DNA of 64,000 bases from Xanthostigma xanthostigma (lineage: Eukaryota; Arthropoda; Insecta; Raphidioptera; Raphidiidae). The notes under the pieces are model-generated. The model did no database searches, had not been told where the DNA came from, and worked only from the letters and a program-made list of their open reading frames with translations. The DNA is taken from NCBI GenBank assembly GCA_963575645.1, contig OY754470.1, positions 48,577,201 to 48,641,200 of the forward strand, read 5' to 3'. The position numbers were made by a program, and so were the translations under genes. Every line of letters starts with the position of its first letter. Positions within the stretch are counted from its first letter, which is position 1. This document shows positions 1 through 64,000 of the stretch, piece by piece.

Positions 1-320
1 TACGTTTCCGGTTTCTCAAATAAAGTGCCGATGAAATTAATGACAATGACAGCGGTTCAACAGTTTTCGATGAAAAATAATTGTTTTATAATTTAATTTA
101 TTTAAAGCACGAACCGGTCTCGTCACTTTATCGCTAAAAATATAATTAACTGAGAATTTACGCGACAGTTTTGCGAGTTTTGAGATTGGAAGCGAAAATA
201 ATGGGTTGATAAAATTTTAATTATATTACAGATAAATTAGCAGTTTTTGTTACTAAAATATTTATTATTTTCGTATATTTGTTTTTAATATTATAAAGCA
301 TGAAATAACATTTTATAATA

Positions 321-480
321 AATAAAATTATCGACCTATTTTTTAAGACTGTATATTGACAAAAAATTATAAAATTCAATATCTCAATAAATGACGTTTC
401 GGTCCGGATTTGGAGCTTTATCAGAAATATGTAATTTTTTGTCAATATACAATCTTGAAAAATTGGTTGATAATTTTATT
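321..480 (-). repeat. Inverted-repeat element, family P, copy 1
   Basis: Two arms of about 49 bases (321-369 and 432-480) are inverted copies of each other, each carrying AATAAAATTATCRACC at the outer side. The centre holds, on the minus strand, a hammerhead-like core: CTGATAA (418-424, a decayed CTGAAGA), a stem-forming segment, then GAAACG (GAAA complement at 397-400). Other copies are at 33.5, 44.3 and 56.0 kb, so this is a real interspersed family. Beyond the right arm a family-specific tail starting TTGAAGA continues to about 515. No coding capacity. The family is possibly derived from a Penelope-like retroelement; that is an inference from the motif. Confidence 0.65.
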
Positions 481-515
481 TATTTGAAGATTTCTATCAG
501 ATGTCGATCTAAGAT

Positions 516-1347
516 TTAAATAACATTTTAACTGTCCTCATATTTTTAATATTATTAAAATCCTTAAAAAAGAACATTTACAATGTAAACTTATATATTT
601 AATTAAATAGTTCCTCTTTTATATTTAAATAATTTATTTTTTATTTTGATATTACACCTTCGGACTTGAAACGCAAATTATTTTTTAGGGTGTTGGGCTT
701 ATTAAGGGTGTAATTAAGATATATTCAGTGAAAAACTAAATTTAAGTTTAAGATTTACAGACTTTTGGAAAATCCTATATCAATTGAAATAGATAACAGG
801 TCAAAAAAATTAATTTTTTACGGTAATCACTAGCGCAGAATGTTATATTACTTTTTAAGTATAATTAGTAAAATTGACATTATAAAATTAAAATAAATAT
901 CCGCACAAGAAAAATAGATTAGATCATAAAAATACGTAAGTTGTACGAAGTAATACATAATCAGAATGTACACTTTTTTTACCAGCTTTGCGTGAATCCA
1001 TGACTGAACACTTGACTCGATATTTCGAACTACACACATAGTAAGTATTTCTTTGTTTTGTTTGGCATGCCTACATCTCAGATAAGCCCCAAGCACAATG
1101 AAATGTTTATATTTGATATTTAATTACGCCGACTTAAATTATACGCGTTAGAATAGTATGTTCATTGAAATGACATATCATTTGATAGCCTGAATTAATT
1201 AATAAAAGTTACGTTTTAGTCATTGGATTTCTATGGACGTCTTTTTTTCTGATCATGCATTTCTACCTACCATATTATATAAACATGTTTTACTTTTTGA
1301 CTTTTTACATTTGTAAACCTTAATATTGAATTACTTAACAGTAAAAC
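516..1347. other. AT-rich stretch, nothing recognised
   Basis: Very AT-rich sequence with only short chance reading frames, none showing a recognisable domain. I see no inverted-repeat termini and no repeat shared with the rest of the window. The leading 1-320 bases are similar. Confidence 0.5.
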
Positions 1348-1359
1348 AAATTCCGAAAA

Positions 1360-1594
1360 AAATAAAAAATAGAGAATAGTTACTTCTTACCACAACAAGT
1401 TTATTAGTGGATGTACATTTCGAGAGCTAAGCTCTCATCTTCAGCAATACACTAAACTGAGTTTAGTGTATTGCTGAAGATGAGAGCTTAGCTCTCGAAA
1501 TGTACATCCACTAATAAACTTGTTGTGGTAAGAAGTAACTATTCTCTATTTTTTATTAGATTCAAACCACAGTGCTCTTAATATTTTTGTTATT
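1360..1594. mobile_element. Palindromic element with flanking 12-bp direct repeat
   Basis: Bases 1361-1557 form a perfect inverted repeat with 98-base arms around a single unpaired base at 1459. A 36-base single-copy tail follows (to 1594). The 12-mer AAATTCCGAAAA occurs directly before (1348-1359) and directly after (1595-1606) the unit, as expected of a target-site duplication. Each arm carries one copy of a hammerhead-like motif in opposite orientation. There is no open reading frame. Variable-length target duplications and head-to-head copies fit Penelope-like retroelements, but the class is inferred. The absence of any arm mismatch indicates recent formation or gene conversion. Confidence 0.75.
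1460..1530 (+). ncRNA. Candidate type I hammerhead-like ribozyme
   Basis: CTGAAGA (1474-1480) is followed by T, then a 6-bp stem II (GAGAGC 1482-1487, loop TTA, GCTCTC 1491-1496), GAAA (1497-1500), a short stem III TG-TA-CA (1501-1506) and a TC/C junction at 1507-1509 where a hammerhead would cut. Stem I can form from 1461-1473 and 1509-1523: five pairs with one mismatch, an internal loop, then five more. The order of parts matches minimal type I hammerheads of Penelope-like elements. The oddity is the extra T between A9 and stem II, seen in all related motifs here. A mirror copy lies on the minus strand at 1409-1444. Confidence 0.45.
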
Positions 1595-1606
1595 AAATTC
1601 CGAAAA

Positions 1607-2058
1607 GATAAAACTTTTTTATTTAATATTTGTAATTTACGAAATAACATTAGCCTAATTCCATTAAAGCTAGTTGCGTAATGTTCTCTAAAAATATTCA
1701 TAAAAAAATGAAAATACTTCTCTGATAAATGTTTTCATTTTTTGGCGTAGCGATTCATTAGTACTGTTGGCAGAATCTTAAATGGAACGAAGGTCATATA
1801 TTTTTGTCTCTATGATACACTATAATATTTCACTCAGAAATACAAAAATATGCGACCTCTTTTTGTATAGGCAGACTGTAGGAACCATTCAATTATACAA
1901 CGAAACATTATTCATTCTGAAAGGGTAATATTTTATTATTGTTCTGAATATTAATTTTTTGTTCGTAGCTTACAAGATCTTTTTTGTTTAGTACCAACCT
2001 AATAAATAATCTGATTTGAATGGGATGATACATACAATTGAACTTTTAAATAAAAAAA
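1607..2058. other. AT-rich stretch, nothing recognised
   Basis: No repeat termini, no reading frame of note, no hairpin beyond background. Confidence 0.45.
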
Positions 2059-2130
2059 ATTGGTTGTCTGTAAAGTCGGTTTACGGACGATAGTTTTACG
2101 TGATAACGTATTCCGTAATACATAACCTAA
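2059..2130 (+). repeat. TTGGTTG-family repeat, left-end fragment (copy 1)
   Basis: About 72 bases match the left terminus of the repeat seen in full at 24.3, 26.5, 35.0, 37.7, 40.6 and 44.5 kb. It starts AATTGGTTGTCTG, includes the terminal hairpin TACGT-GATA-ACGTA nested in TTACGGA/TCCGTAA, and stops abruptly after CATAACCTAA. A different palindrome begins at the break, so this copy is truncated. Confidence 0.85.
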
Positions 2131-2250
2131 AAAAACATATAATAACCTTGAACAAGGTTATTATATGTTTTTTTTATTGTAAATTAACAAATATTTTATA
2201 ATTAGAATCCCTGAAGATGGCAATAAACAATGTGCCGAAACGTAAGATAA
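2128..2250 (+). repeat. Hairpin followed by hammerhead-like motif
   Basis: A near-perfect hairpin with arms of about 21 bases (2129-2173, two-base loop at its centre) is followed 38 bases later by CTGAAGA (2211-2217), T, GGCA/TGCC stem II and GAAACG (2237-2242). The spacing of parts matches the motif at 1474, but stem I and a cleavage junction cannot be drawn convincingly. Probably the decayed end of another palindromic element. Confidence 0.4.
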
Positions 2251-2394
2251 TATATTAAATGAATAATACAAAGTACAGCATTCATTGATCCATAGCCGCT
2301 ATTTCTCCATCCAATTATTCCGATTAAGGATCGCAAATCTCTACAAATTTTGTAGTAGAAGATAATATATAAATAATAATTTTGTAATTAAATG

Positions 2395-2483
2395 TTAGGT
2401 TCCTACTGTCCTAAAAACCTTTCGGGCCGGGAGGCCCCTCGGGACAGAGGCCCATAGAATTTAGTCCTATTGTTACGCCACTG
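2395..2483. repeat. Truncated MITE end with GTTACGCCACTG terminus
   Basis: A locally GC-rich piece ends in GTTACGCCACTG (2472-2483), the inverse of CAGTGGCGTAAC, a terminus common in insect MITEs and resembling the inner element at 46.1-46.5 kb. No matching left terminus is visible, so the copy is a fragment. The bases from 2484 to 2953 hold nothing I recognise. Confidence 0.4.
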
Positions 2484-2953
2484 GTCATCGTCTACTTGAA
2501 GATTCCGGATCACAATTCTACAAAAGATATTGTAGTAAAGTTTTTAATAAATTCAATAATAAATTACTCACGCGTCAAATACTGCAAGAAAAGAGCGCCG
2601 AATAAATGAAAGTCTACTGTATAAGCAAAAAATATAAAACAGAAAAACAAAAAAACAATAGAAAGAAATCAATCATAATATTGTTTTATCCAAGTGAATT
2701 TCTTCATTTATTTTGTAACAAATGTGTCCGTCTTATAAGTGATGAGACATTTTGTTCCACATCTTGTTCCATTCTGGCCGACAGTTTGTGTGAATACTCC
2801 TCGAACCATGACACGTCGTTTCCTCCATTTGTATGTTTTCGACAACAATGATGGATCTGTGAACGGTCAAATGTCCGCGAAGGCTGCGACGCAACTTATG
2901 AGAGCACTTGTATAACAATAAGTCTTCGGCGCGCGACCAGCGTTGACAAATCA

Positions 2954-3491
2954 GTTTCAATCAGTGATGTGCCGAATCGTTAAAAATGTATATCCGCGGA
3001 TACGGATCTGAATACGGATATTTGGTTTCAAGTTCCGCGGATAAGGATACGGATCTTAACTTTCTTAGAGTACGCGGCGGTAAATATTGCACATCGACCT
3101 TTGGAAAGAGACTATCTGTTATGGGAAAAAGTTATTGACCTCTTTAAGAGTTAACTCTCATATCAGATTGTCTCTTTCCAAAGATCGATTTGCAATATCT
3201 CATTATAAAGATAGTTTTTTAGTACCTTTGAGTTATGTACTATTGGTATGGTACTCACTACGATAAATGTTTGCAATATAAAGGTGCCAAATACGATTTT
3301 AAAAAATAATCTGAATGGAATTTAACAGTTTTTCATTATTACCTAATCACCTATATATATATAAAATTTCATTTATAATAGAAAATTAATAAGGTAAAAG
3401 ATCCGCCAAAAACTAACGGATACGGATCTTTCTTCTCCCTCGGATATCCGCGGATACGGATACGGTTATCCGGCACATCACTAGTTTCAAT
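2954..3491 (+). mobile_element. hAT-type MITE, copy 1 (element 2962-3483)
   Basis: The 522-base element begins CAGTGATGTGCCG and ends CGGCACATCACTA, giving a 13-base terminal inverted repeat with one mismatch at the first base. It is flanked on both sides by the exact 8-mer GTTTCAAT (2954-2961 and 3484-3491). Eight-base target duplications and a YAGTGATG terminus are the signature of hAT superfamily transposition. Subterminal regions carry repeated ATCCGTATCCGCGGATA-type words, probably transposase-binding sites, and an internal inverted repeat lies at about 3088-3190. No coding capacity, so it must be mobilised in trans. Confidence 0.92.
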
Positions 3492-3605
3492 TGCCCTCGT
3501 CGAATTTAGGTTTTAGAATTCTCTAGATTTCTCCTGTCGTCTTCAGACTTTTTGGAGCGAGACGGAGCTATTTATATCGTTTATATTTATGCTATTTTTG
3601 TAAAA

Positions 3606-4010
3606 AAAATCATACGACATTTATTAACACTAGTAAAAAATTCCAGCCAATTGGGCGACGGGACCATTCCAACTTCAAAAATGTTGGCATTTGATTATAA
3701 TAAAGAAAATAAGATTTCTGATATCGTGTGAGGTGACGCGGGTAATGGTTAGTATTCAATATGATATTTGCTATTCGTTGCCATGGTTACCTTACATAAT
3801 ATGTTCACGTCATGTAAAAATTAATCAAAGCATGCCGAACTAGTTTATTTCTGATTCATAAAACAAAAGAGCGGCTGATTTTTTTTATTTTCAAAATATT
3901 TCCGAAACTATAAAGTTTAGAAAAAAAAATTTTTAACGAAACTTTCTTGAAAAAATAAATAGAATAATAAACGGTTATGAAAAGTATACTATTATTATAT
4001 AAAAAACATT
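3606..4010 (-). repeat. Degraded retroelement 3' region (ACCCGCGTCA family), minus strand
   Basis: Homologous to 10.27-10.6 kb in the opposite orientation, and in part to 14.64-14.85, 22.84-23.0 and 46.8-46.9 kb. The shared words on the coding-like strand are TTACCCGCGTCA, AATGTCAAA and TTGAAGTTGGAATGGTC. Such tails resemble 3' regions of RTE-type or similar non-LTR elements in insects, but no reverse-transcriptase sequence remains here and the class is an inference. Confidence 0.5.
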
Positions 4011-5808
4011 TCTTAATATTTCTAATTTTTCATAATTTTCTTACATATATTAATTTTGTCATTATGACCTACCTAAAAAAAATTGTTTATAACATTTTTT
4101 GGTATATTGACATATAATTTATGACTATTTATGATAGCAATATCAAAAAAATAACATGAACATATTATACCTTTTTACGAGTTTTAAATGAATATTATAT
4201 GAGAAATTTATTTTTACATAAATAGCACAAATATAACGATGAAGGTAGGTTTTTTGTTAAGGATCATAAGTAAATAAGCTTTACCAATGTTACCTTCGTT
4301 CATCGTAACATTCTATTGGATCAACACTACTTTATACCAAAAGCATAAATATTGTTTAAACATTAAACAATACAAATATTTCCATCGCCCCTCGAAAAGG
4401 TTTCTGATTTTCAATAATATAAAAAACAAAATTTAAAAAAATCATCAAAATCGAAGCTTTTCTTGAGTACTCAGGAATACTGCCTGTTTTACGTATTCAA
4501 TGATGCGATTATATAGGCGTTAGTAAAAAAATAATAATAATAAATCTGTAGATTAGATATATCGAGGTACCACATGAGAATGAAAATTCATTCACCACCC
4601 AGCTAGTTTACTTGCAAAACTATAAATTTCTATCGTGATGAAAGGCATTTAATGTAATAAAATTTACCAGGAAATGTCCTCTATTTACAGATATACAGAA
4701 GTAACTTTGCATAGAAGATAGAAGTTGTATTGTGGTGGGAGTAATACCCGTTACTCCCACCGCATTTAAATTTGACAAAGGATTTTTTTAGTGTAAAAGA
4801 ACTTCGTGATGTAAATAAGGTAATACATTATGATGTAGGTTCCAAAGCCTACATGTTTTAGCACCTTTACTCGAAGTTTTATTTCACATTTTAAGTACGT
4901 GAACCGTTGGGTTTTATAACCTAAAACTAAAATACGTAGGCGAGAAATGTGTCGGAAAATAGCAGTCAGTCCTCGGTACTGTTAAAAGACGTGTAAATAT
5001 TCAGGCTCTAAAGCGATAACACCTACATATTATAACCACAAAATATGTTAATAGCTGACCAAGGAGGGTTGAATATTGTGACGCATACGCTCTAGATATG
5101 ACAGGATCTGTATAACTTCCCGAATTGCCTTCCTACTCCACATTTTGTATAATTTACTGTTAAAATGGTGAATGACTCTTTGTCAAAATATATTTGCACC
5201 TCCAGCAATCTTCATTGCAAATTACTCCACCTCGTCAAAAAAAGAAACGGTGACAGCTCTCCCGACGCTACTTTTAGAGCTAAATAATACAGGCAAATTC
5301 GGTAGGCGAGTTTTTGAAAAAAGTTTTGGGTACGTGTGAAAGATTGCGTCATTTATTTATTTTTTTGACCTTTTCCTGAAAATTGTTTTTAAATTTTCGT
5401 TTTCTGAAACTGTAGTTCTTCATTTTGCATTTACTCTTTAGTCGTAAAAATAGTGTCCGGAGAGCTGCGCCTATTTTTATGCCAGGGGAAAAGATTTGAG
5501 ATGAAAACCACAGAGGCTATTTGTATTGATCCAATGCTGGTCATGAATTTCTTTTTGCAAACAAACTATATGAAAAGGATTTATGAGTACTTAACATTAC
5601 ATAATATCATTATAGTAAAGCAATAAAGAATAATTCATATTTTAAAAGCACTTGAAGAAGTAATAGGCACTTGACCTGAGAATTGGAATAATATATAATG
5701 CTCCAACAAGTGCACTAACAAGATGATGTAAGGATAACCCGTCAAACTATTATCTCTGAAATGTATTGGAATTCATCTATTGTAGTGAGTACAGCAAAAC
5801 GTCAATTA
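4011..5808. other. AT-rich stretch with one hairpin
   Basis: Mostly featureless. One clean hairpin, GTGGGAGTAA / TTACTCCCAC, lies at 4735-4760 with a six-base loop. No reading frame with a recognisable domain. Confidence 0.5.
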
Positions 5809-5984
5809 TATAAGGTTCGTTCCAAGCAGCGGCGAACGATAATAAAACAGTACACAGTTTTGTCACTGCGCAAGACTAATTTGCGCACTAGCTCAAAAAT
5901 CGATACTGCGCAAGACAGTCTTGCGCAGTAACAAGACTGTGTACAGTTTTATTACCGTTCGCGGCTGCTTGAAACGAACTTATA
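5809..5984. mobile_element. Short inverted-repeat element (MITE/foldback)
   Basis: Arms of about 70 bases pair with few mismatches. The outer ends are TATAAG(G)TTCGTT and AACGAACTTATA, and the arms share GCGAACG, TTTTATTA/TAATAAAA and ACTGCGCAAGAC. A smaller palindrome (GCGCAAGAC / GTCTTGCGC) sits near the centre. No coding capacity and no second copy seen in the window. Confidence 0.7.
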
Positions 5985-6271
5985 ATAGACCTATATACGA
6001 CACGTACTTCAATAAATGATCAAACAATTTTATAATCAAATTGCAGAATAAGTCAATACAAGAGAACTCTAGACCACTTACATTAGTACTTATAATCTTT
6101 CTTATGGCCATATTCACCGAACAGAAGTAGTTATTTGTTCTGTTCATTTGTTCTTCAGATAACTATTCCTCGGAATAAATAGCAATAATTCAAATCACCA
6201 ACCAAAAATTAATTTTATGCATGTATAAATCAATTCTGTCATAATTCGAGAGTATAAATATTTATTCATAA

Positions 6272-6462
6272 AATAATAATGGCAGCCACATAGGTCATAA
6301 TACCTAACCTATAAACGTGGAGTATTATATCTACAGTTGCTCTTGTGAATTTATTTATGTGTTGTTTATTAACCTTTTGTGAAGTGTATAGTTGTTAAAC
6401 ATTAAAGTTAGTGAACGTTTTGTGTGCAGTTGGGTTAGGATAAAACATTATTATTTTCTGAC
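6272..6462 (+). repeat. Inverted duplicate, left copy (partner 9133-9345)
   Basis: About 190 bases match 9133-9345 on the opposite strand. Shared landmarks are AAACGTGGAGTATTATATCT, ATACCTAAC and TTGGGTTAG. The pair encloses about 2.7 kb that includes a SINE and a hAT MITE. Either two copies of one dispersed repeat or the arms of a larger element. Confidence 0.7.
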
Positions 6463-6492
6463 GTCATTTCTATCTTCGCAACCCGCACAGCA

Positions 6493-6522
6493 CCAAGCCT
6501 CGTTTGCAGCGACCTTAATATA
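6493..6522 (-). repeat. Lone terminus of the AAGGCCGCTGCACACGAG family
   Basis: On the minus strand this reads TTAAGGTCGCTGCAAACGAG, a close match to the terminal repeat of the element at 63017-63444. No partner terminus is nearby, so only one end survives. Confidence 0.45.
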
Positions 6523-6672
6523 CTTTAAATGTTTCTATTTTGAATTTTAGCAATAATTCGAAATGCATATTGTGTATCTGCCTTTAGTGAAACTTGATCA
6601 AAAAGTATCATCGTGTTTAATAAATTCATTTATACACTCGACATTCCACTGTATTTCGAAACAAAAAGAAAT

Positions 6673-6903
6673 ATGAACAATAATGTGACAGGAGAAATTC
6701 TAGACAAAACTTTTGTGCTATTCAAAGATATATTGGATTCTTTTATACATCTTAATATGACGGGAGACTGGGAACCAATTTATTACCTGCTATGTCAAAT
6801 AAAAAAAAGGATAAACCATCAATCGGAAAAAGTTAAGACCAAACGAAAATTTCTAATACAAATCTTTATTAAGGCTACCCTAAGTGACAGCAATGCAATA
6901 TAA
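6673..6903 (+). CDS. Unrecognised 76-residue reading frame
   Basis: An ATG-initiated frame of 76 codons ends just before a SINE. The product would be hydrophilic and helical-looking, with a lysine-rich segment near residues 44-60. I recognise no family. The frame is open a little further 5' but has no upstream ATG. A plausible intron-like acceptor (pyrimidine/AT-rich tract ending TTTTAG) lies near 6550. It could be an exon or chance; no homologous copy exists in the window. Confidence 0.15.
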   Translation: MNNNVTGEILDKTFVLFKDILDSFIHLNMTGDWEPIYYLLCQIKKRINHQSEKVKTKRKFLIQIFIKATLSDSNAI

Positions 6904-6960
6904 TTTTGAAGCTATAGGAAAAGATGTTACTAGCGTTTCAAGTTTTCTTTTTTTGTGTTT

Positions 6961-7362
6961 CATAATAATAATAATGCGATTAACGTCCATTTCTCGACTT
7001 TGTGGTATAACAGACGCCATTCGTACCATTACTACTTTCCATCTACCATACTTCCCGTTATATTCTATTGAACTTGCAATAGCAATGAGCAAATGAAGGA
7101 TTTTTTTAAGGAAATTAGGGTCTAGTCTTGAGCATAGGAATTTAACAGGGTCATGGCCTTGAATAAGGAACCATGTCGATATATATCCGGAATTATTGAA
7201 GGAAACCATGGAGAACCTCAACAAGATGGCCAGTACAGGAATTACCGTTCCTCGGCGAGAGGCAGTAAGAAAAACTGCCAGCCACATCTGCCTCTACCGG
7301 GATTCGAACCAGGTACCGCATGCGAGTATAGTTCTCTCTAACCACTACGCTATCCGCTCGGT
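6961..7362 (-). mobile_element. tRNA-derived SINE, copy 1, near full length
   Basis: On the minus strand the element runs from a tRNA-like head (7362 downward) through a B-box GGTTCGAATCC (complement near 7300-7312), then a body shared with 18053-18458, 54281-54600 and 54872-55215, to an (ATT)n-like tail at 6963-6975. Family landmarks are CAGATGTGG, AAGGCCATGGCC, CTTCATTCGCCCATT and GGCGTCTG. RNA polymerase III boxes plus a short AT-rich tail define the class. It needs LINE enzymes to move. Confidence 0.88.
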
Positions 7363-7439
7363 TCCTTCGCAGCTATAAATAAATTCTTGACTCACAAACC
7401 TACTATCAGAAGGTCCAAAGCATGACATCCCTGTTTTGG

Positions 7440-7930
7440 GCCAGGGGTTAAAAAGGAGCCATTCAAGTATTACGTAAGCATAATTTTAGCCCCGCCTCCT
7501 CCCTCTTCTCAGCAAAAGTAAGCAAAGCTCCTCCCCTCTATGCTTACGTTAACATTGGTATATATTTTTTTAATCTGTTCAAGTTTCTTTATTGTTATAA
7601 ATAAATATTGCTGACATTATCTAGACTCCCACCCGTCTAGAAAGAACTATCCAGCGCATATATATACCACTGCGATAGTTCAGACAGTCGGGCAGTCATA
7701 CGTTGTTTCATCGAATTAACAATCGAAAAATAGTTGACATAAATTAACAGTCAGTATCGTGAACAGTACTGAGGTAACTGCTGAGATAAATAAATGAACT
7801 GTGTACATAGTTAATAAATAAGTGTGCTAAATAAATTTTCTCCCATGTCATCAAAAATACGCTAAGCAAAGGCCCTCCTCCCCTCTTTTGGCCCCAAAAT
7901 AGTGAGCCGCATTCTGTGCACATGAGTCAT
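7440..7930. other. Possible solo-LTR or promoter-like segment between CT-rich borders
   Basis: The borders are CT-rich with ACGTAAGCATA (7474) and its inverse (7540). The middle has a small palindrome TCTAGAC...GTCTAGA (7618-7640), a TATATATA run near 7659 followed by TCAGACAGTCGG, and AATAAA words near 7790-7840. This layout resembles an LTR, but I cannot define both ends or a target duplication. Confidence 0.25.
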
Positions 7931-8569
7931 TAATTTAAAGAGAATATACTTCATCACATAAAGAAGCCGACAAGCCACTTTGAAGGTAATAACTATCGTT
8001 TAAGAATCTTTTTTAAATTAACAGTGCCCTAACAGCCAACATAATAAACAGTAAATCGTAATTTGCTTGTAACAAAATATATTAATTTATATGATAGGTT
8101 ATAATAAATAATATTGTATGTACAAGAAACAGGATCCCCTTTCAGGTTCATAAATAACATTTTAATTCCACGACGTCAACTTCATAAGGAAGTTTTATGA
8201 TGCACGCGTGAAAGAAAATGTCGTGTTCAATTTACCGTCTCATTTTTACTGGTTTCAGTTGTTATTAGAGCTTGATTTTCTTGTTTAAAATAGGCCTGGC
8301 TCAGGATGGAATACATTTTCTACATAATTTTAATTTAAATGGGTGGTCAGAAGCAAATGTTCTGTTTAATACATATTCATCGAACACTATTAAAGATAGA
8401 AATTACTAATCTTGGAACAAAATTCGTTACAATAAAATTTATTTTCAGTTCTCCGACCAAATTATCAGGTAAAATAGTTAGTTAAAGAATAAATACACAC
8501 TACACTATACTCCTTGGTATTTTTGCTGAATATTGTGACGTTCACCCAAAAATCTGACCGATGGCGTTA
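7931..8569. other. AT-rich stretch, nothing recognised
   Basis: No clear termini, hairpins or reading frames. Confidence 0.4.
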
Positions 8570-9132
8570 GTGTAAACTAGTGATGTGCCGGATATCCGTA
8601 TCCGTATCCGCGGATATACGAGGGAGAAGAAAGATCCGTATTCGTATCTGTATCCGTTAGTTTTTGTGCGGATCTTTTACCTTATTAATTTTCAATTTAT
8701 AAATGAAATTTCATATATATATATATATAGGTGATTAGGTAATAATGAAAAACTGTAAAATTCCATTCAGATTTTTTTTTATTTTTTTTAAATCGTATTT
8801 GGCACCTTTATATTGCAAACATTTATCGTAATAAGTACCATACCAATAGTACATGACTCAAAGGTACTAAAAAACTATCTTTATAACGAGATATTGCCCA
8901 TTGATCTTTAAGAGACAATCTGTTATAAGAGTTAACTCTTAAAGAGGTCAATAACTTTTTCCCCTACCAGATAGTCTCTTTCCAAAGGTCGATGTGCAAT
9001 ATTTACCGCCGCGTACTCTGAGGAACTTAAGATCCGTATCCGTATCCGCGGATCTTGAATCCAAAAATCCGTATTCAGATCCGTATCCGCGGATATACAT
9101 TTTTAACGATCCGGCACATCACTAGTGTAAAC
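8570..9132 (-). mobile_element. hAT-type MITE, copy 2 (element 8578-9124)
   Basis: Same family as 2962-3483 in the opposite orientation, 547 bases long. It starts TAGTGATGTGCCGGAT and ends ATCCGGCACATCACTA, a perfect 16-base terminal inverted repeat. The 8-mer GTGTAAAC flanks it at 8570-8577 and 9125-9132. Subterminal CCGTATCCGCGGATA words and the central inverted repeat are preserved. A (TA)n stretch at 8711-8729 differs in length from copy 1. Different target duplications show two independent insertions. Confidence 0.93.
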
Positions 9133-9345
9133 ATCAAAAAAAGTTTTATTAAAATAATAATGTTTTATTCTAACCCAATTGCACAAAAAACTTTAACTAA
9201 CTTTAATGTTTTACAACTATATACTTCACCAAAGGTTAATTAAACAACAAACATAAATAAATTCATAAGAACAAACTGCAGATATAATACTCCACGTTTA
9301 TAAGTTAGGTATTATGATCTATGTGGCGCCTATTATTATTTGTTC
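9133..9345 (-). repeat. Inverted duplicate, right copy (partner 6272-6462)
   Basis: Minus-strand homologue of 6272-6462. The hAT MITE copy 2 sits directly next to it and its target duplication overlaps the repeat edge, so the MITE inserted into or beside this older repeat. Confidence 0.65.
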
Positions 9346-10274
9346 AGACGAATTATTATTTATACCCAAGAATTTGCACATTTTGTCCATTTACCAGTTA
9401 ACAGAATAGGACATGGGAATTACTAAGAATTTGTAGAAGAGGACCCATGGAATAACGCCGTCGTTTCACACTCAATATATTCTCAAACATAATTACCTTG
9501 ATAGATAAAAACTGAAAATCGGAATATAATCTGGATTGTATTCATTTCCATTGCAGGATTTGTGTGATAAAATAAATACCCTGCAATGGTATTATTTACT
9601 GAACAGTTTTAATACCGAAGTATATTTTACATATTGTGTAATTTGCAATAAATACATAGGCTATTGTACAGTGTACACAAAGCTACCCGATTAGGGCGTT
9701 TATACTTTGTCTCATTTCAACACGACACATATTCATTCCCTGTGTAATTTATCGGAGTTTTTTTCTAAATACCAGAAACGTTTAAATCAGAGTAATAAGA
9801 AGAGTTTGCAACTGAGAGATTAGTAATTTTGATCAGTTTTTTTCTGTACCAGAATTTATTTCGTATAACAATACATTTTAGATTTAACTCTTTGATTAAC
9901 ATCTGAATAGAAATTGGATAACAATTTTATTTATTTGAAAACATTTCAGATTTGTTTGGACCAGGGGTGTCAGACTGTTTTCTCTAAAGGGTCATTTATA
10001 AGATTTTGGGTGTTAGTGGGCCAGACTCTAAATTAAAAACTAAAACACATACTAAATTAAAATTTTTATTTTTTTTAGAATAGAATAGTAATTTATTTAG
10101 TTTAAATCAATTTTCATATAAAGGTTATAAAAAGGGTAAATTATCTTGAGCTTAAGGATCCAGACACCCGAGGTCTCTTGTTTTTGATAAGGTCATCGAT
10201 GTCAGGTTGTTTTTCGGGAAAATCGGCACATGCGCCGAAGAGATATATACTATAACGGTGTTTTTATATAATAA
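9346..10274. other. Stretch with a hAT-like left end at 9962
   Basis: Mostly featureless. CAGGGGTGTCAGACT at 9962-9976, followed by sequence resembling the ends of Charlie-like hAT elements, is a likely lone left end. No matching right end is visible. Confidence 0.35.
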
Positions 10275-10600
10275 AGATATGCTTTTCATAACGGCTTATT
10301 ATTCTATTTATTTTTTCAAAAAAGTTTCATTAAAATTTTTATTTTAACTCTATAGTTCTGGAGATATTTTGAAAAAAAAAATCAGTTGTTCTTTTGACGT
10401 GGAACATATTATTAAGTAGGCAACGAACAGGAAAATATCATATTGATACTAGCCATTACCCGCGTCATCTCACGCGATATCAGACATTTTATATTCTTTA
10501 TTATACTATATCAAATGTCAAAACTTTGAAGTTGAAATGGTCCCGTCACCCAATGCATGAGACTCAAAATTGGTTTAAATTTTTATTTCGAAATATATTT
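10275..10600 (+). repeat. Degraded retroelement 3' region, plus strand
   Basis: Homologous in inverse orientation to 3606-4010. It carries CATTACCCGCGTCA, AATGTCAAAAC and TTGAAGTTGAAATGGTCCCG. It is non-coding, and the relation to RTE-type LINE tails is an inference. Confidence 0.5.
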
Positions 10601-13506
10601 TAGTTCCTGATTCTATCGTAATGGATATTTTATTAATCTAATCACTGAAAAAAAATACAAATAATAAAAAAGAAATGTAGAAAATATGCGCTATTTTCGA
10701 ATTTTCAAAACGCAGCGTGACGTCAGAGTATATATCAACAACAGTTTCCATGACGACTGTGTCGTCTCACAGTAAGATTATCTCAGTATTCAGAGAAAAC
10801 AACAAATAAACTTTATTTAGAACATTAACAATTTGACATCAAGGTTGACATGCATCATATACTATGATCATATATCATGACGTCACATAAGCCCGCTAAC
10901 ATGGCCGATTGTTTAAACTGTCTAATTTTTAATGTGAAATTTAATATTTTTTTTCTTATGATAATATTACATTTTTATATGATTAGCAATTTTTTTCCGT
11001 ATTATGGTTGACTAAATAATCTATTAAAAATATAAAAAAATACAGGCATATGACCTATTGGCTGGAATTTTTTTTTACATTTTATATACAAAATATCTCA
11101 TTCATTTTTTTTGTTTAAATCACGTAAGTTTCTTTTCTCGCCGCGGGAGATATTTAACTAAGAACTTCGTATATAGCTCACGTGAATACCTTAAGGTACA
11201 GTTCTAATAATACCTAATATAAATTTACATAACTTGGCCAGTTTGTTTACATTATAGATAGATGCTGGATAATGCAACCCGTTGGTTATATGCATATATA
11301 CTGGGTGAATAATACAATATAAATGTGACCAAATAGATAGGAAAGGAGCATAGCCCGAGGTGTGATGAAGTCAGGAAGTCGAGAGCCCATTATAGCCAAA
11401 GTAGAGAGATGCTATCATTAACGATTTGGGCTATTTTATGGCCGCTGTTAATGGAGCACGTATCGCTGGTAAATTTAAACTTATGCAAGATCTTTTATGT
11501 TCAAGAAATCTGTGGAATGGGATCACCATTCACCATATACTGCATTCAATGTATCCATGTGCAAAAACCAGGGAATGACAAATATTTTTTAAAAGTGAAC
11601 AACGTTTTTATAAAATTTGAAAGACTAGTATTTAACGCGGCGACAAATTAATCTGAATTAGGGGTTACAAAAAAATTAAAGTGGGTAACAAAAATAGTAG
11701 GTTGGCAGCTGCTGAGGAGGATAGTATTAAGTAAAAAGTACCATCTTAATAGTCAGTTGTAAGCTTTGTTTTAATTTAAACTGGCATTGCGTTTTTGTTC
11801 TGGTAACTGAATTTATTGTTAAGCGGAAACTTGACGGCGGATAAAAAATAGAAAATGGGCATTCTTAAATTATACAATTGATTCTGTCATATTTTTAAAG
11901 GTATCATCAAATAATAAACAAAGAATCAACATTCAGAACCGTAATATAAAAACGCCATCGCATCGACACGACCCCCTTATTTTATTTTAAATTATATTTA
12001 TATATTTTTGTTAGATAATATAATTTTCTGAAAAATTGGTCGATAATTTTATTTAATAAATAGTGTTAGCTTAAACTGTTTAGAAGTATCCCAAATAAGC
12101 CTTCAGGTTGAGAACAAAACTGTTTGACGACCACTTGTTTAATGTAGAAGGAAAGACGACCCTCTCATGTTTTCGCATTCAACTTAAAAAGGTTATCACG
12201 TTTCCTGTGTTATATTAAAGGATTCCAAACGCAAATATTTGTAATTTAGAATCGTGGTTTTGTGTGAATAAATGTGGCATCTAAAAATAATTAAAATATA
12301 CTGCAAAACACAATTTAAAACCGAACACACATATTTTTGTCTTTATTTTACACAAAATTAACTTTTGCACACTCTGAAACAAATGCACTTCTAGTTTTTT
12401 ATGGTTATATTTAGCAAAATGAGGTAATTCAGGAATACATATTACTCTATAACTTTCTAAAACTATAATAAACAAAATTACGTTCACCTTACCATCCATA
12501 AAATTACCTATACAGTGCTGTCTCTTGTCTATGTCACATATATTTTATACGTGATGTTTAATGTTAAAATTAACAGCGCTTTTACATTTGTCTCACTTTA
12601 ACTTATTTGTTGTTAAATTGGTTAGAAAGTGACAAAAAATTAAGAGCACTGTACATTTATTATACATGACCTTACAGAATAGCACCAATTCACATTATAG
12701 GTAATACTTTTACGAATAATTAATTAGAACAGGTACAGTGTAAGCTATATATAGCGAAGTTTTATTTAACGAAAACCTCCTTAAATTGCTAAGGTTTGTT
12801 TGGTTAACATTATTACTCATATATTGAAATACTCTATATAGCGTAACAGTTACTCTCAACAGCGAAACAATACGTCATTATTTAGACTCCAACAATGGAT
12901 TCTTACAGATGTGTTGATTTGTTTGTTGTAAAAAGATTCAATTAAAATACTAGCATATTAAAAAACGACAAACAAAGTTAACAGATTATAATTTTGTTAT
13001 GTAAATTTTCTTCACTTCTTTTAGTCAAAATTAAATCCACTTATTCGTACAATTATATTGTTTTCTTTTACTCCCCGTTTAACGAAACTCTTTATAACGC
13101 ATAAAATACCCGGCCCCTTCAATTTCGGTATGTCGTCCCACGTACCAAAATTTGATAATTATGAACAGAGCATAATAAAACACCCTGTATATATATTCAT
13201 ATTTTGAAAGTGTTAGCAATAATGCAATTTTTTGTCCACAATATAAATGAATAATTTTGTTGTTTTTATGAAAAGCTTTTTAAAATTCATGACACCAAGA
13301 GGTCATTAAAACTGTAATGAACAATGTAAAACATAAAGTCCCAGTAGATCAGAGATTATTTATTTTTCGTTTGTGCCTTGACAAATTATATCACCGGTAT
13401 TTTTACAAAAATTATAAATTAATAATTCAACGGGGTCCATTCCACACATTTAAAATTAACACTGAAATAAATACGATCGGTTATCTGTTTTAAATTATTG
13501 TTGTAT
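10601..13506. other. Long AT-rich stretch without recognised genes
   Basis: Two TGACGTCA-type words (10719 and 10878) and a remnant of family P right-end sequence (AAAAATTGGTCGATAATTTT near 12032-12051) are the only landmarks. Short reading frames at 11409-11651 and on the minus strand at 12281-12499 show no recognisable domain. Confidence 0.45.
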
Positions 13507-13507
13507 A

Positions 13508-13655
13508 CAGTAAAACCTCTTTAAGTTGAACCTCAATAATTCTAAAACCTCCAAAACTAAAAAAAATGTTTCGTTCCCTTCATTTAAAGCCCCAAAACCT
13601 CCATTACTCGAAATCTCAACCCTCTATAGGTCGAAATAATCTATAAGTCGATTTT
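13508..13655 (+). repeat. pogo/Tigger-like left-end fragment
   Basis: TACAGTAAAACCTC opens a segment typical of pogo-like (Tigger) element ends, where CAGTA(R)AACCTC follows a TA target. CCTCCAAAAC-type words recur inside. No matching right end is found downstream, so the copy is truncated. Confidence 0.5.
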
Positions 13656-14422
13656 TTTTACAAAATCCGCATGTATTTTTTACATTGGTAAAAAGAAAAA
13701 AAAACTTAAAATAATTTAAGACACGTTTTAGATTGTTTCACTAACGGACTTTCATTTATTTAACAATTGTTTCGAAAAGGGTTCCTTTCCCTCAGCTTCC
13801 AAGTTCTAATTGAAAAGCTGGTAAAAATTTCAACTGGATTTTCATAAATATACAAACCAAAAACATTTACAAAAGGTCTACGAATATAATTTTTTCAAGT
13901 GGTCGTATTTTATATTAATAATAAATTATATGTTTCAATATTAGTTGCCAAGTGAAAGATGTGTTAATGTTAAACATGATTTTGATTTTTAAGTTGAAGA
14001 TGCAACATGATACTGAGCCCATATAATCCATGGAATTGGTGAAATAAAAAAAAATGTCTCATATAGCACAGATCTGACAAGAAATGATTCTAAAATAGTT
14101 GCTCGTACACAAAAATAATGAAAGATAATCTTATTCTCAAAAACGAGAATATTATGTTTAAAAATTCAACACTCGTTTCGCTAACAAAGTTAGCATCATT
14201 AAACAAGGAGTATGAGTATAATTATCTCTTGACCTTTAATCCTCCCAGGTAAAGAGAATTTGAAACTAGGTATACATACGGAGCAGTGTCCCTCAAACTT
14301 TTATTTTCCGTTGCACTTTCAAGAGCGTCTGGTGATGTACCTATCATCAAAGTAACAAATCGATGTTTATTTTGATTCGGATTTTGTTACAAATGAAAAT
14401 AATAATTAATAATAAAACGCTT
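13656..14422. other. AT-rich stretch, nothing recognised
   Basis: No clear feature. Confidence 0.4.
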
Positions 14423-14587
14423 GAAAATTCTACAAAATATTTTCTCTCTCTCGACGATCGATTCGGACAATCAGTCCATCTTTAGAAGTACAGACCTATA
14501 CTCTCTCTATAGGTCTGTACTCCTGAAGATGGACTGATTGTCCGAATCGATCGTTGAGAGAGATAAAATATTTTTTTAAGAATTTTC
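14423..14587. mobile_element. Palindromic element, family S, copy 1
   Basis: Long inverted repeat with arms of about 75 bases around TATACTCTCTCTATA. The right arm carries CTGAAGA (14523-14529), T, a GGAC/GTCC stem, then GAAT (14544-14547) where the related motifs have GAAA. The flanks (GCTTGAAAATTC on the left, CATGTTCTACCAA on the right) are shared with 20216-20420, so these are two copies of one family. No coding capacity. Confidence 0.75.
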
Positions 14588-14639
14588 TCGTATTTTTTTT
14601 TATTAATCATGTTCTACCAAGTGCCGAGTGAAAAAGCAG

Positions 14640-14850
14640 TGCAAATTATAATAATAATTAAAAAAATCAGCTGTTTTTTTGTTCTGCCATAAAGAAATTA
14701 GGTAACTGGTTAATAATTTAGTTATTTTTTATATGCGAAACCATATTATTTAACCATGCAGCAGATATATATCATAATATTTTTTAATGGTCATTATCCG
14801 TGTTACCGCACGCGTTAACAGGATTTTTATTTATATTATAATACTGGCGG
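14640..14850 (+). repeat. Retroelement-tail relic (GTTACCGCACGC)
   Basis: Distant relative of 10275-10600 and 46798-46925: AATCAGCTG near the start, then TTACCGCACGCGTTAACAGG and a TTTATATTATAATA run. Non-coding and strongly decayed. Confidence 0.4.
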
Positions 14851-14919
14851 TCCATCCCAGTTTCACCCAAGTGCGACAGATATAATTCTGCAAAATGTAT
14901 TTCGTTTGCGGCCCGGCGT

Positions 14920-15095
14920 CTGAACTAATAGCTTTGAGCAAATTCTACCAGATTTACTTCTGAACTAATAGCTTTGACCGAATTCAATCTGATGTCGCTA
15001 CTTGGTACTATAACAGTTTTTTTTGTTTGTTTCTGAACTAATAGTTTTGAGTAAATTCCATCAGATGTCGCTGCATGTTACTAGAACAGTTTTTT
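14920..15095 (+). repeat. Short tandem repeat, three units
   Basis: The words TCTGAACTAATAGYTTTGA start at 14920, 14959 and 15032. The second and third units are about 73 bases and share GATGTCGCT, TACTA(T/G)AACAG and a poly-T end; the first is a shortened unit. No function inferred. Confidence 0.75.
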
Positions 15096-15882
15096 TTTTG
15101 AGAAATTACCCTAACTTTTCTAATAAAAACTATTTTTCATTACAGTTTATTTATTTATTGAAAAAAATTAAATTTGGTTGAGGACCAATTAAAAAAATTA
15201 GCTTTACCAAAGTATCACTTGTGGCCGACGTTGCAAAAATTATATTTTTATCTTCATGACAAGTTAAAATATGGTAAATTTATTATTATTATTTAATTTT
15301 TTTTTTGTAGTTACTACTTTAAAAAAAGCACACATTGTAATTATTTTAACATTTACTTTTAAAAGGGTACTTTAATATTCCACGAACAGAAAACCGAATG
15401 AAGAGCTTTAGGTGAGGGCTGAAAAGCACGGTAGGGTCATATCTGACCCAGATTAAAGAATAATTAATAATCAACAAACATATTCTTATATAAAGGAAGC
15501 ATAAATTGTGATTGCTTTTGATAAGTGATCTGCATTTTATGGATCAAAAATAAGTGGATATTTTTTGTCGATTATGTATTCAGTTTTTAACAAGCAGATC
15601 AGCTATGACGTTAAAATGTCAAATATAATTTAACCAATTAAAATTTGTAATTGTTCCTTCATCAAGTTTTAATCGTCATGTCTAAGAGACCATCACGTTC
15701 AGTTTCCATCAAAAGTTTACAAAAATAATAATTACTGTTAAAGCATTATTTAATTATATACTTTAGACGTGTCTCTTATCTTGCTAGAAGCAGGCTGTCG
15801 CTCGGCTGAAATGTAAATCGAATAAATAAAATCAATATAGAGACCAAACCAGACACTTTTTAAGTTTTTAAAAAGTTTTTAA
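15096..15882. other. AT-rich stretch, nothing recognised
   Basis: Only a small hairpin GGGTCATATCTGACCC (15434-15449) stands out. Confidence 0.4.
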
Positions 15883-16140
15883 TAGGCCAGTAAAATGAAG
15901 ATAATTTGACCATAAGCATTTCCACAAAAACGCAAAAGGGTGCTAATTTGAGGGAACATTTATGATACACAATCTGTCAAAATTGCATCTTCGTGCGATG
16001 ACTGGAACTCTAAAAAAACGTTAAAAAAGAGTTAAAAAAACTGTGCTTCATCACTTTTTTGCTTGTATCTTGTCAAAATTCAATTTTGTAACCATGGAAA
16101 AGTTCTAAAATTGGAAACAGTTTGTTATTTTACTGGCCTA
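15883..16140. mobile_element. MITE with GGCCAGTAAAAT termini and TA target
   Basis: The element 15885-16138 begins GGCCAGTAAAAT and ends ATTTTACTGGCC, a perfect 12-base terminal inverted repeat. TA lies directly outside each end (15883-15884, 16139-16140), as in Tc1/mariner-type insertion. Interior about 230 bases, non-coding. Confidence 0.8.
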
Positions 16141-16415
16141 GTAATATACGTAGGTACGTCAACAATTTTCCCAATTTTATGAACAAGTTCTGAAACCTTA
16201 AATTTTATTTGTTCATTTTATTTGCAATGTTCAGAATAATCTTAAAATTAATTGGTTATTAAATGATTCAAAGGAAAGCTATGTAACACAGGAATCTGTC
16301 AAAGACAATTATTCATTACCTTACATTATTTTCAAGATGAACTACAGTTTATTTGTTACTACATATTAGTTTCGTAATAGTTATTGGCGTAACTAGTAGT
16401 CTGTCATTCATGGCG

Positions 16416-16517
16416 TGTCAGCGCGATGTTTTCAGCACGAGTCGTAGGTGCGCAGGCACGAGCGAAGCGAGTGCATACTGCGCACTTACGACTCGTGCTG
16501 AAAACATCGCGCTGACA
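16416..16517. repeat. GC-rich palindrome with 40-base arms
   Basis: Arms TGTCAGCGCGATG... and ...CATCGCGCTGACA pair over about 40 bases with one mismatch. The loop contains GCACGAGCGAAGCGAGTGC, itself a partial hairpin. Base composition is far above the AT-rich surroundings, with many CpG. A compact foldback element or cruciform-forming site; no coding frame. Confidence 0.75.
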
Positions 16518-16548
16518 GGTCATGACTTAGTCTACAAGTTGCACCCGT

Positions 16549-16949
16549 AATTTTATTCAACAATTGCGCGTTATTCATGTTTTAATTATAATGAGATGTT
16601 GTAAATATCTATTTATTTCTTTATAAAAAAAAACTGTCAATACTAACAGCACCAAACAGCACGATTCAATGTTTTGGTTTGAGGTTAGCCGGTTATGAAT
16701 AAACTCCATGTCGAAAACATTCGGCCTCTCAATTTTAGCCTCAATGGGTAACAACGGAGTTGTTGTTACCTACTATTTCGTTACGACTCAGAAAATAGTT
16801 ACGTTTATTTTCATTACTCCACAATGGCCGAGCTAGTAGGAATCTTCATTGAGTTATGACAAGTAATTGTCACCAGTCGGTAAATGGCTATTTAGGGTTC
16901 GGTTTTTAGGCATGATAAAACATGAATAACGCGCATGAGTTGAATAAAA
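16549..16949. mobile_element. MITE with ~34-base terminal inverted repeats
   Basis: The left end TTTTATTCAAC...GCGCGTTATTCATG and the inverse at 16905-16949 form terminal repeats of about 34 bases with few mismatches. An internal palindrome GGTAACAAC/GTTGTTACC lies at 16747-16771. No coding capacity. It lies only 32 bases from the GC-rich palindrome. Confidence 0.7.
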
Positions 16950-18052
16950 GTAGAATATTTGTCAAAACAGGTTCCTTTTTAGAAAATAGTGACGAATGTT
17001 CCTAATCGACAGGCTTTGAACTTATTGAGCTTTACAGACAATATTAATGGAAATGGACGAATGCACCCACCGAAGTACGACCGTTACAAATGCTACATTA
17101 ATGTACAAAGTCATCAAAAATTTACACGAACGAATACACACATAGCGTATTATATATACATGATGTTCAAATATATCTGATATTATATTATATATGACGC
17201 GCTCACTGGCACAGGAATTCTCTTTTTTTTCCTTTCTAAATGTCCCCTAATTTGCTGAATTTAAGCCATTCTGATTTTAAACTTACTCAAAAATCAACTT
17301 CCTATCGCTGTTTAACAAATTATTTACGTTTAAAAATTATTTTTTACTTTATACTTTTATAAAAGTGTGTTTTTAGTTTTTCTAAACTATAATTTTAATT
17401 TTAGCACTAAAAACGCCCACGGGTATAGGCAACGCAACGTACAGTCTACACGGCTCGTTAGCCTGCTTCCAGTAATTTTTCAAGTTAAGTAATCAATTTA
17501 TAACTATGTAAATTATTGTATTGTCATGGGTTCTTAATAGCTGTGCAAAATTCCAACAGACGTCTGGAAGTAGGTTAAAATTACTTTGGAAGATTCCATT
17601 AGATATAGATGAAGCTAATACGAATGCGATAAGGAGCGTGTAATAAAAATTGCCACAGGAAGGAGGACGTTAAGATTTTTGTTAATGGATATTTGAAAAG
17701 AAAAAAGTTGCGCATCACTGCTTTAGAGAAATCGTTCCAAAGTTCAGTTGGGGTTGCTTTTTGGAAACTCGGTACAATAAAGCCTACATCATTTTAACAT
17801 TGATCGAACATCCTCTTTTATTACCCTGTGAGTAATACATGTGAAACACGTTGAGTTATTATGTCCAACTAAGGCGACACACCTCGCTAGAATAGCACTG
17901 AAGTTGCATTTGCGTCATGTGATTTTTAGAAAAAAATAATAATAAACAACATTTTTAAAAACGAGCTTTTTTTAAATGCTCTGAAAAGAAGAAAATAAAC
18001 TTTTAATTAAATCAATCCCAGCCATTTATTACCTTTTACAATTTATATGATA
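16950..18052. other. AT-rich stretch, nothing recognised
   Basis: No termini, duplicated words or recognisable reading frames were seen. Confidence 0.4.
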
Positions 18053-18458
18053 TAGGGTAGACTCGCATTCGGGAGGTACCGGGTTCGAATCCCGGCGGGG
18101 GCAGATGTGACTAGGACTTTTTAATACTGCCTCTTGCCGAGAAACGGTAATTCCTGTACCGGCCAATTTGTTGAGGTTTTCCATAGTTTCCCTCAATAAT
18201 TCCAGATAAATATCGAGATGGTTCCTTATTCAAGGCCATGGCCGATTACCTGTCAAACTCCTATGCTCAAAATTTGCCTACCTTATCCTTAATTTCCTAA
18301 AAATTCCTTCATTCGCCCATTACTATTAAGTTGAAGTTCAAAAAATTGTAGAATAAACGGGAAGTGTGGTAGAAAAAAAATAGTAATGGTGCGAATGACG
18401 TCTGTTATGACATAAAGTCGAGAAACGGACGTTAAACGCATTATCATTATTATTATAT
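18053..18458 (+). mobile_element. tRNA-derived SINE, copy 2, 5'-truncated
   Basis: Begins inside the tRNA-like head. The B-box GGTTCGAATCCC is intact near 18081, the family body follows, and the tail is (ATT)n-like at 18440-18458. The A-box region is missing. The tail is directly abutted by the TA target of the mariner-type element at 18461. Confidence 0.88.
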
Positions 18459-18460
18459 GA

Positions 18461-19228
18461 TATTGGGTGTTCCATTATGGATTTTTTTTGACAGCTGTCA
18501 ATGCAGCCATATTGACCTTCATTTTTTTCTGTTTTGACATTTGGAAAGAGGAATGTTTGCCATTTGTTAAAATGACATCGTATAGTATGAAATTTTCCAA
18601 AAAAATCACACAAACCACATTTTCATCTCAACGGCTATACAAACAATAAACATTTTTTTTTTTATTTTTTTTTATTTTGTGGCGTGAATTAGTGAATATT
18701 GATTTGTGGTTTCAACAGGATGGAGCCACTTGTCATACAGCAGATCTAACAGTGGATTTATTGAGCCAAACATTTCCTAGACGAATTATTTCAAAAAATG
18801 GTGCTGTTGCACGATGACCAAGAACATGTGATTTAACGCCTTTGGACTTCTTTCTCTGGTGTTAAATCACAAGTCAACAGCAATAATCCACAGAAAATTA
18901 ATTAATTTAAAGCGGAGATTATTTGTGTTGTTGGTGAGATTCAGCCAAATTTGTGTAAAAAAGCCATCGAAAATTTTTACAAAAGAGTCAGCATCTGTAG
19001 AGCATGGTTACTTACATGATCTTCTTTTTAAAACGTAAATGGCAAACTATTAATAAAAATCGTAGGATTGTGGACAAAAATTTATTTATCTCGATGGACA
19101 CGATATCTAATATGTAAATGGCAAACCTTTATATATAATGCAAAAATTAGGATACTTTCAACGTAAACTTTGTGTTTTTTTTTTAATTTAAAAAAATATC
19201 CTTAATATCCTTAATGGAACACCCATTA
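18461..19228 (+). mobile_element. Tc1/mariner-type element, internally deleted (18463-19226)
   Basis: Terminal repeats TTGGGTGTTCCATTA (18463) and TAATGGAACACCCAT (to 19226) are flanked by TA on both sides (18461-18462, 19227-19228), the hallmark of the IS630-Tc1-mariner superfamily. At 764 bases it is well short of a full element. The 5' half of the transposase, including DNA-binding domains and the first catalytic acid, is gone. It inserted into the AT-rich tail of the preceding SINE, so the SINE is older. Confidence 0.88.
18686..19038 (+). pseudogene. Broken transposase, C-terminal part (DDE_3-like)
   Basis: Translation gives ELVNIDLWFQQDGATCHT, then a stop, then CDLTPLDFFLW, then a VKSQV..NP segment and, after a second stop and a frameshift, HGYLHDLLFKT and a terminal stop. 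QQDGAT contains the second catalytic aspartate and LTPLDFFLW the third. Counting the stop as one residue, 41 residues separate them, the spacing of the DD41D (rosa-type) group of mariner-like elements. In-frame stops, a frameshift and the missing N-terminus make it non-functional. Confidence 0.85.
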
Positions 19229-20215
19229 TAAAAGCTTGTCGCGAGATTTTCCTGTGTAAATTTTATGAAATACATACATTTTTTCTTAGAATTATTTGTG
19301 TCAAGATCAAGTTACTTATTGTATTCTTGTTATTTTTTAGGGGGCTTGAAGAAAAGGGAACAAAACATGTTTTTGAGTTTTGGAGGTTTTCGAGGATCTA
19401 CTGTACTAAAATACCTAACTAAAAGTTACATAAGTCAATTACTCGCTCAGAAAATTTATTTCAAAATGACCACTTTTTTTTGTTTTGTTATTTCGACCAA
19501 TTATTTAGTTCTCAGCTTACAATCAGAGAACTAATGAAATTAATAGACTTTGCGCTGTAAGACGACGCCAATACGGTATGCGATCTCCTTAAATTCTGCG
19601 AAGTACGATACTAGAAGAACGCATTAATGCGTTGACACGTACATTTTCTTGTGTCGTTAGACTTTCGCTCGGAATCCTTTTATGGTTTCCTATAGCTCAA
19701 AAGAGAAAACCACCCAAAACTTACTTGTAAGGAAATGTAACTAAACAGGTTATAATGTCCGGTAGTGAAAAAATTCATTATAGTAATTGGGTCCTTTCAG
19801 TATATTTTTATGGAAAATGTTTCTTTTCTATTACATATTTTAGTTTCTACAGAGTATCTACTGATTTTTAATCATTTCTACGCCGTGCAATGTTTGCGAA
19901 TTACCGTAATTTTTATTAACCTTCCTTGTCAGAGTCAAATCAACTTTCATAATATATTCGATCGGTTTCAGAGGACAATACAATTTTTAAAGATCTAGTT
20001 TGTTTTCGAAATTTCCGTCATTTCTATCAAATGTTTCGTTTTTATTATCATTGAAACATAATATTATTTTTATAAAAATTACAAAAGAAAAATCAAATAG
20101 TTTTGTGTTTTTATTCAAAATAATTCGAGTCATTTGAAAGACAGCTTGAAGACATTTGAAAATCTAGTCTAATCTAAGCATTCTCAAATAATTTATTTAT
20201 TTACAAATAATAAAA
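19229..20215. other. AT-rich stretch with a pogo-like end
   Basis: CGAGGATCTACTGTA ends at 19405. On the minus strand it reads TACAGTAGATCCTCG followed by AAAACCTCC, a pogo/Tigger-type terminus without a visible partner. The rest shows nothing recognisable. Confidence 0.4.
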
Positions 20216-20420
20216 AAAGCACTTGAAAATTCAATAAAATATATTTTCTCTCACGACTGATCGTTTTGAATCATCAGTCCATCTTCAGGAGTACAGTCGA
20301 GAGAGAAAATATATTTTGTAGAAATTTCTGGTATTCTTTTTATTATTTGTTATCATGTTCTACCAATAAATTTCCGAGTAAAAAATCAGTGCAAATTATA
20401 TTTATTTATTTATTTTTCTT
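20216..20420. mobile_element. Palindromic element, family S, copy 2 (deleted)
   Basis: Homologous to 14412-14660: the GCACTTGAAAATTC left flank, TTTTCTCTC/GAGAGAAAA arms (20250-20310) and the CATGTTCTACCA right flank. Most of the right arm is lost. On the minus strand it keeps CTGAAGATGGACTGATGA, but the GAAA part has decayed to CAAAACG. Confidence 0.65.
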
Positions 20421-21409
20421 GCTAATTTTAAAGTATTTTGTGTGATGAGAGAACAGGTTTTTAAAATTTTGTCGGTCTATTAAGTATATGTATTTCTATG
20501 TACTCGATAACGGTTGACTCGACTTTGATTGTCCTTGATTTACTAGCAAATTAAATAGAAAAAAAAACAATAACGTAGCTCAATGGACAATTAGGGCAAG
20601 ATTTTGAATTCACGCGCTCAAAAATAAAAAAAATCCTAGCCTCCGGGGTTTGTACCCTAGAATTTTGCTAGATTACAGAGCAAAATTATACTACAGGGCC
20701 AAATTTAGTAACTATAGAATTTCGCTTAAATACGTTTCACGTCTGCCCAGGCGTTCCAGAAAGGCCCACATTTTTTTAATGATATACAAAATGTTTTTGA
20801 ACATGCATTTACATCTTATATAATAACAAACTGGTTTTCAATAAATATTACGTAAAACTTGACATGCATTATGAATGAAGCATCAGACGTTGAATAATAT
20901 AATACTTTCTATCGAATTTTTATAATAGACCGATAATATAACTGAATACATTATGTGAATGACAAAGAGGGAGACATTTCTGATGCATTGAAGGTTTATT
21001 GACAACGGAGCTCAACTGCTTTGAATTTATTTCGAACATTTTTTAAAAATGTTTTAACGCTTTTTCAAATGAAATCTTTGTCTCGAAACAAACGAACGCT
21101 GGTATTAATAAAAGTACAATAAACCCACGTCCCACATGTTGCAATACTATTCTTAAAATTAGATCAGCTTTCATCTGCCAAAGATTGTTGGTGAGTTAAT
21201 AAATCAACTTGTATACTCGTATTTAAGCTTATTTTACGCTATCAATAAAACAAATGACTGTCAGATTAATAATGCATTCTGGAAGATGTACCATTTTCAG
21301 TGGTACTTCCACTATGAGCGTTGCAGAACAACCAAAACTTTAGGCACTTCATAATTTTAGAATTTTCCATATTTAACCAATATTTAATGTTAGGAAATAG
21401 TGTCACAAA
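20421..21409. other. AT-rich stretch, nothing recognised
   Basis: A short inverted pair around TTTTGCT(A/C)...GCAAAA near 20664-20686 is the only local structure. Confidence 0.35.
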
Positions 21410-21800
21410 TATTCTTGGTTTCAGGACTTGTAGGCCGTGATACATTAGTATTTCTACCTAACGTTTCGTCTACAATTGAGGCAGACATTATCAAAAGCTA
21501 TGTGGTAGCGGGCGAAGTGTGCATCTAGGCTGCTGAAGGGTGTCGACGAGTGCGGTTCTTTCTTCTTTTATACTCAGCGTGCTGGTGTTCTCGTGTTCTC
21601 TGCTCGGTCATAGTTTGCTCTTCTGTGATTGGTCGTTCCATTCAGTGGGTTGGTATTAACACAGTGCTGATGTCCAGGTTTTACTTACTTGATTCTACAC
21701 ACTCGGATAATAGTGTAACAGTTACGCAATCAACAGTCAACTGGCAGACCACAAAACACGTAAATGTTGTGTGTAGCAGACTTTCTGTTCTGCACACCAA
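21410..21800 (-). repeat. Penelope-like promoter/terminal segment
   Basis: On the minus strand: a CCAAT-type word (CCAATCACAGAAGAG, about 21620), TATAAAAG near 21570, then CTTTTGATAATG, a GTCT...AGAC stem and GAAACGTTAGG (GAAA complement at 21464-21467). TTGATAA (21488-21494) occupies the place of CTGAAGA. Compositionally it is much richer in GC than its surroundings. A promoter, a transcription start region and a downstream hammerhead-like motif fit the pLTR of a Penelope-like element, but no reverse transcriptase or GIY-YIG sequence is present. Confidence 0.4.
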
Positions 21801-22160
21801 ACCAGCTCATGAAACGTCATAGTCAGTGGCGTATTGTTTAATTGTTTTTAAAGCTGCGTTTATAGTCAGATAATTTAGTCAAATAAGCATGTCACTATCG
21901 TATACAGGCAGTTTTGACTGAAGGTGTCTCAATCTACGCCCTCAGGTCGACTCTGCAGAACACCCTTTTAAAATGTTCAAGCGCCGCCACTGACTTTTTT
22001 ACTCACTTGCTCACTTATATTAACATATTGTCATTTTGTTAAATATATTTCTGATCTTTTTTACACTAATGATTATTGAAGTTCGTATTTGATATCGCAA
22101 TATCCAAGACAACGTGGTTTTGAAGATTATACTGGCTTTATGAATCGACGATTCGGTGAA

Positions 22161-22426
22161 CCCAAGGGCGTGGATATGGAGGGGTAAAAGGGGCAATTAC
22201 TCCCCGCAGGACCATAATAATCAAAAATAAAACTGAAAATATTACGAATACCTAACTAAAAAATAAAATTTAGAAATGTACCTACTTCTTGAAAAAAAAA
22301 TTAGTTTGAGAATTAATATTTTGCTTGACACCGTACTTTGTGAGTATTCTTGTGTGATATTAATAAAAATTAAAAAATATTATTTTTTTTGCTTTACCTC
22401 CCCAGAAAAAAATTTACGTCCTTGGG
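22161..22426 (+). mobile_element. MITE with CCCAAGGGCGT termini, copy 1
   Basis: Begins CCCAAGGGCGT and ends ACGTCCTTGGG, an 11-base inverted repeat with one mismatch. The body (ACCATAATAAT, AAAACTGAAAATATTACGAA, a poly-T tract) recurs at 58328-58505 and, inverted, at 29085-29293. Non-coding. Confidence 0.75.
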
Positions 22427-22837
22427 TGGACCAGTTATTCAGTACCACTGGTTTGCAGAATGTTACGAATATAAAATATAGATAAGATATGATAGATTCA
22501 ATTTAGAACCAAACGATAGCTGCTTTACATTTCTTTACATGCGAGCAACTTAGATTCTGAAGAATTTATTATTTGAATCGTAGAGACGAAAAAAATTGCC
22601 TTTCATTTTAAATAGCTTTGAATATAAACCAAATACGCGAATATATTTTATATAATAATCATTTCTTTTATTGTCAAAGATGTTACATTTTTATATGTAA
22701 GTACGTGAAATATATTGTGCAATTTAAGACAAGGAAAGTGATGAACAGTACGCGAAAATGTAATGCAAATCATGGATCGAGCACTCGGTTTCTCAGTTAA
22801 ATTGATGTACGCTCGGTAAATTATATAACAGATGCCA
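22427..22837. other. AT-rich stretch, nothing recognised
   Basis: No feature seen. Confidence 0.35.
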
Positions 22838-23000
22838 TATTCAATATTCATAATTAATTTCTTTTTGACACAGTTGATTTTTTATATTTTCAGAATATTT
22901 TCGAAACTATAAAATAAAAAAAAATATTTTTACAAAACTTTTTGGAAAAATAAATAGAATAATAAACCGTTATAAAGAACATATCACATTATATGAGAAA
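22838..23000 (-). repeat. Relic related to 3606-4010
   Basis: Shares AAATAAATAGAATAATAAAC, CCGAAACTATAAA-like words and CAAAACTTT with 3870-3975 in the same orientation. Only the outer part of that repeat is kept. Confidence 0.5.
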
Positions 23001-23104
23001 AATAACGTTACAGGGCATATTTCTTTTGCGCTCGCGCTGATTTTCCCCAAAAAACAATAAAACTCTTCATATGTACGTGTCAAACATCTTACCAAAATTT
23101 GGTT

Positions 23105-23400
23105 TCGATCGCGAATGCGAAACAAACGCATCGATTGCGCAACAGTGCGACTGAGTCGCCATGTAGTCGATAAATCTCGCGATCAAACGACAAATTTCGT
23201 GAGTAGGGGAGGGAGGGGAAATGGCGCTCACCTCTGTAACTCTGTCAAAAAGGAACGTAGCAACACGTCACGTCGCGTGAAGCGCGAGGGGAGGGCGCCT
23301 CTAATAGACAGCGATGCAAACGGACAGTCAGCTCGCGTAATGCGACCGTGAAGAGCGTTTCTTCCTTTGCGGCCGCGCTGATCGAATTTTTAATTAGGTG
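23105..23400. promoter_or_regulatory. CpG-dense island in AT-rich surroundings
   Basis: About 300 bases are rich in CpG words (CTCGCGATC, CGTCACGTCGCG, GCGGCCGCGC), unlike the flanking 70% or higher AT sequence. A 78-codon ATG frame (23115-23351) crosses it, giving an arginine-rich product with no recognisable domain. The island could be a promoter with first exon, a fragment of a GC-rich repeat, or a regulatory element. No TATA box or splice donor is convincing. Confidence 0.3.
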
Positions 23401-23561
23401 CTGAACAAGTTAAGTTGCTGGGCTCGCTATACTATGGACTCAGTGTTGCAGATTTGCGAAAATTTGTTTATAAATTTGCTGAGCGCAACAATATCAAAAA
23501 CAATTTTGATCAAAGCAGTAAAACAGCCGGATTGGATTGGGTCCACTTCTTTATGAGACCC

Positions 23562-23599
23562 TGAGCGGCATTACCCAAAGTCAGGGGCAATGCCGCTCA
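23562..23599. repeat. Hairpin, GAGCGGCATT arms
   Basis: TGAGCGGCATTACCC and its near-inverse GGGGCAATGCCGCTCA pair over about 15 bases with one mismatch and a short loop. It may be a decayed small palindrome; no poly-T follows. Bases 23600-24282 hold nothing else I recognise. Confidence 0.6.
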
Positions 23600-24282
23600 A
23601 ACATGTTTTTTTAATAATGTTTTTCGACTATTAGTAGGTGAAAGATATATGCTTTTGTTGTTAAATTGTTGATTAGTCGATAATTAAAGACTTTGTTACT
23701 CTTCTTAATTTTGATTTATAATAAATAATTTAAAAAATACACCATGTTTTTCTTAAGTGAACGCCATTCCCCCGTCCTACCCTAATCATCAAATAGCAAT
23801 GCAGTCGCGAAACGGTTTTGAAATCGTAGACTTTCGCTACAAAAAGTAGAATGTTTGCCCAGATTTTAATTTAATTAAAATAGACACGTTCATCCACATC
23901 ATATGCTTTAGAAGCGACAGTATACGAAGTCGGTCGGGTAAGAGCATATTTTATGAAGTTTAATTAGATTGCAAATATTTTTCATGCAGTATATATCTTC
24001 ATTACATGGAGAGTAAGGTAAATGTGAGTAAAATGTCATATGATAAATGATCATTTTCAAAGTTCAGATAATATTTCCATTTTTTAACAGAACAATTTTT
24101 CAGCTTAAAGTAAAGAGAAGGTATATTATTTTTAGCAGTCTTGCAAATCCTTTATATGCGAATGAGAAAATATTTTGCCGGTTTTCATCACACAGGTGTG
24201 AAAAGTTTACATAATAATGTATGACAGGTCATATAATACAAGAAACAAAAGCTGCTGTGGCTAACCATACAATGTGTTAAAA

Positions 24283-24880
24283 AATTGGTTGTCTGTAAAG
24301 TCGGTTTACGGACGATAGTTTTACGTGATAACGTATTCCGTAATACATAACCTAAATTTATATAATAATTATAATAATTCGAATCTATGATATTGCATCT
24401 TTCGCTTCAAATTTAGGTTAATTTTATTTATTTAAATTACTCACCATATAATATAATTGTTTTTTTAACATTCTTTCGTATTTTTTTTAAGTCTCAAAGA
24501 TTAGCTGTCATAATATTTATAAAACAATTGTTTCACTGTTTATAATATAAAATTCCAAAACCTACTTACAATATTTAAGTATTATCATACGTCAAAAAAT
24601 TGATTTTTATAGTGATAAAATTTGTAAGAAAACGATTTTTTCGAGAGATGAGACCTAGCTAAAACGATTTTTTGCCCCCCAAAATCCCTTTTCAGTAAAT
24701 TTCATCCAAATCGTTAGGGCCGTTTTCGAGAAAAGCACGCACAGGGTCAGGCGGAACGTTACGCGTTACGAACGTTAGGAACGTTAGGAACGTTACACTT
24801 TTTCGTGCATGCAGCCGGTGTTTTATCAATTTATAAGATTGGTGATTCATCAATTTATAAGACGTTATCACGTCAAAAAA
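24283..24880 (+). mobile_element. TTGGTTG-family repeat, copy 2 (type A interior)
   Basis: Runs from AATTGGTTGTCTG to CACGTCAA. The left end has a hairpin TACGT-GATA-ACGTA, and the right end GACGT-TATC-ACGTC, so the ends carry inverted ACGTGATAACGT words. The interior includes a segment (CGTTTTCGAGAAAAGCACGC, AAATTTCATCCAAATCGTTA) shared with copies 3 and 7, and a short AACGTTAGG minisatellite. Non-coding. The class is unknown to me; it is flanked by A/T runs rather than a clear target duplication. Confidence 0.85.
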
Positions 24881-25152
24881 ACTGTTACATATTAGTCCAG
24901 TCAACGAATGGTTCAAAAGAGGGTGTGAAGAGATTCCTTCACAAACTTGTTCAGGGTACTTAGGGAGTGAACATACTAAAAATCCTGACATTTAGGAGGT
25001 GAACCTGAGGGAGGGGGACACAAAGAAGGTCTCATTTTTGAGTTTTTAGTTTATATCTCAAAAACGGTACGTCGTAAGGAAAACATTTCTAATAATAATG
25101 TAGCTTTATTCTGGAATACTGTAAATACAGTGTAGAATGCGTCATATTAAAG

Positions 25153-25458
25153 TTACAATGGATATTTATAAAAATCTATCTTAAAATAGTCATTTAAATT
25201 GTACAAAGTTTCTTCAATTAAAATGTTTTTAACATGTTTTTTTAGTTTAAGTGGATCTAAATTGAATATTTTATACGGTAATTTGTTGCAGATTTTTGTG
25301 ATTATATTGTAAGTACCATTTTGTACAACAGAAAGATTAGAATTAATACCTACAACATTATTTTTATTTCTAGTATTATGATTGTGTATTGTATTTCTCT
25401 GATTAAAGTTACTTTGATTATTCTTGCAAAACATTATACATATCAATTGAAAGCTCAT
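25153..25458 (-). pseudogene. LINE ORF2 C-terminal fragment
   Basis: A 101-codon frame on the minus strand contains HNTRNKNN, then VVQNGTYNIITKICNKLP and a final FK-like basic segment ending LYNLNDYF. This order (NTR motif, N.LP motif, terminal helix) is typical of the region after the reverse-transcriptase domain in jockey/CR1-like non-LTR elements. The reverse transcriptase itself is absent, so this is a 5'-truncated insertion. The frame is unusually intact. Confidence 0.7.
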
Positions 25459-26488
25459 AAAATTTTATATAACTTTCATTTCATACACTTTTTTGAAATT
25501 CTCATCCGTTTTCGAGCTACACGCTCCGGAAAAGTGTAAACTTACCTCACATTTTTTATTTTTCAACTCGTAAACGTCAGGAATTTTAGTATGTTCAGTC
25601 TTTAAGCACTATAAACAATTCTGATATAAATGAGTGGCTGTATTACAATTTTCTTTAAAATAAGATCGGTTTTGTACCAAACAAAGTAAATACTCGTAAT
25701 ACATAAAGAGCGCGTGTCGACTGTTATCAGCCATTTTATTATGCGAATCTTTTGTGAGCGCGTATGTAAAACTAGTTAAATTCAACAAATAAAATATTCC
25801 ATTAAAATCTCTGCAGTGTTTAATTTGTAACATTGCCAAGAATGTTTCATTTTCTGTGTACATCGGGTTGTCGCTGAAAGAACAAGACAATGTCCGATAT
25901 TGAAGTAAAATTTACTTAAAAAAATGTAAATTATTAAAGGTACTGGTCTTTTTTTTAATGAGTCCTGTTACCTTGCGTAATAAAAGCTTATTCTAAGGAT
26001 TTTGACTTGGTCTAGTTACAAAGAATAAGTAAATAGATCTTGGATTATGTATGTTAGTCTTCGTCAGTTTTTTTACATATTGTGTGAAAACATTATTTCA
26101 TCTATTTATTTTTATAATATTATAATCTATTTATTATTCTATAATCTATCCTTCAATCTTGCACATAGATGACTATAGCAATTTTTTTATTATAAAATAA
26201 TTTATTATAGCCTTCTAATTTGAAGCTGGACATTAGTGAGTTCGGAAGCTTAAAGCAATTTGTATATTTTAGTAAGAACTATACATACATAACTATACTT
26301 TGTGAATTTCTTCCAGAGATTATTGTATGTCTATGATCTCTTCCCAATTTACTGGAATGTCCCCAGTAAACAATGCAAATTTTTTTCGTATACATATTGC
26401 AAACGCGACTTCATACAAAAAATATGCTGATGCCAAAAATTCCTCACATAAATATGATTTAATTTTGGTAACTAGTAAAATTTTCTTT
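25459..26488. other. AT-rich stretch between inverted repeat copies 2 and 3
   Basis: No recognised sequence. A minus-strand frame of 93 codons (25609-25890) shows no domain. Bases 24881-25152 hold a segment with AAAAACGGTACGTCGTAAGG that looks like a 3' untranslated region joined to the LINE fragment. Confidence 0.4.
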
Positions 26489-27650
26489 ATTGACGTGATA
26501 ACGTCTTATAAATTGATGAATCACCAATATTATAAATTGATAAAACACCGGCTGCATGCACGAAAAAGTGTAACGTAACGTTCCTAACGTTCGTAACGCG
26601 TAACGCATAACGCATAACGCGTAACGTTCCGCCTGACCCTGTGCTTGCTTTTCTCGAAAACGGCCCTAACGATTTGGATGAAATTTACTGAAAAGGGATT
26701 TTGGGGGGCAAAAAATCGTTTTAGCTAGGGCTCATCTCTCGAAAAAATCGTTTTCTTACAAATTTTATCATTATAAAAATCAATTTTTTGACGTATGAAA
26801 ATACTTAAATATTGTAAGTAGGTTTTGGAATTTTATATTATAAACAGTGAAGCAATTGTTTTATAAATATTATGACAGCTAATCTTTGAGACTTAAACTA
26901 AATACGAAAGAAAGTTAAAAAAACAATTATATTATATGGTAAGTGAAATTATTATACAAATCTATTAATTTTGTGAAAAAATATATGCAGGCAACCCAAA
27001 TTACGCTGCTGTACTACATATAGTCGATAGCAGGCATTTTCAGTAAATGCCTTTATGTGACTATAACTAATTGTTGGTACACTGATAGAAGGATTTATTA
27101 AATATTAATAAATACATTTATTAACGGTTTGAATATATTTATTAGCATTTAATAAATATTTATTTGAGTAACTAATGCGTCGTTACAATCGCCTATATTC
27201 ACGCAATAACCTCACTATTTTTATACAAATTTATATAGAAAAATATTTTATACAAATTTATATAGAAAAATAGCTGTATAAATGCAATGTTGTCTAATGC
27301 ATGGCGCGACGCGGTCGGTTGTCTTTGTTTGCCGTACATGGAAATTAGAAGCAAACGTATGTCTTGTCTTAACATGAAAACGGCTGCATTTCTAATGTTT
27401 AATTCAATTTTTTGACATTAGTATATTGTGAAATGCAACGCCTTCTAAGTTAAGTATTGGAATAACTAATTATTATTAGAACATAATACTTTGTAAGTTG
27501 CAAACGTCACTTTTGACATTTCTTATCATTCCGACACCAAGGATAAGCGGATTGAAACCAAATTTTGGGAGGTTTAGGTTATGTATTACGGAATACGTTA
27601 TCACGTAAAACTATCGTCCGTAAACCGACTTTACAGACAACCAATTTTTT
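26489..27650 (-). mobile_element. TTGGTTG-family repeat, copy 3 (A+B recombinant)
   Basis: Longest copy (about 1.16 kb). From the TTGACGTGATAACGTC end it first carries the type A interior, then the type B interior (CATGGCGCGACGCGGTCGG, GTACATGGAAATTAGAA, GGATAAGCGGATTGAAACC), then the TTGGTTG end. A 27-base segment ending TATATAGAAAAATA is tandemly doubled near 27230-27270. It is either the ancestral form from which types A and B were deleted, or a recombinant. Confidence 0.85.
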
Positions 27651-27880
27651 TTTAATAACAGCGCGACTAAATAAGAAATTGATTATTATAACTCGTCTAT
27701 TTTCAATATTTTGACATTTTTCAATAACTTTTTAGCATAATTAATAGCGGGTTATGTTTTTAGTTCATGATCTATTTTATAGCGAATGTGCCATTATGGT
27801 AAAAACAGTGCTAGTAAGTGAGCCATAATATCACGCACGAGATACATATAGTATTTCTTGCACGGACCCCTTATAAAATA
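27651..27880. other. AT-rich spacer
   Basis: Nothing recognised. Confidence 0.4.
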
Positions 27881-28322
27881 CAGGCTGATCGGTAACTGCT
27901 CGTATTCCTCTCGGGAGAAGAAACTATGACTAATTTGGAATTATTTAATCTCTACCAATTGGGGATCGGAAATGCGTCATTTTCGAGAAAATCTACTACG
28001 GTTTTCTTTTTACAAAAATCCGAATTTTGGGAGTTTAAAATAAAAAAAAAATATTCTCACTTTTTGGCCTGAATTTTTCCATGATCCGATAGCTTACTAA
28101 TTGGCCAACCTTCCTAAAGTTAAAAACCACGAAAACTGTTAGATTTTATGTTGTGTGTTAAAACTTACAATAAATAAAAAAAATAAAATAAAAACCATTT
28201 ACAGAAGTGTCATTATCATAAAAAATGACGCATTTTCAAGCCCCCAGTGATAAGGTTAAATAATTTCAAATTAGTCATAGTTTCTTGTCCTGAGAGGAAT
28301 ACGAGCAATTACCGGTCACCTG
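27881..28322. mobile_element. MITE with ~68-base terminal inverted repeats
   Basis: Left CAGGCTGATCGGTAACTGCT and the inverse at the right end (…CCGGTCACCTG) continue through GAGGAATACGAGCA and TAGTCATAGTTTCTT words for about 68 bases. TA flanks both ends. The interior carries two further inverted words (AAATGACGCATTTTC / inverse). Consistent with a Tc1/mariner-type MITE; no coding capacity. Confidence 0.8.
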
Positions 28323-29084
28323 TATAGATGATGGTTTTCAAAATTTTATGGTGTTCAATTTTGAGCAAGTTTACTTCCAATTTGAAAGCTGCGTTGAATT
28401 TTCATACTTTTACTATGGAAATGATAATACGACAATGTTTATTTTACTTTTATTTTCTTCCATAAGGAAATGATCACAGGTTATAATTGAATACTGTTTT
28501 GTATTTTGAGGCGCCGCCACTGCGAATTTTATACAGGAAACGCGAACAGTATATAATTTTTCCTTTGTTTATTTTGCAGAAGTCCGTAGTGAATAGGTTT
28601 ATAGTATATTTATTTTATTAGACTAAGGTGTACACAACAGAAAATTGGAAAGTAAAATATTTATATAAGTTCAATAAAATTGTGTGTAAAGAAAGAATGC
28701 GAAGAAGGTAAACATAAGTAAAGTTTGTGTTTCATATTGCAAACTTTTATCAAAAGAAAATATAACTACCCTACTTCATCAGTTTTCACAGTCTATGAGA
28801 GAAAACACCTGATAATAAGATATAAAGAAAGAAAAAAGTTTTTCTTGCTTACAAAAGTGTAGTCCGCAAAGAATGCTTATAAAAATATTCTTTCTTAATA
28901 ACAATTATTGAATATTATTATAGATCTGAAAGAGTAGAATGTGCATTTAGTGCGTAATGAAGTATATTTTTGACGAAGTAATATTACGTTATTTTACACG
29001 AGTCAAAATCGTAGCTCTGTTCCAACCTCTCTACCAACGCCATTAGAATCTTCACAGTCATGCGCAGTACTAAAAAAAAACAAT
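28323..29084. other. AT-rich stretch, nothing recognised
   Basis: No feature seen. Confidence 0.35.
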
Positions 29085-29293
29085 ATTTTTTAAGTTTTAT
29101 TAATATCGCACAAGAATACTCACGAAGGAAGGTGTCAAGCAAAATATTTATTCCCAAACTAATTTTACAAATTCCTTGTCAAAAAGTATTTCTAAATTTT
29201 ATTTTTTAGTATTCGTATTATTTTCAGTTTTATTTTTTTATTATTATGATCCTGGGAATAATTACCTCCTTTAACCCCTTATCTACGCCCTTG
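29085..29293 (-). mobile_element. CCCAAGGGCGT-family MITE, copy 2
   Basis: Inverse of 22161-22426: TTTCAGTTTTATTTTT, ATTATGATCCTGGG, and ACGCCCTTG at the right. The left terminus is eroded. Confidence 0.65.
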
Positions 29294-29445
29294 CTAGGAA
29301 CGGATTTTTCACCTATATTATGGGTGTGAGCTGCTACGTGGGTGGGTGTCAAAATAATATTTCCAGAGAGATAGAGAGAAAACTATATATTAACAATTCA
29401 TACAGTTTTTCACTCGGGTGAAGCCAGAACGAACCGCTAGCAGTC
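29294..29445 (+). repeat. LINE-tail relic (GGGTGAAGCC type)
   Basis: AATAATATTTCCAGAGAG, CACTCGGGTGAAGCC and CCGCTAGCAG match the 3' part of 47285-47832. Such ends are widespread in insect RTE-like elements. Non-coding. Confidence 0.5.
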
Positions 29446-30374
29446 TATAAAGATACATACAATTAGTCTACTGAAGAATCCTGTCATTTGAAAGAACCTT
29501 TTATATTTTCAAAGAGACTTTATGACACTCTTAAAACGTTAAATATATTGTAACAGCCGGCGTCTAAATTACAATCGGGCCAATTAATTATTAAACACTC
29601 TGTATATATTATAATGAAGCTCATACACTTCCAGCATATTTTGTTTTCACGGAATTAATTACCTGATGGTTAATTAATTTTCAAGGATATTACATTATTT
29701 ATTAAAGTGTACATAAAATTAGCATGCGGATGCTATTAAAATAATGAACAACTAATTCTTTTTTGGTATTTTATTACGTATCCTTTAATTATTTTAAACA
29801 TCGCAGGAAGGGTAATTTATTAAAAATAATGAAGTGTTGCTATATTATTACATTTTTTTTATTAATTAAACAATACTAATTGACATTTGCCGTCATTTCC
29901 TTGTTGAGAAAATAACTTCGAATTATTTTTTTTAGTGTTCTGTAATCAAATTTTGTGATTGATATTTTTCAAACGTTATCCATTATGCAAATTTTAAAAA
30001 TATTATTTTTTAAATAGGTACTTTGTAATGTAAATTTCGGAATTGTTATTTTTTAAAAATAATCCGTAGTGCAGATTTGAGGACTATAAAGCGAAAAAAA
30101 AATATTAATCCTGAGGTAATGCATTATTTGCTCGCCTGGTTTGAAGTATTAAATGAAACAATCATATTAATTCTCATAAAAAATAATTCATGCACAATAA
30201 ACCCTTTACCTACACCATATAAACCCGTTTCCTCCACCACATTATTCTTTGTTTTGAAGGTAAGTACTAAGCATGCTAGTAAACGATTTTCTGAGAATAT
30301 ACGGGAACTATAATCAACAATTCTAAGTCCTAAAAAGGGAACAATAATGTTTTTTGAAATACTAAATTAATATA
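29446..30374. other. AT-rich stretch, nothing recognised
   Basis: A 78-codon frame at 30077-30313 has no recognisable domain. Confidence 0.35.
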
Positions 30375-30875
30375 CAGGGTGAGTCAGACCACCCGTATCA
30401 GTCGTTTTTTTCGAAAACGGTTAGTCGTAGAGAGTTGTGTCAAAAATCTGTATTATAAAAGCCCTAATGAAGAATCGAATGGTGATATTTTTTCCCCCCG
30501 GAATGGTCGGCTTCTCTGTTAGTTTGCTCCGAAATGTTCAGAACTCCGGAATGTTAAATAGCACGATAGGTCGAAAGTGGTATTGTTGAAAAGATCTTTA
30601 AAAAATAAGCAAGTTTTGTAGGACATTTTTTTTTGTTACTGCCAACCCTGTTAAGTAATATTCGTTTGAAATTATTAAATTAACATGTAAGAAAAACAAA
30701 CTTAATTTTAAAAGTTGGCATTTAAAATCTAGTTACCTAATTAAACAATTAAAAAAAAAAAATATCACCATTCGATTTTTCACTAGGGCTTTTATAATAC
30801 AGATTTTTGAGACAAATCTCTACGACTAACCGTTTTCGAAAAAAACGACTGATACGGGTGGTCTGACTCACCCTG
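30375..30875. mobile_element. MITE with ~115-base terminal inverted repeats
   Basis: Starts CAGGGTGAGTCAGACCACCC and ends with its inverse. The arms agree for about 115 bases, including ACGGTTAGTCGTAGAGA and CTGTATTATAAAAGCCCT. ATA is found on both sides, so the target is ATA or TA. It contains only a short poly-T/A-rich spacer and is non-coding. Confidence 0.85.
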
Positions 30876-30965
30876 ATAATATTTATTTACATAAAGTAAC
30901 GGCCAAAAATCACTACATACAAACCCACAAAATTCGCACTCTCTTTCTATAATATTAATATAGAA

Positions 30966-32198
30966 CATTGTTTCTAAACCGGGGGGTCGCGTTTGTTATT
31001 AAAGGGGGTCGCAGTCTATTGAAAAATAATACTCGAAACACACACACTATACAAAAGATTCGTTTATTAAAGGAATGAATTTTAGCGTAGTCTGGTAAAA
31101 TTAATATTACAATGTAATAACAAAAAAAAAAAATTTGAAAAGAAGTTTGACCCTGCAGGCCATCCCTGTAACTTCCCGCTATTTTCGAGTTCAAAACGCT
31201 CAAAAATATATAAAATATAGCAAGAAGTTTATTTTTTAGTTCTTCGAGCTCAAAAAAAAACCACTTTGTTACGAAATTTTCGTTCACTATATCTCATGAA
31301 CAAATGAACCGATTTTGATGCGATTTGCGGCAGTCGACTCAATTTTTTATCCTAAAAAAGTAATTTATTACAGAAAAATCGATCTCATAGGAATTTTACG
31401 AGCAATTTAAAAAAAACACTTTTTTACAAATTTTTCGTTCACGATATCTCGTGAACAAATGAGCCGATTTTGATGCGGTTTGCGTCGATCGACGCAGTTT
31501 TTTTAACTTAAAAAAGTAAATTATTACAAAAAAATCGATTTGATAAGAATTTTACGAGTAATTATACAAAATTACTTTTTTCCTAATTTTTCGTTCACGT
31601 TATCTCATGAACAAATGAACCAATTTTGATCTGGTTTGCGGCGATCGACGCAGTTTTTTTAACCTAAGAAAGTAAATTATTACAAAAAAATCGATTTGAT
31701 AAGAATTTTACGAGTAATTATAAAAAATTACTTTTCTCCTAATTTTTCGTTCACGTTATCTCATGAACAAATGAACCAATTTTGATCTGGTTTGCGGCCA
31801 TCGACGCAGTTTTTTTAGCCTAAGAAAGTAATTTATTACAAAAAAATCGATCTGATAACAATTTTAAGAATCATTTTAAAAAAACACTTTTTTACGATTT
31901 TTTCGTTCACGGTATCTCGTGAACAAATGAACCGATTTTGATGCGGTTTGCGGAAACCGACGCAGTTTGTTAAGGAGAAGAGCTGATTAGATTTTGGAAT
32001 TATTCGGTTTAGTAGTTTAGAAAATATTTTACAAAAACAAATTTTTAAAAATTTTTGAAACTTGTTTTTTTAAGATTTCTCAAAATTTTTTGGGTCGAAT
32101 CGTTTCAAATTTTCAGGAAGTCTAAGTTCACCAAGATCACGTCAGATGCCGCAAACCGCGTTTCAGTCGGACACTCCGTTCAAAAGATATAAAAGGTT

Positions 32199-32242
<44 letters not shown>

Positions 32243-32613
32243 TACAGCCCTACGGACATCATCGCCAAAATAGTTTTAATAGCTTCCTAGGACCTCAAAA
32301 CGTCGAGATCTGGCGAAAACTCGATTTTCGAAAATCGGGGTGAAATCAATAACTTCCCGATTTTTGAAAAAAAAAAAAATTTTTTTTTATTTTTTTAAAG
32401 CGGGAAGTTAAAAAATTAAAAACTATACCCCTTTCAAATGATATAATATCGAGACGTAATAAAATAAAATAATAAAAACTAGTTACTAAACGTATAAATA
32501 AACAGTTAATTAAAATATTATTATAATTTTATAGTGACGGGGTCGCAAGACTTTTTACTTAACTCTTTGGCTTTTTCGTGGGTCGCAACATAAAAATGAT
32601 TGAGAAACTATGG
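30966..32613. mobile_element. hAT-like element interrupted by another element
   Basis: The left end CATTGTTTCTAAACC and right end GAGAAACTATG match as inverted termini. Both are next to GGGGTCGC / GGGTCGCAA words, as in hAT ends of the GTTTCTCAACC type. The flanking 8-mers TATAGAAC and TATGGAAG are similar (six of eight). The middle (31124-32412) is a separate insertion, leaving about 360 bases of host element. Confidence 0.55.
31124..32412 (+). mobile_element. Element L, copy 1, with 156-bp tandem units
   Basis: Borders are a TTTGACCCTGCAGGCC segment with TAACTTCCCGCT (31169) on the left and AGCGGGAAGTTA (to 32410) on the right. Inside, the word GTTCACGATATCTCGTGAAC or a variant recurs with starts near 31281, 31436, 31592, 31748 and 31904, a period of 155-156 bases. 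Then come a (TACA)n(CA)n microsatellite (32201-32246) and a TTTTCGAAAATCG palindrome. The second copy at 59455-60541 is inverted and has four units. Non-coding; class unknown to me. Confidence 0.85.
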
Positions 32614-33524
32614 TATGGAAGTATAGATTTTAAATTTGTTTCAATTTGCAACTTTGATGACATAAGTTGAATAGAGTTTGAAGGAGCAGCTGTAAATGTG
32701 CTAATAATGACTCTTTCAGCTACTCAATAACATAATAGTGTTTGCAAAAATGAATTCATTATTAAATAGACGTCTAAATGTTATTTACAAGGCACGTGTA
32801 TTTAATTAAAGTAATTGCAAAGATATGAAAGGACGTAAATATAAAATAGGAATCGTGGTATTCTGAAACCGAGTAGATTTAATTAACTTAATAGTACTTA
32901 ATTTGTAATGAATTCAAAACATATTTTTGAGTTTATTGGAAATTAGGATGAAGTTATTTAGATGTCATTTTGTTCAACATTTACCGCTTTATTAATATAA
33001 CACAAAAAAGATATTCCGTGAAAAACATCCTATTTCAATTGTATTCTAGCATATTTCTGATCTGATAAAGGTTGTCCAAACCTGTTCTTAATGTAAGCGT
33101 CACTACGTACAAAGTTTCCATTCAGATTATTTGGGGGAAGATAGTGTTTAAACTTCTGTAAATACCCGTTAATCTACGACCCTGGATGTAGAATATTCAT
33201 GTCACACAATTTTCCGATAAGTCTTTACACCCGCCGCCCAACTATCTACAAGTTTATGTTAACAGCTGAGTTTGAAGTAGACAAATTGTAGTCGTACCGT
33301 CACGCGTACGAGAGCCGTTATGATGTTTGAACTACTTACAGCCGATAATCAATAAAGGCTGTGTTCTTTCGTTAACTCATATTTCTTCTCAAATAACGAC
33401 TTTGTAAAATATTGAGAACGTTTCGAAGTCAATTCACATTACTAAGTCGGAAAGATTATTATTTTTTGAAGTGTAACTTCTTTACCCGCTATGAGGGCAA
33501 TTTTGTCCAAATCTTTAAAAGAAA
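32614..33524. other. AT-rich stretch, nothing recognised
   Basis: A segment at 33412-33470 resembles 34670-34720 (GAAAACATTTC.AAG.CAATTCA), suggesting an old shared repeat. Confidence 0.4.
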
Positions 33525-33790
33525 AGATCCAAATCCGGATCGAAACGTTAATGTATTAATTATATTTTTTGTTAATATATTGTCTGAAAAATTGGTCGAT
33601 AATTTTATTTATTGAAGAGTAATTTTGTAATGAAAACGAAAAGCGAGCCAACAAGAGTGGGAAAAATGGAATGAGCTGCTAGTGAACATTGATTGGCTGG
33701 CGGGTAGTTAACGTACGAATGCGGTAGGAGATAAACGCGATAGACACGCCTCTTTCTCTTTAGCGTTTACTTGAACACAAATGCTCATCT
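33525..33790 (+). repeat. Family P right half plus GC-richer flank
   Basis: GATCCAAATCCGGATCGAAACG (in parts: GATCC stem, GGATC, GAAA at 33542-33545) is followed by the P right arm (TGAAAAATTGGTCGATAATT to 33610). CTGAAGA has decayed to AAAGAAA. The following 33620-33790 has a CCAAT-type word (GATTGGCTGG) and CGATAGACACGC, and weakly matches 37430-37620. No left arm. This copy supplies the uninterrupted sequence of the site into which repeat copy 7 inserted at 44.5 kb. Confidence 0.6.
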
Positions 33791-34069
33791 ATGAAGTTTT
33801 GCAACTTTTCCGATTTCTTAAAAACTGTTTAACCGAAATGTAAAACTACATTTATGCGATTTTGTTAGAATTTAGAGAAAAATAATGCAATGATTTTATC
33901 TATAGTCTATACTATTATATAAAACTCGAGAACCACTGAACCAATTATTTTTTACTGTTTAAAAGTATACTTCTTAACTAATGACATACGTATAAGTTAG
34001 ACGTCAGTGTAGAAATATTTTTCATAACAACTCAGAATCAATTAAACAGACAAAAAAATGTAATTAAAA

Positions 34070-34120
34070 TTAGTCGACGTTTCGGCCAGGGTCTGGATTA
34101 TTTTCAAGAATATGAATATC
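34070..34120 (-). repeat. Decayed hammerhead-like motif
   Basis: On the minus strand: CTTGAAAATAATCC, a CAGACCCTGG stem-like segment, then CCGAAACGTCGAC (GAAA complement at 34080-34083). It resembles the family P core but has lost CTGAAGA. Confidence 0.35.
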
Positions 34121-34219
34121 AATAACAATAAAATAAAAAAAAATAATTGAAATTTGATTTTAGAAGAAATATTAATTTTATTTTTTTGACTTGTAAATTG
34201 ATTGTAATTTTTTTATAAA

Positions 34220-34428
34220 TACAGTAGAGTCTCACTAATCCGGCACTTCAGTAGTCCGGTACGTCCAATAATCCAACACCCTTCGCTCACGCCTCTCGCA
34301 CCCCTCCCTACTCTTTTTATTTACATATTATTATAGTTTTATTTATATATTACGAATTTTTATATACAATCCAATAATCCGGCACTCCCTAGTTTTTAAT
34401 AGTGCCGGATTAGCCAGACTCTACTGTA
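34220..34428. mobile_element. pogo/Tigger-type MITE (34222-34426)
   Basis: Begins CAGTAGAGTCTCACTAATCC and ends with the inverse GGATTAGCCAGACTCTACTG, about 28-base terminal repeats with few mismatches, with TA on both sides. The CAGTA..A.CTC..TAATCCGGCAC terminus is characteristic of pogo-like elements. At 205 bases it is non-autonomous. Internal TCCGGCAC words are repeated. Confidence 0.9.
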
Positions 34429-34828
34429 TATTATTACGCTACGATTGAACGGAGATCAGCAGTCAGCGAAAATATCGAAAACATGGCAGAATTTAAATGC
34501 CAATTAATATTATCAAATTGAAATTATTAGTGCGTGTGTATCTTTGATGTTTTTTGAAATTATAGAATGGAAGAAGTTCGCTCGTGTATCAATTACTGTC
34601 AAGCGAAACATAAATTTATTACTCTTATTTTTCATCGATTCTTTAGACTTTAGAGAAAGCTTATGTCAGAAAAAATAGAAAACATTTCAAAGCCAATTCA
34701 TGTTGCCAGGTTGGATATATTACGTTTCAGCAAATATATTTTTTTTTTGATCATAGAAAAGAAAAAGTGCAGTCATCTATACATGATATTGAGAAATTGA
34801 ATTTCCATCGCATATATTTTGTTTAAAA

Positions 34829-35020
34829 AAAAATCGTTTTCTTACAAATTTTATCATTATAAAAATCAATTTTTTGACGTATGAAAATACTTAAATATTG
34901 TAAGTAGGTTTTGGAATTTTATATACTTAAACAATAAAACAATTGTTTTCTAAATATTATGACAGTTAATCTTTGAGACTTAAATAAATACGGAAGAAAG
35001 AAAGTTAATAAAAAAGTACA
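34829..35020 (-). repeat. TTGGTTG-family type A interior fragment
   Basis: AAAAATCGTTTTCTTACAAA through TTGAGACTTAAA matches the type A interior of copy 3 in the same orientation, without either terminus. It abuts copy 4, which points the other way, so the junction is an inverted breakpoint. Confidence 0.75.
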
Positions 35021-35027
35021 CACAAAA

Positions 35028-35600
35028 ATTGGTTGTCTGTAAAGTCGGTTTACGGACGATAGTTTTACGTGATAACGTATTCCGTAATACATAACCTAAA
35101 CCTCCCAAAATTTGGTTTCAATCCGCTTATCCTTGGTGTCGGAATGATAAGAAATGTCAAAAGTGACGTTTGCAACTGTCAAAGTATTATGTTCTAATAA
35201 TAATTAGTTATTCCAATACTTAACTTAGAAGGCGTTGCATTTCACAAAATACTAATGTCAAAAAATTGAATTAAACATTAGAAATGCAGCCGTTTTCATG
35301 TTGCATTTATACAGCTATTTTTCTATATAAATTTGTATAAAAAAACTGTTTAGGCAAATTCTGTTATACGAAATCTATGTAAAATGTTCTCCTCTTTCGT
35401 TTAAGACTGGTTTCAAACCGATCTGATTTAAATTGAGCGAGAAATTAGCAAAAAGCACGCACAGGGTCAGGCGGAACGTTACGCGTTACGAACGTTAGAA
35501 ACGTTAGGAACGTTACACTTTTTCGTGCATGCAGCCGGTGTTTTATCAATTTATAAGATTGGTGATTCATCAATTTCTAAGACGTTATCACGTCAAAAAA
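35028..35600 (+). mobile_element. TTGGTTG-family repeat, copy 4 (type B)
   Basis: Runs from AATTGGTTGTCTG to CACGTCAA with the type B interior (GGATAAGCGGATTGAAACC inverse, GGCAAATTCTGTTATACG). It lacks the ATGGCGCGCG block seen in copies 3, 5 and 6. A short AACGTTAGRAACG minisatellite is near the right end. Confidence 0.85.
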
Positions 35601-36388
35601 AATACATTTTTATAAAAAAAAAATTAAAGCCCGTTCACGTTTCAGTTCGTATATATTTCTAGCAATGACACTTTTTTTTTGAAAAAGTAATCTTGAATAA
35701 TTGTTTATTATGAATTTTCCAATCTAAAAATATTTAATCTAATCTTTGACAAAGATTATTAATTATTATCGATAAATTTTTCACGTTGCGAAAAGTTTTA
35801 ACAATTTGTGGATATATCTGGATTATGTGTTAATAATTAAGACGCAAAAAGTTTTAAGTTAAATTTTATTTTTGTTTTTTTATCAGACCGCTAAAAAGGA
35901 ATGGTTCAACAGTCTACGCATGTCTGTACTCAATCGTAGCATGTAAACTTCTGAACCGATTTTGACAAATAAGGTATTTATCGATTTGTCTTGGTGACAT
36001 ACCTATATTGATTTATAGATATGGATAATAAACGCAAATTATTAACTCTAAAAAAAAAAATACAAATTAATATCAAGTAGGATATCAAATGAGAAAATTT
36101 GGAGAATGGATTCACAATAAAAATGGAAGTTTAAAAAACTAAATCGTGACTAGGAAATAGTAGAAAGTAAACTTCCAATACAAAAAGAAGCCTGGTAACG
36201 AAAGAAACTAACATCTTTGTACCCGACTACTTTACAAATTAGAAACTTGTTTTTACTTTTTCGTAGTCGAGTTTTCTATTCAAACTTTAATTTTTATATC
36301 TGTGATTTTTTGTGGGTAGGTACTATTTATTTAAATAAAATATAAAATTTTATTATTCTTCTCCAATCCTGTAATTATTTTCAAGTTA
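35601..36388. other. AT-rich stretch between inverted repeat copies 4 and 5
   Basis: Nothing recognised apart from the word TTCTGAACCGATTTTGACAA (35951), typical of LINE tails. Confidence 0.35.
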
Positions 36389-36910
36389 TAGATAGATAGA
36401 TAATTTTATTAACAGCTAAAAACATTACGATAACGTGTGGGCTTATGTTTAATGTTTAATGTTTAATATATAATAATAAAGAGTATACAAACAATTATGC
36501 CTTACAACTCACAAAGATTAAAATTTAAAATAAAATATTTTTTAATGATCTTAAAGATATATTCAAAATATCAATACTATTCTCATCAACTAAATTGCAC
36601 ATAACATATAAAGGTAAATTTGCCATTCTTACTGTCTTAGCATTTTATCTAAATAAAAAGTTGAAGTAGTTCGTGTCCTACCAACACGCGAATCAAATGG
36701 TATTTGACTTAGAAATCTGGAATCATCTATCATATTATGTAGAACTTTATATAAGTATAATATGGAATTATTATTACGCCGCGCCGGCTAGCTAAGGATC
36801 TGTAATTAAATTCATCCGATAGCATACTATGATCATAGCCTTGACAGGGAATAATTTAAGTAAAATACAAATACATGAAATGTTTAAACATATTATAGTT
36901 GATAAAACTC
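36389..36910 (-). pseudogene. LINE ORF2 3' end with TATC tail, frameshifted
   Basis: Conceptual minus-strand translation in shifting frames gives QGYDHSMLSDEFNYRSLASR, then IDDSRFLSQIPFDSRVGRTR, then a final segment with CNLVDENSIDIFNISLRSLK and a stop at 36525. This order (helix ending L..RR, the FLSQI.F....R.TRT motif, terminal helix) is the extreme C-terminus of jockey/R1-like LINE proteins. At least two frameshifts break it. A (TATC)n tail at about 36390-36408 marks the 3' end. Confidence 0.75.
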
Positions 36911-37692
36911 TCGTTTAACCAACAGCTTTCTTTTAATACGATTTTTAAAAAACAATTCCCGGTATATAATAAAACGTTAAAAAATGGCATACTATTTTCA
37001 CTGCACTGACAAAGATTTAATGAAGATAGAAAAGAAATGTAGATGATATGACACTGGACGATCAAAAAAAAAAAAATTAAGTGAGTTGTTACGTCGCCAA
37101 GCGAGAAACGTAAGCAAAGTTCAGTCTATGTCATATGATTTATGATTCAGCCGGCATTTCAGAATGTTTCTTTCGCAAATACACTGCGATTAAAAAATAT
37201 CGCCGACACTTCTTAGAGTTTATAGTTTTTTTTTTTTTAACTTTGTAGATATTCATACATTTTTGTCAACTATCTAGTAATGGGTAAAATACTAGATTTT
37301 GAGTACTCAAATTATAAATTTGAGTATTTTCTGGACAACAATAACTGTTTATAATTCATTTTCACAATACGAATTACAGTTTCCAAACAGCTACGCTGCC
37401 AAAATATTTTTTGAAGTAAAACTTTTTTAGTAGTGATTAAAAACATAGAAGTGTGACGAAAAAATCAAAAAACGTCATTGTTAGGAGAAGAGGAAATGCA
37501 CTGCTCTATTAGAGGGGAAGCGATCTGTATTGGCTGTCAGGCAGAGCATTGAAGGGGAAATTTAATCGACACGCTTTGTCCGCATAGTAGAAAGGGAAGG
37601 CTTGAATAGCCACGAGTATAGTATAGCCCTCTGTGATAAGTGAATGAAATTAATGTAAATAGTTAAGATCACAATCAACATATATTAGTGTT
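36911..37692. other. AT-rich stretch with a small palindrome
   Basis: GTACTCAAATTATAAATTTG (37309) is a near-palindrome. Bases 37430-37620 are richer in GC, with TATTGGCTG and ATCGACACGC words weakly like 33640-33790. The minus-strand frame at 36856-37065 may be part of the LINE. Confidence 0.4.
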
Positions 37693-38393
37693 TTTGACGT
37701 GATAACGTCTTATAAATTGATGAATCACCAATATTATAAATTGATAAAACACCGGCTGCATGTACGAAAAAGTGTAACGTAACGTTCCTAACGTTCCTAA
37801 CGTTCCTAACGTTCGTAACGCATAACGCGTAACGTTCCGCCTGACCCTGTGCGTGCTTTTTGCTAATTTCTCGCTCAATTTAAATCAGATCGGTTTGAAA
37901 CCAGTCTTAAACGAAAGAGGAGAACATTTTACATAGATTTCGTATAACAGAATTTGCCTAAACAGTTTTTTTATACAAATTTATATAGAAAAATATTTTA
38001 TACAAATTTATATAGAAAAATAGCTGTATAAATGCATTGTTGTCTATTGCATGGCGCGCGGGCGACGCGGTCGGTCGTCTTTGTTTGCCGTACATGGAAA
38101 TTAGAAAATAACGTATGTCTTGTCTTAACATGAAAACGGCTGCATTTCTAATGTTTATTTTTTGCCATTAGTATTTTGTGAAAGCAAAGCCTTCTAAGTT
38201 AACTATTGGAATAACTAATTATTATTAGAACATAATACTTTGTAAGTTGCAAACGTCACTTTTGACATTTCTTATCATTCCGACACCAAGGATAAGCGGA
38301 TTGAAACCAAATTTTGGGAGGTTTAGGTTATGTATTACGGAATACGTTATCACGTAAAACTATCGTCCGTAAACCGACTTTACAGACAACCAA
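37693..38393 (-). mobile_element. TTGGTTG-family repeat, copy 5 (type B)
   Basis: Runs from TTGACGTGATAACGTC to ACAACCAA. The minisatellite near the right end has three successive AACGTTCCT words. The CG-rich block GCGCGCGGGCGACGCGGTCG is intact and the 27-base ACAAATTTATATAGAAAAAT word is doubled. Non-coding. Confidence 0.87.
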
Positions 38394-38940
38394 TTTTTTT
38401 TTCATATAATACAAATGTTGACCCACAAAGTTTCACTTCAGACTCGTGATATTTAGATGTCCCAGTTTCTTAAATTAAGAAATGAGATTTTAGGAATAAT
38501 TGTTTTTTAATTAAACAGATCTTTAAGATTATAGAGGTTTGTTTAGAGAAGCAATGTTTTTTTGAATCATAGTATATATTACATAACAACCGGAGCGAAT
38601 CTCCACAGTACAAAAAGTACGAGCCAGACAATACTGTTATTTATGGTTATTATTATCAACACTACACTTTTTGTGGCGTGTATCTTTCTGCGCAAATCTA
38701 AAAAAAAAATAATTGCTTTTCAGAAATTTTGCTTTTATGATAAATGTTGTACGTCTTGCTAATATACTTTTTTAACAAGTCTATCTTCAAATAGAAGTTT
38801 TTTATATCCTGATGCCAATTTATGCATTAGATTTCAACGAAATTAAAACTAATATTATATTATTTATTATTGAATTAGGAAACACCAAACAATAAACATA
38901 TAGAACGATTTGCCTTGACAGACAAATTTTATTTATGCAT
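38394..38940. other. AT-rich stretch, nothing recognised
   Basis: A 66-codon frame at 38562-38762 has no recognisable domain. Confidence 0.35.
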
Positions 38941-39907
38941 TCGATAGTTAGGACGACGTTGACAGAAATGGTCAAGTAGCCCTTGGTGGCAAAAACGCTC
39001 TTTTTCGTGTAGTCTGAGCCCCCCTCTACAAATCCGCTTAGTGGAGTACGGGTCTAGCGAGTTGAAATACGACGCTGGGGCACTTTAAAAAAAAACGGCA
39101 AAATTCAAAATGCCTCTACTAAATGGCAGACAATGACTGAAAAGATTGCAAGAAAAATATTTTCCGGCAATTTACCCCATGCAGAGACTGTCAGTATAAA
39201 AAATAAAATTAAAAAAATGCTCGGGGAGTGAAACCGAGCTCAAACGGTTCATTTTCTTGTAAAGAATCCCGAGGTACAGTTTTCTGCCAAAATCGACTTT
39301 GCAAGAACGCGTCATGTTCGCGGAAATTTTAGCATTGTATTCAGGTAAAGCATTAACGACAAGTACTTTAAATTGGCAGATTGTGATCTAGCACTGACAA
39401 AATTGGCAGATAATATTTTTTTCAAACTTTTTGGGTACTAATAGAAAACCTGGTAAGAATTTGTGCCACCGAGCGAGGACTTTGAGAATTTTTGCCTGTG
39501 TAAATTTTAAGATCATCGAAAGAAACTGTCATCTGGAGCCACGAAAATGTTTTCTCGTATTCCCGGCAATCAATCATTCCGTCAAATTTTAACGTCATAT
39601 TCAATTATCTTTTGACGTTTTTTTTTTGATTTTTTGAAAGGATTTTGAAAGTCACTGCAAGTAGTAAAGTGGCAGAAGATTTTTTTCTGCAATTAGGAGG
39701 CCCCCTCTGATGTCTTTCAGTCATTTATTGCCATTTAGTTGAGGAATTTTGAATTTTATCAGTTTTTTTTATGTGCCCCAGCGTCGTATCTCTAGACCCC
39801 TATTCCACTAAGCGGATTTGTAGAGGGGGGCTTAGACTACACGAAAAAGAGCGTTTCTGCCACCAAGTGCTCTTTGACCATTTCTGTCACAGTCATCTAA
39901 CTATCGA
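38941..39907. mobile_element. Foldback element with ~190-base arms
   Basis: The outer ends are TCGATAGTTAG and CTAACTATCGA. The arms share GACAGAAATGGTCAA, AACGCTCTTTTTCGTGTAGT, CCCCCCTCTACAAATCCGCT and ACGACGCTGGGGCAC for about 190 bases before diverging. The 580-base centre has several GGCAGA words and no clear frame. Long degenerate arms and a non-coding centre fit a foldback or MITE. No other copy is in the window. Confidence 0.8.
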
Positions 39908-40440
39908 CGGTTATTCACGTAAATGATTCATTACTATGTATTTAATGGTTCGATTTATAAATTACTAATGCTGGCAGTCATATTTCAGTGAACTTAGGCT
40001 TTCCGCACGGAGTCTGTTGTCTATATGTTACAGTTTCTAGTCAACTTCAACAACTTCTACTCTCACAGGGGGCTGACTTCTTGGAATCGTACCTGTCACA
40101 GTTTTGCAAGACAGATTAACGTTTTCACTTGGAGGCAGCCCCACACGCAATCAGACGTGAGAACAATACCTGATATTATTTTTGTCTCTGTTTACCTTTC
40201 TCTATCACTATAGACGATATCTGTTCTCTGGAAGCCAATTTTGTTTAATGTTGATATATATGCAAATGTCACAATGTTTTAGTGACAATTTTATTGTTTT
40301 TCTTTAAACTTCGTTCCGTTACAAGAGAAAAACAAAAGCTACGCAGACTGGATATGAACTACCTCAGACGATCGTCCAGAATATCTGAAGTTCGGAACGG
40401 TGTCATGCGAGACAAAATAATATAAGAGTAATTTATTTAG
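39908..40440. other. Stretch, nothing recognised
   Basis: No termini or domain-bearing frame. Confidence 0.35.
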
Positions 40441-40560
40441 TACTAGCGGCCCGGCCCGGTTTTACTCGGGTACAAAACTGTTCTTTCTATATATACCTAC
40501 AGGATGTATCACAGGAAACCGAACATAGGGAAAAGTACACAGTACAAATTAGTTAAGATC
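40441..40560 (+). repeat. LINE-tail relic (TTTTACTCGGGTAC)
   Basis: AGTACTAGCGGCCCGGCC followed by GGTTTTACTCGGGTAC resembles insect RTE-type 3' ends also present at 29.4 and 47.8 kb. Confidence 0.35.
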
Positions 40561-40626
40561 AAAGATTGCTTTGCCCTCTATTCCAGAGGTCGTTACTGTA
40601 AGCACAATTAAGTTCTTACTTAAAAA

Positions 40627-41334
40627 AATTGGTTGTCTGTAAAGTCGGTTTACGGACGATAGTTTTACGTGATAACGTATTCCGTAATACATAACCTAAC
40701 CCTCCCAAAATTTGGTTTCAATCCGCTTATCCTTGGTGTCGGAATGATAAGAAATGTCAAAAGTGACGTTTGCAACTGTCAAAGTATTATGTTCTAATAA
40801 TAATTAGTTATTCCAATACTTAACTTAGAAGGCGTTGCATTTCACAAAATACTAATGTCAAAAAATTGAATTAAACATTAGAAATGCAGCCGTTTTCATG
40901 TTAAGACAAGACATACGTTATTTTCTAATTTCCATGTACGGCAAACAAAGACGACCGACCGCGTCGCGTCATGCATTAGACAACTCACAACATTGCATTT
41001 ATACAACTATTTTTCTATATAAATTTGTATAAAAAAACTGTTTAGGCAAATTCTGTTATACGAAATCTATGTAAAATGTTCTCCTCTTTCGTTTAAGACT
41101 GGTTTCAAACCGATCTGATTTAAATTGAGCGAGAAATTAGCAAAAAGCACGCACAGGGTCAGGCGGAACGTTACGCGTTAGGAACGTTACGCGTTAGGAA
41201 CGTTACGCGTTAGGAACGTTACGCGTTAGGAACGTTACGACCGTTAGGAACGTTACACTTTTTCGTGCATGCAGCCGGTGTTTTATCAATTTATAAGATT
41301 GGTGATTCAACAATTTATAAGACGTTATCACGTC
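40627..41334 (+). mobile_element. TTGGTTG-family repeat, copy 6 (type B)
   Basis: Complete from AATTGGTTGTCTG to CACGTCAA, with the type B interior closely matching copy 5 in the inverse orientation. The minisatellite near the right end (41165-41252) is expanded: the 16-mer AACGTTACGCGTTAGG occurs four times in tandem. Copy-number change of this block distinguishes the copies. Confidence 0.88.
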
Positions 41335-41454
41335 AAAAAATAAAATTGAATAATTGAATTATAAATAATTCGTAAAAGGATGTTTTCTCTAGAGAAGAAA
41401 TTAATCAACTGAATATTTCCAAAATAATAACAACATTCATTTTTTCAGCGTAGC

Positions 41455-41806
41455 TAAGGAAAACTAATTTTGACAATATTACAAAAGAGAGAGAGTTAAT
41501 GTAACAAAACTTGCTACATTAGCTCCCCCCCTACGCGTGGAAAAAATTGAAATCAAAAGAATATTTTTCAAACCAACTGCAAAAACTTACGCGCAGGAAA
41601 CAAGTTGTGAGATATTTCAACTATATTGATTAAAATCAAAATCATTAGGTACCTACATGTGAATAAAAAATGCACACTAAAAAAAACTAATTTTGACAGT
41701 ATTACAAAAAAGAGAGAGAGAGTTTTGATACAACTCTTTCTCTCTTTTTTGTAATATTGTCAGAAAAGAGAGAGAGAGAGAGAGTTAATGTAACAAAATT
41801 TGCTAC
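41455..41806. repeat. Local duplication with GA microsatellite and hairpin
   Basis: ACTAATTTTGACA.TATTACAAAA occurs near 41462 and 41687. TTAATGTAACAAAA.TTGCTACATTA occurs near 41495 and 41785. Between them GACAGTATTACAAAAAAGAG and its inverse form a hairpin at 41695-41761 with (GA)n runs in the stem. Bases 41335-41454 and 41527-41686 are otherwise featureless. Confidence 0.7.
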
Positions 41807-41851
41807 ATTACCATGGTTTACATAATGAAATCTACTTGAGACGGTAGCAAA

Positions 41852-42000
41852 ATCGAAAGTAAAACAATACTGAACTTTTTAAACTTGCATTTAATACTGA
41901 CGCTTCGACAAGTTTTGTATCATCTTCAGAGTTAGAAAACGTATGGACACGTCAGTATTACATGCAAATTTAAAAAGTTCAGTATTGCTTTATTTTCGAT
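41852..42000. mobile_element. Palindromic element with hammerhead-like motif (family T)
   Basis: The outer arms ATCGAAAGTAAAACAATACT and inverse (…TTATTTTCGAT) continue through AACTTTTTAAA and TAATACTGACG for about 55 bases. On the minus strand the centre has CTGAAGATGATAC, a TTGTC half-stem and GAAGCGTC. GAAG replaces GAAA. One arm has lost the motif. No coding capacity. Confidence 0.7.
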
Positions 42001-42903
42001 CCTTATGCCACGGAATTCTTTCCAAATACCGCTCATTAACTTCAATGGATAAAATTACTCTATTTATTGAGATTCATGTTGTTTTTTTTACTTATAAATT
42101 TTTAACTGAAGGATATAACATAAAAAAATTGCCGCTCTGGGCAGTATAAATCCGTCACTGAGTGATAATAACTCTGATCAAAAAGTAATACTTATCCAAT
42201 AAAAGTTTTAGCAATGAAGTTTGTATTGAATATAAAACATATATCCCTGAGGACAAAAGACATTTAAGGTGTGACATTTGTTAATTACAGAACAAGAATT
42301 CTAAAGTCGTTTAGAATATGCGAATGAAAGATAAAGCAAAGAAAAACAATGTCAAATTACAGCTATTAATTAAAAAAAGTATCGTGAGAACACGGAATAA
42401 ATTATCCGTAACTTCTCCAAAACACATGGCGGAGGGTTTTTTCTTCTTTGTTTTTTGTTTATACGAGTTGAGAGATAACACACTGTGACAAAACTTTGTG
42501 TAAAAAAGTTTTTTTTGTAATAAAACTGCCAAGTTTGTGCGTTATTAGTTACATACATTTTATGTTGTTGTTGAACAACATTTCTTATAGCATTATTGCA
42601 ATTATATATTCATAATTTGTGTTTTGTAATTGCAATTGTTTTTTGTTAAACTTAGAATATTTAAATTTGCAATACAAAAAAATGTCATTAAAATTCTGAA
42701 ATAATAATCTGTTGTTAGATTTGTAAAAAATGTCTCAAAATAAAGTTAATAGGAAAATTGCATGATTTTTATAACAGGTTAATTATAGCTTTGTTTTGAA
42801 AAAATGACAATTTTAAATATTGAGATAAAAAAAAATTGAGCAATTTAGACAACTGTACCATTCTAACTTTACAAATGCTGACATTTGACGTCATAATATA
42901 GTA
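42001..42903. other. AT-rich stretch, nothing recognised
   Basis: Overlapping minus-strand frames at 42311-42558 reflect base composition only. GTACCATTCTAACTTTACAA near 42853 recalls the retroelement-tail family. Confidence 0.35.
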
Positions 42904-43266
42904 CAAGGGTGCCCAAAATGTGGCACGCGAGCCGCATGCAGCCCTTCAAGAGCTTATTAAAAAAAAGATATAAAACATATTTATTACTTTTATTATCTTG
43001 TAAATTGACCGGGCCCACAAAAGATGATTTGTTCGGTTCAGTTCGGCATTCTTCGGTTTGAGCCGGGTCAACCTTGGAAACCTATTACAATTTCAATTTT
43101 TTATAAGAACCTCTCGCATTTTTGCATTCAAAGAAATAAGATACAACTATAAGACATGGTATTGATTTTTTGCATTTTACGAAGAGCGTTAGGTGCGACT
43201 GCCAAAACTTCCAATATTTTATCTAGGGCTCTTACGGCAAAAAATCTGGGCACCCCTGATACAATA
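42896..43266 (+). mobile_element. hAT-like MITE (42904-43258)
   Basis: Left CAAGGGTGCCCA and right TGGGCACCCCTG form 12-base inverted termini with one mismatch. The flanking 8-mers ATATAGTA and ATACAATA agree at six of eight places. The left segment (GGCACGCGAGCCGCATGCAG) is typical of Charlie-like hAT ends. At 355 bases it is non-coding. Confidence 0.7.
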
Positions 43267-44334
43267 CTTATCTATGGTATTCGTTTTTAGTTATCATAGA
43301 ACACATTTGGCATCAAATGTAAAAATTAACCAAAACGTATTTATTAGTTACCTACCTATCTTGTTTTATTTTTTGATAGAACAATAAAATAATCTAATTA
43401 GGTACTTGAAATAATAATTTTCACAATTTTAGTTGTTTGCTCAGGTTATACGACAAATTACCTGAAAAAATTTTAAGATTTTTATTCTTTAAGTTGATTA
43501 CTTTTTCAACATATTTAGTGCTATTATTTAATACTTTACATGCTTCTAAAGGTTGAGAAAATCTGAGGAATTTCAATCAATTTTATTTATGTACATAAAT
43601 TTTAAAATCATTTATAAAAATACAGTATTATCAAGAATTTTAAACACTCTTGAAGCTTCTTTTAAACTTTCGTGAGACGATACCGAGCCTTATTTGCACG
43701 AACAATTTTCGTTGGTTTCGCATAGTACAAGATTGACGTCACGACTCGTGTTTTCGCGCACGATTATATATTTAAAATTTTGAGTGCTATTTTTTTCTGT
43801 AAAATGATTGTATGAAAACGAAATAAAAATTCCGATGGACAAATACTACGACACAAACATTTTGAGATTTAAAGTCAAATAGCTTAATCTCTGTTAAATC
43901 GAATAATTACTTTTCAAGCAGGGTGACTGAAAATTTTACTTTGCTTTTCTTATGTGATCACAATCTGAGGGCATTGTTAAATCAGATTTTCCGACAACGC
44001 TCTGTGGTACAGTTTTTAAACGCTATGCTGTACAACAATCAAAAAAAGCAGAAACATTAAAAAAATGGTCAACTTCTGCTATCAAAATAATAAAGGCTTA
44101 CATCCGCTTTGCACATGTGCAAATAATAGATTTCAGCGTACATTTCAAAAAATTTATGGACAACGTTTTTTTTATTGCACTATAGTTAAACCTGCGACGC
44201 TGTGACTGATGGAGAAATATAGAATTTGATTTTGAAAAACGATTTCCTCAGTGCTTTAAATTTTATTTTGGAGTCTAGAAAACTTAAAAATATTTTAGAA
44301 AATCAATATTTCGTAACTATACTAATATTGTAAA
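43267..44334. other. AT-rich stretch, nothing recognised
   Basis: TGACGTCACGACTCGTG at 43735 is a short GC-richer patch. No frame or termini. Confidence 0.35.
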
Positions 44335-44336
44335 GA

Positions 44337-45210
44337 ATAAATAAAATTATCGACCAATTTTTCAGACAAAATATATTAACAAAAAATAATAATTAATACC
44401 ATTCAAAACTTAAAGCAAATTTTTTTCAAATACCAATATTAGAAACTAATTGTTAATCAATTTTTATATTTTCTCGATCAGTTCTGAAGAAGATCCAAAT
44501 GCGGTCCGAAACGTTAATGTATTAATTATTATTGACGTGATAACGTCTTATAAATTGATGAATCACCAATCTTATAAATTGATAAAACACCGGCTGCATG
44601 CACGAAAAAGTGTAACGTTCCTAACGTAACGTTCCTAACGTAACGTTCGTAACGTTCCGCCTGACCCTGTGCGTGCTTTTCTCGAAAACGGCCCTAACGA
44701 TTTGGATGAAATTTACTGAAAAGGGATTTTGGGGGGCAAAAAATCGTTTTAGTTAGGTCTCATCTCTCGAAAAAATCGTTTTCTTACAAATTTTATCATT
44801 ATAAAAATCAATTTTTTGACGTATGAAAATACTTAAATATTGTAAGTAGGTTTTGGAATTTTATATAAACAGTGAAACAATTGTTTTATAAATATTATGA
44901 CAGCTAATCTTTGAGACCTAAAATAAATACGAAAGAAAGAAAGTTAAAAAAACAATTATATTATATGGTGAGTAATTTAAATAAATAAAATTAACCTAAA
45001 TTTGAAGCGAAAGATTCGAATTATTATAATTATTATATAAATTTAGGTTATGTATTACGGAATACGTTATCACGTAAAACTATCGTCCGTAAACCGACTT
45101 TACAGACAACCAATTTTTTTTTTTTGTTAATATATCTTGTCTGAAAAATTGGTCGATAATTTTATTTATTGAAGAATTCTAATCAGACGTTAATCAAAGA
45201 TTTGAATATT
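44337..45210 (+). mobile_element. Family P element split by a TTGGTTG-family insertion
   Basis: Left arm 44337-44385 (AATAAAATTATCGACCAATT), then a plus-strand hammerhead-like core: CTGAAGA (44484-44490), A, a GATCC/GGTCC stem with one G-U pair, and GAAACG (44508). Then a break at about 44530 and the right arm (TGAAAAATTGGTCGATAATT) at 45140-45165 with its usual tail. Comparison with 33545-33575 (ATTAATTAT then ATTTTTTGTTAATA without interruption) shows where the insertion occurred. Confidence 0.75.
44531..45113 (-). mobile_element. TTGGTTG-family repeat, copy 7 (type A)
   Basis: Type A interior as in copy 2, from TTGACGTGATAACGTC to ACAACCAA, inserted in family P. The inferred empty site places the element ends next to the terminal hairpins and leaves a lengthened T run (12 or more) on the TTGGTTG side. 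No longer coding block is present. Confidence 0.85.
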
Positions 45211-45863
45211 GTAAAGAGTTTGTAGGTGTAGATGTAGGAGGTCGTCTCTGAAACTACTCAACCGATTTTTAAAAAAATTTCACCAATATTTAGAATGGAC
45301 CTTCAGAATGTATATTTTCGCGTTAAAATAAATGCGCTTTTCGTGGAGACCAATTTTGCAACATAAGTCGACGAAAAAAAATTCTGAAACTTTTATATGG
45401 AAAGAATTTTCTGTTCTGTCGTATTTTTCGCAGGTTTCACTGTACCTGGCCTTGTTAAAAAATATGTAAATCACCACACAGCTGAGTTTTATTGGTGTAA
45501 TTACAAATATACATATATAGTGTGAGCCATAAGTATTGCGAAAGGTTTCAGGAACTGATTCTTCAGAGCATTTTAAGAAAAAAAGTTCTCATAAATATGG
45601 ACTCAATAATGCTTACCCGCTGAACTATAATAACCCTACAAAAAACGGGACAAGATTAAAAATAGGCCACCGAACACTTATTTCTAATCGTGGGGTTCTT
45701 GATATCAGTAGTTATATGTTTTTCTTTACTAGTTATTTGCAAAAGTAGAGCCTTTATGAAAATTTTAGAATTTTTTGGTTTTATTGCAATAAAACCGTGT
45801 TGTTTAGTATTTCAATTTCTAATTTTATTTTATATAATATGTACTATATACAAAAAATATATA

Positions 45864-46628
45864 CAGGGTGTCCCATTAGGAATGGGACATGGAACAACCG
45901 CAGATTCTCCAATTCAAAATAAAACGATTAAGCGAAATATGCTTAGATAAAATGTTACTCGTTTCCGAAAAACGGGGTGTTGAAGTTGAAAATTGAAAAA
46001 TTATTAATGTCCATAATTTTTTTAATACACCGTATAATTTTACTCAAATCGGCACACTTGTTAAATATCATAAAATGCACATAACAATAAAAAAATTAGT
46101 TCAGTACGCTCTACCAGTGGCGGACGGCAGGAGTAAGTAATGCTTGTACCCCTTCTAAATGTTACGCCGCTGTCTAAATTTTAATTTTGACTATAATTTT
46201 AATATATTTGATATTTTCTAAGTCAATAATGTACACTTGTTAGTTTGTTGTAAAGTCATTGGTTTTCGAGATATACGCAGTTTATTTAAGACAAAATTGT
46301 AAAAATGAATATTATTAATAATAATACAAATAAAAAGTACATGTCTATCTATCTTTAACTGCGAATATCTCGAAAACCAATGACTTTACAACAAACTAAC
46401 AAGTGTACATTATTGACTTAGAAAATATCAAAAAAATTAAAATTATAGTCAAAATTAAAATTTAGACAGCGGCGTAACATTTAGAAGGGGTACTAGCATT
46501 ACTAACTCCTGCCGTACGCCACTGGTAGAGCGAGTAACATTTTATCTAAGCATATTTCGCTTAATCGTTTTACTTTGAATTGGAGAATTTGCGGTTGTTC
46601 TATGTCCCATTCTTAATGGGACACCCTG
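45864..46628. mobile_element. MITE with CAGGGTGTCCCATT termini
   Basis: Inverted termini of about 100 bases (CAGGGTGTCCCATTAGGAAT and inverse, then AACCGCAGATTCTCCAATTC, AAATATGCTTAGATAAAATG) are flanked by TATA on both sides. The left side carries about 130 extra bases. The centre holds a second inverted-repeat unit at 46114-46525. Confidence 0.8.
46114..46525. mobile_element. Inner inverted-repeat unit, CCAGTGGCG termini
   Basis: CCAGTGGCGGACGGCAGGAG and its inverse open arms of about 170 bases (ATGTTACGCCGCTGTCTAAA, TTATTGACTTAG, TTGTTAGTTTGTTGTAAAGT) that meet around a short AAT-rich loop near 46310. The terminus matches the CAGTGGCGTAAC group. Arm identity is very high. Confidence 0.75.
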
Positions 46629-46797
46629 TATATTTACATAAATGATTCTTAATCTGCAAATTAATTCTGCAAAATTATAGATTATTCAGACCTTCGGAAG
46701 TGGGTGAAAACGGAAATAAAAAAAATCCATTAGATGATGTGATAATATATAAAGTAGATAAGCAGACAAACGAATAGAAAATATCATAATATTTAAT

Positions 46798-46925
46798 ACT
46801 AGCTGTTACCCGCGTCACCGCACGCATTAACAGGAATTTTATTGTCTTTATTATAAAATGTCAAATGTCAATATTTTTTAAGTTGGAATGGTCTCTTCGC
46901 ACAATTGACTGGAATTTTTAAGGAA
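46798..46925 (+). repeat. Retroelement-tail relic (GTTACCCGCGTCACCGCACG)
   Basis: ACTAGCTGTTACCCGCGTCA, AAATGTCAAATGTCAATATT and AAGTTGGAATGGTC match 10275-10600. Typical of insect RTE-like ends; non-coding. Confidence 0.55.
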
Positions 46926-46968
46926 AATATCAGCTAAAATATTTCGCAATACTTATGGAACACCCCGT

Positions 46969-47284
46969 ATATTATAATTTATTTTAGATATTAAAATTTA
47001 CCTACGTACCCAAATGTACAGATCACAGAAAAATGGTTTTGAAATATTATTTATATGGAAGGGTTTATTTTCATTGGCGCCCTATTCAATAAATAACTAT
47101 ATTAGTATACTATTCTTTATTTTTATAGCATATTTTTTATATATCTCTACCTTTGTCGAGTCCATGATTATTTAAATTTGATGAAATCTTTTGAAAATTT
47201 TACAAGATTTTAAATAAAGCACTGTTTTACAACAGTGTTTTGTTTAAACCTCGTAAATGTACTCAAAGATTGGCACAACTCAGA
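46969..47284. other. AT-rich spacer
   Basis: Nothing recognised. Confidence 0.35.
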
Positions 47285-47832
47285 AAAGTAGGTTATCTTA
47301 CTTATATACTAATTACTAAAACGTGGTTGAACGCGCTAATCTCAGGAACTACTGGTTCGAATTGAAAAATTATTTTTGCATTGGATAGTTCATTTATCGA
47401 GGAAGCCTATAGGCTATATATCACGGTACGATCAATAGGAGCGGAGCATCAATGAAAAATGTTGTAAAAACGGGAAAAATAGTCTATAATAAAACAAAGT
47501 CCTTTACCGCGTCTGTCTGTCTGAACGCGATAAACTCAAAAACTAACGAACGGATTTTCATACGGTTTTCACCAATAGAAAAAGCGATAATGGAGGCAGA
47601 TGTTTCTGTATTTATTTTGTAAATAATTTGTACAAAATAGCTAAACTATGACGGTGTTTTGTCGAGAAAAAAAAACCGTTTTCGTACGCTTACGCGGCTA
47701 ACGCTGGTCAAATCTTTAGAGATACATCAAAATAATATACTTTGATAGTTCTGCTGTGTAGATGGGAAGGTCAATATAATATTTCCAGAACAGTTTTGCA
47801 CCCGGGCGAAACCGGTACGGGCCACTAGGCAC
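47285..47832 (+). repeat. Decayed RTE-like LINE 3' region
   Basis: GAACGCGCTAATCTCAGGAA, GTCTGTCTGTCTGAACGCG, AAACTCAAAAACTAACGAAC, CACCCGGGCGAAACCGG and CGGGCCACTAGG are landmark words of a widely distributed insect element tail. Related pieces are at 29294-29445 and 40441. No reverse transcriptase is left. Confidence 0.6.
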
Positions 47833-48407
47833 TAAGAATTAAGGAAAATTAAAAAATGGCCTGAATTCTTGTCAAATTGGTTAATGAATGCTTAATTTTA
47901 AATCGCATTTATTACCTCAATGATAACATAGTTGTGTTTTGCGGAAAAGGATTGTATAAATATTTATTATTATAAACCAAGTGTAGAAGCAAAAAATATT
48001 AAACAAATTTTGGCACGCCACTGTCAGAAATTGTCATTCGAAAACAAAACACTGGTTAAATCTCACAGGAATTAAAAAAGCGACGACCAACTGAAATAAA
48101 GCTTATATGTAATTACGAGTCACGTATCTAAAAAAAATATAAATTCAGTTACAAATATTGACGATAACAAAAAAAAATATATAAATAGGTAAATATATAC
48201 TTTTTAAAAGGTTTTAAAAACCAGACCTCAAACACAGATATTTTATTCACTGAATCGTTTTCTTTATAGAGGATGTGGCTCTGCTATCTTTATAATGCTA
48301 TGAACGTTTATTTGTTTTGGTGAAAAAAAACTCATGTTTATATTTTTCGCACAAAATAAAAGCTAAATAGTAAACGTAAAAACTCCAGGGATGTTCAGTT
48401 CGTATTG

Positions 48408-48450
<43 letters not shown>

Positions 48451-48984
48451 TAACCAAAACTGACACGCCAGAAATAATGAAAAAATAAATTTATACATAG
48501 GTAATCAAAATTATTGTTTATATTATAAAGCATTTCTCAACGCTTTACTTTCAACACTATTTAAACAGGGTTATAAAATCTCGTTAAACTTAAAACACTT
48601 TTTTCACCTGTTTTGTTTTTAAGTTTTTACAGTGCTTTATTAGCTTAGTTCGATTTTGTTAGATTCATACGGTTCACAATCTAAGGTTATTGTCAAATAC
48701 ATTTTTTTTTTGGCAATATGCTTTCTTCAACATTGTTACATTGGAGAAAAACACAAATAATAACAATTGAAAGCTAAATATTGGGCAAGGGCGTACTCTA
48801 TATTATTTTGTTCGGGGGATGGGGGGTTGAAACCGTTATTAGAGCAATCGTGGTCATCCGAATACCATACAGTAATTCTAGGAATTTTCAGCCGGCATGT
48901 TCTACAACGGAAAATAAAAGAGATTTTCTTCATACCTCCATCGAGAGTGCATACTTTCGGCATCAATTGTAAAGCAGAAAGTCT
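47833..48984. other. AT-rich stretch with ATT microsatellite
   Basis: (ATT)n at 48408-48441, about 11 units, running into a short (AT)n. The overlapping frames at 48736-49000 on both strands show no domain. Confidence 0.6.
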
Positions 48985-49370
48985 AGCATTTACGCATTGA
49001 TGGGATTACACGCACCGATGCCGGAAGTACGTACGTTCGGGCGGTAGTAAAGCAAAAATAACCTATCAACTGTTGCTTAGATGTCGTTTCCATAGCAACC
49101 CTATTACATTTTAGCTAATAGTCGAGAACAGCTGTCATTCGTGTTTTATGTATAAACTCAAAGCTGTTTGCTTGGAATTTATCTGTGTTTTTATGTAATT
49201 AATCAGTAATTAATTAATTAAAGTATTTAATAAGCGTGCTTACGACCGAGGTATGAAGAAAAAAAGTATACACTACACTGGTCGAACGTGTGATATTCTT
49301 GCCCTTCGCCTCAGGAATCATGGCGAGCAGGGCAAGAATATAACACTTTCGGTCCTTTATGACGAGGACT
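48985..49370 (+). repeat. Inverted duplication, left copy, with terminal hairpin
   Basis: Matches 56740-57118 in inverse orientation over about 380 bases. Landmarks are ATGTCGTTTCCATAGCAAC, ACAGCTGTCATTCGTGTTTT and CGTGCTTACGACCGAGGTAT. Bases 49287-49356 form a hairpin (GTGTGATATTCTTGCCC... with inverse). The two copies differ by many substitutions, so the duplication is old or the family is dispersed. Confidence 0.75.
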
Positions 49371-49545
49371 TCGTGAAATTCCATATTCCAGAAGGAGGTG
49401 GGGTGGTAGTTGTCCTCGCTGTCCTTTAAAGGTGAAGAATTTTAGAAACCCGCTGTATAGTGTAGATTTTATATGACAGAAAATGAAATTTACATAAAAA
49501 AGTAATAAATTTATTGTGTTTCATCTTTTGTGTATCTCCGGTATA
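49371..49545. other. Spacer
   Basis: Nothing recognised. Confidence 0.35.
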
Positions 49546-50099
49546 GAGAAAGGACGCCGCGACGCGCCGCGACGTACGCAATATCACATGACTGTGAGTA
49601 TACAGTATACACACAATATGTTTGGACAAAAACTCATAATGCTGCAAACATTCTCAGGGGAAAATTGTCAGAATCGTTTCAAATAGCTAAAATATCCACC
49701 CATATAAGACTATACAAATTCCTAAACAGACTTGGGATCATTATATATTTTAATACCCTCTATATTGCTAGCAAAGATCTGGAGAAAGACTTAAACACTA
49801 CGGTGCAGACATTTATACGTCTGTCTCACTTATTATACTCTGAGTCTCATGCGCACGTCCGTGAATGGATGAGCGTCAGTTTGCACATGGAACTAAGTTG
49901 TGAAAGGGAGATGGCTTGCTCTATTCCACTTACTAATTGCCCCACTACAGACGCGACACTTGCGCACAACGGGTCAAGTACAAAGAAAGAGATAGAAAAA
50001 CGGTCATTTGCCACGCTTCCACTTACGGCCACTAGCAATATAGAAGTTATTAAATATATTATGCTTGGGATATCAACAGAGGATAAAGCCAAGGAATAA
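49546..50099 (+). CDS. Longest open frame in the window, no recognised product
   Basis: The frame is open for about 185 codons to a TAA at 50097-50099, but the first in-frame ATG is at about 49868, leaving 76 residues. A possible splice acceptor (TATCTCCGGTATAG) precedes 49546. The sequence is of ordinary composition, with no transmembrane run, repeats or motif I recognise. It is richer in GC than its flanks, which alone lengthens open frames. It could be a terminal exon or chance. Confidence 0.2.
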
Positions 50100-51718
50100 G
50101 ATTTCCGATAATCATTTTATATGTTATTAAACAAGTTACCAAAAAAATTTGGGTCGAAAATCGCAATTTTTTCTTTTCGGAGTTGCCATTTTGTGAAAAA
50201 TCAAAATTTCGTCTATTCCTTCAATTAATACCTAGATTTATCTATCCACTAATAGAATCTCCTGTTTATTTTTTTAAATGCAGATAATCCAAACCAGAGA
50301 TATCTTGCACAACGCCAGACACCTTTTTTTGAAGGACCTCCAGGAGACCGTCTACAGGAGCAGTGTAAATCAATATTTTTAAAAATAAAAAATGCTGAAA
50401 TAAAGCCAAAATTAACCACTACATTTATTAATACTTCTTGTATTTGTCAAAGAAAAAATCGTAAAAAAACCCTTGCAACTGCGTATAACCCTTTAAAGTC
50501 AGTGCATCAGCAGGCAAAATCATTCCTCACGTGCTCTAAGCTGTAGGCGAAAGCTAGTTTAAAGTCGACCTTGTCATGTTAGAAATACCTAAGACAAAAT
50601 TAATCTGTTGGTACCTGCGGGCAAGGAACGTTAATTCCTTCTGGGTCTTAGTGACTTACAAAAGCATGTCCCTGATTAGTTTAATTCGATTTAGTTAGAT
50701 ACAGTACATTTTAGATTCTCGACAACGGCGGATATAAGCATCTCATAATTTAGAAAATAAAGTCTGTCTAACTAAATTAAAATAACTATTTTATTCAAGA
50801 AAAATGGACACTGTGGTCCATGTTTTTACGACAACTTTACCTAAATACTATAATATTGCATCCGTATTATATCGGTTGAATTGCCGAATAAGAAGAGCTA
50901 AGGATATGATATTAAAGGACTTTGAGAAATAAATTTAGTAAAGTATTTGAATCTCTGAGATTCACTCTAAAAATATGTGCCTACATAAGTTAATATTTGT
51001 AACCTACTTTTGACTTTGACCAATGAATTCAAAATATCTCAATAGACGCTCATGACCCCTGCTAAAACGTTGGTCTAACCCTCAATCAAAAGCTCGAATG
51101 TTTTCGTGTTCATACTAAAGCGAATTTTAATAGTAGAAACACATTGAAATACAATTCACTTTTGAGCAACATTTGGATCAAACTTTTCGTAATTCCTAGA
51201 CTTCACAGATGGCAAGCCTGGCCCAATATCGTTCAATCAAAATTATGTGCTTGTCGCACCAGTAACAATGTGCGTCAAATATTCGAGGCTGGAAGGTATT
51301 GGAGGGCTGGTCGAAGAGAATAACAAATAACGACCAGGTTCCAATCCGCGTCATTTGACAATGCTCCAATGAGTCTGGCCACAGATTCGTTGATGATGTT
51401 TAAATAAAATCAATTAAACAAGAAGTATTTTATTTCAATAAACATATTTAAAGAATACGTATCTTGCATTTAGTATTTCAATACTAACAAAACCAGCTAT
51501 TTTGTACTTAAAATAGAAAAAAAAGACGTTATTTCCATTTCTAAACAGTTTCCGTATATTAGATTGTATCTAATTAATTGTAATCTATACTCTTCATGGT
51601 TGATTGTTTAATGAAATGATTATTGAAAGATATTAATATTTACAGTGTTATTAATGTCTACTGCAAAATAATTGAGGTTAAGAAGTAGATATCGCCAAGG
51701 AGCCATTAGAGTAGGGGG
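50100..51718. other. AT-rich stretch with weak LTR-like piece
   Basis: Bases 50580-50790 contain TGTTAGAAATACCTAAG, a TATAAGC box near 50734, AATAAAGTCTGTCTAACT and an inverted TTTAGTTAGA/TCTAACTAAA pair, faintly LTR-like. A hairpin AAAAATGGAC...GTCCATGTTTTT lies at 50800-50828. The rest is featureless. Confidence 0.3.
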
Positions 51719-51918
51719 CAGTCCCGGATCTACGAACAGGGGCAGAGACTTAATAATGGCGCCCCCTCTCTCCAAGCAGATTGAGTAAATCGGAAAAGGG
51801 GCAGATTGGGTGTATCGGAAAAGGGACAGATTGGGGGTCGTTTTCAACCATATTAAACTATAAATTTGGCGCCCCCTAAAACTGCCACCCGTGGCGGGTG
51901 CACCTAAATCCAAGGCTG
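51719..51918. mobile_element. hAT-like MITE, 200 bases
   Basis: Left CAGTCCCGGATCTACG and right, read inverse, CAGCCTTGGATTTAGG agree at most positions. The CAGTGSCGGATYTA-type end is common in hAT MITEs. GGCGCCCCCT words are repeated inside. The flanking 8-mers GTAGGGGG and GGAGAGGG agree only partly. Confidence 0.5.
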
Positions 51919-52365
51919 GGAGAGGGAGATGAGATTCGAAGCAAACATTTCGCAATGTTGGGTCAGCTTTGGCATGTCTAGCTTTAACTTAAAATGGACA
52001 AAGTTCTCGGATGAAGACATTACACCATCTACAGCCGGATAAAAATTTGCCTTGCGACCACAAACGCAATGCAAATTTTGTTCGCAACTCGGACACTTTT
52101 TGCGAAATAGGCCTCTACGGTATGATTTAAAAGACAATATAAAAAGCAATATTTGTTTGGAAAGATTGTGAACGTGAGGAGTTTTTCGACGAATGAGACT
52201 CTTGTTTTTTAGCAAATGTCATTTTTTAGATCTTGTTTGGCCAGTATTTTATGTCGGACTATAAGCCATAAATTCAACGACATGAAAAGTCACGGAATAG
52301 CTTCGTCTCACACGGAACACTACGCAAGCATGTACAGTCCCTACGACTACTTCTACTATAATATA
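51919..52365. other. Stretch with an unrecognised minus-strand frame
   Basis: A minus-strand frame at 51904-52215 (103 codons) contains CPSCEQNLHCVCGR, four cysteines in CxxC-like spacing, which could suggest a zinc-binding remnant. I recognise no family and the frame has no support from copies. Confidence 0.2.
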
Positions 52366-53330
52366 CAGGGTCTCTCAGACATGACTTCCCAGGTGTCTAT
52401 CTCCATTATTTTTTAAGAGAACCCTATCAAAGACTAACATATAAAAAGGATGAATTCTCTGCAAGGTCGCGGTAAATCATCAGAGAGACAGCAGTAAACT
52501 TTTTATTATAAGCTTTTATTTAGTTTTCCCGGTGTCTCTCTGTCTGTCTTTCTGAAATAAAATCTTGCAAGATAAATTTGACCCACTTCCCGGTGTCCGA
52601 TTGAGCTGATTTTCTTCATACGCATGTAGGTCCGATGATAATATTATAATAACTTTCCGGCTTTCGTCCGGGTGCAAATCGCATTTTAACTACTTTTCGT
52701 TATCCGATTGAGGTAAAATTTAGCATACATATGTAGTTCCGATGACAATACAATATTACCGTTCCGATTTTTGTCCGGGTGCAAATCGCATTTCAACTAC
52801 TGTCCGTTGTTCGATTGAGCTGAAATTTTGCATACGTATGTAGTTCCGATAACAATACAATATTATAATAACTAACTGACCAATCCGGCTTTCCTCCGGA
52901 TGCAAATCGCACTTTTACAAAAGCACACTACAAACTTAAAAATAAATTAACGATTTTTTTTAAAAAACAAGCTTTCATTAGTTGTTAAATGTTTTTAAAT
53001 AGGGCCATAGGCATTTTTTTTTTAGTTATTCTGATAATAGAGCTTTTTGTTCATTTTTCAAGCACGTAATAAAATACCCATGTTATGTTATAAAATTTTC
53101 AAGATAAACCCAATTATTAATTTACATACAATGAATCGATGAAACTCAAAACTCGATTTTTCGACTTTCGAGACGCGATATCTAGAAAACTAAGCATTTG
53201 CTGTAATTTTCACTGTCAGATTCGTTATAAGCACTCCAAAAAACATAAGTATACCAATTTTCAGTCCGATGAGATTATCTTTAAAAATAATTGAGATACA
53301 GACCTGGGTAGTCATGTCTGAGATACCATG
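52366..53330. mobile_element. Inverted-repeat element, CAGGGTCTCTCAGACATGAC ends
   Basis: The left end and the inverse at 53278-53330 pair over about 50 bases (TCAGACATGAC, CCCAGGT, TATCTC.ATTATTTTTAA), with TATA on each side. The interior holds a (-like) retroelement relic: three tandem units of about 105 bases at 52585-52915, each with CCGATTGAG, CATACGTATGTAG-type words and GGTGCAAATCGCA. Confidence 0.75.
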
Positions 53331-54280
53331 TATATATACAAATTTCAGCTCTAAACAGAAGTTGTGGAAGTTTGAGGGAAACGCTGGTATGTTTTCGCCA
53401 TCAGTATCTACCGTACCGACATCGAACCAACGACGATCACGTGACTCGAATGATAACACGCTCACCTCTCTCACGGTACGTTCGTATATCTACATATCTA
53501 TACGGGGTGTCCTTACGACTGCGAAACTTAACTGAACTGGTGAAAGTTTCAATAACCGGAGTTTCAATAATAATAATACACTGAAAATATGAATTAATAC
53601 TAGGTTTAATTTCGGAAAAAATTAAAATAAAAAATTGATACTCATGACTGGTAAATGGAGAGATAGTTATCCGGGTTTTCCCAGATGTCCTGCAAACTAA
53701 TCACATGCTTCACTGCCCTCTATAAATTATGATCACACGTGTTGATGTCCACCAATTGAAACAAAGTTTAAAGAAAGCTGTTTCTTTAACTAGTTCGCAT
53801 CATTTTTGATGTTTTTGTATTTTTGTTTTTAACAGATATTTGTAGTCTACACTTTTAGCTATAATCAGTAATTAATTGGTTATTCTTTGTAACTGTTGGT
53901 AATACGTAAATAAATTAATAAGGCGATATCTAAATGACAGAAACTCGTCAGTAATCAAACACGTTTCACATCCCGGTATTTCTGGTGGAATGTGTTCTGT
54001 TTCAAAACAATTTGTAGAAACTTCAAAAGTATATAGCGTCGCGAAGAGTTAACAAACTTTAAAACTTAAGTAAAATGAACCTGAATTTATGCATCTTCTT
54101 TCAGTTTTTTTTTCAAAGACCACCAGCTGTCTGACTCTAGTCAAAGTAGTTGAAATTAATAACAAACTGAAAATTCAATTGATATACTTTTTTAGTTCTC
54201 TGAACTTGGGTCGAGGTTTGTAATAGACGCGTTATTTAAATAATGACAACTCGACGCAACATTTCTTTCTGAAGTACCAA
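53331..54280. other. Stretch, nothing recognised
   Basis: Short frames at 53269-53584 overlap the element end and have no domain. Otherwise AT-rich. Confidence 0.35.
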
Positions 54281-54600
54281 ATAATAATAATAATAATAAT
54301 GCGTTAACGTCCGTTTCTCGACTTTATGTCATAACAGACGCCATTCGCACCATTACTATTTTCCATCTATCACACTGCCTGTCATTGTCTACATTTTTAA
54401 ACTTCCACTTAATTAATAGCGATGGGCGAATAAAAGAATTTTAAGGCATTAGGATAAGGTAGGCAAATTTTAACATTTTTAACAGGAGAAGGAACCATCT
54501 CGATATTTACCTGGATAACCTCAACAAGATGGCCGGTACAGGAATTGCCGTTTCTCGGCGAGAGGCAGCAGGAAAAAGTCCCAGCCACATCTGCCTGTTA
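54281..54600 (-). mobile_element. tRNA-derived SINE, copy 3, head missing
   Basis: On the minus strand: the body from CAGATGTGGCTGGGAC to a tail of seven ATT units (54281-54300). The tRNA-like head is absent, ending at 54600. It points away from copy 4, which begins 270 bases further on. Confidence 0.85.
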
Positions 54601-54871
54601 GTTATGAACCGTCTATAGATACTGCGGAAGGTAAGGTGTGCGAGTGCACTTTTCACTGCTGATCAAGAATGACTAACCGAATTTGACGTGAGAAAATCAA
54701 CGGTGCGTACAGCAAGTCAACTCAAATGTTAACTAGATATATGCAAAACTATAACCCGTTTAACTGTACCTTATGCTCATAAATTAAATAATAATTCAAA
54801 CATTTAAAATTATAAACAGTGTACAGTGTGCCTTGAAATGCAATAAATAGTTATATATTCCTAATTATAAA

Positions 54872-55215
54872 CCGAGCGGGGTGGCGTAGTGGTGAGAGCA
54901 CTAGACTTGCATTCGGGAAGAACCGGGTTCGAATCCCTGCGGGGGCAGATGTGGTTGGGACATTTTCCTGCTTCCTCTCGCTGAGAAGATAAACATCGAG
55001 AAGGTTTCTTATTCAAGGCCATGGCCGATTATCTGTCAAACTCCTGGCTCAAAATTCGCCTACCTTATCCTAATGTCCTAAAACTCCTTCATTCGCCCAT
55101 TGCTAATAATTAACTGGAAGTTTAAAAATTAGAAAATAACGGGAAGCGTTGATAGATGGAAAATAGTGATGGTGCGAATGGCGTCTGCTATGACAAAGTC
55201 GAGAAAAGGACTGTA
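54872..55215 (+). mobile_element. tRNA-derived SINE, copy 4, full length
   Basis: Complete head with A-box TGGCGTAGTGG (54892) and B-box GGTTCGAATCC (54926-54936), then the family body and a short AATTATTTATATT tail. The head does not fold with a tRNA acceptor stem, so it is SINE rather than a tRNA gene. It is the best copy for defining the family promoter. Confidence 0.9.
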
Positions 55216-55714
55216 ATTATTTATATTGTTTTAAATAACAATAATATTATATTCTGTATCGCAGGAATTAATACGGTGACAAATAAATTTTGTTTATTAT
55301 CTAGCCTAGTATAGAATGTTTTAAAAATGTTACTTAAACAGTAACATTTCCGTAGAAACGCATCGTAATTGCAACGGAGTTTCCCCTGTTCTTCATTTAT
55401 TGGTGGTGGCAACAGATTGCCGACCGCTGGAAATTAGAAAAAAAAAAACATAAAATATTTTAGTCGAAAGACATTCGATGCTCACATAAAAAAGGCCATT
55501 TGCCGGAAACTGTCCCTTCAAACCTTTGATACGGTTTGTTAACTTAGATATTTTATTTTTCACAATTCTTATAAAATAGGGCATGGCTAAAAATATATTT
55601 CCTTTAAAAAGGGTAATGTAAAATTGTTAAAAGAAATAGAAAGTTTATTACGTTTAGAAAGATTATTATATATTATAATATAAAATTGTGTAAGGCCACC
55701 AACGGCCCCCCAGT
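55216..55714. other. AT-rich stretch, nothing recognised
   Basis: The 63-codon minus-strand frames here show no domain. Confidence 0.35.
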
Positions 55715-55850
55715 ACGCTATTGTCAAGTTGTTATTGTTACATTAGTTTTGTTGGTTTGCGACTTTGTAGTTTTTCAACAGACTGTACAAGCGCAAGCCC
55801 GCATTCGCATCTAACTTCCGAGCCTTTTAGATTCGTATGGCGAGTATTAT
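55715..55850 (+). repeat. Half copy of the element at 58575-58899
   Basis: About 130 bases (GTACGCTATTGTCAAGTTGT, TTTTTCAACAGACTGTACAA, CGCATCTAACTTCCGAGCC) match 58757-58899 in the same orientation. The left inverted arm is missing. Confidence 0.8.
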
Positions 55851-55983
55851 AAAACATGCATATTTTTATGGTCGAAGATCAAGAAGACATCTGTTTTTGA
55901 TCGACATGCACCAATATTTTTGGTTTGATGTATTAAAAGAATAGGATTTTTTTTAAATTTTCGAGACAATTGAAAGTTTTCAA

Positions 55984-56225
55984 TAAATAAAATTATCGAT
56001 CAACTTTTCAGACAAATATATTAACAAAGAATATATAAATTCAATACATTAACGTTTCGGTCTGGATTTGGATTTTCTTCAGAACTGATCTTAAAAATAT
56101 AAAAAGTAATTTCAAACAATTTTTAATAAGTAGTCATGGATATAATTGTGAAAAATTGGTCGACAATTATTAATTTTATTTATTGAAGAGTTCTAATAAG
56201 ACGTTAATCAAAGATTTGACAATTG
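55984..56225 (-). mobile_element. Family P element, most complete uninterrupted copy
   Basis: Left arm 55984-56030, right arm 56155-56200 with the family tail (TTGAAGAGTTCTAATAAGAC). On the minus strand the core is CTGAAGA (56076-56082), an A, a stem (AATCC... with GGACC-like partner) and GAAACGTTAATG (GAAA complement at 56055-56058). Use as reference for the family. Confidence 0.75.
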
Positions 56226-56739
56226 AATTTGACAATCTCATCAATTACAACAAAATTTCGCGAATTTTAGAAATTTGCATCGAAATAATTTTGTGTAATT
56301 AGCTCTATTTTTCATATATTTTCAGAAAAAACTAGATTTTTATAAATCGCCTGTATCTAGAAAGTTTGGATATGACCGGCATCTAAAAAGTTTTGAAGTT
56401 GGAAGTTAAAGTCGTTTGGAAAAAGATTTTTTAATATATATATGTATCTTTTTTTATTATTTTAAAAGTCAATTTATCTTCTTTTTTATGGTGCTGAGTT
56501 CAAAAACATTCAAATATAAAGTTTAAAACTTAAACCGAAGTGTAAATTTAAATGAAATCTCCAAATCAATGATGTACTTTAATCGTTTTTACAGATTTGC
56601 AATCAAAGTTGTACTTTTTAGCTGTTAAAATTGTTACAAAGGTATACCAAATAAGTAAGTTTTTTGAGATTACGGATTTACTTGAAGAAGGGTGTATTTA
56701 ATTTGGTACAGATATTGGATTGATAATAAAATTGCAACT
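56226..56739. other. AT-rich stretch, nothing recognised
   Basis: No feature seen. Confidence 0.35.
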
Positions 56740-57118
56740 AAAGAAATAATAGTACCTATATTACACCACAAAGGCCGAAAGTGTGATATCTTGCCCTGTG
56801 CGCCATGATGCGTGAGGCTTCGCGTAAAGGACAAGGTATCACAGTTTTGGTCAGTGTGGTGTATACTATTTTTCTTCATACCTCGGTCGTAAGCACGCTT
56901 ATTAAATACATTAATTAATTACATAAAAAACACAGATAAATTCCAAGTAAGAAGCTTTGATGTTATACGTAAAACACGAATGACAGCTGTTCGCGACTAT
57001 TAGCTAAAATGTAATAGAGTTGCTATGGAAACGACATCTAAACAACAGTTGATTGGTTGTTTTTGCTTTACTATCGCTCGAACGTACGAACTTCCCGCAC
57101 TGGTGCGTGTAATCCCAC
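56740..57118 (-). repeat. Inverted duplication, right copy (partner 48985-49370)
   Basis: Inverse homologue of 48985-49370, including the hairpin segment (GTGTGATATCTTGCCC and GGGCAAG-type partner, 56780-56850) and TATGGAAACGACATCTAAAC. The two copies enclose 7.4 kb. Confidence 0.75.
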
Positions 57119-57591
57119 CAAGGAGTAAATGTTAGACTTTTGCCTTAAAATTGATGCCGAAAATATGCACTTTCGATCTAGATATGAAGAAAAAAAAAGC
57201 GATTGTGCTTTAGACCACACGATTGAAGTAAAACTTCTTCCTACCATAATTATTTTAAATATATTTATATATTTAAGCGCAAATACCTCAAATTTGCTCA
57301 TGTTAAATTCATAAACGATCAATAATATGCAGTCGGTTCGTCTCAAAGTTTATCGAACACAATAGGTATAACCTCACTCTATAGCACAGACCTACAAAAT
57401 ATAATTTTTGATTAATTAATAGGCAAAATATGTATACTATATATTTATTAGCATAATTTATAATACATTTAAAAGGATTTATTTAACTAACCTACATTAT
57501 TTCCCGTTACAAAAGGCAGCAAAATTCGATGAAATGTACTTTTGATACAAAAAAAAAACAGTTGTTGTCATTTAAACGTCAAATAGTTGTA
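57119..57591. other. AT-rich stretch, nothing recognised
   Basis: No feature seen. Confidence 0.35.
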
Positions 57592-57766
57592 TTAATGCTT
57601 CGTCTTTGTCGCATTCACTAACTTATATCTCCCTTTCAACTTAATGCTCCGTCTTTGTCGCACTCACTAACTTATATGTCCCTCTCAACTCCGTATGATG
57701 CATTTCCGTAAACTATTTTGTCAGGCATCGCGATGATGCACTTCCGTAAACGATTTCGTCCAGCAT
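57592..57766 (+). repeat. Two adjacent short tandem duplications
   Basis: A 49-base unit (TTAATGCTYCGTCTTTGTCG...) occurs twice at 57592-57640 and 57641-57689. A 38-base unit (GATGCAYTTCCGTAAAC...) occurs twice at 57697 and 57735. Both pairs have a few substitutions. Confidence 0.85.
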
Positions 57767-58327
57767 TTACCAGCTGACTCCCCAAATCAAGCGTGCCTAA
57801 AGAAGTTTTACTTCAAAAAACTTTATACTCCGTTGAAAGCCAAATTTTCATTTTTTTTATTTTTCATGTCAAATTACCGCTTTCATTTGACAACTTTTCA
57901 AAATTTCTAACCGCAATAAAAAGGGAAAACGAATATTCTGACATTTCAGTTACGGCACGTTTAGCGAAAACGTGCGAATGCCAGAGACGTCTCTTACCTG
58001 GTTAATGCCAAGTTCACGCAGGGTGCAGAGAAGCCTGAGAGTGATAAAATATGTCGGTTTGCCTCGAGAAAAATACGAAACGTATTTTTTAGTTGCTCAC
58101 ATACATGCGCTTTTCCTCTAAACTTGGTTTATTTATACATTCCACATCCAGAGAATACATATAAAGAAGCAACCGATGTACACTGTACAAAATAAAATGC
58201 TAGGGCTGGGAAATTTACGGCACACTCCACGTTATTTATGTCTTGAAAATAAAGTCTACTCAAATTTTCTCTATATTGATGTCGAGTTGCGTTATGAGGC
58301 CAGGACTTCGCAGTAGCCGAGCCCGTA
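57767..58327. other. Stretch, nothing recognised
   Basis: The 70-codon frame at 57793-58005 has no domain. Confidence 0.35.
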
Positions 58328-58505
58328 GCAGTCGCAAGGGCGTATATATGGGGAGTAAAGGGGGTAATTACCCCCCCCCCCCAAGACCATAATAATATAA
58401 AATAAAACTGAAAATATTACGAAGAGATAACTAAAAAACAAAATTTAGGCAAGAGTATTCTTGTTTGAAATTAATAAAATTTTTAAAAAATTTATTTTTT
58501 TGCTT
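58328..58505 (+). mobile_element. CCCAAGGGCGT-family MITE, copy 3
   Basis: GCAAGGGCGTATATATGGGG, a run of 11 C, and AAAACTGAAAATATTACGAA match 22161-22426. The right terminus is lost near 58505. Confidence 0.65.
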
Positions 58506-58574
58506 TACGGGATCGACGTAACAATGCTACGATGATTTTTCACTGTGATTTTTGTGTAACTGGAATAACTGATT

Positions 58575-58899
58575 ATAATACGCGCCACGGATCTAAAAGG
58601 TTTGGAAGTTAGTTACAAACAGCGTCGCAAAGGCACATTTTAGAACCGTTGATACTCCCACCACCTCCCAGCTACCTGTACGGAACGTGCGCTCGTCGGT
58701 GATTGGCCGTGATCGCTCGTTGCCTTTGTCACTTGTCGCTTTCCTGCTTTAAAGTACAGTCGAGTACGCTATTGTCAAGTTGTTATCGCTATTTTAGTTT
58801 TGTTGAATTGCGAGTTTGTAGTTTTTCAACAGACTGTACAAGCGCAAGCCCGCATTCGCATCTAACTTCCGAGCCTTTTAGATTCGTGGCGCGTATTAT
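58575..58899. mobile_element. MITE with ATACGCGCCACGG ends
   Basis: The left ATAATACGCGCCACGGATCT and its inverse at 58863-58899 pair over about 40 bases, including CTAAAAGG and GGAAGTTAG words. TATA-like target on both sides. The interior has a reverse CCAAT word (GATTGGCCG). Its right half recurs at 55715-55850. Confidence 0.75.
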
Positions 58900-59454
58900 A
58901 CATAGTAACGACTTTTCCCATGTCTAGACCTGTTGAGAATATCTGTTCAAAGTTAGCACACACTTAAAAATGAAAGCTAAATCTTTAGATTTTATTGGAT
59001 AAAAACAGCTATGCACTCTAAACAATTTAAGACGGGACCGGTTCGAGTTCACGAAGTGAATTCCAAACTGTCTACAGGCAACCGTTTGGTGGAGGGCCGA
59101 GTAGTGTCTCATCCCCAAAGAGGGGGACGAAGTGCACATTTGTAAGTTCAGCGGCACTGACAGCCGACAGCCGACAAGGCACATCCTCTCTATACGACAA
59201 CGATCACGCGTTTAGGGTACATCAACTGTATTTGAAACCTTTCACTGTTACGATAAACTAATATACTTTACGTTCAGACGTCACCGTTTATAACAGCTTC
59301 CTTCATCGTATAAATATGACGATACACCGGGAATGTCGGAACGCATTAATTTTTTAAATCGGGTACCCGAATCGAATATCCGATATTTACCCGTTAACCC
59401 AAGTACTTTCCAAAGCCGGGCAACTAACTCGAAATTGAGCAAATGTGAGATTTT
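58900..59454. other. Stretch, nothing recognised
   Basis: GTTTATAACAGCTTCCTTCA near 59287 weakly matches 61387-61406 (TATAAACAGCTTCCCTCATA). Confidence 0.35.
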
Positions 59455-60541
59455 TAACTTCCCGCTTTAAAAAAAAAAATTTTTTTTCAAAAATCGGGAA
59501 GTTATTGGTTTCACCCCGATTTTCGAAAATCGAGTTTTCGCCAGATCTCGACGTTTTGAGGTTCTAGGAAGCTATTGAAACTATTTTGGCTGTATGTGTG
59601 TGTGTGTGTGTATGTATGTATGTAAACCTTTTATATCTTTTGAACGCAGTGTCCGACTGAAACGCGGTTTGCGGCATCTGACGTGATCTTGGTGAACTTA
59701 GACTTCCTGAAAATTTGAAACGATTCGGCCCAAAAAATTTTGAGAAATCTTAAAAAAACAAGTTTCAAAAATTTGTAAAAATTTGTTTTTGTAAAAAATT
59801 TTGTAAACTACTATACCGATTAATTCCAAAATCTAATCAGCTCTTCTCCTTAACAAACTGCGTCGATTTCCGCAAGCCGCATCAAAATCGGTTCATTTGT
59901 TCACGAGATACCGTGAACGAAAAAATCGTAAATAAGTGTTTTTTTAAAATGAGTCTTAAAATTGTTATCAGATAGATTTTTTTGTAATAAATTACTTTCT
60001 TAGATTAAAAAAACTGCGTCGATCGCCGCAAACCATATCAAAATTGCTTCATTTGTTCATGAGATAACGTTAACGAAAAATTAGGAAAAAAGTAATTTTT
60101 TAAAATTACTCGTAAAATTCTTATCAAATCGATTTTTTTGTAATAATTTACTTTCTTAGGTTAAAAAAACTGCGTCGATTGTAGCAAACCGCATCAAAAT
60201 CGGCTCATTTGTTCACGAGATATCGTGAACGAAAATTTGTAAGAAAGTGTTTTTTTTTAATTGCTCGTAAAATTCCTATGAGATTGATTTTTCTGTATCA
60301 AATTACTTTTTTAGGTAAAAAAAATGCGTCGACTGCCGCAAGTCGCATCAAAATCGGTTCATTTGTTCAAGAGATATCGTGAACGAAAATTTCGTAACAA
60401 AGTGTTTTTTTTTTGAGCTCGAAGAGCTAAAAAATAAACTTCTTGCTATATTTTATATATTTTTGAGCGTTTTGAACTCGATAATAGCGAGAAGTTACAG
60501 GGATGGCCTGCAGGGTCAAACTTCTTTTCAAATTTTTTTTG
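59455..60541 (-). mobile_element. Element L, copy 2, four 156-bp units
   Basis: Inverse of 31124-32412: TAACTTCCCGCT at 59455, a (GT)n/(TATG)n microsatellite at 59590-59622, then units with starts near 59913, 60069, 60225 and 60379, and GAGAAGTTA with the GGCCTGCAGGGTCAAACTTC border to 60541. One unit fewer than copy 1. Substitutions throughout show independent ageing. Confidence 0.85.
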
Positions 60542-63016
60542 TTTAGCTATACACATAGCCAAGGAACCAGCGACATATTTAGGTCGTCCATTTTCTTACG
60601 GCTGAATGACTTGTCAAATGCTTTAGACAGTAGTATCATATAGCATCGTGGCCGTCAGCTGCGCTAGTAACGGTGGAATAGACAGCTGAAGCCTCCGACG
60701 CACGGTAAAAAAGATAATATTTTTTATCATTATCTATCGATTGAATAGTTATTAATGATCTTATATAAAAAAAACGTCAGCTGGCTGTACGTTGGTGGAT
60801 GTTAAGTCAGCTGATCATACGAACTTGACTTGAAATATGAATTCAGTCATTCCCTTTCACACGAAACTTTGTCAAAATATCTATATATTTAAAACACAGG
60901 CCCTAAATCTCTAGACAATCCGCCAGCCATCCCTACTAAACCGATTGACACAATTTTTTTTTTTAACTGAAGCCTTTAGTCCACAGATATGTTATCGCTA
61001 TTTTTTTTGTGAAATTTCTTTAAAAGGGGTGATTTCAAGCGATAATAGTAAAAATGACGAGGGTACGTATGTCTAAGATTTTACAAACAGTTTGACAAGT
61101 CGACTTTGACAATTGAAGTGTATATTTTTAGTTCGTTTTTTAGCGCAAATATTCCAAATATTAATACATAAATAAATTTTATTTTATTTTCCACCGGATT
61201 TCTTACCGGATTTTAGTTGTAAGTTTCGCCGTCAGATAGAGTAGTCCATATAAAGGATCCCAATAGTACTTTTTTTTAGGAATCAGGTAGTCATAACAAT
61301 AGCGAATAATAATTGACGTACAGACCATTACGTTCCAGAGTCAAGTACCCGGAACGCTCCGTCGTCATCCTTAGTGTAGACCATGTATAAACAGCTTCCC
61401 TCATAATATTATGTAGCATAATATGACGATACCTCCTTCTTCATTCCCTTTACCTAACTATTTCTACATATATATTACCTTAATCCCGCCATTGTTTTTG
61501 GTACATAAACAACGCTCATGATATTTACCACCTTTACTTTTGTTATAAACAAAGGCGAATCAGTTATGTATATTTTTTAAAGCTTGAGTATCAACCTTCG
61601 TAAATTATTTTCTTGTATGAAATTTCATTGCAGACATTCTATTTTAGTTTTGTGGTCGGATAACAGACAATTTTAATGCAACTATAGTCAATTGATTAGG
61701 TAGATTTCGATCCAATGTGTAAATTTTCATACCCTGAATAAATTGACAAAAAATGCCAAATGTGGTCGCAATCGCAGGGGACGTCATATCAGAAATATTC
61801 CGCAAAAAACAGTTTCTTTGAAATATCTCGCTTCGGATGCCTCGCACGGCAACAGATGTTTTTATGAAAATAAAATTAAATTAAATTTTCTACAAAATAT
61901 GTCTTATACATTTTTTTCCTACACTAAATAGTTTCGGTGTGGTAGATGAGCAAAGTCAAGTATTTCTGACAAAATTGTGATTTTCTGTAAATTACCAATA
62001 ATTATTTAATTTTGACTAAATTTTGTATGTATATTTGAGACGTATTGACAACAATTCTGAAATTTTTAGCCTTTCAATTCTAGAGCAGTTTTTCTTTGAT
62101 TTTTTTCGAGTGTCAGTGGTACGTTTATCGCAAAGTTTGTTAACTGTATTGAAAATATTTGTTGAATATTGATGAAATTTTGCATAATTGTTCGAAAAAG
62201 GTATATTTCCAAATGTAAGAACATTGACCGCTTTATTTACATTATTTTCCGTTTTACAACAAGTTTTCCTTCAAAATTTTCTAAACTTCTGCAACGTATA
62301 CGGAAGAAAACCGTTCTAGAGTTTGTAAATATTAAACTTGAACGCTAATAATTTCAGAATCGTCAGGCTACTTTCTCTCAAATAAGCGTACAAAAGTTAC
62401 TCCACCCTATCCTGGAAATATTTTTTATCTATGAATCACTCCAAGCGATATATTTTGAAAAATTGTTTTTGTGCCATTTTTCCTACATGGTGGCCTCGGT
62501 GACTGCAATCACATTTTGCATTTTGAATCATGTCATTGAACACAATAAATTTCTAAAGTTTCAAAACTTCCCTACTTATCACAATTAAACCTTCTATATT
62601 ATGCTATTTCTACTGAACTACTACGTACTACGGTTCGAAAACAAGTAAAACATTTAAAGAGTAAAATCTGAAATTTTCTCCTTGATTTGGAATTGATTTG
62701 ATTTTCACGTGATCTGGTTTGTAGAACTTCATATAGGTACTGTAGTGAACGTACCTAATGTAAACTCAAGTTGAATATGTGATGCAAACGTGTTTTAGTG
62801 TAAATTTATGTGACTAAAAGATCCCTGTCCACACTTGAACTCTTTTCAGTCGTAACAAACATCAGTCATGACTCATGACAAACCCTAACGTCAAAATACT
62901 GTATTTGAGTACATCACTTAATCCCACCAAAAATATGAATGCAAAACATATACCTAGTTCGATACAAAGATCAAGACGGTTTGCCGATTTTGTCGAAAAA
63001 AAAAACAAGTCAGATC
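60542..63016. other. Long AT-rich stretch, nothing recognised
   Basis: No termini, duplicated words above background, or domain-bearing frames apart from the weak match at 61387. CAGCTG words cluster near 60656-60820. Confidence 0.4.
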
Positions 63017-63444
63017 TAAAGGTAGTTGCACACGAGACTAGTTTTGCTGCTAGAAACACTGCTGGGACTTGGGCTGACTGCCGTGCGGGTTACGAAAATG
63101 GAAATGATGTCACTGCGGGTTCGTCTGCGAGGTAACAAGATGGATTTCAAAATTAGAACCGAAGCTATTTTTCTTCCTTGCAAGAACCAATCAGGGAACA
63201 GTATCTCGTCACGTGGTCGACATAGACAAACGCCCACAAACAAACACTGTGCCATATAATGTGTGTTTTGTTCAGAGATAATAAACGTTCACTTTTGTTA
63301 CCATTCTATCATTGCGCGCGCACCAAACCCGTCTACAAAGCAAACTTCAAAACATTGATCGTGTGAAGCCATCACAGAAACTATAGCGCTTGGAAACTAG
63401 CAAAAAATCTAGCGGCAAAACCAGCCTCGTGTGCAGCGGCCTTA
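63017..63444. mobile_element. MITE with AAGGYMGYTGCACACGAG ends
   Basis: The left TAAAGGTAGTTGCACACGAG and right, read inverse, TAAGGCCGCTGCACACGAGG continue as inverted repeats for about 35 bases (CTRGTTTTGCYGCTAGA). The interior is GC-richer, with CGTCACGTGGTCGAC and GCGCGCGC. An isolated end of the family lies at 6493-6522. Non-coding; superfamily not determined. Confidence 0.75.
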
Positions 63445-64000
63445 AGAAGGCGAAAGTTTAAATATACGAATCATTTATTTATCACATAAAAACTTGCAAG
63501 TCTTATTTGAATTAGAGGAAATTGAAATGTTCGGTAGTCTTCGCGATTTAGAACACAGTTGAGAGAATTTAGTTGTTTTTTTGGGTTGGTAACTCTGGTG
63601 CAGACATGCACTAATTATAATTCAACAGAAAAACGTTACGATGCTAGAGATTAACTATTTTAATTGCTCCTGAAGAACGGTGCAACATTACAGATTGCGC
63701 TAATTCATCTCGTATACTTTCATATTACGTGTAGAGAATATGTAATTTTCTCAGTAACTATTGAAAATGACTTCCTGAAAACAAAAGAATTCGTTTTTCT
63801 TAAGCTACTTAATCCTTGAATTTACCAACCTTATGAAATTTGTCGTTGCTATTTTAATCTTTATCAATTTATTCTTACAGCATTCTTGAACTTTAAAATT
63901 AATTTTATAATTGTTTTTGTGTCGTTTGTTTCGATGTGCCCCGGAAAACAAAGTGAAAATTAAAACTTCTCATTGTTCCAAACGGCAATTAATATTCACT
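63445..64000. other. AT-rich stretch to the window end, nothing recognised
   Basis: No feature seen. Confidence 0.4.

What the first reader, a model, noticed from the sequence alone, without database searches (positions are those of the whole stretch)
321..56225. One motif, CTGAAGA-N-stem-GAAA, in or beside at least four unrelated palindromic families
Motif copies at 1474, 2211, 14523, 41.9 kb (minus), 44484 and 56.07 kb (minus), plus decayed ones at 397, 20.27, 21.46, 33.54 and 34.08 kb, sit in elements whose arms are not alike. All keep exactly one extra base between CTGAAGA and stem II. Recurrent association of a ribozyme-like motif with palindrome architecture suggests either several lineages of one retroelement class or a formation mechanism tied to the motif.
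Basis: partly seen in the sequence, partly recalled or inferred. Interest (0 to 1): 0.75.

Follow-up and report, generated by a model that had tools for sequence, protein, structure and literature searches.

The report
Palindromic mini-elements carrying hammerhead-like motif
Several families of short palindromic mobile DNA in this eukaryotic genome share one RNA-cutting-type motif and the insertion footprint of Penelope-like retroelements, and the junctions of one near-identical family suggest each insertion is made by copying the same RNA twice, in opposite directions.

Summary
The motif is real and above chance: CTGAAGA occurs 14 times against 5.4 expected. With a stem required, the register with one extra base occurs 4 times against 0.28; registers with none or two occur 0 times. 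Across seven family representatives stem II, and more weakly stem I, covary. The motif is hammerhead-like: core kept, stem III mostly reduced to self-complementary ACGU, one extra base after A9. Rfam reports no hammerhead.

Families C and A carry the footprint reported for Penelope-like retroelements: head-to-head arms, a ~36-nt optional tail, target duplications of about 10-14 bp (PMC3846280, PMC11167929). No reverse transcriptase was seen; the genome search for its endonuclease domain did not complete.

In family C (825 first-look candidates; 21 copies read) 42 arms show 3 internal differences, two of them one mirrored change, while the central joint takes eight forms. Exactly one arm has the tail in 20 of 21. 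This favours two cDNAs of one RNA, started at two sites and joined at their 3' ends. Covariation and footprint are shown; the mechanism is inferred.

The parts
1361..1557 (.). Family C: two 98-nt head-to-head arms, perfect palindrome with one central base
   Evidence: (I8); 825 first-look genome candidates, 40 scored
1558..1593 (+). Family C tail (36 nt), present at this end only
   Evidence: 20 of 21 copies with exactly one tail
1348..1359 (.). Family C target duplication, left copy AAATTCCGAAAA (right copy 1595-1606)
   Evidence: an equal or longer repeat at 1 of 2000 random places
1474..1500 (+). Hammerhead-like motif, right arm of C: CTGAAGA-T-GAGAGC..GCTCTC-GAAA
1418..1444 (-). Hammerhead-like motif, left arm of C (mirror copy)
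2211..2240 (+). Family D motif CTGAAGA-T-GGCA..TGCC-GAAACGT; 46-nt palindrome 2129-2174 lies upstream; borders of D not established
14403..14605 (.). Family B palindrome; motif 14523+ (GGAC..GTCC, GAAT in place of GAAA) and decayed mirror copy on the other arm
20203..20350 (.). Second family B copy, CTGAAGA at 20288-, one arm shortened
41852..42000 (.). Family E palindrome, motif 41929- at its centre (decayed stem, GAAG); 880 genome candidates, 40 scored
316..517 (-). Family A copy with decayed motif (about 426-397, minus); flanking repeat 303-315 and 518-530, 13 bp
33524..33613 (+). Family A single arm, 5'-truncated just inside the motif
44336..45205 (+). Family A copy, motif 44484-44511, tail on the right end; interrupted by an unrelated repeat from about 44529 to 45119; flanking repeat 44325-44335 and 45206-45216 (11 bp as typed, 13 as scored by the script)
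55975..56217 (-). Family A copy, motif 56082-56055 (minus), tail on the other end; flanking repeat 55965-55974 and 56218-56227, 10 bp
   Evidence: 4162 genome candidates for A, 40 scored

Best explanation
These are non-autonomous, ORF-less insertions of Penelope-like retroelement type (clearest for families C and A). Each arm is a pseudo-LTR-like stretch read outward from the centre: RNA 5' end at the centre, then the hammerhead-like motif, then an inner reverse-transcription start site, then about 36 nt further out a second start site (the end of the tail). On insertion the target is cut with a stagger of about 10-14 bp and both target strands prime copying of the element's RNA. One cDNA starts at the tail end and the other at the inner site. 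Each runs to the 5' end of its RNA template or stops early, and the two cDNA 3' ends are joined head to head with 0-3 extra bases. Where both cDNAs run to the RNA 5' end (family C) the product is a perfect palindrome. Where they stop at different points (family A) the product is a lopsided inverted repeat with the motif near the middle. Shown: covariation of the motif, fixed arms, one tail per insertion, flanking direct repeats, variable joint and a mirrored private change. Inferred: RNA intermediate, two start sites, joining of cDNA ends, and mobilisation by a Penelope-like protein encoded elsewhere. Whether the motif cleaves RNA is unknown.
For: Motif: over 7 representatives, 15 cells changed on both sides against 5.2 +/- 2.1 in shuffles (0 of 500), covariation score 0.653 against 0.227 (0 of 500), cells paired 79.6% against 56.9% (0 of 500); sliding the partner by 1-3 columns lowers paired cells to 14-41%. 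The two other measures are weaker: 6 pairs with a change on both sides against 3.6 (23 of 500 reach it), 11 further pair types against 7.6 (30 of 500). The pair next to the core forms in 9 of 10 copies with one extra base and in 0 of 10 with none. Footprint: 20 of 21 C copies have the tail at exactly one end (1 has two) and 20 of 21 are 232-234 nt long. Flanking direct repeats of 8 nt or more were found by script in 17 of 21; one of these, L011, lies in a simple TATAA repeat, and the script may add a few element bases. The window copy's 12-bp repeat was found, and L015 and L016 show 12-bp repeats by eye in the flanks printed. L023, the two-tailed copy, shows none. In the window C and three A copies have flanking repeats scored at 12, 13, 13 and 10 nt; repeats at least as long occur at 1, 2, 0 and 3 of 2000 random places. 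Joint: 42 arms x 96 nt show 8 differences: 5 in the outermost two bases, 1 in L020, and 2 that are the same site changed in both arms of the window copy. The centre takes 8 forms in 21 copies: CTCAG 7, CTGAG 5, CTTAG 3, CTAG 2 and four singletons. In family A the antisense arm stops at four different points in 4 of 4 two-armed copies (BLAST ends at reference positions 55, 44, 66, 39 of 139). One arm reaches the tail end (137, 139, 139, 136) while the other stops at 111, 104, 117-119 and 122. Published parallels: head-to-head inverted pLTRs, an optional 31-bp tail on one of them, TSDs of 8-10 bp, some without TSD (PMC3846280, passages and Discussion); the Anolis element cleaves and extends both target strands, starts RT internally, has a tail lying between two RT start sites, and has its ORF starting at stem II with the cut 26 bp downstream (PMC11167929, passages and main-text section). 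In E the distance from the A of ATG to the predicted cut is 25 nt by counting in L029.
Against: No Penelope-like ORF was found: 61 window ORFs scanned gave no Pfam match and the genome search for GIY-YIG did not complete. The C copies read are the best-scoring matches to the window copy, so arm identity is favoured by selection (the query spans the centre too, so centre changes were penalised equally). Random choice of start site would give some copies with two tails or none; 20:1:0 calls for an ordering rule that is not explained. L029, the one E copy read beside the window's, has a tail at both ends, and its lopsided centre is shared with the window copy, which looks inherited rather than made anew. 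B and D do not show the footprint cleanly. One A copy has a single arm. The A joint positions are local-alignment ends and so approximate. The extra base would be expected to disturb a classical hammerhead core.
Confidence: 0.7

Rival explanations
1. Foldback or MITE-type DNA transposons: the palindrome is inherited as DNA, moved by a transposase that recognises the two identical ends, and the motif is a passenger.
For: Fixed length (232-234 nt in 20 of 21), perfect symmetry, many genome candidates, flanking direct repeats.
Against: Ends are not symmetrical: one end carries 36 extra nt in 20 of 21 C copies, which a transposase acting on identical ends would not give. Centre varies while arms do not. 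A copies have different joints. The motif points outward in families with unlike arms.
Confidence: 0.12
2. Self-priming: a Penelope-type cDNA or antisense RNA folds back at its end and copies itself, giving a hairpin that becomes the palindrome (the interpretation offered for the rotifer elements in PMC3846280).
For: Explains perfect arm identity and the mirrored change in the window copy; published for related structures.
Against: Copying back a whole cDNA would give both arms the same end; exactly one tail in 20 of 21 C copies and in 4 of 4 two-armed A copies is not expected, though L023 and L029 have two. Direct joints with no extra base (CTAG, 2 of 21) leave no room for a turn-around loop.
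Confidence: 0.15
3. Inherited palindrome with an unstable centre: one master palindrome is transcribed whole and copied, and the middle base changes afterwards because palindrome centres are prone to breakage and repair.
For: The window copy and L029 of family E share one lopsided centre, and most E loci show the two strand matches offset by the same 10 bases at about 83-92% identity. Several C copies share the same centre.
Against: C centres differ by 0-3 nt additions, with A absent among 15 single-base centres, and neighbouring arm bases are changed in only 2 of 21 (L013, L018); repair at palindrome centres is expected to remove arm sequence (recalled). It does not by itself explain a defined tail-less end.
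Confidence: 0.2
4. Classical retrozymes (circular RNAs with type I hammerheads).
For: Hammerhead-like motif in small non-coding repeats.
Against: Retrozymes are tandem direct repeats of 150-450 bp (PMC7229834, passages); the C copies read are single inverted pairs with a tail and flanking repeats.
Confidence: 0.03

Closest known systems
Penelope/Poseidon-type Penelope-like elements (PLEs), including the Anolis element PAc
   Same: Hammerhead-type motif just upstream of the reverse-transcription start region; optional tail between two start sites; head-to-head inverted terminal copies; short target duplications; AT-rich targets (PMC11167929 passages and main-text section; PMC3846280 passages and Discussion)
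   Different: No ORF seen between or beside the arms; the whole C element is two arms plus one tail (about 233 nt) and recurs at fixed size at the loci read
Minimal PLE hammerhead ribozymes acting as dimers (Cervera and de la Pena 2014; Lunse et al. 2017; neither paper held, seen as reference entries and in the secondary accounts PMC7761336 and PMC6155905, passages)
   Same: Conserved core, stem III reduced or lost, type I layout with stem I pairing across the cut
   Different: One unpaired base between A9 and stem II in the families with an unbroken stem here; whether published PLE hammerheads have it could not be checked
Classical type I hammerhead (Rfam hammerhead families)
   Same: CUGANGA and GAA core; stem II covaries, stem I partly
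   Different: Extra base after A9, 2-bp self-complementary stem III; no hammerhead match in Rfam even at E up to 10
Animal non-LTR retrozymes
   Same: Small, non-coding, hammerhead-bearing, possibly PLE-mobilised (PMC7761336, passages)
   Different: Retrozymes are tandem direct repeats; these are inverted
Foldback DNA elements and MITEs
   Same: Short, palindromic, repeated, flanking direct repeats
   Different: Asymmetric tail, variable centre, RNA-type motif

Membership tests
Penelope-like element (PLE) insertion | Head-to-head inverted pLTR-like arms | tested here: met
   C: both arms in 21 of 21 copies; A: 4 of 5 copies examined have both arms, the 33.5-kb copy has one
Penelope-like element (PLE) insertion | Optional ~30-40 nt tail on one of the arms | tested here: met
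   C: exactly one tail in 20 of 21, both in 1; A: one side in 4 of 4 two-armed copies; E: both ends in L029, by eye
Penelope-like element (PLE) insertion | Short target site duplication | tested here: met
   Direct repeats of 8 nt or more by script in 17 of 21 C copies; window C and three A copies 10-13 bp. Empty sites were not compared
Penelope-like element (PLE) insertion | Telomerase-like RT with GIY-YIG endonuclease in the element or a partner in the genome | not tested
   Genome search for PF01541 did not complete (first asked, last); no Pfam match among 61 window ORFs
Hammerhead ribozyme, type I | Core C3 U4 G5 A6 N7 G8 A9 and G12 A13 A14 | tested here: met
   CTGAAGA and GAA invariant in 7 representatives; representatives were chosen by this core, so this is by construction
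Hammerhead ribozyme, type I | Stem II pairs directly after A9 (N10.1-N11.1) | tested here: not met
   The zero-extra register does not pair at its first position in any of 10 copies; with one extra base it does in 9 of 10. Filed as hammerhead-like, not as a classical hammerhead
Hammerhead ribozyme, type I | Stem II supported by covariation | tested here: met
   89% of cells paired, 3 of 4 pairs change on both sides, the fourth is invariant G-C
Hammerhead ribozyme, type I | Stem I pairing across the predicted cut | tested here: inconclusive
   67% of cells paired, 3 of 3 pairs change on both sides; first three pairs form in E, H and three A copies, two in L013, one in L004, and the first pair fails in D; C and B lack the ACGT and were placed by position
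Hammerhead ribozyme, type I | Self-cleavage | not testable with these tools
   Needs an RNA assay
DNA transposon foldback element or MITE | Identical terminal inverted repeats at both ends | tested here: not met
   36-nt tail at one end only in 20 of 21 C copies
Animal retrozyme | Tandem direct repeats of the hammerhead unit | tested here: not met
   The 21 C copies read are single inverted pairs. A-family places at C11:7029757, 7037382 and 7045006 are 7.6 kb apart and were not examined

The most novel reading that the evidence does not exclude
Mirror retrotransposition: a twofold-symmetric Penelope-type complex copies the same RNA twice, once from each target strand, and joins the two cDNAs at the capped RNA 5' end. 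The extra central C/G would then be a cap-templated base, and it restores a TCAGT initiator on one strand at the centre, so every insertion remakes its own promoter and the palindrome is a device for propagating a promoter-less RNA unit. In 15 single-base centres of form CT-X-AG the base is C 7, G 5, T 3, A 0 (the six copies with other forms were left out of this count), about 2 in 10,000 by hand binomial at 32% G+C. The copies may not be independent, and the initiator consensus is recalled.
Probability: 0.3. Interest if true: 0.82.

Novelty: new variant of a known kind. Interest (0 to 1): 0.62.

Why it matters
How Penelope-like elements insert and what their hammerheads do are left open in the passages and sections read here (PMC11167929, PMC3846280, PMC7761336). 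A near-identical, perfectly symmetrical, 233-nt family records the joint of every insertion in sequence. It turns the choice between self-priming and double priming into a counting problem: tail rule, centre base, mirrored variants. It also suggests that some palindromic repeats filed as MITEs may be retroelements, and that a hammerhead-like motif with one extra base may be common yet missed by Rfam.

Tried and rejected
Rejected: chance motif; eleven unrelated families (A and B hold six of the eleven positions); classical hammerhead by Rfam (no hammerhead up to E 10); coding PLE remnants in the window (61 of 223 ORFs of 55 aa or more were scanned, most but not all of those of 70 aa or more, no Pfam match). 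RNA folding of single motifs is uninformative: the four z-scores are -0.77, +0.53, -0.93 and -1.49. A first tail-and-TSD script missed left tails because of a loose match; it was replaced. That script in turn missed three repeats (window copy, L015, L016) that the printed flanks or one search show.

Not achieved: copies of A and E beyond those in L025-L029, any genome search for B and D, any search for a Penelope-like protein, a genome-wide motif count. These rest on a machine that answered only (and, to say that a family name was unknown).

Literature: searches listed no paper whose title or abstract start describes ORF-less palindromic Penelope-type elements with a variable joint; the library is partial and only nine of the listed papers were opened. 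Cervera 2014, Lunse 2017 and Craig 2021 are not held and are cited from other papers.


Full report
WHAT THE WINDOW IS. The window is 64 kb of a 623-Mb, 28-contig assembly (contig 7), 26-39% G+C in 2-kb steps. By size and composition it is eukaryotic; no tool names the organism. None of 61 ORFs scanned (of 223 of 55 aa or more) has a Pfam match.

THE OBSERVATION. CTGAAGA occurs 14 times on both strands, against 5.42 in dinucleotide shuffles. With GAAA at 8-30 nt the looser pattern occurs 10 times against 2.98. With a stem of 3 bp or more required, only the register with exactly one base between CTGAAGA and the stem is populated: 4 sites against 0.28, none for zero or two extra bases; two of the four are mirror copies in one palindrome and one is probably chance. 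The arms of A, B, C and E have no similarity to one another at E 1e-3, so a motif shared across at least five families is real.

THE MOTIF. Loci fetched for other reasons carry two further families, called G and H here (L013:783 minus, L027:1215 plus), and a copy in L004 whose motif is A-like but whose flanks differ. In ten copies the pair next to the core forms in 9 with one extra base, 0 with none, 2 with two and 1 with three. By total pairs the one-extra register is strictly best in 6, tied in 3 and beaten in 1, the 44484 copy. A seven-row alignment with loops trimmed by hand to three bases (A is represented by L004) was tested against a hammerhead layout. 80% of cells pair, 15 cells are changed on both sides against 5.2 +/- 2.1 in shuffles (0 of 500), and paired cells fall to 14-41% when the partner is slid by one to three columns; two other measures are weaker, reached by 23 and 30 of 500 shuffles. 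Stem II is strong (89%). Stem I, predicted between the three bases before CTGAAGA and the three bases after ACGU-H, is weaker (67%) but changes on both sides at all three pairs. The rows were picked by their core, and the register was known beforehand, so the test is of pairing, not of discovery. After GAAA most families read CGT, so stem III would be the self-complementary ACGU, which could form between two copies. Published accounts describe minimal hammerheads in Penelope-like elements that lack stem III and may cleave as dimers (PMC7761336, passages; PMC6155905, passages; Lunse 2017 by title only). The extra base is a departure from the classical core. PMC3088659 (passages) rejected hits with any mispairing next to the core, and Rfam reports no hammerhead here even at E up to 10. 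I therefore call it hammerhead-like. [quoted passage not shown] its motif did not cleave without the protein, and motif mutants did not affect insertion in vitro (PMC11167929, main-text section). In family E the ATG formed by A9, the extra T and the first G of stem II has its predicted cut 25 nt on (L029, counted by eye). The extra base may thus be part of a start codon overlapping the motif in coding ancestors. In the window copies of B, C, D and E that frame stops within 14 codons, and A reads AAG in place of ATG (by eye).

THE ELEMENTS. Family C: the genome search gave 825 first-look candidates, of which 40 were scored; the 80 matches listed cover nearly the whole query at 96-100%, mostly as a plus and a minus match at one locus. 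Twenty loci were fetched and read with the window copy. All 21 have both arms, head to head, motif pointing outward. Exactly one arm carries a 36-nt tail in 20 of 21, both in 1 of 21. Flanking direct repeats of 8 nt or more were found by script in 17 of 21; the window copy's 12-bp repeat was found by direct search; L015 and L016 show 12-bp repeats by eye in the flanks printed; L023, the two-tailed copy, shows none; L011 lies in a simple repeat and L006 runs into N. Family A: three window copies with both arms have flanking repeats of 10-13 bp and a tail on one side. Including L027, the antisense arm ends at four different places in four copies (local-alignment ends). One A copy (33.5 kb) is a single arm. 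Family E: 880 candidates, 40 scored; L029 has a tail at both ends and a lopsided centre shared with the window copy. B and D are less clear.

THE JOINT. The 42 C arms differ at 8 of 42 x 96 places: five in the outermost two bases, one in L020, and one site changed in both arms of the window copy. The centre takes eight forms in 21 copies: CTCAG 7, CTGAG 5, CTTAG 3, CTAG 2, and CTGTG, GTGAG, CTTGAG and CTGCTAG once each. So arms are copied faithfully and as a matched pair, while the join is made with 0-3 extra bases. The fetched copies are among the best-scoring ones, which favours identical arms; the query spans the centre, so this does not favour variable centres.

HOW IT MOST LIKELY WORKS. 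The Anolis Penelope-like protein cleaves and extends both target strands, starts copying inside its RNA rather than at the end, and its tail lies between two observed start sites (PMC11167929). If both strands are primed on copies of one RNA, one from each start site, and the cDNAs are joined where copying ends, the result is what is seen: inverted arms, outer ends about 77-110 nt downstream of the motif, one tail, target duplication, variable joint, mirrored variants. In C both cDNAs reach the same point, presumably the RNA 5' end; in A they stop at different points. The rotifer study proposed self-priming for similar structures (PMC3846280, Discussion); a fold-back copy would carry the tail on both arms, so the tail rule argues against it here. 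That exactly one tail is the rule is unexplained; one guess is that the second copying must start upstream of the first on the same RNA. The steps from RNA to DNA are inference. The protein is presumed, not found.

WHAT COULD NOT BE DONE. The genome machine answered four data calls (30, 31, 33, 34). The search for a GIY-YIG partner, the searches for B and D, and wider sampling of A and E did not complete. Published sequences of Penelope-like hammerheads were not available, so whether the extra base is general is open.

NOVELTY. Hammerheads in Penelope-like elements, inverted pLTRs, tails and target duplications are known. In the listings and the parts of papers opened, I did not see described an ORF-less, fixed-size palindromic form, or the use of its joint to tell how it forms. 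I rate it a new variant of a known kind.

Noticed in passing
window 14458-14550: The B palindrome resembles the microRNA precursor family mir-4662 on both strands (51.5 and 49.3 bits, best E 5e-8, below that family's cut-off of 97), including a CTAAAGAT-type stretch. It may be generic hairpin similarity or a hint that mir-4662 comes from a like element.
   Followed up: no
window 2048-2131, and 24279-24356, 27573-27652, 35024-35100, 38322-38401, 40604-40699, 45042-45125: A 77-97 nt stretch, 94-100% identical, recurs seven times in the window and seems to be the edge of a longer repeat. One copy of that repeat (about 44529-45119) lies inside the A element just downstream of its motif.
   Followed up: partly
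L025 about 251-310: A C element lies a few bases downstream of an A motif (..GAAACGTTAATGTATT|AATAAAAAA), so these families can insert into one another.
   Followed up: no
G000 C11:7029757, 7037382, 7045006: Three A-family matches with identical scores lie 7.6 kb apart, which looks like a tandem array whose unit might hold a longer, perhaps coding, element.
   Followed up: no
L013:783 minus; L027:1215 plus: Two further motif families (CTGAAGAAGCCA.., CTGAAGAAGACA..) turned up in flanks fetched for other reasons, so the motif may be common in this genome.
   Followed up: partly
window 46107-46532, 41691-41765, 5815-5979: Other close inverted repeats for which no motif was noted (arms 195, about 37 and 76 nt) that may be further palindromic families.
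   Followed up: no
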